This document shows positions 1 to 48,440 of a stretch of DNA of 48,440 bases, piece after piece (position 1 is the first letter of the stretch; every line of letters starts with the position of its first letter). The notes below the pieces were generated by a model. That model was given only the letters and a program-made list of their open reading frames with translations, had not been told where the DNA came from and ran no database searches. The stretch covers positions 1 through 48,440 of the forward strand of contig NZ_JACMOM010000372.1 in NCBI RefSeq assembly GCF_014378035.1. The letters run 5' to 3'. The position numbers and the translations under genes are program-made. The stretch is from Aeromicrobium sp. Its GTDB lineage: Bacteria > Actinomycetota > Actinomycetes > Propionibacteriales > Nocardioidaceae.

Positions 1-23
1 ACGAGCTGGTAGCGCGGCCTTGC

Positions 24-803
24 TCAGGTCTGGCAGTGCGGGCACCAGAACGTGTCGCGCTCGGTGGTGGGACGGTCGCCGAGCTTGCCGCTGAGCAGCC
101 GGTTCTTGCACCGGCGGCAGCGAGCTCGCTCGCGGTTGTAGACCCATCGGTCCTCACCGGTGCGGGTGCTGCCCGTGAACGAGCGTTCGACGCGCGCCTT
201 GTTGACGTCGAGCATGCGCTGCCCCCGCTGGATGACTCGACGAATGTCGCCGACCCGGCCGACGGGACGCGTGGGCAGAAGGCCCATCAGGAACAGCAGC
301 TCGTTGACGTACTCGTTGCCGAAGCCGGCGAGGTTGCGCTGGTCGAGGAGCGCGAGGAACACGGGTCGGTCGGGGTCGGCAGTGACCCGGCGCACCGCTT
401 CGTCAAGATCCCAGTGCGGTCCCAGGAGATCGGGGCCGAGGTAGCCGACGGCGGACGGCTCGTCGGCTCGCGCGAGCACCTCGAGGATGCCGAGCGAGTA
501 GCCGACCGTCTGCCACTCGTCGTTCTCGAGCACCGCTCGTGCCGAGTGCCCGGGCCGGCGCCACGGGGACCCGAGTCGGTAGACGTGCCATGCCCCCTCC
601 ATCTTGAGGTGCGAGTGGATGGAGTGCGTAGCTGTGCGGATCAGCAGGTGCTTGCCGTGGCTCACGACCTCGTCGACCAGCTCCCCGCGGAGGTCGACGG
701 TGGCGAACGCCGGCACGCGGAAGTCGGTGCGGGTCAGCTGGCGACCGGCGAGAACCTCGTGCAGGTGGTGCGCCGTCCGCCAGACGGTGTCGCCCTCAGG
801 CAT
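24..803 (-). CDS. nei: Fpg/Nei family DNA glycosylase (endonuclease VIII-like)
   Basis: N-terminal MPEGDTVWRTAHHL (catalytic Pro/Glu), C-terminal zinc finger CRRCKNRL...CPHCQT; overlaps the end of lhr. Confidence 0.93.
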   Translation of the reverse strand: MPEGDTVWRTAHHLHEVLAGRQLTRTDFRVPAFATVDLRGELVDEVVSHGKHLLIRTATHSIHSHLKMEGAWHVYRLGSPWRRPGHSARAVLENDEWQTVGYSLGILEVLARADEPSAVGYLGPDLLGPHWDLDEAVRRVTADPDRPVFLALLDQRNLAGFGNEYVNELLFLMGLLPTRPVGRVGDIRRVIQRGQRMLDVNKARVERSFTGSTRTGEDRWVYNRERARCRRCKNRLLSGKLGDRPTTERDTFWCPHCQT

Positions 804-3800
804 CGAGTCTCAGACCCTTGACGACGCGCTCGAACCCCGCTTCGACGAGTGCATCGCCCAACGGCGAGGACGCCACCGGCTGGCCCGTCGCGGTCTCGAT
901 CGTGAGCCGGCTGATGCGCTTGCCGCGCACGGTGGCGGCCAAGGATGCCGCGGCGGCCGCCAACCGGACGGGGTCGTCGTTGAACACCAGCACCTTCTTG
1001 CCGCCTCGCTCGAGGTAGAGCACCAGGCGGCCGTCGTGGATGACCACGAGCGAGCCGGCCTTGCGGGCGGGCCGGTGGCGGGTGGCCTCGTCTGCGCTTC
1101 GCTCGGGCCACGGCAGCGCCGCGCCGAACGGGTTGGCGGGGTCGGTCGCGGCCAGCGTCAGCGCCTTGACGTCGGCGACGCGGTCGTCCTCGGGGTCGGT
1201 GGAGTGCCCGCGCATGCGATCGACCGTGGCCGGGGCAGCGAACTGGGCTGCGCCGAGGGTCTCGATGTAGTAGCCGCGCAGGCATGCGCCGGTCTGCTCG
1301 AGCTCGCGCAGGACCCGGTAGATGGCCGCGAACCCGCCGGGCGTCTGCTCGGCCATGACGGACCCGCGGGTGACGACGCCGTAGCGCCCCAGCAGTGCCT
1401 CGGTGCGAGCCAGCTGCAGGCTCGTGAGGTCGGGCAGGCTGTCGGGCAGGGCGAACCACCGGCCGCTGACGGTGGGCGGCCCTTGCAGGGCGACCCGTGG
1501 CGAGCGGGTGCGCCGGCCGTGGATGCGGGCGCGGGGTGCTGGCCTCGTCGTGCGGTGGGCCCCGCCTCGCCCGACCATCGTGCGGATGGGCGCGAAGGTG
1601 TCGTTGCTGACGTGGCCCGACCAGACGAGGTCCCACAACGACTGGGCGAGCACGCTGTCGTTGTCGCGGCCGGCCGAACCCTCGGGCAACGCCTGCGCGA
1701 GCTGGCGGAAGAGGAACGCCCCGCCCCCCTCGAGCGCCGAGGCGATCTCGGCATGCAGCGTGTCGGGCTCGACGGCGGTGCGCTGCGGGAGCACGAGGTC
1801 GGCCGGATGCAGCTGTACCCAGCCGTCGTTGCCGGGCAGCGCACCCGCACCTGTCCAGACGATCTCGCCCGCCGACGTGAGCTCGTCGAGCATGCCGGGA
1901 GAGTAGTCGCGAACCCGCGCCGGCAGCACGAGCGACTCCCAGGCTGATGCTGGGAGGGCGAGGCCGACGAGTTGGTCGATGACGGTGAGCACTCCGTCGG
2001 CGCCCCTCAGCGAACCGCCGACGTTCTGCCACGACGGCAGGAATCGTGCGTAGGTCGTGGGGTCGACGGGCTCGACCTGCTGACGCGCCGCGGCGAGTGA
2101 TCGTGATCGGATGCGTCGCAGGACACCGGGCTCGACCCACTCGGTGCCGGTGGCCTGCGGGCGGAACTCTCCTTCGGTGAGGCGACCGTCGCGGCTGAGC
2201 CGCCGGAGCACCTGGAGCGCGACGGCCGTGCCGAGGCCGAAGCGTGTTGCGGTCTCCTCTGTCGTGAAGGGTCCGTGGGTGCGGGTGAACCGCGAGATGA
2301 GGTCGAGGAGCGGATCGTTGGTGGGCTGCAGGTGGGCCTCGGGGATGCCGAGCGGAAGGACGATGCCGAGGGCCTCACGGAGGCGGGCTGCATCCTCGAC
2401 CACGGCCCACCGCTGTTGGCCGGCGACGGACACCTCGATGGCTCGCCGGGCCACCTGCAGCTCGGTGAGCCAGGCCTGGGCCTCATGTCGGGCGTCGGGT
2501 TGCAGCCGGGCCTGCACCTCCTCGAGCGACAACGGGCCGAGGATGCGCATCAGGTCGGCCACCCCTTCGACGTCCTTGGCCAGCCGATCGTCGCTGAGCC
2601 GCTGCAGCTCGAGCTCGGTGCGCTCGAGCACCTCGGGGTCGAGGAGCTCACGCAGCTCTGCCCGACCCAGCAGCTCGGCGAGCAGCGCGGGGTCGAGCGT
2701 GAGGGCCGACGCCCTGCGCTCGGCGAGAGGGGTGTCGCCCTCGTAGAGGAAGGCCGCGACGTAGCCGAACAACAATGTCTGCGCGAACGGCGACGCGCGC
2801 TCGGTGGTGACCTCCGCGATCTGGATCTCGCGGGAGGCCAGCTTGCGCGCGAGGGCTGTGAGGGCCGGCAGGTCGTAGACGTCCTGCAGGCACTCGCGGG
2901 CCGTCTCGAGGAGGATGGGGAACGAGGGGTACTTGCGGGCGACGACGAGCAGCTGGGCGGCGCGTTGGCGCTGCTGCCACAGCGGAGCGCGCGAACCCGG
3001 GTTGCGGCGCGGCAGCAGCAGCGCGCGGGAAGCGCACTCGCGGAATCGCGACGCGAACAGTGCCGATCCGCCGACCTCCTCGGTGACGACGGCATCGAGC
3101 TCGTCGGCCTCGAAGACGAACAGCTCGGCACCGGGCGGCTCGGCCTCGGTGTCGGGGATGCGGGCCACGATGCCGTCGTCGCTGGCCACCACAGAGCCGT
3201 CCATGCCGAAGCGTTCGATGATGCGGGCCGCCACTGCGAGAGCCCACGGCGCGTGGACGCGACGGCCGAAGGGGGAGTGCAGCACGACCCGCCAGTCGCC
3301 GAGCTCGTCGCGGAAGCGCTCGACCACCAGCGTGCGGTCAGATGGCACCTGACCCGTGGCCTCGCGCTGGTCGCGCAGGTAGGCGGCGAGGTTGTCAGAC
3401 GCCCGTCGGTCGAGGCCGAGCGACTCGGCGCGGTCGGCAAGCGCCGCCGGTGTCAGCGTGGATACCTCGCGCACGAATGCGCCGATTGCCTCGCCGAGCT
3501 CGTAGGGCCGGCCGACGGCGTCGCCCCGCCAGAACGGGAGACGGGCGGGCTGGCCGAACGCCGGGGTGACGACGACGCGATCATGGGTGATCTCCTGGAT
3601 GCGCCAGCTGGTGGCGCCGAGGGCGAAGACGTCGTTGATGCGCGACTCGTAGACCATCTCCTCGTCGAGCTCTCCGACCTTGCGGCTGCCAGTCTCCTCG
3701 GTGCCCGCAGCCAACGTCACGGAGAACATGCCCCGGTCGGGGATCGTGCCTCCGCTCGTGACGGCGAGCCGCTGGGCCCCGGGGCGACCGGTGATGGTGC

Positions 3801-5382
3801 CGGCGTCGCGGTCCCACACCAGACGGGGGCGGAGCTCGGCGAACTCATCGGACGGGTAGCGGCCCGACAGCAGGTCGAGCGTCGCGTCGTAGGCGGAGCG
3901 GGGGAGCGAGGCGAACGGTGCGCTGCGACGGACGATGTCGAACCACTCCTCGACGTCGAGCGCCTCAAGAGCCGTGGCGGCGACGGTCTGTTGCGCCAGG
4001 ATGTCGAGCGGGTTGGACGGGATGTCGAGCCGCTCGATGAGCCCTTGCTGCATGCGGGACGTGGTGACGGCGGCCCCGAGGAGGTCTTGCCGGGACGTCG
4101 GGTACATGACTCCCTCGGAGATCTCACCGACCTGGTGACCAGCCCGGCCCACCCGTTGCAGCCCGCTGGCCACCGATGGAGGGGTGGAGACCTGGATGAC
4201 CAGGTCGACGGCGCCCATGTCGATGCCGAGCTCGAGGCTCGACGTGGCTACGACGCATCGCAGCCGACCGGTCTTGAGCTCGTCCTCGATGATGGCGCGC
4301 TGGTCCTTGCTGACTGATCCGTGATGGGCTCGGGCAAGCACCGGCTCGGCACCGGTGGTCTGGTTGTGGGAGCCACCGATCTGCGCAGGTGCGCGCGGCG
4401 CGGTGGCAGGGGAAGCGTCGGCATCGGCGCCGATGCGCTCGGCGTAGGCCTCGTTGAGCCGAGCCGTGAGTCGTTCGGCCACGCCGCGGGAGTTGACGAA
4501 GATGATCGTGGACCGATGCTGGAGGACCCGCTCCATGACGGCCTCCTCGACATGGGGCCAGATGCTGCCCCGGGGTTGGTCGTCGGCTGCCGCCGCGGCC
4601 GGGCCCGCTTCGACCGACCGGGCGCCACTTCCCTCCTCGCGCTTGACCGCCGGCAGCTTGGTCATGTCTTCCACCGGGACCGCGACCTCGAGCCGCAGCC
4701 GGGTCTCGGCCAGCGGCGCGACGATCTGCACGGGTGAGGAGCCCGCAAGAAACCGCGCGACCTCCTCGTGGGGCCTGACGGTGGCACTCAGGCCGATGCG
4801 CCGGGCGGGCGACTCCATCAGGGCGTCAAGCCGTTCGAGCGACAATGCCAGGTGGGCGCCGCGCTTGGTGCCCGCGACCGCATGAATCTCGTCGATGATG
4901 ACGGTGTCGACGGTGCGCAAGGTCTCGCGCGCGGCCGACGTGAGCATGAGGAAGAGCGACTCGGGCGTCGTGATGAGGATGTCGGGCGGGTGGGTCACGA
5001 GGGTGCGACGGTCGCGCTGTGTGGTGTCGCCTGAACGGACGCCGACCGTGACCTCGCGGAAGGTGTCGCCGCGCCGCGCTGCCGCCTGCGTGATGCCGAC
5101 GAGCGGCGACCGCAGGTTGCGCTCGACGTCGACTGCAAGCGCCTTGAGCGGCGAGATGTACAGGACGCGGGTGCCCTCGGACTCGCCCGCGTGCATGAGC
5201 CGGTCGATGGAGGAGAGGAACGCCGCCAGCGTCTTGCCCGAGCCTGTCGGCGCGACCACGAGAACGTGATCGTCACCGGCGACACCGTCCCATGCGCCGA
5301 GCTGCGCGGGGGTGGGGGCAGCGAACGAATCGTTGAACCACTCCCGCGTCGCGGGGGCGAAACGATCGATCGGACCGGGCAT
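796..5382 (-). CDS. lhr: Lhr-like ATP-dependent DEAD/DEAH helicase, full length with long C-terminal region
   Basis: APTGSGKT Walker A, DEIH box, GRAGHQ motif VI; about 1528 aa from MPGPIDRFAPATREWF; ORF extends upstream to 5433. Confidence 0.93.
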   Translation of the reverse strand: MPGPIDRFAPATREWFNDSFAAPTPAQLGAWDGVAGDDHVLVVAPTGSGKTLAAFLSSIDRLMHAGESEGTRVLYISPLKALAVDVERNLRSPLVGITQAAARRGDTFREVTVGVRSGDTTQRDRRTLVTHPPDILITTPESLFLMLTSAARETLRTVDTVIIDEIHAVAGTKRGAHLALSLERLDALMESPARRIGLSATVRPHEEVARFLAGSSPVQIVAPLAETRLRLEVAVPVEDMTKLPAVKREEGSGARSVEAGPAAAAADDQPRGSIWPHVEEAVMERVLQHRSTIIFVNSRGVAERLTARLNEAYAERIGADADASPATAPRAPAQIGGSHNQTTGAEPVLARAHHGSVSKDQRAIIEDELKTGRLRCVVATSSLELGIDMGAVDLVIQVSTPPSVASGLQRVGRAGHQVGEISEGVMYPTSRQDLLGAAVTTSRMQQGLIERLDIPSNPLDILAQQTVAATALEALDVEEWFDIVRRSAPFASLPRSAYDATLDLLSGRYPSDEFAELRPRLVWDRDAGTITGRPGAQRLAVTSGGTIPDRGMFSVTLAAGTEETGSRKVGELDEEMVYESRINDVFALGATSWRIQEITHDRVVVTPAFGQPARLPFWRGDAVGRPYELGEAIGAFVREVSTLTPAALADRAESLGLDRRASDNLAAYLRDQREATGQVPSDRTLVVERFRDELGDWRVVLHSPFGRRVHAPWALAVAARIIERFGMDGSVVASDDGIVARIPDTEAEPPGAELFVFEADELDAVVTEEVGGSALFASRFRECASRALLLPRRNPGSRAPLWQQRQRAAQLLVVARKYPSFPILLETARECLQDVYDLPALTALARKLASREIQIAEVTTERASPFAQTLLFGYVAAFLYEGDTPLAERRASALTLDPALLAELLGRAELRELLDPEVLERTELELQRLSDDRLAKDVEGVADLMRILGPLSLEEVQARLQPDARHEAQAWLTELQVARRAIEVSVAGQQRWAVVEDAARLREALGIVLPLGIPEAHLQPTNDPLLDLISRFTRTHGPFTTEETATRFGLGTAVALQVLRRLSRDGRLTEGEFRPQATGTEWVEPGVLRRIRSRSLAAARQQVEPVDPTTYARFLPSWQNVGGSLRGADGVLTVIDQLVGLALPASAWESLVLPARVRDYSPGMLDELTSAGEIVWTGAGALPGNDGWVQLHPADLVLPQRTAVEPDTLHAEIASALEGGGAFLFRQLAQALPEGSAGRDNDSVLAQSLWDLVWSGHVSNDTFAPIRTMVGRGGAHRTTRPAPRARIHGRRTRSPRVALQGPPTVSGRWFALPDSLPDLTSLQLARTEALLGRYGVVTRGSVMAEQTPGGFAAIYRVLRELEQTGACLRGYYIETLGAAQFAAPATVDRMRGHSTDPEDDRVADVKALTLAATDPANPFGAALPWPERSADEATRHRPARKAGSLVVIHDGRLVLYLERGGKKVLVFNDDPVRLAAAAASLAATVRGKRISRLTIETATGQPVASSPLGDALVEAGFERVVKGLRLDA

Positions 5383-5512
5383 CCGTCCATCGTCCCAGCC
5401 ACCACCGACACTCGCACGGGACTGCGCAGGCACCCCTGGTGGGGACGGCTATCCTGAGCACTTGTCGCGGCCAGATCGGCACGGTCGCGACGTCGACCAC
5501 AGGGGACGGTAC

Positions 5513-6196
5513 GTGACCGAGGACAGGCTCAGGGAGCTCGTCGCCCTGACCGGGGTGGCGCTCGTGACGGTCATCGTCATCGGAGCCTTGATGGGGTCAC
5601 GCTCCGTCGCCACCGACCTCGAGCCGGCAGCGACGGAGGCACTTTCTGCCGCGGGCCTCGACATGGTGGCGGTGAGCTTTGAGGGTCGCGAGGCCGAGCT
5701 CGCAGGTGGGACGCGGCAAGACCTGGTCAGGGCCGAGTCGGTCGTCGCACACCTTCGTGGCGTCCGTCGGGTCGGCGTGCCGGGTGGCGACGTGGCGGTG
5801 CCCGCCCCACCTGCGCCGAGCCCTGCTGACAAAGTCCCGACGCTTGTCCTGCGACGAACGGCCGACGGCCTCGAGATCAGTGGCACCGTGGCTGATGCAG
5901 AGGTGTCTGCTGAGCTCAAGGCTCGCGCGGCGGAGGAATTCGGCGTGCCTGTGCGCGGAGACCTCGCGATCCGGGCTTCCGTCGGGGCTGCCTCATGGGG
6001 GACCACGCTCCCGAAGGCTTTCAGTCGCCTCGTCGACGTCGCGGGTCTGACGTTGCAGATCGATGGCAGCGGGTCCCTGTGGATCGGGGGCACTGTCGGC
6101 AGCCGTGCTGCTGCCACGGTCGTCCAGTCGTCGGTGGCGGCGGCCGTGCCCGGGCTCGACGTCGTGACGTCCGGACTGATCGTGAAGGCGGTTTGA
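5513..6196 (+). CDS. Membrane-anchored protein with BON-like repeats (ArfA/OmpATb-like, no OmpA domain)
   Basis: N-terminal TM VALTGVALVTVIVIGALM; repeats of type LEISGTVAD... and LWIGGTVGSRAAA...VPGLDVV; GTG start, alternative in-frame TTG at 5462. Confidence 0.6.
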   Translation: MTEDRLRELVALTGVALVTVIVIGALMGSRSVATDLEPAATEALSAAGLDMVAVSFEGREAELAGGTRQDLVRAESVVAHLRGVRRVGVPGGDVAVPAPPAPSPADKVPTLVLRRTADGLEISGTVADAEVSAELKARAAEEFGVPVRGDLAIRASVGAASWGTTLPKAFSRLVDVAGLTLQIDGSGSLWIGGTVGSRAAATVVQSSVAAAVPGLDVVTSGLIVKAV

Positions 6197-6199
6197 GTC

Positions 6200-6682
6200 G
6201 TGTCGATGTTCACGGTCGGGGAGATCATCATCTGGCTCGTCCTCGCCTCTGCGCTCGGGTTCGCCCTTGGCTGGCTGATGAGGGAGCAGCGGTTCCGCGC
6301 CACGTCGTTGACGGCGAAGGTCCCGGACGCTGTTGCCGAGCCGCCGGGGTCTGACGATGAGCCCACGTCTCCACCGCAGGAGAGCGTCCCGGCAGAGGAG
6401 CCGGCCTTGGCAAAGAAAGCAGCTCCGAAGAAGAGGGCAGCTCCGAAGAAGGCACCAGTCAGGACGGCAGCACCAACCATCGCGCCGGGGGCGTTCCCCA
6501 GATCGGCCGCTCCGCTCCCGGGCGGCGAGGCGCCTTCGCCCGCACACGTCATCAAGGGCAACGTGAAGTCGATGATCTACCACCCGCCCGGCGGCTCGTC
6601 GTACTCCCGGACCGTCGCCCAGATCTGGTTCACCGGCGAGGACGACGCGGTCGCGGCTGGTTTCCGCAGGTCGCGGCGCTAG
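6200..6682 (+). CDS. Membrane protein with Lys/Ala/Pro-rich linker and C-terminal ArfC-type 'sunset' domain
   Basis: TM near N-terminus; linker KKAAPKKRAAPKKAP; C-terminus VIKGNVKSMIYHPPGGSSYSRTVAQIWFTGEDDAVAAGFRRSRR. Confidence 0.72.
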   Translation: MSMFTVGEIIIWLVLASALGFALGWLMREQRFRATSLTAKVPDAVAEPPGSDDEPTSPPQESVPAEEPALAKKAAPKKRAAPKKAPVRTAAPTIAPGAFPRSAAPLPGGEAPSPAHVIKGNVKSMIYHPPGGSSYSRTVAQIWFTGEDDAVAAGFRRSRR

Positions 6683-6747
6683 TAAAGGTCAGACGAGCAC
6701 CGGGTCGGACGCGGACGCGGTGCGCGATCCGGTCGACCCCATGGGGC

Positions 6748-7773
6748 ATGCTGGGCCGCATGAAGATGCGCCTGCTCGTCCTCGTCTCTGCTGCGGCCTT
6801 GAGCCTGACCGCTTGCTCCTCCGACGGCGGCACGTCTGCACCCGGACCGAACGTCGACAAGGGCTCCAGCCAGAAGCTCGTCCAGATGTCTCCGCTGACC
6901 GGCAGAGCGCTCACCAAGGGGGCCCCGGCCAACCCCGTGTTCGTCGTGAAGGTCGAGAACACCGACGCGGGCGCGCCGCAGTACGGCCTCGACAAGGCCG
7001 ATCTGGTCATCGAAGAGCTCGTCGAGGGGGGCCTCACGAGGCTCGCCGCCTTCTACTACTCCCAGCTGCCCTCGAAGGTCGGCCACGTGCGATCGATGCG
7101 TGCCACCGACATCGGCATCGCGTCACCGGTCGGCGGTCAGATCGTGGCGTCGGGTGGGGCGGGCGGTACCTACGGACGGGTCAAGAAAGCCGGAATCACG
7201 GTGTTCTCGGAGGATCACGGCGCGCCGGGGTTCAGCAGCGACCAGGCGAAGGATCGTCCGTACAACCGCCTGATCAACCTGAAGACCGTCGCCAAGAAGG
7301 CGAAGCGCAACAAGATCCACGCTCCCTACCTTCCGTGGACGTCGAAGGGCTCGGCCATGGCTCCGACGGCGGGTGCGGGTGCGCCGAAGCGGGCCAGGTC
7401 GGCCACGGTCGCGTTCTCGAACTCGACCCGCACGCAGTGGGCGCTCAAGAGCGGAAAGTGGCAGCGGACCAACGGTCATGCCTCACCGGGCCACGACTTC
7501 AAGGCCGACACGATGATCGCGATGTTCTGCAAGGTTGGTGACGCCGGCTACACAGACCCCGCAGGCAACCCGGTGCCCGAGACCAAGCTCAAGGGCCGGG
7601 GGCGGGCCGTCGTCTTCCACGGCAAGGATGTCACCGAGGTGACGTGGCACAAGTCGAGCCTCGGCGCGTCGATCACGTTCAGCTCCGCTGGCGGCAAGCC
7701 CTACACGATCGATCCCGGCCACGTGTTCCTCGAGCTCGTGCCCAAGGACGGCGGCTCGGTCAACCTCGGGTAG
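6748..7773 (+). CDS. DUF3048 domain-containing lipoprotein (YerB-like)
   Basis: Lipobox LSLTACSS; PLTGRALTKGAPANPVFVVKVENTDAGAPQYGLDKADLVIEELVEGG typical of DUF3048; start may be 6760. Confidence 0.85.
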   Translation: MLGRMKMRLLVLVSAAALSLTACSSDGGTSAPGPNVDKGSSQKLVQMSPLTGRALTKGAPANPVFVVKVENTDAGAPQYGLDKADLVIEELVEGGLTRLAAFYYSQLPSKVGHVRSMRATDIGIASPVGGQIVASGGAGGTYGRVKKAGITVFSEDHGAPGFSSDQAKDRPYNRLINLKTVAKKAKRNKIHAPYLPWTSKGSAMAPTAGAGAPKRARSATVAFSNSTRTQWALKSGKWQRTNGHASPGHDFKADTMIAMFCKVGDAGYTDPAGNPVPETKLKGRGRAVVFHGKDVTEVTWHKSSLGASITFSSAGGKPYTIDPGHVFLELVPKDGGSVNLG

Positions 7774-7800
7774 GTCTGGTCTGCCGGATCCGTCGCTCAG

Positions 7801-8454
7801 TCAGGTGCCGATGGTCGGCAGGAGACGCATGCCGGCCAGGATCGCACCGATCGTTGCCTGTACCTCTTCACTGGCGGCATCGGGGTCATCGGCGTCGGCA
7901 ACGTACTCCGATGCCGACCGGATGGCCCCGTAGAACACCGCGCCGAACGCCTCGCTGAGCCCGTCGGCCCCGCCGAGGTCGTCGAGCAGGTCGTCAACGG
8001 TTCGCTGCACGATGCCCAACGACGATGCCTTCTCGGCCTCGTGCCACCGTTCGTGGCCGAGGGCTACGGGGCCCTCCTGGATGCAGATACGGCGGTACTG
8101 CGGCTCACGGCACACCTCGAGGAACTTCTCAAGGCCGATCTTCGCACGCTCCCACGGGTCCTTCGAGACGGTGAGACCTTTTTCGATGTCGCGAACGGTG
8201 CGCTCCTGCACCCGGTCGAAGACGCTCTCGAACAGGGCCAGCTTGCTCGGGAAGTGGTGGTAGAGCGCGCCCTTGGTCACCCGTGCGGCCGCGACGACCT
8301 CGTCGAGCGAGGTGCCGGCGTAGCCGTGATCAGTGAACAGGACGGTCGCGTTGTCCAGCAGCGCGCCCTTGGTGCTGGAGGAATAGTCCTGGCGACGCGT
8401 GGTCTTGCGAGCGGTGCGCAAGACGGTCTTCGTCACGCGTGCAGGGGTTGGCAT
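7801..8454 (-). CDS. TetR/AcrR family transcriptional regulator
   Basis: HTH ATVLFTDHGYAGTSLDEVVAAARVTKGALYHHFPSKLALFESV. Confidence 0.92.
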   Translation of the reverse strand: MPTPARVTKTVLRTARKTTRRQDYSSSTKGALLDNATVLFTDHGYAGTSLDEVVAAARVTKGALYHHFPSKLALFESVFDRVQERTVRDIEKGLTVSKDPWERAKIGLEKFLEVCREPQYRRICIQEGPVALGHERWHEAEKASSLGIVQRTVDDLLDDLGGADGLSEAFGAVFYGAIRSASEYVADADDPDAASEEVQATIGAILAGMRLLPTIGT

Positions 8455-8496
8455 GCAGCAAGTCTAGGCGGGATGGCGCGGGTGGTGGGAATCACA

Positions 8497-8558
8497 TACC
8501 AGGGGTTTGCCAATCGGATCGGCCGCGAACATACTGAGAGTACGTACCGAGGGTATGT
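8497..8558. promoter_or_regulatory. Putative TetR operator array in the 7801-8454(-)/8593(+) divergent intergenic region
   Basis: TACTGAGAGTA (8532-8542) and TACCGAGGGTA (8545-8555), both perfect inverted repeats inside ACATAC...GTACGTAC...GTATGT (8529-8558), plus degenerate TACCAGGGGT at 8497-8506. Confidence 0.7.
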
Positions 8559-8592
8559 AGCCTTCGCTTCGTCGAACAGAAAGGAGCACACC

Positions 8593-9108
8593 ATGACCTG
8601 GAATGCTTACCACCGTCGTAAGGAAACACTCCGAGCCATGCTGACGATCGCTGATCAGCATCGCGACGTGTCCCTCACCGATCTGCTCGACACGGTCGAC
8701 GGAGGCCACGACGCCTTCGCGAACGAGACCGAGCTTCTCTTCGATCTCCAGATGGTCTGGTTCCAGCGCCTCAGCGGCCAGATGGACCGTCTTCTCTCAG
8801 AAGGCCTCGAGACCCCCGAGCTGGTGGCCGTCACGGCATGGGTCAACGCAGCGGCCGAGATGCCCGGCGCCCGGGCCCTGCTTGACGCCCACCGCACCGA
8901 CCCAGCCCTCCAGAAGGCGCAGGCCAAGGAGCTGTCGTTCCTGGCAGCGTCAGCCGGCGTGCCGACCCACCACCCTCGTCTCACCGATGTCGGTCAGCGG
9001 ATCCAGGACTCCGCTCGCGAGTCCGTGGTCTACGCCGAACCGATCACGCCCGATGACAACACGCGGACGGGACTGATCTCCCGGCTTCGCGGCATGATCG
9101 CCGCCTGA
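8593..9108 (+). CDS. Hypothetical protein, probable target of the divergent TetR
   Basis: 172 aa ORF with RBS AAGGAG; divergent from TetR; no family recognised. Confidence 0.75.
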   Translation: MTWNAYHRRKETLRAMLTIADQHRDVSLTDLLDTVDGGHDAFANETELLFDLQMVWFQRLSGQMDRLLSEGLETPELVAVTAWVNAAAEMPGARALLDAHRTDPALQKAQAKELSFLAASAGVPTHHPRLTDVGQRIQDSARESVVYAEPITPDDNTRTGLISRLRGMIAA

Positions 9109-9121
9109 CGACACCACGACC

Positions 9122-9176
9122 AGAACCCTGCCCGGCGCCACTTTCCCTCCCTCCCTGCGGCGCCGGGCAGGGTTCT
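9122..9176. terminator. Bidirectional terminator between convergent genes
   Basis: 18-bp perfect stem AGAACCCTGCCCGGCGCC / GGCGCCGGGCAGGGTTCT with 19-nt pyrimidine-rich loop. Confidence 0.85.
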
Positions 9177-9200
9177 TCCCTGTCGGGACGCCTTGGAGCA

Positions 9201-9971
9201 CTACGGAGCAGCGGGGTGATCGCCGAGGCCGTTGAGCTGCTCGCCCAGCTCGACGTCGATGGCATCGCGCAGCTCGCTGCGAAAGATGCCGAGGGTGACT
9301 TGGCTGGCGACTGGCAGCAGGCTCTCGATGATGCCCAGCACCCTCGGCCAGTCGTCCTCGGGGTAGCCCGCGTCAACGAACGGTTGGACGAGCTCGGTGA
9401 CGACCTGACGGACGAAGGTGTCGGCGATAGTGCGCAAGTGCGTCTGCAGTATCGGGAACATGTCGATGACGGTTTGAGGCGCCAGCCCGATCGTGACTGC
9501 GGCAGCACCCGCCCGAACGACAGCGGGCTCGACCAGCAGCAGTTGGTCGCCTTCCTTGCGCTCGACGAGTCCGAGCTCCTCGAGAGCGTCGATCAAGCGG
9601 GAATCGCGGTCGACTCCGGCCAGCGCGGCGAGATCGTCGCGCTGCATGACCTCGGTCTCGACGTTGTCGGGCTGGTCGAGGATCGTCATGAGGTCGAGGG
9701 CGTGCCCGGCGGCCGTCTGAGGAGTGTTCTGCAGGGCCTGTTCGACGGCCGCGAGGGTGAACCCCCGCTCGAGCAGCTGGCGGATCAGCTGCAACCTCTG
9801 CAGGTGGTCGCGGTTGTAGTAGCCGGTGCGTCCGGCGAGGCGAGGGGCGTCGATCAGGCCCCGCCCGGCGTAGGCCCGGACGTTGCGCACAGTCATCTGC
9901 GCCCGCGAGGCCAGCTCGTCGACGGTGAACTCGTCGATCGCTGACTCATCCGCTGGCATGAGGTGAAGCAT
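9201..9971 (-). CDS. MerR family transcriptional regulator
   Basis: FTVDELASRAQMTVRNVRAYAGRGLIDAPRLAGRTGYYNRDHLQRLQLIRQLLERGFTLAAVEQAL. Confidence 0.88.
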   Translation of the reverse strand: MLHLMPADESAIDEFTVDELASRAQMTVRNVRAYAGRGLIDAPRLAGRTGYYNRDHLQRLQLIRQLLERGFTLAAVEQALQNTPQTAAGHALDLMTILDQPDNVETEVMQRDDLAALAGVDRDSRLIDALEELGLVERKEGDQLLLVEPAVVRAGAAAVTIGLAPQTVIDMFPILQTHLRTIADTFVRQVVTELVQPFVDAGYPEDDWPRVLGIIESLLPVASQVTLGIFRSELRDAIDVELGEQLNGLGDHPAAP

Positions 9972-10014
9972 AGGGGGCGCGGCAGCATGCCGCCGCTGCA
10001 GCCTGCGGGGCATC

Positions 10015-10572
10015 ATGGGGACCATGGACACGATGCGGGGCCGCCTCCTGGTGGCCACCCCGGCGATCGAGTCGGGGCCGTTTCTGCGCAGCGTCGTGTT
10101 CATGCTCGACCACGACGCTGACGGCGCCTTGGGCGTCATCGTCAACAGGCCGCTCGACTCCGACGTCGACGATGTCCTGCCTGACTGGGCTCGTCTCGTC
10201 AACGCCCCGGTGTGTCTCTTCGACGGAGGCCCCGTGGCGATGGACTCCGCCCTTGCGCTGGGAGTCATCGCCGATGTCGCCCCGGCAACCGGCTGGCGTC
10301 AGATGGCCGGACGGGTGGGCCTCGTCGACCTGGAGGGCCCACTGCCCAGGGACGGACAGTTCGTGGGGCTCAGGGTCTTCGCGGGCTACGCCGGGTGGGA
10401 ACCCGGGCAGCTCGAGGACGAGCTCGCGGAAGGTGCTTGGCTGTGCGTCGACGCGCTCGACGCCGACCTGGTGTCGCCACAGCCGGAGACGCTCTGGCGT
10501 GAGGTGCTGCGTCGACAGGACGACGATGTGAGGTTCTGGACGACATTCCCCGACGACCCCTCCACCAACTGA
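10015..10572 (+). CDS. YqgE/AlgH family protein
   Basis: GRLLVATPAIESGPFLRSVVFMLDHDADGALGVIVNRPL typical of YqgE/AlgH. Confidence 0.93.
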   Translation: MGTMDTMRGRLLVATPAIESGPFLRSVVFMLDHDADGALGVIVNRPLDSDVDDVLPDWARLVNAPVCLFDGGPVAMDSALALGVIADVAPATGWRQMAGRVGLVDLEGPLPRDGQFVGLRVFAGYAGWEPGQLEDELAEGAWLCVDALDADLVSPQPETLWREVLRRQDDDVRFWTTFPDDPSTN

Positions 10573-10595
10573 CCCGGACTCGCTAGACTCTTGGG

Positions 10596-10862
10596 GTGGC
10601 ATTCTTCGGGCGAGGTTCAGAGACAGTGGTCGACGAGCGCACCGACATGCGCACCGAAGATGGTGACCACGAGAAGTTCTCGCACTACGTGCCCAAGGAA
10701 AAGCTCACCGAGGCCATGATCATGGGGGAGCCGGTCGTTGCTCTGTGCGGCAAGGTCTGGATCCCGAGCCGTGATCCAGAACGGTTTCCCGTGTGCCCCG
10801 AGTGCAAGGACATCTGGGAGAGCATGAACAGCGACGACGGAGACCCTTCGGGTGACGCGTAG
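10596..10862 (+). CDS. DUF3039 domain-containing protein
   Basis: KFSHYVPKEKLTEAMIMGEPVVALCGKVWIPSRDPERFPVCPECKDIW; GTG start 7 nt after TAGACT. Confidence 0.88.
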   Translation: MAFFGRGSETVVDERTDMRTEDGDHEKFSHYVPKEKLTEAMIMGEPVVALCGKVWIPSRDPERFPVCPECKDIWESMNSDDGDPSGDA

Positions 10863-12552
10863 CCAGCACCTCCGGGTCTGGCAGCGTGAGGCGTTCGAGC
10901 TCTACCAGCGTGCGCAGCCGCGCGACTTCCTCACTGTGGCCACGCCCGGCGCAGGCAAGACGACCTTTGCTCTGACGATCGCCGCCGACCTGCTCGCCCG
11001 CGGCCTCGTCGAGCGTGTCGTCGTCGTCACCCCGACCGACCACCTCAAGACCCAATGGGCCCTGGCGGCCTCGGGCATCGGCATCATCCTCGACCCGACT
11101 CTCGCGGGTTCGGGCGTCCTCGGGAGCGACTTCCAAGGCTTCGCGGTCACCTACGCGGGCCTGGCGGTCAACCCCAACGCCTACCGTGCCCGTATCGAGC
11201 ACCGCCCGACGATGGTCATCCTCGATGAGGTGCACCACGCCGCCGACGCACTGTCGTGGGGCGACGCCGTGCAGGAGGCCTGTGAGCCGGCCATCCGCCG
11301 GCTGTCGCTGACCGGCACGCCGTTTCGGTCCGACGACAACCCCATCCCCTTCGTCACGTACGCGCCGGCCACCGACGGAACCGTCACGAGCGTCGCCGAC
11401 TTCTCGTACGGCTACGGTCATGCGCTGAAGGACGGTGTCGTCCGTCCCGTGCTGTTCATGGCCTACTCGGGGCAGATGCACTGGCGCACCCGCGCCGGCG
11501 ACGAGGTCGCGGCGCGGCTCGGCGAACCACTCGACCGGGCTGCCACGGCTCAGGCGCTCCGCACCGCACTGCACCCGCAGGGCTCATGGATACCGGCGGT
11601 GCTCACGGCGGCGCACACGCGCCTGATGGAGGTGCGCCGCGACGTCCCTGACGCCGGCGGTCTGGTGATCGCGAGCGACCAGGACACCGCACGTCAGTAC
11701 GCGTCGGTGCTGGCAGACATCACGGGGGTGGTGCCCACCGTCGTGCTCTCGGACGAGCCCGGTTCGAGCGCTCGCATCGCCGACTTCTCGGCCGGGATGA
11801 CGACCTGGATGGTGGCCGTGCGCATGGTCAGCGAAGGCGTCGACATCCCCCGGCTCTCGGTGGGTGTCTACGCCACGACGACCGCCACCCCGCTCTACTT
11901 CGCCCAGGCCGTCGGTCGATTCGTGCGGGCCCGACGCAAGGGTGAGACCGCCTCGATCTTCGTGCCCAGCGTGCCCGTGCTGCTCGCGCTGGCGTCCGAC
12001 CTCGAGGCGCAGCGCGACCACGTCATCGGGCGCCCAGTCAAGGACGAGGCCGATCTCTTCGCCGCCGAGGCAGAGCTCCTCGCCCAGGCACAGCAGGACG
12101 AGGGTGCCTCCGACCAGCTCGGTGAGTACCGCGCGCTGGGCAGCGACGCCTCCTTCGATCGGCTGGTCTACGACGGCGGCGAGTTCGGGTACGACTCGCT
12201 GTCCGACGATGACGGCGAGCTCGACTTCCTCGGCATCCCCGGCCTGCTCGACCACGACCAGGTCGCCGAGCTGCTCCGGACGTCTCGGGCCAAGCGGGCG
12301 AAGGCGAAGAGCGCGTCGGCCGCCACAGCCCCGGCTGAGGCCGATGTGGCGTTCGAACGACGTAGTGAGCTCCGCCGAGAGCTGCACGCCCTTGTCGGTG
12401 CCTGGTTCCACCGCACGGGGCAGCCGCACGGGGTCACTCACAGCCGCCTGCGTCAGCAGTGCGGCGGTCCGGCCGCGGCGCAGGCCTCGTCGGCCCAGCT
12501 GCAGGCGCGCATCGACGCCGTGCGGGTGTGGGCCCTCAAGGCATCCGGCTGA
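10852..12552 (+). CDS. DEAD/DEAH box superfamily II helicase
   Basis: ATPGAGKTTFA Walker A, ILDEVHHA, LTGTPFRSD; overlaps DUF3039 by 11 nt. Confidence 0.9.
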   Translation: MTRSQHLRVWQREAFELYQRAQPRDFLTVATPGAGKTTFALTIAADLLARGLVERVVVVTPTDHLKTQWALAASGIGIILDPTLAGSGVLGSDFQGFAVTYAGLAVNPNAYRARIEHRPTMVILDEVHHAADALSWGDAVQEACEPAIRRLSLTGTPFRSDDNPIPFVTYAPATDGTVTSVADFSYGYGHALKDGVVRPVLFMAYSGQMHWRTRAGDEVAARLGEPLDRAATAQALRTALHPQGSWIPAVLTAAHTRLMEVRRDVPDAGGLVIASDQDTARQYASVLADITGVVPTVVLSDEPGSSARIADFSAGMTTWMVAVRMVSEGVDIPRLSVGVYATTTATPLYFAQAVGRFVRARRKGETASIFVPSVPVLLALASDLEAQRDHVIGRPVKDEADLFAAEAELLAQAQQDEGASDQLGEYRALGSDASFDRLVYDGGEFGYDSLSDDDGELDFLGIPGLLDHDQVAELLRTSRAKRAKAKSASAATAPAEADVAFERRSELRRELHALVGAWFHRTGQPHGVTHSRLRQQCGGPAAAQASSAQLQARIDAVRVWALKASG

Positions 12553-12623
12553 CGCCGCACGTGAGACGCACGACTCGCACCGTCAGGTCGGCGGGACGAT
12601 GAGGACCCGAGAAAGGACTTCAG

Positions 12624-13565
12624 TTGACTGCCATGGCCCTGCGCACGCGAGTCTTCGCCGCAATCCTGCGACGCACTGCGACGCCCGTCGAGGAGGCGAA
12701 GGACTACTCCAAGCTCCGCGCCGAGCGGTTGAAGCTGCAGGCCTCGGCTGCCGGAGGCCTGATCTTCGGTCGCGTCGACAAGGCGGCGACGGTCGAGGAG
12801 ATCACCGTCGGAGCTGGTTCGCGCGCGCTGGTGCACCGGCCGAAGGGTGCCATCGGCCCACTCCCGTGCGTCATCAACTTCCACGGTGGCGGCTGGGTGC
12901 AAGGCAACCCCGAGCAGTCCGCGTGGCTCTCGAGCCGGGTCGCGGTGCGCAACAAGGCCGTCGTGATCTCACCGTCGTACCGGCTCGCCCCCGAAAACGT
13001 CTTCCCGGCCGGTCTCCACGACTGCCGCGATGCCGTGGCGTGGGTGGTCGAGCACGCCGACGAGCTCGGCATCAACCCTGAGCGCATCGCGGTGATGGGC
13101 GACAGCGCTGGCGGCAACCTGGCCGCCGTCGTGGCGTTGCTCGCGCGGGACGCCGGTGGCCCGGTGCTGCGCGCGCAGGTGCTGATCTATCCGGGTGTCG
13201 AGATGTACGACCGCTGGCCGTCGGAGGACCGCAACGCCGAGGCGCCGGTGCTGACGTCGGAGGGCATGCGCGCCTTCGGGCGGCTCTACCTCGGCGAGCA
13301 GTACGGCACGGAGGACTTCCGCGCCTCCCCGATCAGGGCCTCCTCGCACGCCGACCTGCCGAAGGCCTTCATCCTCACGGCTGAGCACGACCCGCTCCTG
13401 GACAATGGCGCGCACTACCGCGACGCGCTCGTGGCCGACGGGGTGCCGGTGCGCTATGCCGAGTACGGCGGTGCGATTCACGGTTTCATGAGCCTCCCCG
13501 GGGTGGTTCCGGTGTCCAAGAGAGCGCTCGACGACATCGTCGATTTTCTGTCGACGACGCTCTGA
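12624..13565 (+). CDS. Alpha/beta hydrolase (HSL/lipase-like)
   Basis: NFHGGGWVQG oxyanion motif, MGDSAGGNLAA nucleophile elbow, C-terminal AIHGF. Confidence 0.92.
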   Translation: MTAMALRTRVFAAILRRTATPVEEAKDYSKLRAERLKLQASAAGGLIFGRVDKAATVEEITVGAGSRALVHRPKGAIGPLPCVINFHGGGWVQGNPEQSAWLSSRVAVRNKAVVISPSYRLAPENVFPAGLHDCRDAVAWVVEHADELGINPERIAVMGDSAGGNLAAVVALLARDAGGPVLRAQVLIYPGVEMYDRWPSEDRNAEAPVLTSEGMRAFGRLYLGEQYGTEDFRASPIRASSHADLPKAFILTAEHDPLLDNGAHYRDALVADGVPVRYAEYGGAIHGFMSLPGVVPVSKRALDDIVDFLSTTL

Positions 13566-13694
13566 GGCATGCTGGCAGGGCGAACCGTCGTGACGCTGTC
13601 ATGACAGCCACCCTCGACACCGGCGAGCTCACGAGCCTGGCCGCTGACACCGTCGGTCGGGAAGTTTCGCCGGGGGAGTCGCGTTGCACCCCGT

Positions 13695-14732
13695 GTGAGA
13701 CTTTCTGTGCTCGATCTCGTTCCTGTCCGCACCGATCAGACGACCAGCGATGCCGTTGCCGCGACCGTGTCGCTCGCGCAGGTCGCCGACCGAGTCGGCT
13801 ACACCCGTTACTGGGTGGCCGAGCACCACAACATGCCTGCGGTTGCCGCGACATCGCCGCCGGTGCTCATCGCGATCCTCGGGGCCCACACCTCCACGAT
13901 CAGGCTCGGTTCCGGTGGTGTCATGCTGCCCAACCACGCGCCGCTCGCCGTGGCGGAGCAGTTCGCCCTGCTCGAGGCGGCCACTCCCGGCCGCATCGAC
14001 CTCGGCATCGGTCGCGCCCCCGGCTCCGACCCCGTGACATCGATGGCCCTGCGTGGTGCGGCGGGCCGCGACGACACCGACATCGAGAACTTCCCGCAGT
14101 ACCTCGACGACGTCGTCGCCCTGATGGGCGCCGACGGCGTGCGTGTGGCGATACCCCGTCAGGAGTACATCCTCAAGGCCACGCCCGCTGCGGCGAGCGA
14201 GCCGCGCATGTGGCTGCTCGGATCGTCGATGTACTCGGCGCACCTCGCGGCGGCCAAGGGCCTGCCCTACGTCTTCGCCCACCACTTCTCGGGTCACGGC
14301 ACTGCTGAGGCGCTTGAGGTCTACCGCTCGGAGTTCCGGCCCAGCGACCTCTCACCGGAGCCCGTCACCTTCCTCACCGTGAATGCCTCGGTGGCCGACA
14401 CCGAGGAGGAGGCCGCCGCCCTGATGCTGCCCAACCTGCACATGATGGCAAAGCTCCGCACGGGCCAGCCGCTCACGGCACTCGACCTCGTCGAGGACGC
14501 CGAAGCCATCTCGTTGGCACCCCAGGCACAGGCCATCGTCGAATCCAGCCTGGCTCGCGCTGTCGTCGGCACACCCGAGTCAGCTGCCGCCCAGATCAGG
14601 TCGCTGGCCGAGCAGTTCGGCGTCGACGAGGTGATGATCAACCCCGTCGCGTCTGACCGCCGCGGCACCGACCCGCGTGCGGCACCTGGTCGCGAGCACA
14701 CCGTCGAGCTGCTTGCCAAAGAGCTGCTCTGA
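13695..14732 (+). CDS. LLM class flavin-dependent oxidoreductase
   Basis: LSVLDLVPVRTDQTTSDAVAATVSLAQVADRVGYTRYWVAEHHNMPAVA luciferase-like fold. Confidence 0.92.
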   Translation: MRLSVLDLVPVRTDQTTSDAVAATVSLAQVADRVGYTRYWVAEHHNMPAVAATSPPVLIAILGAHTSTIRLGSGGVMLPNHAPLAVAEQFALLEAATPGRIDLGIGRAPGSDPVTSMALRGAAGRDDTDIENFPQYLDDVVALMGADGVRVAIPRQEYILKATPAAASEPRMWLLGSSMYSAHLAAAKGLPYVFAHHFSGHGTAEALEVYRSEFRPSDLSPEPVTFLTVNASVADTEEEAAALMLPNLHMMAKLRTGQPLTALDLVEDAEAISLAPQAQAIVESSLARAVVGTPESAAAQIRSLAEQFGVDEVMINPVASDRRGTDPRAAPGREHTVELLAKELL

Positions 14733-14810
14733 GCGAGCATTGCTCTGCTCGCCGCCGCCAGTTCACCGTGAGGTGGGCTGGCGTTGGGACGAGACCGACA
14801 TGGTCGGTGC

Positions 14811-14948
14811 ATGCCCCAGCCAGATGCCCCGATGCCGTCACGCCTGAATCTGCTCGTTCGCTCGGCGGTCCGCCCGGCGCTCGCGGGTATCGCTGCCGGT
14901 GCCCTTGCTGCTGCCATGGTGCCGTTCGCCGCCGCGAACGACGGTTGA
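14811..14948 (+). CDS. Possible 45-aa small secreted or membrane peptide
   Basis: MPQPDAPMPSRLNLLVRSAVRPALAGIAAGALAAAMVPFAAANDG: basic N-region, hydrophobic core, AAAN cleavage-like site; in a gap between larger genes. Confidence 0.3.
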   Translation: MPQPDAPMPSRLNLLVRSAVRPALAGIAAGALAAAMVPFAAANDG

Positions 14949-15047
14949 CCACTCGGCGTGGGGACGAGCAAGGCCGCGACCCTCACGAGGAGCAAGGCCC
15001 GGTCCGGCATCGACCGTCTCACGCGTGATCGTTCGCTGACGCTCCGG

Positions 15048-16370
15048 TCAGAACCAGATGCTGAGCCACGGCGCGACGGGCGACCTGAACATCGCCTCGA
15101 GCGTCGTGGCGTCACCCGTGACCCGGCCGGCCTGGGCCAGCACGAGCGGTGAGACGCCACCGAGGTGGATCGCGCTGAGCTCGTTGATCGACATGCTGAC
15201 GTCGACCGGCTCGCCGACCGCTGTCACGACGGCCGATCCGGTTGAGTCAACCTCAAGAACCCACGCACCCTCGGTGTGGAGCCCGGCAGCTGCCCCCAAC
15301 GGGTCGGCGACCCCGACGACGATGCGTCCGGGAGTCGCATACGTGCGCGCCTCGAGGGCTGCCTTGACGTCGAGGATGCGGGTCCAGAGGTGGTCGAACT
15401 CAGTCACGCCGACGGCGCGGTGGTCGGCGATCATCCAGCGCAGGGGCTCGTCGGGCGGGCGCAGGTGGGCCGTGATCGTGGAGACGAGGTCCATCTGCAC
15501 GAGGAATCGCCAGAGGCCCGCGTACGCATCGGCGGTGGCTGACACGAGGTGCAGCAGCGTGAGGTGGTGGTTGGTGAAGTCGCCGGCGTTCTCCTTGACG
15601 CGGAAGATCGCGAAACCCTGAGCCATGCCCGACTCGTCGTCGTACCGGACGCAGCGCAGGGTCTTGGCCTCCTCGTCGCCCACCATGAGCCCGAGCTGAC
15701 GGTCCCAGAGGATGCCGTCGTAGGCGATCTGGCCGGGTGTCGCCAGGCGCACCCGCTCGACGATCTCGTGGCCGCCGACGCGCAGCTGCTGGGGGCTGAC
15801 GAACTGCACCCGGCCGCCGGCCACGGGGCCGATCCATCTCGCGCGGCGGGTGTCGACCGTCAGGTCGCAGGCCATGGCCGACGGGGCGAAACCGAACCGG
15901 CCATAGATCGTGGACTCCGACACCGTCAGCATCGCGAGCGGGAGGTCGAGCGCCGCAGCCGTGCGCAGCTCGGCCTCGATGACGGCCCTCGCGATGCCGC
16001 GGCGGCGGTGCGTCGGTGCGACCGTCACGCCACTGATTGCCCAAGCGGGCAACGACCTGTGCCCCGGCACCGTCAGCTCGGCTGGCCACACCTGGGTCGT
16101 GGCCACCGGAGTCAGGGGATTCGCCTCGCTGTCGTCCCACACCCCGGTGGTGCGGCGCACGCGTGCGTAGCCCCGACGCTGCTCGACGTGCTCGGTGGTG
16201 CCGGCGGCCGAATGGAAACCACGTGACTCCGCCTCCGTCCAGGCCGCGAAGGCCGCCTCGTCGGCGGTGTCGACAAGACCGAGACGAAGGCCGTCGGCGG
16301 CAAGCAGGTCTCGCGACGTCCCATCGACGCCGATCTCGAGGTGTCGGGAACCTGCATGTTCGGCGCTCAT
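15048..16370 (-). CDS. GNAT family N-acetyltransferase, Eis-like with C-terminal SCP2-like domain
   Basis: ISGVTVAPTHRRRGIARAVIEAEL acetyl-CoA loop; Eis-type length and C-terminal organisation. Confidence 0.87.
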   Translation of the reverse strand: MSAEHAGSRHLEIGVDGTSRDLLAADGLRLGLVDTADEAAFAAWTEAESRGFHSAAGTTEHVEQRRGYARVRRTTGVWDDSEANPLTPVATTQVWPAELTVPGHRSLPAWAISGVTVAPTHRRRGIARAVIEAELRTAAALDLPLAMLTVSESTIYGRFGFAPSAMACDLTVDTRRARWIGPVAGGRVQFVSPQQLRVGGHEIVERVRLATPGQIAYDGILWDRQLGLMVGDEEAKTLRCVRYDDESGMAQGFAIFRVKENAGDFTNHHLTLLHLVSATADAYAGLWRFLVQMDLVSTITAHLRPPDEPLRWMIADHRAVGVTEFDHLWTRILDVKAALEARTYATPGRIVVGVADPLGAAAGLHTEGAWVLEVDSTGSAVVTAVGEPVDVSMSINELSAIHLGGVSPLVLAQAGRVTGDATTLEAMFRSPVAPWLSIWF

Positions 16371-16398
16371 GCTGTCAGGATATCGACGTCGGACGGGC

Positions 16399-16950
16399 TC
16401 AGACAGTCACGACCCCGGCTGCTCCGAGCTCGTCCGTCACCGCGGGGATATTGTCGGGCGACACCGCTGCGGTCAGGCCCGCGATGACCCGGACCGAGAA
16501 GCCCTCGCGGGCCGCGTCAAGGGCCGTCGCCCGGACGCAGTGGTCAGTAGCGATGCCGCAGATGTCGACCTCGTCGACACCACGCTCACGGAGCCAGTCG
16601 GCCAGTCCGATGCCCGAGGCGGTCACCCCCTCGAACCCCGAGTAGGCCGCGGTGTACTCACCCTTGAGGAACGACTCGGCAAACATCGACGGGTCGAGCG
16701 GCGCATGCATCTGCTCGCCGGGGGTGCCGACGACACAGTGCCGAGGCCACGAGTCGATGAAGTCGGGGGTGTCGGAGAAGTGGTCGCCCGGGTCGATGTG
16801 GTGGTCGCGCGTGGCCACGACCAGCTGGTGGGAACCGAATGCCAGCAGCTCAGCGACACCGATGGCGACAGCAGCGCCACCGGCGACCGCAAGCGAACCA
16901 CCCTCGCAGAAGTCGTTCTGCACGTCGACGACGATGAGGGCCCTCGTCAT
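16399..16950 (-). CDS. pncA: Nicotinamidase / isochorismatase family
   Basis: ALIVVDVQNDFCEGGSLAV; DICGIATDHCVRATALDAAREGF. Confidence 0.92.
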   Translation of the reverse strand: MTRALIVVDVQNDFCEGGSLAVAGGAAVAIGVAELLAFGSHQLVVATRDHHIDPGDHFSDTPDFIDSWPRHCVVGTPGEQMHAPLDPSMFAESFLKGEYTAAYSGFEGVTASGIGLADWLRERGVDEVDICGIATDHCVRATALDAAREGFSVRVIAGLTAAVSPDNIPAVTDELGAAGVVTV

Positions 16951-18254
16951 GAGAAGGCTCCCTCGTACACCGTGTCGAGAATCGGTTCGCCTCGCGACAG
17001 CTGCATCGCCGACGGCGGCAGCTCGCCGAGGGCCGCGCGCAGCCTGGCTCGCGCGTCGTCGAGGGTCTCGTGGTGGGCCCGCTGACCGTCGCGGACGAGC
17101 TCGACGAGGAGCGGGCGGTCGTTGCCGTCGTGTGCGGGCGGCTCCCCGATACCGATGACTTCCGCCTGCGCACGACCTGACGACCCGAGCCGGCGCGTCG
17201 GGTGCTTGCGGCCGCCCATCGAGACCTTGTCCTTGCTCTTCTTCGCCACAGGCATCATCTCGCCGTCGTCGCCGACCCGCGCGACGAGCTTGTAGACGAA
17301 TCCGCTCGTCGGAACCCCCGAACCGGTCACCAGCGCGGTGCCGACGCCGTAGCCGTCGACAGGCGCGGCCGCCAGACCGGCGATCGCGAACTCGTCCAGG
17401 TCACTCGTGACGGTGATGCGGGTCGACGTCGCGCCGAGCTCGTCGAGCTGCGAGCGAACTGTCCGGGCGAGCGACACGAGGTCGCCCGAGTCGAGGCGCA
17501 CACCGCCGAGCTCGGGACCCGCGAGGTCAACTGCCGTGCGGATCGCGGCGGGTATGTCGTACGTGTCGACCAGCAGGGTGGTGCCAGGTCCGAGGGCCCG
17601 GATCTGTGCGGCGAACGCCTCCCTCTCGGTGTCGTGGAGCAACGTGTAGGAGTGCGCGCTGGTGCCCGTGGTGGGGATGCCGTATGTCCGTCCGGCCTCG
17701 AGGTTGGACGTCGCGGCGAACCCGGCGATGTAGGCCGAGCGTGCGGCGGCGACAGCGGAGATCTCGTGGGTACGGCGTGATCCCATCTCGATGCATGGGC
17801 GGCCGCCGGCGGCGCTGATCATCCGGGTCGCCGCCGAAGCGATGGCTGAGTCGTGGTTGAGGATCGAGAGAAACAGCGTCTCGAGGATCACGCACTCGGC
17901 GAAGGTGCCCTCGACGATGAGCACGGGCGACTGCGGGAAGTAGAGCCCGCCGTCGGGATAGCCCCAGACGCTTCCACCGAAGCGGTAGTCGGCAAGCCAG
18001 CTGAGGGTGGCCTCGTCGACGACTTCTGCCTCACGGAGCCACTGCAGCTCGTCCTCGCCGAAGTGGAAGTCCTGGAGCGCGTCGAGGATGCGCCCGATTC
18101 CGGCGACGACCCCGTATCGCCGACCGGCCGACAGACGGCGGGCGAACATCTCGAAGACGGAGCGTCGTTGCGCCGTTCCGTCGCGCAATGTCGCCTGCAA
18201 CATCGTGAGCTCGTAGCGATCGGTGAGCAGTGCCGTGCTGGCGGAAGCGTTCAC
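16947..18254 (-). CDS. pncB: Nicotinate phosphoribosyltransferase
   Basis: [18 protein letters not shown]...RLDSGDL; GTG start at 18254 exactly 7 nt after a TATCCT -10. Confidence 0.92.
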
Positions 18255-18358
18255 CACTTCAGGATAGGTGCCGTGGCGCGCGTGCGTCGGTGACGTCTGG
18301 CCGGCCGTTGCGGGTGGCACCATTTCGCTTCGGCATGACGCTGCGACACAATGGGGGC

Positions 18359-18655
18359 GTGACAACCCCGGCCCCCGTCGAGATCGCCGAGCCAGACGTC
18401 GTTGAGATTGTCGAGCTCGAGAATCCTTGGGTCACGATCGTCTGGAACGACCCGGTCAACCTGATGTCGTACGTTGCCTACGTGTTCCGCAACTACTTCG
18501 GCTACACCGAGGAGAAGTCTCACGAGCTGATGCTTGCGGTGCACCACGACGGCAAGGCCACGGTCTCCAGCGGCAGCCGCGAGCAGATGGAGGTCCACGT
18601 GCAGGCCATGCACGAGTACGGCCTGTGGGCCACGCTCGAGCGGGCTGACGCGTGA
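18359..18655 (+). CDS. clpS: ATP-dependent Clp protease adaptor ClpS
   Basis: [48 protein letters not shown]. Confidence 0.95.
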
Positions 18656-19233
18656 AGCCGTTCAAGCGTCGCCGTCGTGGGGGCATCGCCGCCACCTTCG
18701 AGCCCGACGAGGCGCACCTGTTGGCCAACCTGTCAGGACAGGTCGTCGAGCTGCTGCGCGACCGCAACGGCGCCGAGGAGTCCGACGCAGACCCGCTGGC
18801 GGCCCAGCTCGGCATGGGCGGCCCGTCGGTCCCACCGGAAGACCCGGTGCTGCGCAGGCTGCTGCCCGACGCGTATCGCGACGACGAGGAAGACTCCGGT
18901 GAGTTCCGCCGGTTCACCGAGAAGTCTCTGACCACCGCCAAGGTCCACCACGCCGAGGCGCTCATCGGCTCGCTCGTCGACGGTGGGCTCACGTTCGGCG
19001 ACACCTCGCACGACGAGCACGTCATCGAGGTCGAGCTCGACGAGGCCGAGGTCCAGTCGTGGCTGCGGGCACTCACCGACGTCCGGCTGTCGCTCGCGGT
19101 ACGCCTCGGCATCGAGAACGACGAGGACGCCATGCTTGTCGCCGAGTCCGACGACGAGGCCATCGTCGCGACGTTCCACATCTACGACTGGCTGGGACAC
19201 GTCCAGGAGACACTCATCGCAGCCCTCGACTGA
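18652..19233 (+). CDS. DUF2017 domain-containing protein
   Basis: Position downstream of clpS as in mycobacteria; [33 protein letters not shown]; 4-nt overlap with clpS. Confidence 0.85.
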
Positions 19234-19310
19234 CGAGCTCGGCGCCGGACCGCGGTCTTGCTCACCGGTCACGGCGGGTTCCTTCGCGCAGTAGCCGATA
19301 AACTGATGCC

Positions 19311-19801
19311 GTGCTGATCATCGACCAGGCCACGCATGACGCGATCATCGCGCATGCTCGCCGTGACCACCCCGACGAGGCGTGCGGCGTCGTTGCCGGC
19401 CCGATCGACTCCGACGTCCCCTTGCGGTTCATCCCGATGCTCAACGCCGCGATGTCGCCGACGTTCTACGAGTTCGACTCCGGCGACCTGCTGAAGCTCT
19501 ACCGCGACCTGGACGACCGCGACGAGGAGCCGGTCGTGATCTACCACTCGCACACCGCCACCGAGGCATATCCGTCTCGTACCGACATCAACCTCGCCGG
19601 TGAACCAGGCGCCCATTACGTCCTGGTGTCCACCCGTGACGGTGCCCACGACGACGGCCCGGTCGACTTCCGTTCCTATCGCATCGTCGATGGGGAGGTC
19701 TCGGAGGAAGAAGTTTGCCTCGTGGCGGCTTATACAGACGGGGCTCAGAACATCGAGCCTCATACGCACGGGCAGTCCACCCAACAGAAGGCAGAAGACT
19801 G

Positions 19802-19802
<1 letters not shown>
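19311..19802 (+). CDS. mec: Mov34/MPN/JAMM metallopeptidase, Mec-like (CysO-cysteine peptidase)
   Basis: JAMM motif HSHTATEAYPSRTD (HxHx7Sx2D); synteny with cysO-cysM. Confidence 0.9.
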
Positions 19803-21047
<1,245 letters not shown>

Positions 21048-21130
21048 GCCCATCGTGTCTGCACCACCATTCGCACCCCGAGTTGGCCGGACGTTGCGCG
21101 CCGCTCCAGCGCGTCGGCTAGCCTTCTGCC

Positions 21131-22108
21131 GTGAGTCAGATCGTCGTCTTCTCCGGAAGCGCGCACCGACCCCTGGCCGAGCAGATTTGTTCGGAGCTTG
21201 GCCAGCCGCTCTCGGCCTCTGACACGATCCGCTTCAGCAACGACTGCCTCCAGGTGCAGCTGCTCGCGAACTGCCGCAAGAAGGACGTCTACATCATCCA
21301 ACCGCTGGTCCCGCCGACGCAGGACCACCTCATGGAGCTGCTCCTGATGATCGACGCGGCCCGGGGTGCTTCCGCCGAGTCGGTCACCGCGGTGATACCG
21401 CACTACGCGTACGCGCGCTCCGACAAGAAGGACGCCTCGCGCATCTCGATCGGCGGACGACTCGTGGCCGACATGCTCACGACAGCCGGCGCCGACCGGG
21501 TCGTCACGATGACTCTGCACGCCCCACAGGTGCACGGCTTCTTCAGCGTCCCGGTCGACCACCTCACCGCGATCGGCGAGCTGGCCGACTACTACCGGGG
21601 TCGCGACCTCTCCAACACCGTCGTCGTCTCGCCCGATCTCGGCAACGCCAAGACGGCCTCCTTGTTCGCCCGTCTGCTCGGGTTGCCGGTCGCGGCAGGC
21701 TCGAAGCAGCGCCAGGCGGACGACAAGGTCGTCATCGACGCCATCGTCGGTGACGTGGCGGGCCGCACGGCGATCGTCCTCGACGACGAGATCGCCACGG
21801 GCGGCTCGATCGTCGAGCTGATGAACAAGCTCGCCGAGGAAGGATGCACCGAGGCGTCGGTAGCCTGCACCCACGGGCTGTTCACGGGCAAGGCCGTCGA
21901 GCGTCTGCGCAACCACCCCTCGATCACCGAGGTCGTCACGACCGACACGGTCCCGCCGCCGGCCGACTGGCCGGAGCTGCAGGTCCGTTCGGTTGCCAGG
22001 CTGTTCGCCGAGGCCATCGCCCGCATCCACGCAGGTGAGTCGGTGTCATCACTCTTCGACGGGGTGGACCCGGCTCACGCACCACCGCAGCCCAAGCTTC
22101 CGCTCTGA
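21131..22108 (+). CDS. Ribose-phosphate pyrophosphokinase (divergent paralog)
   Basis: FSGSAHRPLAEQI, DVYIIQPLVPPTQDHLMELLLMIDAAR, TLHAPQVHGFFSVPVD; altered PRPP loop LDDEIATGGS. Confidence 0.88.
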   Translation: MSQIVVFSGSAHRPLAEQICSELGQPLSASDTIRFSNDCLQVQLLANCRKKDVYIIQPLVPPTQDHLMELLLMIDAARGASAESVTAVIPHYAYARSDKKDASRISIGGRLVADMLTTAGADRVVTMTLHAPQVHGFFSVPVDHLTAIGELADYYRGRDLSNTVVVSPDLGNAKTASLFARLLGLPVAAGSKQRQADDKVVIDAIVGDVAGRTAIVLDDEIATGGSIVELMNKLAEEGCTEASVACTHGLFTGKAVERLRNHPSITEVVTTDTVPPPADWPELQVRSVARLFAEAIARIHAGESVSSLFDGVDPAHAPPQPKLPL

Positions 22109-22200
22109 AACGCCTACCGGTCGGACTGCAAGGTGGCTCACATGTGATCTGCGGCCCGTTCACTTTGCCGTAACACTCCGCCCGCGTAGGCTTTTCCGTT

Positions 22201-23025
22201 GTGACTGACGCTCCCATCGGCATCTTCGACTCCGGCTTCGGCGGCTTGACCGTCGCCCGAGCCGTTCTCGACCAGCTGCCGCACGAGCCAGTGCTCTACC
22301 TGGGTGACACCGCCCGACAGCCGTACGGCCCCCGACCGATCTCGCAGGTCCGCGAATTCGCGCTCGAGTGCCTCGACCACCTGGTGGCCCAGGGGGTCAA
22401 GGTTCTCGTCATTGCCTGCAACTCCGCCAGCGCGGCCGTCCTGCGTGACGCCCGCGAGCGCTATGACGTGCCCGTCGTCGAAGTCATCGTGCCCGCCACC
22501 CGTCGCGCCGTCAGCGCCACCCGCAACGGCTCGATCGGCGTCATCTGCACCGAGGCGACCGCCACGTCCCGTGCCTACGACGATGCCTTCGCTGCCAATC
22601 CCGGCATCACTCTGCACACGCAGGCATGCCCCCGACTCGTCGAGTTCGTCGAGACGGGCGTCACCAGCGGGCCCGAGCTGATCGCGGCGGCACAGGGCTA
22701 CCTGCAACCCCTCATCGATCTCGAAATCGACACGCTCGTGCTCGGCTGCACGCACTACCCGCTCCTCACCGGTGTGCTGTCCTACGTCATGGGCGACGGT
22801 GTCACGCTCGTCTCGAGTGCCGAGGAGACCGCCAAGGATGTCTACGCGTTGCTCGTCCGTGAGGGCCTCGAGCGCGACAGGTCGCTGCCCGAGCCACACC
22901 ACCGCTTCCTCACGACGGGCAGCCCCGAGGAGTTCCGCGATCTCGGCCGTCGGTTCCTGGGCCCCGAGATCGAGTCCGTCGATCGGCTTCTCACCACCGC
23001 ACGGGTTGCACGGGTGACCACATGA
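22201..23025 (+). CDS. murI: Glutamate racemase
   Basis: [23 protein letters not shown] and GCTHYPLL catalytic cysteine motifs. Confidence 0.96.
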
Positions 23026-23792
23026 GCATCAAGCTCACCGTCATCGGGTGTGCTGGCTCGTTCCCAGGTCCCGATTCCCCGGCCAGCTGCTACCTGCTCG
23101 AAGCGCCGTTCGAGGGACGCACCTACCGTCTCCTCCTCGACCTCGGCTCGGGTGCCTTCGGTCCGCTTCAGCGCCACTGCGACGTGAGCGACATCGACGC
23201 CGTCGCGCTCTCGCACCTACATGCCGACCACTGCTTCGACATGTCGGCGTTCTACGTCGTCAGCAAGTACAACCCTGACGGGCCCCTCGATCGCATCCCT
23301 GTGCTCGCCCCCGAGGGCGCCGACACGTTCCTCGCGTCGGCCTACGGCATCGAGGAGCCCTGCGGCATGAACGAACAGTTCGCGTTCGAGCCGTGGCTCG
23401 ACGGCAGGCAGTCTGTCGTCGGACCCTTCACCGTGCTGGCGGTACGGGTCGACCACCCGGTGCCGGCCTATGCGATCAGGATCTCGACCCCGGAAGGTTC
23501 GTTGGTCTACTCCGGCGACACAGGGCCGACCGAGGCACTCGCCGACCTCGCCGCGGGGGCCGACCTGTTCCTGTGCGAGGCCTCGTTCCTCGAGGACGCG
23601 ATCAACCCACCCAACCTGCACCTGACAGGTGCGGAGGCCGGCGACTACGCCACGCGCGGTGGTGTCGGCAGGCTCCTCGTCACTCACATACCGGCCTGGA
23701 CCGACCGCGCCATGGTCGAGGCCGACGTCAAGAGCACATGGGACGGGCCCTACGAGCTGGTGACCGCAGGATCGACCTACACGGTCGGCTAG
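23022..23792 (+). CDS. MBL-fold metallohydrolase, Rv1339-like (atypical class II cyclic nucleotide phosphodiesterase candidate)
   Basis: [17 protein letters not shown] metal motif; [15 protein letters not shown]; murI-MBL-rph-rdgB synteny as in M. tuberculosis. Confidence 0.85.
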
Positions 23793-23806
23793 ATAGGCTC
23801 GCGGGC

Positions 23807-24526
23807 ATGACCCGCGAAGACGGCCGTAGTGCCGACCAGCTCCGACCTGTCACGATCACCCGCAACTGGCTCGACCATGCGCAGGGTTCCTGCCTGATCG
23901 AGTTCGGCAAGACCAAGGTCCTCTGCGCCGCGAGCGCCAGCGAGGGTGTGCCCCGGTGGCGCAAGGGCTCGGGCCTCGGCTGGTTGACGGCCGAGTACGC
24001 GATGCTGCCGCAGGCCACCCACGACCGCTCGGCACGGGAGTCCGTCAAGGGCCGCATCGGCGGACGCACGCACGAGATCTCGCGCCTGGTCGGCAGGTCG
24101 CTGCGCGCCGCGATTGACTACAAGGCGCTGGGCGAGAACACGATCACGATCGACTGCGACGTGCTGCAGGCCGACGGCGGCACCCGTACGGCTGCGATCA
24201 CCGGCGCCTACATCGCCTTGGCGGACGCCGTCGAGCACCTGCGTTCCAAGGGTGCGTTGGTGGGTGAACCCCTCGTCGAGTCAGTCGCGGCCATCAGCGT
24301 CGGCATCATCGACGGAGTGCCGCTGCTCGACCTCCCGTACGTCGAGGACGTCCGGGCCGAGACCGACATGAACGTCGTGATGACGGGCTCCGGCAAGTTC
24401 ATCGAGGTGCAGGGCACCGCCGAGGGCGTGCCGTTCGACAAGACCGAGCTTGACGCCCTGCTCGAGCTGGCCGGCAAGGGCTGCACCGACCTGACGCGTA
24501 TGCAGAACGAAGCACTCGGTAGGTGA
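23807..24526 (+). CDS. rph: Ribonuclease PH
   Basis: [52 protein letters not shown]. Confidence 0.97.
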
Positions 24527-24537
24527 GAGAGGTGCCG

Positions 24538-25152
24538 ATGAGGGTCGTCCTGGCCACCAACAACGCGAAGAAGCTCGCCGAGCTGCGCCGCATCCTCACC
24601 CCACTGGTGCCCACGATCGAGGTGCTCGGCCTTGCCGACGTCCCCACTTACGACGAGCCGGCGGAGACAGAACCGACGTTCGAGGGCAATGCACTGATCA
24701 AGGCGCGGGCATGTCTCGCTGCGACAGGTCTTCCATCGCTCGCTGACGACTCTGGGCTGTGCGTCGATGCCCTGAACGGCATGCCGGGGGTGTTGTCGGC
24801 CCGGTGGTCCGGGGTGGCCAAGGACGCCGGCGGTGACGCCGCCAACAATGCGTTGCTGCTGAACCAGCTGTCGGAGGTGCCCGAGCACCGACGCACGGCG
24901 CAGTTCCGGTGTGCGGTGGCCTTTTGCACGCCCGACGGAATCGAGGTCGGCGAGGTCGGTGAGATGGCGGGGCGCGTGCTGAGCAGCGAGCAGGGTGCTG
25001 GTGGGTTCGGTTACGACCCGCTGTTCGCCGCCGACGGCTACGACATCTCGACCGCCGAGCTTGCGCCGAAGGAGAAGGACCGCATCAGCCACCGTGGCAA
25101 GGCCCTGACGGCGATCGCACCCACCGTGGTCGATGCTCTCGCCAAGCTGTGA
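24538..25152 (+). CDS. rdgB: XTP/dITP diphosphatase (RdgB/HAM1)
   Basis: RVVLATNNAKKLAELRRIL, LADDSGLCVDALNGMPGVLSARW, GFGYDPLF. Confidence 0.96.
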   Translation: MRVVLATNNAKKLAELRRILTPLVPTIEVLGLADVPTYDEPAETEPTFEGNALIKARACLAATGLPSLADDSGLCVDALNGMPGVLSARWSGVAKDAGGDAANNALLLNQLSEVPEHRRTAQFRCAVAFCTPDGIEVGEVGEMAGRVLSSEQGAGGFGYDPLFAADGYDISTAELAPKEKDRISHRGKALTAIAPTVVDALAKL

Positions 25153-25158
25153 TGTCGC

Positions 25159-25869
25159 CTAGTCGATCGAGCGGATGACCCGGTCGGCGATGGCCACGCT
25201 GCCGGCTCGGTTGGGGTGCACCCCGTCCAGGACACGAGCAGTGGTGAGCGTGCCGCGAGTGTCGATGAACTGGAGCCCGTGTCGCGTTGCCGCATCCTTG
25301 ATGATCATGGTGATCCGCAGCCCGTCGATCTGGTCGAGTGGACCCCACGGAGGTCCCATCACGATGATGCGGGTCGACGAGGGCAGGAAGGTCTGCAGCA
25401 CGTCGAGGTAGCGGTTGACGGCGCGGTCGATCATGATGTCGGGCGCCTCTACGTATCGTCCGCGTCGGCAGAACGACCAGTCGTTGCGTCCCGCCTCGAT
25501 GATCAGCATGGAGGGTGGGGGACCGGTGAACGCCGCGTCCCGGTCGATCAACCGGTCGCCGCTGCATGGTCCTGCGGGGCCATGCCCGGAGCGGAGGTAG
25601 CCCGAGCCCGACTGGGCGTACGTCGTGACGTGTGCGCCGAACCGGCGGCCGACGATGCTCCACCAGCCCTGCCTCAGGTCGCCCGGTGTGTCGTTGTAGC
25701 GCGCCGTGATGGAGTCGCCCACGACCACGATGCCCAGCGGAGCGAGCGCCGAGACGCTGGCCTGCTCACCACCCTGCGCACCCTGCCATGCGATGAACGG
25801 CGCGATGATCACCGCGAGGACGAACGAGACAACAATCGTGGGGCGAACGGCCGTTCTGGGCATGGTCAT
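25159..25869 (-). CDS. SGNH/GDSL hydrolase, membrane-anchored or secreted
   Basis: VVVGDSITARY, EAGRNDWSFC, DGVHPNRAG; N-terminal hydrophobic segment. Confidence 0.88.
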   Translation of the reverse strand: MTMPRTAVRPTIVVSFVLAVIIAPFIAWQGAQGGEQASVSALAPLGIVVVGDSITARYNDTPGDLRQGWWSIVGRRFGAHVTTYAQSGSGYLRSGHGPAGPCSGDRLIDRDAAFTGPPPSMLIIEAGRNDWSFCRRGRYVEAPDIMIDRAVNRYLDVLQTFLPSSTRIIVMGPPWGPLDQIDGLRITMIIKDAATRHGLQFIDTRGTLTTARVLDGVHPNRAGSVAIADRVIRSID

Positions 25870-26016
25870 GGTGCGTTTTTCTTCCTCACTCGCGAGGCCA
25901 ACTGTAGGCCGACTTCACCGCGAACAATGCCCAAACGCGTCAAGTCAACACAATCGTCATCAGCGCGTCGCAGAAGCCACCGGTGCACTGGTCGTGCGGC
26001 GGTGTCTGGTTGCCCC

Positions 26017-26487
26017 TCAGCCGCCTTCGGGCATCGCGAAATCGTGCTGCCGCCACGCTTCGAACACGGCGACAGAAGCCGTGTTGGCGAGGTTCATCGA
26101 GCGTCGGCCCGGCAGCATCGGCAGCCGTACGCGCGCGGTGACCCGGGGATCGGCAAGCACCTCGGGGGGCAGCCCGGTCGGTTCGGCGCCGAAGAGCAGG
26201 ACGTCGCCCGGCTCGTACGCCACATCGGTGTACCGCTGCTCACCGCGCGCCGTGAACGCGTAGACGTGGGCTGGCAGCAGCGCATCCATCGCGGCATCGA
26301 GGTCGGCGTGGACCGTCATCACGGCGAGGTCGTGGTAGTCGAGCCCCGCGCGGCGAAGCTTGGACTCCTCGAGGTCGAAACCGAGGGGCTCGACGAGATG
26401 CAGCTCGGCACCGGTGACGGCCGCCAGCCGGATCGCGGCGCCGGTGTTGCCGGCGATGCGTGGCTCGTGGAAGAGGATTCGGAACAT
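26017..26487 (-). CDS. trmL: tRNA (cytidine(34)-2'-O)-methyltransferase TrmL (SPOUT)
   Basis: FRILFHEPRIAGNTGAAIRLAAVTGAELHLVEPLGF; LLFGAEPTGLP; LPMLPGRRSMNLANTASVAVFEAWRQ. Confidence 0.94.
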   Translation of the reverse strand: MFRILFHEPRIAGNTGAAIRLAAVTGAELHLVEPLGFDLEESKLRRAGLDYHDLAVMTVHADLDAAMDALLPAHVYAFTARGEQRYTDVAYEPGDVLLFGAEPTGLPPEVLADPRVTARVRLPMLPGRRSMNLANTASVAVFEAWRQHDFAMPEGG

Positions 26488-27665
26488 CAGCCCACCCGAT
26501 CTGTGCGCCAGTCGAGCACGAAGTGAACCAGGAGCCCGGCGATGATTGCCCAGAATGCCGAGCCGACCCCGAACGCGGTGATGCCGGACGCAGCGACAAG
26601 AAACGTGATCACTGCCGCCTCTCGCCCACCTCGGTGCGCCACGGCGCCTTCGAGCGCGTTGGCGAGGGTCCCCAGGAGTGCCAGCCCGGCGACGGTCGCG
26701 ATGACACCGGCCGGAGCAACCGTCACCAGTGCGGCGAGTGCGGACGACGCAGCCGCCAGCAGCACGTAGGTCGATGCCGCAGACTGGGACGCTATCCAGC
26801 GGCGACTCCTGTCGGCCCCGGCATCGGGACCCGCGGCGAGGGCCGCGCTGATCGCTGCGAGGTTGACCGAGTGTGCGCCCGCCGAGGCGCCGACGATCGT
26901 CGCGACACCTGCGGTGGCCATCGAGGCGCGCCAGGGGACGTCGTAGCCGAACGACTTCATGATCGCCACCCCCGGGACGTTCTGCGACGCCACCGTGACG
27001 ATGTAGAGCGGCAGCGCGATGCCGACCACGGCGGCCCACGTCCACGTGGGGGAGGTGAGAGACAGATGCGGGGCGAGCGCCGAGGCGGCGACACCCGTGC
27101 CCGTGTGCACCATCTCGACCCCGATCACGACCCCGGCGGTCACGAAGGCGGCCGGCACGGCCCACCGAGGAGCGAGCCTGACGCCCACGAGCCACACGAG
27201 CACGATCGGGATGATGGCACCGGGACTTCTGACCAGGCTCGTGACGGGTGCGTAGCACAGCTCGAGCACCACCCCGGCGAGCATGGCCTGCGCGATCGGG
27301 GCAGGGATACACGCAATGAGCAGCCCGAGCGCTGGCCACAGGCCCGTGACGAGGTAGGCGACACCGACGATGACGAAGGCGCCCACGGCTGCCGACCAAC
27401 CGCCGTCGACGGGTTGCGTCCCGGCGAGCAGGGCGACGCCCGGAGTCGACCAGACGAGGACGAGCGGCATGCGGTAGCGACGACTGAGCCAGATCATGCC
27501 GACGGCCTGGGTGAGGCACAGCGCGAGCAGTCCGGAGGCTGCCTGCTGCGGCGTCGCCCCCACGGCGGTCAGGCCTGTGAGGACCACCGCGAACGAGCTG
27601 GTGTAACCCACGAGGGCGGCGATGATGCCGGCACTGACAGGTTGCTGGACGTCCGCGCGGTTCAT
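26487..27665 (-). CDS. benE: BenE family (benzoate/H+ symporter-like) transporter
   Basis: Multi-TM protein; SAGIIAALVGYTSSFAVVLTGLTAVGATPQQAASGLLALCLTQAVGMIWLSRRYRMPLVLVWSTPGVALLAG. Confidence 0.9.
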   Translation of the reverse strand: MNRADVQQPVSAGIIAALVGYTSSFAVVLTGLTAVGATPQQAASGLLALCLTQAVGMIWLSRRYRMPLVLVWSTPGVALLAGTQPVDGGWSAAVGAFVIVGVAYLVTGLWPALGLLIACIPAPIAQAMLAGVVLELCYAPVTSLVRSPGAIIPIVLVWLVGVRLAPRWAVPAAFVTAGVVIGVEMVHTGTGVAASALAPHLSLTSPTWTWAAVVGIALPLYIVTVASQNVPGVAIMKSFGYDVPWRASMATAGVATIVGASAGAHSVNLAAISAALAAGPDAGADRSRRWIASQSAASTYVLLAAASSALAALVTVAPAGVIATVAGLALLGTLANALEGAVAHRGGREAAVITFLVAASGITAFGVGSAFWAIIAGLLVHFVLDWRTDRVG

Positions 27666-27742
27666 GTGCGCACCGGCAGAAGTCCGTGGCGCTCCATGGA
27701 CATGAACCCTAGACGTCCGGCCGCCCCCTACAATCACCGGTT

Positions 27743-28168
27743 ATGCCCACTCCTCAGCGCGTCCACGTCACCCACACGTTCACGTCCGACCCGGCCACCG
27801 TCTTCGAGAAGCTGTCTGAGCACGAGAACCTCGGTCCGGTCTTCGGGGCGAAGATCACCCGGGTGCGCGACGGCGACACCTCTCGCAACGGGGTCGGTTC
27901 GACCCGCCGCCTCAAGATCGGTCCGCTGCCGGGGTTCGACGAGACCACCACGACCGCCGAGCCGAACACCCTGATCGAGTACAAGATCACGAGGGGCGGT
28001 CCGCTCAAGGGCCACTGGGGCGTGCAGAGGCTCAGCCCGACGGCCGACGGCGGCACGTTGCTCGACTACACGATCGGCTTCGACGCACCGGTGCCCGGCA
28101 TGGCGGCACTCGTCGGCAAGATCCTGACCGGGGCCATCTCGAAGGGCCTGCCCAAGCTCGCCGACTGA
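27743..28168 (+). CDS. SRPBCC family protein
   Basis: HVTHTFTSDPATVFEKLSEHENLGPVFG...GTLLDYTIGFDAPVPGMAALVGKI. Confidence 0.8.
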   Translation: MPTPQRVHVTHTFTSDPATVFEKLSEHENLGPVFGAKITRVRDGDTSRNGVGSTRRLKIGPLPGFDETTTTAEPNTLIEYKITRGGPLKGHWGVQRLSPTADGGTLLDYTIGFDAPVPGMAALVGKILTGAISKGLPKLAD

Positions 28169-28263
28169 GCCCGCGCGGGGCCGTCGAGATCGTTTGAGGC
28201 GGCGGTCGCAGGGGTAACTCACGGGACAATCGACCAGGCGCGCTGGTCGCTCGGGAGGGACCC

Positions 28264-29244
28264 ATGACGACGCATGCCGAGCCGGTGAGCAGCCTGACCG
28301 CGAACCCCGCGACGATCACCGTCGACGATCTGGTGTCTGCCGTCCACGGCGCCCTGCCACACCCAGGCGACGGGTCGACCGCCGCGCGATGGCGCGCTCT
28401 CGCCGCGGTCGCGCGCGCTGATCTCCCCTTGGCCAAGCTGGTCGAGCCGCACCACGACGCCGCAGCGATATTGCGTGACCTCGACGGCCCGCCGCAGGCC
28501 GTCGGGGACGTCTGGGGGGTGTGGGCAGCGGAGCCGCCGTTCGCGAGGCTCACCGCCGACCAGACGGGCGACGGATGGTTCCTCTCCGGCCGCAAGGCGT
28601 TCTGCTCGGGTGCTTCGCTGGTCACGCACGCCCTCGCCACCGCCGACGCGGGAAGGGGGTCGCGACTGTTCGCGATCGACATGCGCCACCACCAGGTCTC
28701 GGCAGACATGTCCGCTCCGGCGTGGAGCGGACACGGCATGCACCGCGCGGACACCGGGACCCTGCTGCTCGAAGGGGTGCCCGCCACACCCGTCGGACAG
28801 GTCGGCGGGTACGTCTCGCGGGCAGGCTTCTGGCATGGTGCCATCGGCATCGCCGCATCCTGGTGGGGTGGCGCGCAAGGCGTTGCCGACACGCTGGAGG
28901 GTGCGCGGGAACGCCTCGACAAGCACGGCCTCGCCCACCTCGGTGCAGTGCGGGCCGACCTCGACAACCTCGGGGCGGTCATCGCTCAGTCGGCGGCGCA
29001 GATCGACGAGGGCGAAGCCTCGGACGTCGCGGATGCCGAGCGACTCGCCCTGTCGACCCGCAGCCTCGCCGCGGACGTGGTCGACCGTGTCATCGCGCGT
29101 GTCGGCCGAGCGCTCGGCCCCGGGCCGCTTGCCTTCGACCAGCACCACGCCGACCACGTGGCGGATCTGCAGGTCTTCGTCCGTCAGCACCACGCCGAGC
29201 GTGACCTCGAGCGGCTCGGCGCATGGGTCCCGAGCCGTGTCTGA
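28264..29244 (+). CDS. Short acyl-CoA dehydrogenase-like protein
   Basis: ADQTGDGWFLSGRKAFCSGASLVTHALATA is ACAD-like; 326 aa; first gene of a coupled four-gene set. Confidence 0.75.
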   Translation: MTTHAEPVSSLTANPATITVDDLVSAVHGALPHPGDGSTAARWRALAAVARADLPLAKLVEPHHDAAAILRDLDGPPQAVGDVWGVWAAEPPFARLTADQTGDGWFLSGRKAFCSGASLVTHALATADAGRGSRLFAIDMRHHQVSADMSAPAWSGHGMHRADTGTLLLEGVPATPVGQVGGYVSRAGFWHGAIGIAASWWGGAQGVADTLEGARERLDKHGLAHLGAVRADLDNLGAVIAQSAAQIDEGEASDVADAERLALSTRSLAADVVDRVIARVGRALGPGPLAFDQHHADHVADLQVFVRQHHAERDLERLGAWVPSRV

Positions 29245-29932
29245 GTCCTGGCGGGAGCATCTCGCGGACTCAGCTCCGGAGCCGGTCGATGACCCCGGCG
29301 GACCTGTGCTGGTGGTGTCGGCGCACCCCGACGACGAGGTGCTGGCCATCGGGGCATGGCTCTCGTCGCAGCGAGATCGGGACCTGACCTTCGTGACCGT
29401 GACCGACGGCGAGGCGTCGCACCCCGACAGCCCGACGATGACCGCCGACGACCTCCGCTCGGCCAGGCCTGCCGAGCTCACCGACGCACTGCATCTGCTC
29501 GGGATCGAGTCACCCGTCATCCATCGCCTCGGTATCTCCGACGGCGAGATCTCGTCCGAGCGGGAGACGCTGCTACTGGCCTTGCGGCCGTTCGTCGCCG
29601 CGGCGGGCCTGGTGCTCGGCCCGTACCGCCACGACGGGCACCCCGACCACGATGCTGTCGGCAGCGCGTTGGCCGAGCTCTGCGGGCGACACACGACGCT
29701 GTGGGAGTTCCCGATCTGGACCTGGGCGTGGACCGTGCCGGGTACCCACCCGGCGACCGGGTCGATGAGGTGCCTGCCCGGTTCCGACGACGACCGTGTC
29801 AGCAAGCGACGAGCCGTCGCGGCCTTCACGACGCAGGTTCGACCGTTGAGCGACGACCCTGCCGACCGTGCCGTGGTCGACGGCCCCCTGCTCGAGCATG
29901 CCGAGCACGCTCCCGAGGTCGTGCTGGCATGA
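29237..29932 (+). CDS. PIG-L family deacetylase
   Basis: VVSAHPDDEVLAIGAWL and HDGHPDHDAVG metal motifs; 8-nt overlap with upstream gene. Confidence 0.92.
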   Translation: MSESWREHLADSAPEPVDDPGGPVLVVSAHPDDEVLAIGAWLSSQRDRDLTFVTVTDGEASHPDSPTMTADDLRSARPAELTDALHLLGIESPVIHRLGISDGEISSERETLLLALRPFVAAAGLVLGPYRHDGHPDHDAVGSALAELCGRHTTLWEFPIWTWAWTVPGTHPATGSMRCLPGSDDDRVSKRRAVAAFTTQVRPLSDDPADRAVVDGPLLEHAEHAPEVVLA

Positions 29933-30495
29933 CGGACGCCCGCTACTTCGAGGACCTCTACGCGCAGTCGGACGATCCGTGGCATCTCGCGCAGCGCCCC
30001 TACGAACGTCGCAAGTACGAGCTCACGATGGCGAGCCTCCCGCACCAGCACTACCGCCGGGCGTTCGAGCCGGGATGCTCCATCGGGCTGCTCACCGAGA
30101 TGCTCAGCAAGCGCTGCGACGAAGTCGTGGCCACAGACCCGTTCGCGGCACCGCTGGCGGACGCGGCGTCCAGGTTGGCACCGCGGAACATCAACGTCGC
30201 GCAGGGACGCATCCCCGACGACTGGCCGGACGGCACGTTCGACCTGATCCTCCTGTCCGAGCTGCTCTACTACCTGTCGGCCGACGATCGTGGGTTTGCC
30301 CTCGACGCCGTCGAGTCGAGCCTCGACGCTGGCGGCCATCTGATGGCGGTCCACTGGCGGCACCCGTTCGACGAGGCGGAGTGCACCGGCGACGACGTCC
30401 ACGCCGAGATCGCCGCACGCGAGAGTCTCGAGCCGGTCGTGCGGCACGAGGAGACCGACTTCCTGCTGGAGGTGTTCCGCCGTGCCCAGGCGTGA
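29929..30495 (+). CDS. SAM-dependent methyltransferase, NodS-like
   Basis: YFEDLYAQSDDPWHLAQRPYERRKYELTMASLPHQHYRRAFEPGCSIGLLTEML...FDLILLSELLYYLS; 4-nt overlap. Confidence 0.87.
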   Translation: MTDARYFEDLYAQSDDPWHLAQRPYERRKYELTMASLPHQHYRRAFEPGCSIGLLTEMLSKRCDEVVATDPFAAPLADAASRLAPRNINVAQGRIPDDWPDGTFDLILLSELLYYLSADDRGFALDAVESSLDAGGHLMAVHWRHPFDEAECTGDDVHAEIAARESLEPVVRHEETDFLLEVFRRAQA

Positions 30496-31174
30496 GGTCG
30501 ACACGATCGTCGTGGTGATCCCCGCACACAACGAGGAGTCGAACATCGCCCGTGCCCTCGCCGGGGTGCGACGGGCCATCGTCCCCCTCGCCCGATCGGT
30601 CGACGTCGAGGTCGTCGTGGTCGTCAACGGCGGCATCGACCGGACAGCCGAGATCGTCCGGCAGGAGGGCGCCCACCTCCTCGTGTCTGACATCGCTGAT
30701 GTCGGCGCAGCCAGGAGCACGGGATGCCGGTGGGCGCTGCTGCGATTCGCCAGCCGCCTCGACCGGCTGTGGATCGCGACGACCGACGCCGACAGCCTCG
30801 TGCCCCGGCACTGGCTCGCCGAACATCTCGGGGCGGCAGAGGGCGGCGCGGACGTCGTGCTGGGCACCGTGGTGCTGGCCCCGCACGAGGCCCGCCGCCA
30901 CCGCGGCTGGGCCGAGACGTACGCGCAGGACGCAGCTCGCCGGCGTCACCACGGTCATGTGCACGGCGCGAACATGGGTATTCGTGCCCGCCGTTACCTC
31001 GAGGTTGGTGGCTTCCGTGCGATGGCCGCGCGCGAGGACGTCGATCTCGTCGAGCGGCTGCGCAGTGCGAGCGCACGGATCGCCTGGTTGAGTCACGTCC
31101 CGGTGCTCACGTCGGCCCGACACGACAACCGCGTGGTGGCCGGGGTGGGCAACGACCTTGCCGCCTCGATGTAG
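30482..31174 (+). CDS. Soluble GT2 family glycosyltransferase
   Basis: VVVIPAHNEESNIARAL, TTDADSLVPRHWL (DxD), AREDVDLVERL; no TM; 14-nt overlap. Confidence 0.9.
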   Translation: MPRREVDTIVVVIPAHNEESNIARALAGVRRAIVPLARSVDVEVVVVVNGGIDRTAEIVRQEGAHLLVSDIADVGAARSTGCRWALLRFASRLDRLWIATTDADSLVPRHWLAEHLGAAEGGADVVLGTVVLAPHEARRHRGWAETYAQDAARRRHHGHVHGANMGIRARRYLEVGGFRAMAAREDVDLVERLRSASARIAWLSHVPVLTSARHDNRVVAGVGNDLAASM

Positions 31175-31384
31175 GTCCAGCGCGAGCGGGGGTGACGCCG
31201 TGCGACGGCGTGGCGGTTGAGGGGCGGGGGCTCACCGGCGGGCAGTCGACGCGTCGACGAATGCGGGCACGACGCCCACGCAGTCCATCTACAGGTCGAG
31301 CGGCATGGGGGCTCCAGCGCCGTCACGACCATCACGGGTGAGCATTCCGATTGTCGCTCGGTCAGCGTCAGACCTCAGCAGAAG

Positions 31385-31426
31385 GACAACCCCCTGATCG
31401 GCAGGGACGCCGTTCAGGGGGTTGTC
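31385..31426. terminator. Strong hairpin terminator between convergent GT2(+) and MFS(-)
   Basis: 13-bp perfect stem GACAACCCCCTGA / TCAGGGGGTTGTC, 16-nt loop. Confidence 0.85.
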
Positions 31427-31449
31427 TTCTCTGATCTCTTGTCGGCTAC

Positions 31450-32847
31450 CTACAGGTAGACCTTCTCCGGCACCTCGAGGGTGCCGTCGATGTTGTCGAG
31501 TTCCTGGTTCTTCGTCTCCGGTGTGGCGAACGCCATCCAGACCGCTGCGAGTGTCATCAGCACTGCAACAGCCGCGAACGTCAGGGGAAGGCCGACGTGA
31601 GGCCACAGCAGCGAGCCGAAGATCAGCGGTACGAATCCTGCCCCGACCCGGCTGACACTTGACGCCCAGCCGAACCCGCTGGCTCGCAGGTGAGTCGGGT
31701 ACAGCTCGGAGACATACGTGTAGAGCGCCGGGATCGTCAGCTCGATCACGAATCCGAATATGCCGATCCACCAGACCGCCGCAGTAGGCATGTCCAGCAC
31801 CAGGGCGAACACGACCAGCGACGCGCCGGCCACTGGGCCACTGAGGCCGATCACCCACTTGCGTCCCACCACGTCGACGAGCAACGCAGAGACGAGAACG
31901 CCCACCACTCCGACTCCGGTCATCAAAGTCGTGACCATGAAAGCGGCGTATTCGCCGTACCCCTGCTCGACCAAGATGCTCGGCAACCAGAGCAAGGAGC
32001 CGTAGTAGAGCAGGAAGACGGTGAGGAAGAGGGCCCAGCACACGGAAGTGATCTTGGCGCTGAACTTCCACAGTTCCGGAAGTTGCTTGGCGATGGATGC
32101 CAACGACAATTGCGGTGCTTCGTGGGTGGCGGAGAACTCCCAGTCCTCGGGGGCGGCGCCGGTACGTTCGACGAGTGAGTCGATGACCTCACGAGCCTCG
32201 GCGTGACGGCCACGGCGGATGAGGAACATCGGTGACTCGGGGACGGAACGCCTGATCCAGAACAAGAGGAATGCTGGCAGCACCATCACGAGCATCATTG
32301 CCCGCCAGTTGTCGATCAAGGTGAAGCCCAGGAGGGCGGTGCTCACCAAGCCGCACAGCGTTGCCCCGATGGGCCACCACACGTCCATCGCGGTGAGAAC
32401 GCGGCCGCGTACGGCGGCTGGTGTGAATTCGCCGACCAGTGCGTAGTCGACCGGGATGCAGCCACCGAGACCGAGTCCTGCGCAGAACCGAAAGACACAG
32501 AACAACCAGAAGGCGGGGGAGAGGGCGCCCAGAACGGTGAAGATCGAGAAGACGAGAAGCGTGAGGCTGAACGCTGTCTTGCGACCGATGATGTCGGCGA
32601 GTCCACCCCACATGAACGCCCCAATTGCCATTCCGATGAGGTTGGCGGTGCCGACCCATGCTGCTTGGCCGAGGGAAAGGCCCCACTCGTCACTGACGAG
32701 CGGGATCAGGAACCCGTTCATGGTCACGTCCCAGGCGTCGAACATGAACCCCAGGCCGCCGATGATGAACACCACGCCTTGGACGCGCCAGCGCCACGGC
32801 AGTTCTTGTACGATCTGGTCGCCCGTCTTGATGGTCTCTGTTGCCAT
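31450..32847 (-). CDS. MFS transporter (putative aromatic/organic acid:H+ symporter)
   Basis: About 12 TM; GGLADIIGRKTAF between TM2 and TM3; FMFDAWDVTMNG in TM1. Confidence 0.88.
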   Translation of the reverse strand: MATETIKTGDQIVQELPWRWRVQGVVFIIGGLGFMFDAWDVTMNGFLIPLVSDEWGLSLGQAAWVGTANLIGMAIGAFMWGGLADIIGRKTAFSLTLLVFSIFTVLGALSPAFWLFCVFRFCAGLGLGGCIPVDYALVGEFTPAAVRGRVLTAMDVWWPIGATLCGLVSTALLGFTLIDNWRAMMLVMVLPAFLLFWIRRSVPESPMFLIRRGRHAEAREVIDSLVERTGAAPEDWEFSATHEAPQLSLASIAKQLPELWKFSAKITSVCWALFLTVFLLYYGSLLWLPSILVEQGYGEYAAFMVTTLMTGVGVVGVLVSALLVDVVGRKWVIGLSGPVAGASLVVFALVLDMPTAAVWWIGIFGFVIELTIPALYTYVSELYPTHLRASGFGWASSVSRVGAGFVPLIFGSLLWPHVGLPLTFAAVAVLMTLAAVWMAFATPETKNQELDNIDGTLEVPEKVYL

Positions 32848-32911
32848 GTTGGTCGATGCTCCCTTGTCCTCAGCTGGGACCGCTTGTCCGTCTCCTGACG
32901 CACCGGCGATG

Positions 32912-32921
32912 TGGTATATCA
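32912..32921. promoter_or_regulatory. Putative GntR operator, MFS promoter
   Basis: TGGTATATCA; same 10-mer at 35506 and 36295, palindromic variant at 46041. Confidence 0.68.
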
Positions 32922-33070
32922 AATTTCAAATATAATGAAACCCGAGATCTGTGTCACAGTCAAGGTTTCAGACCCGACCCGTGACACGTGTTGCCGGTTG
33001 CCTTGAGACCGTTGCTGGACATGTCGTCCCGCCCTCTGCTGGCCACATGTTCTGATCGTGACGGCCCCTT

Positions 33071-33952
33071 CTACTTCGCGCCCGTTGTCGAGGTGGAGGG
33101 CGCCCGCGGGTCGCGTTCGCCCCATTTGTCGTGCTCGACAGCGGTGAAGAATCTTTCGAGGAGGGCATTGAACAGGACCGGCTCCTCGAGATTGGTGACG
33201 TGGCCGGATTTTGGCAACACTGCCAAACCGCAGCGCGGGATCGTGCGCTTCAGCATCAGGTCGGTCTCTAGGACCCCGTTGTCCTCGTCCCCTGCGATGA
33301 CCAGCACGGGTGGTTCGCAGGCGGCGAGCTCGTCCTGCATCGCATAGAGCGACGGTCGAGTTTTCTGGACGCCGCGCATCGTGTTGGCGGCCCCCACGGG
33401 ATCATGTTGGGCCAGTAGTTGCACGTGCCCACCGTGGCCACGCGGGTCCTTGGCCTCGTACTGCACGCGAGCCGGGCCGAAGCCATACCAATGTGACATC
33501 GCCGCCGACCCTTCGTCCTCGAAGGCCGTGGCAACCTTTTCCGATTCCCTGCGGAACTGCTCCTCGTTGTCCGGATGTGCGCCGTACCCGCAACCTGCCA
33601 CCACTGATCCCCGTGTCCGGTTCGGATGAGCCAGTGCGAAGTGGAGGGCGCAGAAGCCGCCCATCGAGTTGCCGACCACGAACGCCTTGTCCACCCCCGC
33701 GTCGTCCATCACGGTGAGGACGTCGGCGACCGCACGTGCCTGGCTGTAGGCCGTTGGGTCCTGTGGCACGTCGGAAGGAGGGAAGCCTCGGGCCGCGAGC
33801 ACGATGCAGCGGTAGGTGCGCGCAAAATGGCGAACCTGTGGCTCCCACGACCGGTGATCGCCGGCGAACTCGTGCAGGAAGACCAGAGGGTCACCGCGAC
33901 CGGTCTCCTCGTAGTAGAGATTGACGCCGTCATCGGTTGAGACGTTTGGCAT
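33071..33952 (-). CDS. Alpha/beta hydrolase
   Basis: GNSMGG nucleophile elbow, VIAGDEDN acid, SGHVTNLEEP histidine; atypical HEFAGD oxyanion segment. Confidence 0.9.
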   Translation of the reverse strand: MPNVSTDDGVNLYYEETGRGDPLVFLHEFAGDHRSWEPQVRHFARTYRCIVLAARGFPPSDVPQDPTAYSQARAVADVLTVMDDAGVDKAFVVGNSMGGFCALHFALAHPNRTRGSVVAGCGYGAHPDNEEQFRRESEKVATAFEDEGSAAMSHWYGFGPARVQYEAKDPRGHGGHVQLLAQHDPVGAANTMRGVQKTRPSLYAMQDELAACEPPVLVIAGDEDNGVLETDLMLKRTIPRCGLAVLPKSGHVTNLEEPVLFNALLERFFTAVEHDKWGERDPRAPSTSTTGAK

Positions 33953-33990
33953 CTTGGATCCTCACTTTGTCGGGTCGGCGCCAGCCGAGG

Positions 33991-34686
33991 TCAGTTCCTG
34001 CGGTATCGGTCCTTGCGACCGACGCCGATCCGCGCTCCGAGATAGGCCGCGAGCCCGGCGGCCGCGACGGTGCCCATGGAGCGCATGTGCCGTTGCAACA
34101 GTGGCCGGATGATCAGGCTCCATACGTCGAAGTCGCCGCCAGTCGCCGCAGCTGGCGGACCATCGAACGCGGCTGGTCCTTCCTCCTCGTCGCGGGAAGA
34201 CGGATCTGGCAGGCCGGTTTCCGCTGGGGCGGAAGAGCCACCGGGGGCCAGCATCTGCTCGACGTTGCTTGCGAACGTCTGCATGATGCCGTCGGTGACC
34301 TCGCCGATCACGCCCCGACCGAACTGGGCCACCTTGCCCCGGATGCTGAGCTCGGTGTTGATCGCCACCAGTGTGCGCCCTTGTTGCTCGCTCAGCTGGG
34401 CGATGATGTGTGCATCGGCATTGCCGGCACCGCGGAGCTCGCGCCCTTTCGCCCGCATGGTGAGCCGCAATTGATCATGATCGACCTCCAGGATCTTGAA
34501 CTGGCCTGTGTAGGCAACTCCCAGGGGCCCGACCTTGACCTTGACCTCGCCTTCGTAGGTGTCGGGTTCGGGACGGCCCGTGACCCGGGAACCGGGCATG
34601 CACGAGGCCACTCGCTCGATGTCCAGGAAGGCAGCGAACACCTCGGCGGACGGTCGGTCGATGGAGAAGGAGTTGGAGAGCTTCAC
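33991..34686 (-). CDS. coxG: CoxG-like SRPBCC protein with C-terminal TM helix
   Basis: SFSIDRPSAEVFAAFLDIERVASCMPGSRVTG...; TM-like MGTVAAAGLAAYLGARIGV; inside the Mo-hydroxylase cluster. Confidence 0.85.
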   Translation of the reverse strand: MKLSNSFSIDRPSAEVFAAFLDIERVASCMPGSRVTGRPEPDTYEGEVKVKVGPLGVAYTGQFKILEVDHDQLRLTMRAKGRELRGAGNADAHIIAQLSEQQGRTLVAINTELSIRGKVAQFGRGVIGEVTDGIMQTFASNVEQMLAPGGSSAPAETGLPDPSSRDEEEGPAAFDGPPAAATGGDFDVWSLIIRPLLQRHMRSMGTVAAAGLAAYLGARIGVGRKDRYRRN

Positions 34687-34687
34687 C

Positions 34688-35485
34688 TCAGCGTTCCATC
34701 AGGGACTTGCGTTGGGCCCCGTCGATCGGGATGTGGGCGCCGTGCACGCTGGCGGCGACGTCGGAGGCAAGGAAGGACACCAAGGCGGCTACTTCCTGGG
34801 GTTGGGTTATTCTGCCCAGCGGGATCGATGCCTCGGCCCGGCGACGGGCCTCCGCCTGGTCCACGCCCATGTCACGTGCGAATGCCTTTTCGAGACCGTC
34901 CCAGCGCTCAGTGTCGACGGGGCCCGGGTTGACCGTGTTCACCCGGATTCCTTTGGGACCGTACTGGTCGGCGATGGAGGATGCGAAGTTCAGGTCGGCG
35001 GCGTTGGCCGCGCCGGCGGTCATCTCCCAATAGCTGGGCTTCAGCCCGTCGTTGCCCACGACGAGCACGATCGCTCCGGAGCCCTGCTTGACCATGTGCG
35101 GGACGACCGAGCGGACCGTACGGACGTAGCCCATGAACTTGAGGTTGAGGCTCTCCATCCACTGTTCGTCGGTCAGCTCCTCGAGCAGACCGCCGGGTGA
35201 GCTCCCGGCGCAGGTCACCAGAACGTCGATGCGGCCAAACTCCTCCAGCGCAGCCTCGACACAACGGTCGACGTCTGCGGACCGGCTCATGTCGCCTGCT
35301 TGGGCGACAACCTTGCTTCCGGTCGCGGCGGCAATCTCGGCTGCTGTCTTCTCCAAGGCCTCGGGGTTGCGCGCAGTGATGACCACGTCACAGCCCTCGC
35401 TCGCCAGTCGGGTGGCAACCTCACGACCGATGCCTTTGCTTGCGCCGGTGATCAGGGCCACTTTGTTGACCAGATTCAAATCCAT
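34688..35485 (-). CDS. SDR-family protein with degenerate active site
   Basis: NAD(P) motif TGASKGIG; YxxxK position reads AGAAN in EMTAGAANAADLNFA. Confidence 0.87.
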   Translation of the reverse strand: MDLNLVNKVALITGASKGIGREVATRLASEGCDVVITARNPEALEKTAAEIAAATGSKVVAQAGDMSRSADVDRCVEAALEEFGRIDVLVTCAGSSPGGLLEELTDEQWMESLNLKFMGYVRTVRSVVPHMVKQGSGAIVLVVGNDGLKPSYWEMTAGAANAADLNFASSIADQYGPKGIRVNTVNPGPVDTERWDGLEKAFARDMGVDQAEARRRAEASIPLGRITQPQEVAALVSFLASDVAASVHGAHIPIDGAQRKSLMER

Positions 35486-35505
35486 GCTGAACTCCTCCGT
35501 TGGAT

Positions 35506-35522
35506 TGGTATATCAAATACCA
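35506..35522. promoter_or_regulatory. Putative GntR operator, SDR-coxG promoter
   Basis: TGGTATATCAAATACCA: TGGTAT-N5-ATACCA inverted repeat. Confidence 0.7.
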
Positions 35523-35536
35523 CTCAGCGGCTGAGG

Positions 35537-36268
35537 TCAAGGACCAGACAATCGGCCCTGACGGCTCGCGGTGCGGGCACTGGGGGCAGAACCCGTCCAC
35601 GAGTCGCGATTCTGCTGACGCTCCGCCGTGAGCCGACCGAGCAGATCGTCAGCGGTCGTCACCTTCTTGACCCTGGCCAGGGCTGCCGGATCCGCGCCGG
35701 CCAGCGAGACAGCCAGCTCCCGGGCTCGCGACCATGGGTCCTCGTCGACGCGTGCCGCGAGCCCGGCCTGAACCGCCTCGGCCGCGTGGAGCCAGCGCGA
35801 AGTCAAGGTGAGATCCAGCGCCCGGGAACGGCCGAGGAGAGTCGGGAGAATCCAGGCCCCGACTGCTAATCCGTGGCCCGGACCCACCCAGCGCCAGCGC
35901 GCCTGTGCGGAGATGACCCTGATGTCGGCAGCGGTGGTGAGCTGAGCGCCACCGCCGACCGCGGCGCCCTCGACCACGGCGATCACGATGCCCGGTCGGG
36001 TGATCATCTGTTCGTAGCAGTCATAGAGCAGGTCGCTCAGACGGGTGCGGGTCGCGTCGTCGGTGTCCAGATCGGCACCCGAGCTGAAGATGTTCGCGGT
36101 CGTGCTGCCCAGCAGCAGGGTGCAAGAGGGTCGGGCAGAGAGGGTCCGGTGCAGATCTTCCACGGTGGCCAGCGAAAGCGCGTTGCGGCGAGCCGGTGCA
36201 TTGATCCGCACTCGGGTCACGCTGCCGGTTCCGCAGATGTCCTCTTCGTCGACGTGAAGGTCGCTCAT
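35537..36268 (-). CDS. Enoyl-CoA hydratase/isomerase (crotonase) superfamily protein, non-canonical active site
   Basis: Crotonase core VVEGAAVGGGAQLTTAADIRVISAQARW; both hydratase Glu positions substituted. Confidence 0.83.
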   Translation of the reverse strand: MSDLHVDEEDICGTGSVTRVRINAPARRNALSLATVEDLHRTLSARPSCTLLLGSTTANIFSSGADLDTDDATRTRLSDLLYDCYEQMITRPGIVIAVVEGAAVGGGAQLTTAADIRVISAQARWRWVGPGHGLAVGAWILPTLLGRSRALDLTLTSRWLHAAEAVQAGLAARVDEDPWSRARELAVSLAGADPAALARVKKVTTADDLLGRLTAERQQNRDSWTGSAPSARTASRQGRLSGP

Positions 36269-36294
36269 ATTTGATCCGTTCGCTCGTTGCGATA

Positions 36295-36304
36295 TGGTAT
36301 ATCA
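36295..36304. promoter_or_regulatory. Putative GntR operator, divergent crotonase / coxM promoter
   Basis: TGGTATATCA between divergent start codons, next to AAGGAG RBS. Confidence 0.7.
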
Positions 36305-36326
36305 ACGACCTAGAAGGAGTGTGTCT

Positions 36327-37196
36327 GTGAAGCCAGCAACATTTGAGTATCACCGGGCATACACCCCGGACGAGGTCGTAGAACTTCTGGACGAGCTCGG
36401 CGAAGATGCCAAGATCCTGGCAGGCGGCCAATCGCTCGCCCCCATGATGAACTTTCGGCTCGCCCGTCCGAGCGCACTGATCGATGTCAACACGGTCGTC
36501 GGTCTCGACTACATCCGACGCGAGGGTGACCAGCTGTGTGTCGGGGCAATGACCCGGCATCGCACCGTCGAGACCAGTACCGACGCTGACGTACAGGACG
36601 GCTTCGCGTTACTTCCACGGGCAGCGCGCTGGATCGGGCACTACCCGATCCGCACACGTGGCACGGTCGGAGGCAGCATCGCCCACTCCGACCCCACCGC
36701 TGAGTGGTGCATCTTAGCCAGGTTGTACGACGCAGACGTCGTGGTCCAGGGACCTGAGGGTCGACGGACAGTTCCGAGCGAAGGGTGGTTCACCGGTTTC
36801 CTGAGTACCTCTATCGGTCCGAGCGAGATGGTGGTGGAGACCCGCTTCAGCAGGCCCCGACCGTATGGCGCGTTGACCGAGTACGCACGTCGGCGCGGAG
36901 ACTTTGCGATTGCTGCCTCTGCGGTCGCGTTCGACGTCGTCGACGGACGTTGTCAGGATGTCAGCATCGTGCTCGGTGGAGTCGCGACGGAACCGTTGCG
37001 CCTGCCGGAGGCAGAAGCTGCCGTGGAGGGGTCCGTCCCGGAGGACCAGACGTGGGCCGAGGCAGCCCGGATTGCGGCTGCCGCGATCAAGAAGTCGTCC
37101 GACCCGCAGGACGACGACCGCTATCGCCGGCACCTCGTCGACACCCTGACTCGGCGTGCTTTCGACGAAGCGCTGGTGACGGGACCGACCTCGTGA
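36327..37196 (+). CDS. Xanthine dehydrogenase family FAD-binding (medium) subunit
   Basis: ILAGGQSLAPMMNFRLARPSALIDVN; TRGTVGGSIAHSDPTAEW; RBS AAGGAG then GTG at 36327 (36321 also possible). Confidence 0.92.
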   Translation: MKPATFEYHRAYTPDEVVELLDELGEDAKILAGGQSLAPMMNFRLARPSALIDVNTVVGLDYIRREGDQLCVGAMTRHRTVETSTDADVQDGFALLPRAARWIGHYPIRTRGTVGGSIAHSDPTAEWCILARLYDADVVVQGPEGRRTVPSEGWFTGFLSTSIGPSEMVVETRFSRPRPYGALTEYARRRGDFAIAASAVAFDVVDGRCQDVSIVLGGVATEPLRLPEAEAAVEGSVPEDQTWAEAARIAAAAIKKSSDPQDDDRYRRHLVDTLTRRAFDEALVTGPTS

Positions 37197-39568
37197 ATGC
37201 CAGCTCATCGGCCGCGCCGCGCTGGGTCGGCAGCCGGCTGCCCCGCCGGGAGGACTCGCGAATGCTGCGGGGCGCCGGACTGTTCGTGGACGATATCGCC
37301 GATCCGCATGCGTACCACTTGGCGTTCGTGCGCAGCCCACATGCCTCGGGGCGCATCATCGAGATCGGTACGGAGGACGCGCGCGCGATGCCGGGGGTGA
37401 TCGCGGTGCTCACCTCGGCCGATCTGGGCCATCCGCAACTGACCGCGGTGCTCGAACGGGAGGAGTTCATCGCGACTGCGATGCCGCTGCTGGCCCACGA
37501 CAAGGTCCGGTACGCCGGTGAGCCGATGGTGGTCGTCGTTGCCGAGAACCGCGGTCTCGCCGAGGACGCGGCTGAGAGCGTGTGGTGCGAGATCGAGGAG
37601 CTGCCGGCTGTCATGTCCTTCGACGATGCAGGTGCCGTGGCGACACCAATCCACGATGAGGCGCCTGACGGCGTGTTGTTCGATCTGCAAATGTTCTCGG
37701 ACGACGTGCTTGAGGAGCTGCTGGCGGAGGCACCACTAGTGCTCGAGGAAACCTTTCGAAGCGGCCGGGTCGCGGCCGCGCCGATGGAGTCGCGGGCCTG
37801 CCTGGGAGAGTGGCGCGCACGTGACGAGCAGGTCGTCCTTCACATCTCCACCCAGGTTCCACATCAGGTTCGCACCGGTGTCGCGCAGGCACTGGGGATT
37901 CCGGAAAGTCGGGTCCGGGTGATCGCGCCAGACGTCGGCGGCGGTTTCGGTCTGAAATGTGTCGTGGGACGCGAGGAGGTCGTGGCTGCCGCGATCACCC
38001 TCCGGCTTCGTCACGCGGTCCGTTGGAGTGAGGATCGCCAGGAGAATCTGATGGCTTCGTTCCACGGGCGTGAGCAGGATTACCGGATCCGGGCGGGTTT
38101 TGACGGTGAGGGACGCATCGTCGGGCTCGATGCCGACATCAGGTGCAACATTGGGGCGTACTCGGTGTCCCCGTTCAGCTGCGCGGTGGAACCGCTGATG
38201 GCCGCCACCGAGCTGCCGGGCGTCTATAAGGTTGGGCGGTATGCCGCCAGGGCCCGCGGATTCGCCAGCAACAAGGCTCCCACCGCGCCCTACCGGGGAG
38301 TGTCGCGTCCACAGATAGTCTTCGTCATGGAGCGGTTGATGGACAAGGCGGCTCAGAGACTGGGTCTCGACCGAGTGGAGATTCGGCGCCGCAACACGAT
38401 TCAATCCGAGGACTTCCCCTACACCGGTCCCAACGGCATCACGTACGAGCCGGGATCGTACGTGGAGGCACTGGACCACTGCGTGGCGGAAATCGAGACG
38501 GCCGGCTGGTGGCAGGCGTGTGAGCAGAACGATGGCCTGCTGCGTGGCGTGGGCATCGCGAACTTCTCCGAGAGGACCGCCTACGGCACCGCGACGATGG
38601 GTCTGCGCAAGATGCAGATGACTCCTGGCTTCGAGGTCTCGCACGTTCGGATGGACGCCTCGGGCGACGTAGTGGTGACCAGCGGGACCTGTGGGCATGG
38701 ACAGGGCCACGAGACGACATTCGCCCAGATCGTCGCCGACCGGTTGGGCATCACACCGGATCGAGTCAAGCTACGGCAGGGTGACACGGAGATCACCAGC
38801 TTCGGTTGGGGGACGTTCGGCAGCCGTTCGTTGGTGATCGGTGGCGGGGCGGCCGCCGTTGCTGCGCGTGGCGTGGCCGATCAGATCCGGCAGGTCGCGG
38901 GGGAGATGCTCGAGGCCGATGCTGCCGACATAGACTTGGCGGAGGGCTACGCGACGGTGCGCGGTGCGCCGGATGCGCGGATCGCCATCGACGACATCGC
39001 GGCGACGGTTCATTTCAGGTCGCACACGCTGAGCGAGCGTCGGGAATATCTGCTCGAAGCCAGCGGTAGCGCCGATCCTTCGGGAATGTTCTCGAATGCG
39101 GCACATGCGGCGCTGGTCGAGGTCGATCCGGGGACGGGTGACGCCCGTGTCTTGGACTACATCGTGGTCGAGGACTGTGGCGTCGTGGTGAACCCGATGA
39201 TCGTCGAGGGCCAGGTCCGTGGTGGTGTCGCCCAGGGCATCGCCGCGGCGCTGTACGAGGAGATGGAGTTTTCTTCTGAGGGCCAGCCGCAAAGTGCCAC
39301 CTTCATGGACTACCTGGTTCCGACCGCGAGCGAGATCCCGCGCGTCGCCGTGCATCACCTGGAGACACCTTGTGACCAGACGGAGACGGGGGCCAAGGGC
39401 ATGGGCGAAGGCGGGAGCATCGGCGCTCCTGCCGCTGTCGTCTCCGCGCTCAACCACGCGCTGCGTGAGTATCACGCCGACATCGACTTCATCCCGGTAC
39501 GACCAAGCGATCTGCGAAAGATCCTCGATGGCACAGCTGTTGTGCCACGAGAACAGGAGGCGATATGA
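37193..39568 (+). CDS. Xanthine dehydrogenase family molybdopterin-binding large subunit (L1)
   Basis: PDVGGGFGLK, TAPYRGVSRPQ, GAKGMGEGGSIGAPAAV (catalytic Glu); 4-nt overlap with M subunit. Confidence 0.93.
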   Translation: MNASSSAAPRWVGSRLPRREDSRMLRGAGLFVDDIADPHAYHLAFVRSPHASGRIIEIGTEDARAMPGVIAVLTSADLGHPQLTAVLEREEFIATAMPLLAHDKVRYAGEPMVVVVAENRGLAEDAAESVWCEIEELPAVMSFDDAGAVATPIHDEAPDGVLFDLQMFSDDVLEELLAEAPLVLEETFRSGRVAAAPMESRACLGEWRARDEQVVLHISTQVPHQVRTGVAQALGIPESRVRVIAPDVGGGFGLKCVVGREEVVAAAITLRLRHAVRWSEDRQENLMASFHGREQDYRIRAGFDGEGRIVGLDADIRCNIGAYSVSPFSCAVEPLMAATELPGVYKVGRYAARARGFASNKAPTAPYRGVSRPQIVFVMERLMDKAAQRLGLDRVEIRRRNTIQSEDFPYTGPNGITYEPGSYVEALDHCVAEIETAGWWQACEQNDGLLRGVGIANFSERTAYGTATMGLRKMQMTPGFEVSHVRMDASGDVVVTSGTCGHGQGHETTFAQIVADRLGITPDRVKLRQGDTEITSFGWGTFGSRSLVIGGGAAAVAARGVADQIRQVAGEMLEADAADIDLAEGYATVRGAPDARIAIDDIAATVHFRSHTLSERREYLLEASGSADPSGMFSNAAHAALVEVDPGTGDARVLDYIVVEDCGVVVNPMIVEGQVRGGVAQGIAAALYEEMEFSSEGQPQSATFMDYLVPTASEIPRVAVHHLETPCDQTETGAKGMGEGGSIGAPAAVVSALNHALREYHADIDFIPVRPSDLRKILDGTAVVPREQEAI

Positions 39569-40056
39569 AGGACCAACATCTGGTGACCTTGACGGTCAAT
39601 GGCCGTGAGCACGAGCTGGTGCTCGAGTCGCGTCAGTCGCTGGCAGACACCTTGCGTCAGGATCTCGGGTTGACCGGCACTCATCTTGGCTGCGAGCACG
39701 GCATCTGCGGCGCGTGCACCGTCCTCCTCGACGGTGAACCGGTTCGTTCCTGCCTGGTCTTCGGGGTTCAGGCTGACGGACGCGAAGTGCGCACCGTCGA
39801 GAACCTGGCGGACGGCGACGAGCTGAACGACCTTCAGCAGGCGTTCAGCCGTCACCACGGCCTCCAGTGCGGGTTCTGCACTCCTGGTTTCCTGATGTTG
39901 GCCGAGGCCTACCTGTCCACCGAGCCGACCGGACAGCGTGAGGAAGTCCGGGAGGTGGTTTCGGCCAACTTGTGCCGATGCACCGGATACGAAGGAATCG
40001 TGGATGCCATCTGCGAGGTCGCCGAGCTCCGTTGTCCGGGGGCGCGCCATGACTGA
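39565..40056 (+). CDS. (2Fe-2S)-binding small subunit of Mo-hydroxylase
   Basis: GCEHGICGACTVLLDGEPVRSC and QCGFCTPGF...ANLCRCTGYEGI. Confidence 0.95.
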   Translation: MKDQHLVTLTVNGREHELVLESRQSLADTLRQDLGLTGTHLGCEHGICGACTVLLDGEPVRSCLVFGVQADGREVRTVENLADGDELNDLQQAFSRHHGLQCGFCTPGFLMLAEAYLSTEPTGQREEVREVVSANLCRCTGYEGIVDAICEVAELRCPGARHD

Positions 40057-42349
40057 GCAGATCGGCCGGCGGGTGCCTCGCAAGGAAGACCACCGGCTGC
40101 TCGTCGGCGGTGGCCGATTCGGCGCCGACATCCAATGCACGCGGATGCTGCACGTGCGTGTTGTCCGCTCGCCGTTCGCCCATGGGGTGCTCACCCGCGT
40201 GGATACGTCCGCGGCCCTCAGTGTGCCCGGTGTCATCGACGTGGTCACTGCCCGCGACTTGCCTGCGAGCCTACGGATCCCGGTCCGACTGGAGGTCCAG
40301 GGACTCGATCTTTCCGACCACCTGCAACCCGTGCTCGCCAGCGACTCCGTCCGTTACGTGGGTGAACCGGTCGCTGTGGTGGTTGCCGAGGACCCCTACA
40401 TCGCAGAAGACGCTGCCGAGATGGTCCAGATCGACATCGAGGAGCTTCCAGTGGTTCTCGACCCGTCCGCTGCTGGTGGTGACGACGTCGTGGCTGACTT
40501 CCGTCTCGGATTCGGTGACGCGGACGCTGCTTTCGCCTCCGCCGCCCACGTCGTGGCGATGGACTTCAGCGTCGGCCGCCACACTGCCGTCCCGATGGAG
40601 CCTCGCGCGCTGGTCGTCGACTACACGGCGGCCACGGACTCCTTGGAGATCTACGGCGCCACCAAGGTGCCGGCATTCAACCGTGGAGTCCTGGCCGACC
40701 TGCTCGGTGTGGACCAGAGCACCATTCGGATGCACGCGGTCGACGCCGGCGGCGGGTTCGGTGTCCGTGGCGAGTTCTACCCCGAGGACTTCCTGGTGCC
40801 CTGGCTGTCACGAAAGCTGCGGCGCAACCTGTCCTGGGTCGAAGATCGCGCCGAGCACCTGGTGTCGGTCAACCATTCCCGGGAGCAACAGCATCACATC
40901 GAGGTCGCGCTAGAAGCCGACGGCACGATTGTCGGCTTGCGTGACGATGTCTGGCACGACAACGGTGCCTATGTCAGGACCCACGGCATCATCGTCCCCG
41001 AGCTGACTCTCGCGATGTTGCCCGGTCCCTACCGGATCCCGGCCTACGAAGGACGCGTCCGGGTGGCGCTGACCAACAAGACCCCGTGCGGCACCTATCG
41101 TGCGCCGGGCCGCTTCGAGGGCACGACCGTGCGCGAGCAGCTGCTCGACAAAGCGGCCTACGAGCTGGGCATCGACAGGGTGGAGCTGCGCCGGATGAAC
41201 CTGCTGCGCGCCGATGAACTGCCGCACAGGCGGGCGATGACCACGCTGGGAACCGACGTCGTCCTGGATTCTGGTGACTATCCCGGCCTGTTCGGCCGTG
41301 CGCTGGAACGCGCCGACGAGCTCGGCTGGAACCGCCTCGTCCAGAGCGCCCGGGCGGATGGCCGTCGTGTCGGACTTGGGGTTGCCATGTTTTTGGAGAA
41401 GAGCGGTCTCGGACCCAACGACACGGCCGATGTCGAGGTGACTAGCTCGGGCCGGATCCGGGTGCACTCAGGCGGCACGTCGCTGGGACAAGGCATCGAG
41501 ACCGTCCTCGCGCAGATCGCGGCCGATGAGTTCGGTGTCTCGATCGACATCGTCGACGTGGTCAACGGGGACACCTTGCTGCAGCCGTACGGCACGGGAT
41601 CGTGGGCGAGCCGTTCAACTGTGGTCACCGGTAGCGCCGTCCGCGGCGCTGGGCAGCTGGTGGTCGCACGACTGCGTGAACTCGGGGCCAGGATGCTGGA
41701 GGTGGCCGAGGGAGACGTTGAAGTCAACGAAAGGCAGGTGCGGGTCCGCGGTGCGACGGCGAGCGCACTGAGCTTCGCCGACGTGTGGCGCGCTGCGCAA
41801 CCGGGAAGCGCTTGGCTGCACGCCGACGAGCCAGCGGGTCTGTTCGCCCGGCATCGCTTCAGCGTCGACCACATGACCTACCCGTACGGGGCACACATTT
41901 GCGTCGTCGAGCTGGATGCCGGCACCGGTGCTGTGAAGGTGCTGCAATATCTGGTGGTCTACGAGGTCGGTCGTGCGGTCAATCCGACATTGGTCGAGGG
42001 ACAGCTGCGTGGGGGGGTCGCCCAAGGAATCGGTGGTGCATTGTTCGAACAGTTCAGCTACGACGACGCCGGACAACCACAGGTGACCACGTTCATGGAC
42101 TACCTGATGCCGACAGCGTCGGAGATCCCGGACATCGACCTCCTGGTGTGCGAGGATGCACCATCGACGACGAACCCGTTGGGTGCCCGCGGTGCCGGTG
42201 AAGGTGGACTTACCGGTGCGGGGGCGGCAGTGGCGAGCGCAGTAAGTGACGCGCTCGGACTGCCGGCAATGACGCAGTTGCCGATACGACCTGAGCTGGT
42301 CGTGGCAGGTATTGCTAGTAACGGCCTGTTGAGCGGGACGGGAGCCTAG
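40049..42349 (+). CDS. Second xanthine dehydrogenase family molybdopterin-binding large subunit (L2)
   Basis: VDAGGGFGVRGEF, PCGTYRAPGRFEG, GARGAGEGGLTGAGAAV; 8-nt overlap with small subunit. Confidence 0.93.
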   Translation: MTEQIGRRVPRKEDHRLLVGGGRFGADIQCTRMLHVRVVRSPFAHGVLTRVDTSAALSVPGVIDVVTARDLPASLRIPVRLEVQGLDLSDHLQPVLASDSVRYVGEPVAVVVAEDPYIAEDAAEMVQIDIEELPVVLDPSAAGGDDVVADFRLGFGDADAAFASAAHVVAMDFSVGRHTAVPMEPRALVVDYTAATDSLEIYGATKVPAFNRGVLADLLGVDQSTIRMHAVDAGGGFGVRGEFYPEDFLVPWLSRKLRRNLSWVEDRAEHLVSVNHSREQQHHIEVALEADGTIVGLRDDVWHDNGAYVRTHGIIVPELTLAMLPGPYRIPAYEGRVRVALTNKTPCGTYRAPGRFEGTTVREQLLDKAAYELGIDRVELRRMNLLRADELPHRRAMTTLGTDVVLDSGDYPGLFGRALERADELGWNRLVQSARADGRRVGLGVAMFLEKSGLGPNDTADVEVTSSGRIRVHSGGTSLGQGIETVLAQIAADEFGVSIDIVDVVNGDTLLQPYGTGSWASRSTVVTGSAVRGAGQLVVARLRELGARMLEVAEGDVEVNERQVRVRGATASALSFADVWRAAQPGSAWLHADEPAGLFARHRFSVDHMTYPYGAHICVVELDAGTGAVKVLQYLVVYEVGRAVNPTLVEGQLRGGVAQGIGGALFEQFSYDDAGQPQVTTFMDYLMPTASEIPDIDLLVCEDAPSTTNPLGARGAGEGGLTGAGAAVASAVSDALGLPAMTQLPIRPELVVAGIASNGLLSGTGA

Positions 42350-42351
42350 TC

Positions 42352-43038
42352 ATGGTCACTCCAGATGAGATGGGTCGGCCACACATCCGATCAACCGTCG
42401 GCGGATTGTCACTGATGCAGTACTCGTCCAAGAGCGACATCGTCTGCGCGATGCTGCGCGAACTCATCATCAGCGGCGAGCTGGCGCCATCGGAACCGCT
42501 GCGCCAACGTGACCTCGCCGCGCGGTTCGGGGTGAGTCAGACCCCTGTACGGGAAGCTCTGCGCAAGCTGGAGTCTGAAGGCCTGGTGATCAACGACCCG
42601 CACCGTGGTGCCGTGGTCGCCGGATCACGAAATGGCATGGTCAGTGACAACTCACAGATCCGGGCGGTACTCGAACCGTTGGCCGCGCAACTCGCTGCAC
42701 GGGCCATCACCGACGAGCAACTGGCGCTGTTGCGCCAGCTCAACGGCCAGATGGAAGCGCTGCCTGAAGGCGATGAACGCTACGGCGCGTTGAACCGTGA
42801 GTTCCATTTCGCGATCTACGAGTCCTCGGCCTCACCGATGCTGTTGTCGATGATGCGTTTGCTTTGGCAGTCGATGCCGCATGGCCCTGCCGTCACCCGC
42901 AGTCATACCACGTCCGTCGACCAGCACTCAGCGCTGATCGAAGCTCTGGCTGCACGGGACCCTGAGCGGACGGCCGAGATCACCCGCAGCCACATCTTGG
43001 ACACCAGCTATGTCGAGTCCCACGAGACGGGCGCCTAG
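42352..43038 (+). CDS. GntR family regulator, FCD (FadR) subfamily
   Basis: HTH EPLRQRDLAARFGVSQTPVREALRKLESEGLVI; FCD metal-like NREFHFAIYE, QHSALIEAL, RSHI. Confidence 0.93.
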   Translation: MVTPDEMGRPHIRSTVGGLSLMQYSSKSDIVCAMLRELIISGELAPSEPLRQRDLAARFGVSQTPVREALRKLESEGLVINDPHRGAVVAGSRNGMVSDNSQIRAVLEPLAAQLAARAITDEQLALLRQLNGQMEALPEGDERYGALNREFHFAIYESSASPMLLSMMRLLWQSMPHGPAVTRSHTTSVDQHSALIEALAARDPERTAEITRSHILDTSYVESHETGA

Positions 43039-43065
43039 GCGGACAGGGCGGCTCTCCTGACTCAT

Positions 43066-44466
43066 TCACCACTCGTGGTCGGTAGCGACACGGGTGTGCT
43101 GCTCGATTCTCAGCGCGAGGGCGACGCAGACGGCCTCGCCGTGCGGGGGCGCCATGATCTGCGCGCCGACGGGCGCTGCCGACGTCTGGATGGGGACGCT
43201 GATTGCAGGCGTCCCGGTGACGGATGCCCACGCGGTGAATCGGGTCAGAGCCGAGGAGACCGGCACCGCGCGGTTCGCGATCTCGACGGTACCGACACCC
43301 CGGAGCGGAGCCACACAGGGCGTGGTTGGCGTCAGGAACGCATCGAGATCATGTTCCGCGAACAGGCTGGCGGTTGCAGCGGTGAGCACCTTTCGTGCGT
43401 CTGCGATCAGCTGAGCATGTTGCTTGAGCTCCTCACCGAGAGTCAGCAGCGCCCGCGCTTCACCCCCGAAACCGGCAGGATCTGCCTGCACCGCGGCAGC
43501 GTGTTGTTCGGCCGAGGACAACAGCATCGTGAGCAGCGAGATGCTCCCCGCGTGGCGGGGTAGCTTCGTGTCGACGGCGATCGTCCGGACACCGGAGCGG
43601 GTGAGATCCGCAACGGTGCGTTCGTACGCCCGCCCGGTCGGTGAATCCAGTGGCCCCGGTTCGCGGAGCACGCCGACGCGCAGGCCCGACACTGGCCGCT
43701 TGGCTCCGAGGGGCTTGTGGAGGAGGACTTCGAGCATGGCTGCACAGGTGCGGGTGTCTTGGGCAAAAGGGCCGGCGACGTCCATCTCAGGGGCGAGCGG
43801 GGTGATGCCGCGCATGTCCACCGATCCGGTGGTGGGACGGAACCCGACCACTCCGCACAGAGCAGCCGGGATGCGGATCGAGCCGCCGGTGTCTGTGCCA
43901 AGTGCGCTGGCGCACACCCGCGCGGCCACGCATGCGGCGCAGCCTCCCGACGATCCGCCCGTGGTCCACTCACGGTCGAGGGGATGCCCTATCTGCGGGG
44001 TGATGACACCCCAGGCCATTTCGTGGGTGGCCGCCTTGCCGACGCATTGCGCACCGGCGGAAGCGAGCCGCGCCCAGGCGGGCGCGGACTGGGCTGGTTC
44101 CCGCCATGCGGCGCCCGGTGTGCCGTTGTGAACCGGCAGCCCGGCCACGTCGATGATGTCTTTGACGGCCACAGTGAGGCCGTGCAGGGCGCCCGGTCGG
44201 GGGTTCTCAGGAGTGTTCGCGGCAGCGACCAGCCAGCCCTCATCCAGCGCGGAGTCGATCGAGACCACGGGTGGCGTGGGATCCGCGGCCCATCCCAGCC
44301 AGCCTGCGTCGGCGGGCCCAGGCAGGCACCAGTCGGACAGTGCAGCTGAATCGGCCATGAGAGTCTCGGCGATGGTGATGGCGCGCCGCATCCAGTCCCG
44401 GTAGGTCTCTCTCGTCGCACGCTCCAAGGCGACTTCTGGGAGCGGCCAGCGGGGGGCTCTGGTCAT
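43066..44466 (-). CDS. Amidase signature family amidase
   Basis: LTVAVKDIIDVAG, TTGGSSGG, ALGTDTGGSIRIPAALCGVVGFRPT. Confidence 0.93.
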   Translation of the reverse strand: MTRAPRWPLPEVALERATRETYRDWMRRAITIAETLMADSAALSDWCLPGPADAGWLGWAADPTPPVVSIDSALDEGWLVAAANTPENPRPGALHGLTVAVKDIIDVAGLPVHNGTPGAAWREPAQSAPAWARLASAGAQCVGKAATHEMAWGVITPQIGHPLDREWTTGGSSGGCAACVAARVCASALGTDTGGSIRIPAALCGVVGFRPTTGSVDMRGITPLAPEMDVAGPFAQDTRTCAAMLEVLLHKPLGAKRPVSGLRVGVLREPGPLDSPTGRAYERTVADLTRSGVRTIAVDTKLPRHAGSISLLTMLLSSAEQHAAAVQADPAGFGGEARALLTLGEELKQHAQLIADARKVLTAATASLFAEHDLDAFLTPTTPCVAPLRGVGTVEIANRAVPVSSALTRFTAWASVTGTPAISVPIQTSAAPVGAQIMAPPHGEAVCVALALRIEQHTRVATDHEW

Positions 44467-46019
44467 GCGCGAGAGGACGGGACAAGTTGGTTTCGGGTTA
44501 CTTTCCCCATGGCATTGCGCGGAAGCTGGTCGAGGAAGAAGACTCTCTTGGGGCACTTGTACGCCGCCAGATGATCTAGGCAGTGAGCGAGGATCTGCTC
44601 GGAGCTGACCTGTTGGCCGGCGCGCGCCACGACCCACGTGGCGACTTCCTCACCCCAGCGCTCGCTGGGCAGCCCGGCGACGGCGGCTTCCCGGACGCCG
44701 GGGAGCTGCTCGATGACCCGCTCGACCTCGGTGGGCACAACATTCATGCCGCCGGTGATGACGAGCTCCTTGAGCCGGCCACTGATGATCAGCAGTCCCT
44801 CGTCGTCCCAGCGGCCGAGATCCCCGGTCCGGAACCACTGTCCGGGCCAGAATGCTGCGTCGGTGGCTGCTGGATCGTCGAGGTAGCCATCAAAGACCTG
44901 GGGCCCACGGAGCACGATCTCGCCCTCGGTTCCGACTTCGACGGGATGACCCCGCACGTCGGTCAGGGCGACTTCGACCCCCGGCAGCGGGTATCCGACC
45001 GCGCCGACCGTGCGCTCGCCTTCGTAGTTGTTCGAAACGTTGAGGCCGGTCTCGGTCAGCCCATATCGTTCCAGCGGCATCATGCCGACCTTCTCGAAGT
45101 AGGCTCGGGCCAAGGTGGCTGACAGCGGCGCGGAGCCTGAGGTGGCCAGTCGGAGTCGCCGCAATGGGGCGAGCTGTTCCCGATCCAGTGCGACCAGGCG
45201 TTGGTGGATGCTTGGTACTGCAAACATCACTGTGGCCTGCGTCCGAGCGATGGTCTCCAGCAGCCGGTCCGGGTCGAAGCGTGCGAGGACGCCCGCTTTG
45301 GAGCCGGCGAGAAGGCTAACGTGAATACCACTCAGGCCGTGCTGATGGAACAACGGCAGCGCGTGCACAAGGATGTCCTGGCTGTTCCAGCGCCACGCCA
45401 GCATCGCCGACCGGATCGAGGCCAGCAGTTGGCCGTGGGTGAGTGGGACCCCCTTCGGGAGTCCAGTGGTGCCCGAGGTGAAGGCGAGCAAAGCGACGTC
45501 CCGGGAGTCCAGACCGACCGGCGGATGTTCTGCTGCAGACTCTGTCGCTTCGATGAGATCATCCATGCGGAATACCGGCACCGAGGTTGTCCGCGCGAGC
45601 TGGTCATCAGTCAGCACGATGACCGGGTCGCAGCGGTCGACCACCCGATTCAGTTCGCTCGTCGTGAAACCAGGGTTGGTCAACACCATGACGGCACCCA
45701 GCCGAAGGCCGGCAAGATAGGCGACGACGAACGCCATCGAGGTTGGTGCGCTGATCACGACCCGCTCACCGTGGACGACGCCGTGCTCAGCCAGGACCGA
45801 CGCCGCGCGAGCGGCGCGTGCACGCAGGTCGGCGTACGTGATGGTCGCTTCCTCGATCGTGAGCGTGGAGTCGGGGTGCGTTCGCGCGGTCTGCGCGAGG
45901 ACGTCGGGGATGGTTCCCCGGCTCAGCTGCCGCCGGAGTGCCGCCGGGTCCAAGTTTTCCGGAGTCGCACCCAGATGGCCGATCCAGGCCTGCATCATCG
46001 CTGGCTCTACGTCTCGCAC
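44463..46019 (-). CDS. Class I adenylate-forming acyl-CoA ligase
   Basis: LAFTSGTTGLPKGVPLTH, WFRTGDLGRWDDEGLLIISGRLKELVITGG, PRNAMGKVTRNQL; GTG start with RBS; 4-nt overlap with amidase. Confidence 0.93.
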   Translation of the reverse strand: MRDVEPAMMQAWIGHLGATPENLDPAALRRQLSRGTIPDVLAQTARTHPDSTLTIEEATITYADLRARAARAASVLAEHGVVHGERVVISAPTSMAFVVAYLAGLRLGAVMVLTNPGFTTSELNRVVDRCDPVIVLTDDQLARTTSVPVFRMDDLIEATESAAEHPPVGLDSRDVALLAFTSGTTGLPKGVPLTHGQLLASIRSAMLAWRWNSQDILVHALPLFHQHGLSGIHVSLLAGSKAGVLARFDPDRLLETIARTQATVMFAVPSIHQRLVALDREQLAPLRRLRLATSGSAPLSATLARAYFEKVGMMPLERYGLTETGLNVSNNYEGERTVGAVGYPLPGVEVALTDVRGHPVEVGTEGEIVLRGPQVFDGYLDDPAATDAAFWPGQWFRTGDLGRWDDEGLLIISGRLKELVITGGMNVVPTEVERVIEQLPGVREAAVAGLPSERWGEEVATWVVARAGQQVSSEQILAHCLDHLAAYKCPKRVFFLDQLPRNAMGKVTRNQLVPSSRA

Positions 46020-46040
46020 TAGATCTCCTCGCCTGAAACA

Positions 46041-46050
46041 TGGTATACCA
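46041..46050. promoter_or_regulatory. Putative GntR operator, ligase-amidase promoter
   Basis: Perfect palindrome TGGTATACCA. Confidence 0.7.
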
Positions 46051-46059
46051 GCGACGATA

Positions 46060-46749
46060 TCACTTCGGTGCGAGATCAGGTTCTTCCTTAGGTGTGGAGG
46101 GTGCCCCGTCGCGCTTGCGCCCGTTTGCGAGGCTGGCATGGAGCGGCTCAAGACCGGCGATCAGGCACTCGAGCGCAAGCGTAAAACTATCGGTGTCAAT
46201 CTCCTCCGCGTGATCGCGGATCAGATGGGCCTTGACCAGGTTGGGATATCGGTTCAGGTAGACGCGAGTGTCATCGGCGAACCCGCTGGCGAATGCCGTC
46301 GTTGCTGCGCCGATCACCAGATACTTCGTCGCGGCGGAGATCAAGGTCGCCTGGCGTGCGGGCCAACCGCCGGCGATCAGACCCCCGTGCACGGCGTCTG
46401 CCATCGTCAGGAAGTCTTGTCGCTCGCCGGTCCCGGCTGCGACGACCGGGGCGGCATTGGGGTGCGCGGCCAGAGCGCTGCGGTAGGAGCTGGCCCAGAC
46501 GCGTATGCCATTTCTCCAGTCCCCGTCGTTGAAGCCGGAGGTATCGACCCCTCGGGTGAGCAGGTTGGCCACCGCGTCCAACACGTCGTTCTTCGTCGGG
46601 TAGTGGCTGTACAGAGATGCTGCCTGCACGCCGAGCTCTTGGGCCAGTCGTCGCATGGAGAGCGCGGCAAGACCGTCGGAATCGATGACGGCGAGCGCAG
46701 CGTCGCGGATCAGGACTCGGTTGAGCAGCGGTGTGCTCGGACGCACCAT
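46060..46749 (-). CDS. TetR family transcriptional regulator
   Basis: LIRDAALAVIDSDGLAALSMRRLAQELGVQAASLYSHYPTKNDVLDAV. Confidence 0.92.
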   Translation of the reverse strand: MVRPSTPLLNRVLIRDAALAVIDSDGLAALSMRRLAQELGVQAASLYSHYPTKNDVLDAVANLLTRGVDTSGFNDGDWRNGIRVWASSYRSALAAHPNAAPVVAAGTGERQDFLTMADAVHGGLIAGGWPARQATLISAATKYLVIGAATTAFASGFADDTRVYLNRYPNLVKAHLIRDHAEEIDTDSFTLALECLIAGLEPLHASLANGRKRDGAPSTPKEEPDLAPK

Positions 46750-46780
46750 AGAAGGTCTCCTTGCTAAAACTAACGACGTG

Positions 46781-46801
46781 AGGTTAACATCCCATAAACC
46801 T
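46781..46801. promoter_or_regulatory. Possible TetR operator between TetR(-) and gcdH(+)
   Basis: AGGTT-N11-AACCT imperfect inverted repeat in an AT-rich divergent spacer. Confidence 0.4.
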
Positions 46802-46829
46802 AACACCGTTTGGTAAAGGAGCAATTGTC

Positions 46830-48005
46830 GTGACTGTGACACCCCAGAGCCCGCTGGACCTCTTCGGTACTGATTCGTTGGTGGGCGAGGATGATCTGGC
46901 GATCCGCGACACCGTCCGTAGATACGTCCAGGACAAGATCAAACCGCAGCTCGCGGACTGGTACGAGACGGCGAACATCCCGGCCCGGCACCTGGCGAAG
47001 GAGCTTGGCTCGCTGGGTCTGCTCGGCATGCACCTTGAGGGGTATGGATGCGCCGGGACGAGCGCTACCGCGTACGGCCTTGCGTGCATGGAGCTGGAGG
47101 CAGGTGATTCGGGCCTACGCAGCCTGGTGTCGGTGCAGGGGTCGCTGGCGATGTTCGCGATTTGGAAGCACGGTTCAGAGGAGCAGAAACAAGAGTGGTT
47201 GCCGCCGATGGCCGCAGGAGAGGCGATCGGCTGCTTCGGACTGACTGAACCGGATTTCGGTTCGGACCCGTCAGGGATGCGGACCCGTGCCCGCAGGGAC
47301 GGTGCGGACTGGGTGCTCAACGGCACCAAGATGTGGATCACCAACGGGTCGATCGCCGATGTCGCGGTCGTGTGGGCCCAGACGGATGACCGGATTCGCG
47401 GGTTCGTCGTGCCGACCGACACAGCAGGATTCTCAGCTCCGGAGATCATGAGGAAGCTCTCGCTGCGGGCGTCGGTGACCTCCGAGTTGGTGCTCGAGGA
47501 CGTCCGACTGCCGGCGTCGGCGATGCTGCCCGAAGCGGCTGGCTTGTCCGGTCCACTGTCCTGCCTGAACGAAGCACGATTCGGAATCGTCTTCGGAGCC
47601 CTCGGGGCGGCGCGCGACTGCTTGGAGACCGCGATCGGCTATTCCCAGGAACGGCAGATCTACGGCAAGCCACTGGCGACGTTCCAGGCCACTCAAATCA
47701 AACTGGCAGACATGACCCTCGAGCTGGGCAAGGGCCTGTTGCTCGCGCTGAATCTCGGCCGGCTCAAGGACCAGCACGTGCTCCGTCCTGAACAGGTCAG
47801 CCTGGGGAAGCTCAACAACGTCCGCGAGGCGATCGCGATCGCGCGGGAGTGCCGCACGATACTGGGTGCCGCCGGAATCACTTTGGACTACCCGATCATG
47901 CGGCATGCCAACAATCTCGAATCCGTGCTCACCTACGAGGGGACCTCCGAGGTCCACCAGCTCATCATCGGCCAGGCCCTCACCGGACAGTCCGCATTCC
48001 AATGA
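46830..48005 (+). CDS. gcdH: Glutaryl-CoA dehydrogenase-type acyl-CoA dehydrogenase
   Basis: GYGCAGTSATAYGLACMELEAGDSGLRSLVSVQGSLAM; GCFGLTEPDFGSDPSGM; LGRLKDQ; LTYEGTSEVHQLIIGQALTG. Confidence 0.9.
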   Translation: MTVTPQSPLDLFGTDSLVGEDDLAIRDTVRRYVQDKIKPQLADWYETANIPARHLAKELGSLGLLGMHLEGYGCAGTSATAYGLACMELEAGDSGLRSLVSVQGSLAMFAIWKHGSEEQKQEWLPPMAAGEAIGCFGLTEPDFGSDPSGMRTRARRDGADWVLNGTKMWITNGSIADVAVVWAQTDDRIRGFVVPTDTAGFSAPEIMRKLSLRASVTSELVLEDVRLPASAMLPEAAGLSGPLSCLNEARFGIVFGALGAARDCLETAIGYSQERQIYGKPLATFQATQIKLADMTLELGKGLLLALNLGRLKDQHVLRPEQVSLGKLNNVREAIAIARECRTILGAAGITLDYPIMRHANNLESVLTYEGTSEVHQLIIGQALTGQSAFQ

Positions 48006-48142
48006 GGCTTGGCTGACCGGCCGGCCCAGGACCGAGGTCGGTCGAGTCCACGCACGAGGGTCGTTCTCCTCCTGTGTCCAGACGCCTGGGTGCGGCGCGA
48101 TGCCTGGCGAGTTGCCGCAACCGACAAGCACCTCAAATGACA

Positions 48143-48173
48143 GAAGACCGAACCCTTCACAGGTTCGGTCTTC
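48143..48173. terminator. Hairpin terminator between gcdH(+) and tRNA-Leu(-)
   Basis: 12-bp perfect stem GAAGACCGAACC / GGTTCGGTCTTC, 7-nt loop. Confidence 0.8.
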
Positions 48174-48199
48174 CGGGATGTCCTGAGACATCGGATTTG

Positions 48200-48281
48200 T
48201 GCCGGTGACAGGACTTGAACCTGCACGCCCGAAGGCACAGGATCCTAAGTCCTGCGTGTCTACCAGTTCCACCACACCGGC
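48200..48281 (-). tRNA. tRNA-Leu (anticodon UAG)
   Basis: Acceptor GCCGGTG/CACCGGC, T-arm GGTTCAAGTCC, anticodon loop CTTAGGA, long variable arm. Confidence 0.92.
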
Positions 48282-48301
48282 CCAACAGAAAGAGTAGGGG
48301 G

Positions 48302-48440
48302 TCAGCCCACGAGTCCGAGGTCCTTGCGCAGCTTGGCGACGTGGCCTGTCGCCTTGACGTTGTACTGGGCGACCTCGATGGCGCCGTCCGCGACCACGAA
48401 CGTCGATCGGATGACGCCCTCGACGACCTTGCCGTACAGC
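48302..48440 (-). CDS. bcp: Peroxiredoxin Bcp-like (C-terminal part, truncated by window edge)
   Basis: Reverse-strand LYGKVVEGVIRSTFVVADGAIEVAQYNVKATGHVAKLRKDLGLVG*. Confidence 0.8.
   Translation of the reverse strand, partial: LYGKVVEGVIRSTFVVADGAIEVAQYNVKATGHVAKLRKDLGLVG

Follow-up and report, generated by a model that had tools for sequence, protein, structure and literature searches.

The locus studied here raises the question of whether a run of fourteen genes in Aeromicrobium sp., at positions 31450–48005 of the window (that is, of the whole stretch of 48,440 nucleotides analysed), forms a single catabolic system and, if so, which compound it degrades and by which reactions. All of the genes that a preliminary description had placed here in one continuous block were found, in the same order and places, and their start codons were re-judged from orthologues and operator positions (Table 1).

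Table 1. Genes and putative operators of the cluster, in window coordinates.
Feature	Position	Strand	Remarks
MFS importer, aromatic-acid/H+ symporter-like	31450..32847	-	PF00083/PF07690; revised start ~32847, ORF to 32922
Putative operator upstream of MFS	32912..32921	.	TGRTATAYCA
Alpha/beta hydrolase, proposed ring-opening (imide) hydrolase	33071..33952	-	
CoxG-like protein, likely membrane anchor of Mo enzyme	33991..34686	-	PF06240
SDR-fold protein, AerF-like; proposed NADPH ene-reductase of dihydroxylated ring	34688..35485	-	
Putative operator upstream of SDR-CoxG-hydrolase	35506..35515	.	TGRTATAYCA
Crotonase-fold protein; proposed decarboxylase of malonyl-type CoA ester	35537..36268	-	GGGAQL, GPGHGLAV
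Putative operator between crotonase and M-L1-S-L2-GntR	36295..36304	.	TGRTATAYCA
M, FAD subunit of Mo hydroxylases	36327..37196	+	revised start ~36327 (GTG), ORF from 36294
L1, Mo large subunit, QorL/NdhL side; proposed first ring hydroxylation	37193..39568	+	
S, 2x[2Fe-2S] subunit	39565..40056	+	83-87% in close orthologues
L2, Mo large subunit, KdhL clade; proposed second ring hydroxylation	40049..42349	+	
GntR/FCD regulator, proposed binder of TGRTATAYCA	42352..43038	+	72-75% in orthologues
Amidase-signature amidase, proposed NH3 release	43066..44466	-	revised start 44466, ORF to 44637
Acyl-CoA ligase, MatB-like	44463..46019	-	revised start ~46019 or 45998, ORF to 46151
Putative operator upstream of ligase-amidase	46041..46050	.	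TGRTATAYCA
TetR regulator	46060..46749	-	revised start ~46749, ORF to 46842
gcdH, glutaryl-CoA dehydrogenase, extra cluster copy	46830..48005	+	

The block forms one system. Synteny extends over six actinomycete genomes and three genomes from another class; outside the window genome, the orthologous actinomycete clusters number five, including those of a Nocardioides MAG and of the isolate Qaidamihabitans albus. Moreover, the palindrome TGRTATAYCA has only four sites in the 48-kb window, against 0.025 expected, each upstream of a cluster operon, and it also occurs in all actinomycete relatives; being syntenic in other genomes and sharing this operator, the gene block is thus more than a chance grouping. 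In G201 and G618, the palindrome precedes operons including or flanking gcdH, and the cluster is proposed as a catabolic regulon putatively controlled by its GntR regulator. A search of the open-access literature for a published cluster for isonicotinate, 2,6-dihydroxynicotinate, or GcdH linkage gave no match; the earlier claim of one undescribed catabolic system is supported. A sodium:solute symporter takes the place of the MFS importer in three relatives (G008, G031, and G201), and the surroundings of an Arthrobacter MFS relative (60%) were checked and found to be devoid of the cluster.

The M, L1, S, and L2 genes overlap or abut one another. As in the xanthine dehydrogenase family, the FAD, 2x[2Fe-2S], and Mo subunits are separate proteins, and the active-site Glu of the GEGG motif is present. 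Both large subunits are full-length and keep intact GGGFG and GEGG active-site motifs, and they differ in the tree: all eleven L1 sequences fall in a single clade (support 100/98), NdhL groups on the L1 side (99/97), and L2 and KdhL form one clade (100/99). In the nicotine pathway, NdhL carries out the first pyridine hydroxylation and KdhL the second. These placements bear out the proposal of ring hydroxylations by two Mo large subunits and support L1 and L2 as two different predicted ring hydroxylases. L2 also carries the YRAPG loop of Kdh (FRGPG or YRGPG in two distant orthologues) and an equivalent of its W551, whereas Kdh E345, which binds the cationic amine tail of the Kdh substrate, is Gly in L2 and its orthologues; thus, L2 would work like Kdh on another side chain and not be Kdh itself. 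The role given to the CoxG-like protein, that of a membrane anchor for the Mo enzyme, follows a published account (PMC11962113).

GcdH as the end point of the pathway, also put forward in the preliminary description, is supported by the linkage of gcdH to the ligase and amidase genes in six genomes, with cluster copies 63–80% identical; in G008 and G031, gcdH is located elsewhere. The cluster protein scores 642 bits against mycobacterial GcdH and matches solved GcdH over its full length, with conserved RS/VSVQ and YEGT segments, and its gene is an extra copy, since the window genome contains two further gcdH genes elsewhere. This end point bears on the degradation of isonicotinate (or of isonicotinate derived from isoniazid) through citrazinate and a CoA ester, as in Mycobacterium sp. 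INA1, an analogy drawn earlier. As described, the INA1 pathway matches the cluster in that Mo enzymes hydroxylate the ring twice in succession, the ring is reduced, and an amide is hydrolysed; it also includes a CoA ester. Nevertheless, it starts from a 4-carboxylate and leads to a propane-1,2,3-tricarboxylate (tricarballylate) skeleton, which is no GcdH substrate, so that the analogy extends to the two hydroxylations, but a glutaryl-CoA product is not expected there; as gcdH is linked in six genomes, an isonicotinate pathway seems very unlikely.

A ring other than pyridine, such as pyrimidine or a furan or thiophene carboxylate, is more improbable still. Related M-L1-S-L2 clusters in G107 and G139 do accompany PF04199 and carbon–nitrogen hydrolases and other importers, but the amidase, which is conserved across relatives, and GcdH require a C5 chain plus nitrogen, whereas furan and thiophene contain no nitrogen and the ring of a pyrimidine does not supply enough carbons. 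The presence of a conserved amidase and of gcdH also speaks against the 2-furoyl-CoA (hmf) pathway. Among the substrates listed in the preliminary description, N-heterocycles are therefore retained on the basis of the conserved amidase and the grouping of L2 with KdhL, and furans and thiophenes, which would leave the amidase unexplained, are not.

Two products present as named, the SDR and the crotonase, do not deserve their labels, since their catalytic residues are missing. The SDR-fold protein, conserved at 83–86% in close orthologues and at 64–67% in G242, G580, and G375, has Gly, Ala, and Asn instead of the catalytic Ser, Tyr, and Lys in all actinobacterial orthologues, unlike a classical dehydrogenase. 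Its nearest PDB relative is AerF (6jh7; 176 bits versus 127 for the next), which likewise lacks this triad and is an NADPH double-bond reductase (PMC13256417), and by this likeness the protein is proposed to be a C=C reductase. Haloarchaeal relatives of the protein (41–44%) lie in neighbourhoods unrelated to the cluster. The crotonase-fold protein lacks both hydratase glutamates, with Gln and Gly invariant at those positions, unlike an enoyl-CoA hydratase; its profile, which is not discriminating, gave EchA6 as the top match in the PDB and no decarboxylase among the best.

The point at which CoA enters the pathway depends on the ligase. This protein is nearest to MatB (317.9 bits, the next family reaching 239) and, against all families, scores best with the NCBIfam malonyl-CoA synthase PRK07514 (415 bits, below the cut-off of 558). 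The carboxylate-binding arginine of MatB was considered as a sign of a dicarboxylate substrate and rejected, as it is not conserved among orthologues. The ligase gene adjoins the crotonase gene in several relatives, its stop codon overlaps the amidase start (ATGA), and the two enzymes are a single fused protein in the relative L004. Early activation of the acid, followed by hydroxylation of the CoA ester by L1 and L2 and opening of the reduced ring as a thioester (e.g., from nicotinyl-CoA through 2,6-dioxopiperidine-3-carbonyl-CoA to glutaryl-CoA), would agree with the conservation of a ligase and a crotonase-fold protein in the cluster, and some Mo enzymes are known to use CoA esters as substrates. 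However, this order, which the preliminary description had favoured, appears unlikely in view of a ligase that is MatB-like and paired with or fused to an amidase, and of an L2 in the clade of KdhL, whose substrate is a free pyridine; the step catalysed by the MatB-like ligase is probably a late one. The substrate could instead be an uncharged or other 3-substituted pyridine, converted through 2,6-dihydroxypyridine, glutarimide, and glutaramate into glutarate, from which the ligase, a dicarboxylate type in its likeness to MatB, would make glutaryl-CoA. This would fit the ligase, amidase, and GcdH directly, but it is distinctly unlikely, since the conserved crotonase-fold protein would have to do some other job and is left without a role, and most clusters have dedicated acid-type importers.

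The reading of the cluster as catabolic, directed at an N-heterocycle, and ending in GcdH thus holds on the basis of synteny, operator, gcdH linkage, placement of L1 and L2, and the residues of the SDR- and crotonase-fold proteins. That the regulon degrades a pyridine whose two alpha positions are unsubstituted, most probably nicotinate, via double hydroxylation to glutaryl-CoA is about evenly balanced between true and false, nicotinate (or another 3-substituted pyridine) being our best guess. After import by the MFS or sodium:solute symporter, L1 would hydroxylate one alpha carbon and L2 the other, giving a 2,6-dihydroxypyridine (2,6-dihydroxynicotinate), with both using common M and S subunits and CoxG holding the enzyme at the membrane. 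The AerF-like protein could then transfer a hydride onto a C=C bond to form a glutarimide (2,6-dioxopiperidine-3-carboxylate), which would be opened by the alpha/beta hydrolase (78–79% in orthologues), or by the PF04199 hydrolase that replaces it in G242 and G580, before the amidase releases NH3. Finally, the MatB-like ligase would convert (2-carboxyethyl)malonate into its CoA ester, the Glu-less crotonase-fold protein would decarboxylate it to glutaryl-CoA, and GcdH would yield crotonyl-CoA. The predicted reaction types of import, both hydroxylations, NH3 release, and the GcdH step are supported by family, phylogeny, or motif; the ene-reduction is suggested by the likeness to AerF, and ring opening, CoA ligation, and decarboxylation are steps that we infer. 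As a complete new aerobic nicotinate route, in which one Mo complex has two alternative large subunits and a triad-less SDR reduces the ring ahead of imide opening, deamination, activation, and decarboxylation, the scheme is less likely than not. An unsaturated variant without reduction (glutaconamate, glutaconate, decarboxylation by GcdH) was dropped as the lead because the AerF-like protein is conserved.

The proposed route shares parts with several known systems. As in the pAO1 nicotine pathway of Paenarthrobacter nicotinovorans (NdhABC and KdhABC), there would be two successive pyridine Mo hydroxylations, at C6 and then C2 in pAO1, whereas here L1 and L2 have one M and one S gene in common, a dihydroxypyridine 3-monooxygenase gene is absent from the cluster, and the proposed tail is reductive and based on CoA and GcdH instead of 2,3,6-trihydroxypyridine. 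Bacillus niacini also forms 2,6-dihydroxynicotinate from nicotinate by two Mo hydroxylations (PMC9304392) but continues oxidatively to 2,3,6-trihydroxypyridine. In the hxn nicotinate pathway of Aspergillus nidulans, a piperidinedione is opened by a cyclic imide hydrolase, followed by the amidase-signature HxnN (PMC9304392), which resembles the steps proposed here, although this pathway is fungal, uses other reductases, and yields alpha-hydroxyglutarate rather than glutaryl-CoA. In Azorhizobium caulinodans and Eubacterium barkeri, the ring is likewise reduced before hydrolytic opening to a glutarate-type skeleton (PMC9304392); however, a single hydroxylation gives 6-hydroxynicotinate, which is reduced to THON and leads to 2-formylglutarate, and E. 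barkeri employs a bifunctional enamidase.

If correct, the route would be a further bacterial means of destroying the pyridine ring, in which the oxidative first steps of nicotine and nicotinate degradation are followed by a reductive tail ending in glutaryl-CoA. It would also assign functions to an SDR and a crotonase that seem dead for want of their catalytic residues. Because Qaidamihabitans albus has been isolated, the hypothesis is open to immediate testing. Part of the pathway may have a wider use: a Paraburkholderia operon retains the hydrolase (42% for the alpha/beta hydrolase), crotonase, ligase, SDR, and amidase genes without the Mo hydroxylase and adjoins a Rieske oxygenase, so that the substrate of this five-gene core, which seems to move between phyla, may extend beyond a nicotinate intermediate.

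The genes that the preliminary description had listed were all recovered in the ORF listing and Pfam/NCBIfam scans, in a stretch that originates from a 4.2-Mb MAG (completeness 90.5%, contamination 7%).

Cluster genes (ORF listing, Pfam/NCBIfam scans; several ORF starts are overlong, refined starts being given separately), neighbouring tRNA and operator sites
Feature	Position	Strand	Location
MFS	31450-32922	-	
alpha/beta hydrolase	33071-33952	-	
CoxG	33991-34686	-	
SDR	34688-35485	-	
crotonase	35537-36268	-	
M	36294-37196	+	
L1	37193-39568	+	
S	39565-40056	+	
L2	40049-42349	+	
GntR	42352-43038	+	
amidase	43066-44637	-	
ligase	44463-46151	-	
TetR	46060-46842	-	
gcdH	46830-48005	+	
tRNA-Leu	48199-48281	-	
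operator site	32912		upstream of MFS
operator site	35506		upstream of SDR-CoxG-hydrolase
operator site	36295		between divergent crotonase and M-L1-S-L2-GntR
operator site	46041		upstream of ligase-amidase

A synteny search found orthologous clusters in several actinomycete genomes and in family f18 of another class. Orthologues of L1 (74-77%) occur in a Nocardioides MAG (L003), Qaidamihabitans albus (L004; Pseudonocardiaceae by its label in the tree output), and two members of the window's family (G008 and G031). The full neighbourhood (hydrolase, CoxG, SDR, crotonase, M-L1-S-L2, GntR, ligase, and amidase) is retained in all of these loci except L003, whose contig is truncated; a second contig of this MAG bears gcdH, ligase, amidase, MFS, and a sodium:solute symporter (SSS). 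In L004, ligase and amidase form a single 910-residue ORF adjoining gcdH, and in G618, from a further family, codirectional ligase-amidase-gcdH genes face hydrolase-CoxG-SDR, with L1-L2 on a separate contig. In f18 (G242, G580, and G375), M-L1-S-L2 is 50-55% and the SDR 64-67% identical; G242 and G580 also carry crotonase, ligase, CoxG, MFS, GntR, gcdH (63%), and amidase (33-40%), and a PF04199 hydrolase substitutes for the alpha/beta hydrolase. Since an SDR at this level was confined to the three f18 genomes among ~400 sampled across the phylum, and to G618 in the class sample, the cluster is one rare but coherent system.

The palindrome TGRTATAYCA, which has the form expected of a GntR/FCD operator, is present at four places in the 48,440-base window (0.025 expected), and TGATATACCA, allowing at most one mismatch, gives seven matches against 0.20 in shuffles. 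Such sites precede equivalent operons in L003, L004, G008, G031, G201, and G618, are absent from the f18 loci and the Paraburkholderia locus described below, and suggest that the cluster operons form one regulon under a putative GntR operator. In G008 and G031 the site precedes the SSS importer, not MFS, and in G201 it lies between gcdH and ligase. In G618, gcdH belongs to the ligase-amidase operon, behind a GntR-type site. No such operator was found in the TetR/gcdH intergenic region of the window (46750-46829), where gcdH may be under TetR control; this region contains an inverted AGGTT/AACCT pair.

L1 scores highest with quinoline 2-oxidoreductase (530 bits) and L2 with KdhL (641 bits; runner-up 433). 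In a maximum-likelihood tree, all L2 sequences group with pAO1 KdhL (100/99) and all L1 sequences form one clade (100/98), with pAO1 NdhL, the first hydroxylase of the nicotine route, on the L1 side (99/97). KdhL adds the second hydroxyl to the pyridine ring of nicotine (PMC8305194), and E345 of Kdh holds the cationic side chain of the substrate. L2 retains the essential W551 and the YRAPG loop of Kdh (FRGPG/YRGPG in two distant orthologues), and has Gly, inside an invariant RTHG, at the position of E345. On the simplest reading of these similarities, a pyridine substituted at position 3 or 4 would be hydroxylated at its two alpha carbons in succession. CoxG homologues are membrane anchors of such enzymes, and have also been proposed for a 3-hydroxypyridine dehydrogenase (PMC11962113).

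Two enzymes depart from the family names initially given to them. Aligned with the classical SDR 3ai1, the SDR-fold protein has Gly, Ala, and Asn for the triad Ser, Tyr, and Lys, invariantly across actinobacterial orthologues. It probably acts as a C=C reductase. The crotonase-fold protein, with an invariant GPGHGLAV, has Gln and Gly at the two hydratase Glu positions. Decarboxylases of this fold likewise lack the Glu pair; a profile search with the protein did not single out known decarboxylases. The ligase matches malonyl-CoA synthase best (415 bits, under the 558 cut-off) and, among structures, MatB (318 bits vs. 239 for oxalate-CoA ligase). The amidase and its homologues carry the Lys, Ser, and Ser motifs of the amidase-signature family. 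GcdH scores 642 bits against mycobacterial GcdH, and, since the genome contains further copies (70% and 64%), the cluster gcdH is an extra, dedicated one.

A 2,6-dihydroxypyridine, with both alpha carbons oxidised, would yield glutarimide through one two-electron reduction; the hydrolase and then the amidase would convert this into a C5 dicarboxylate, and ligase and GcdH would lead to crotonyl-CoA. For a ring with a carboxylate at C3 (nicotinate), opening would produce (2-carboxyethyl)malonate, a substituted malonate, which would account for the likeness of the ligase to MatB and for decarboxylation by the crotonase. Each conserved gene would then have a step, and C and N are balanced: two hydroxylations of nicotinate, followed by a reduction, two hydrolyses, and a CoA ligation, would give NH3, CO2, and glutaryl-CoA. 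Isonicotinate (4-carboxylate) would not be expected to give glutaryl-CoA, and picolinate (2-carboxylate) has only one alpha position free. We infer nicotinate as substrate, as well as reduction (step 4), imide opening (5), CoA ligation (7), and decarboxylation (8). The preliminary description, which had placed CoA activation before ring hydroxylation, stands as an observation and in part as an interpretation, with the hydroxylations and the GcdH ending kept.

The front half would work like Ndh/Kdh of nicotine degradation and the double hydroxylation of Bacillus niacini, and the middle has parallels in the fungal hxn route, with its reduction, cyclic imide hydrolase, and amidase-signature amidase, and in the reductive route of Azorhizobium/Eubacterium (PMC9304392). 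None of these pathways shares the proposed ending. A search of the open-access literature found no described cluster with the same gene set.

Plasmid p22B1P1 of Paraburkholderia sp. 22B1P (L061:10784-16030) bears a hydrolase-crotonase-ligase-SDR-amidase operon (hydrolase 42%, ligase 33%, SDR 54%, amidase 32%), in which the crotonase Glu pair and the SDR triad are missing too. A PnrA-type ABC transporter precedes the operon and a VanA-like Rieske oxygenase flanks it; there is no accompanying Mo hydroxylase, and the best L2 match on the plasmid is only 36%. The five-gene tail is thus a module found with more than one front end; this speaks for its unity, yet broadens the possible substrates.

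Adjoining the cluster (28264-31174) are genes for an acyl-CoA dehydrogenase-like protein, a PIG-L/LmbE-like deacetylase, a methyltransferase (these two labelled from ORF sequences alone), and a glycosyltransferase; they lack the operator and are apparently unrelated. A nicotinate phosphoribosyltransferase (16947-18365, minus strand, 684 bits) is followed by an isochorismatase-like protein (16399-16950, minus strand) that resembles nicotinamidase and has no NCBIfam match at 1e-30; the pair lies among housekeeping genes, murI and rdgB included, at a distance of ~13 kb from the cluster, and its proximity is probably a coincidence. At L051, L052, and L053 (genomes G107, G139, and G018), related M-L1-S-L2 quartets (42-47%) are accompanied by CoxG and a PF04199-type hydrolase, L052 additionally having a carbon-nitrogen hydrolase, a cupin, and an MDR reductase; they apparently belong to a different N-heterocycle pathway with the double hydroxylase in common.
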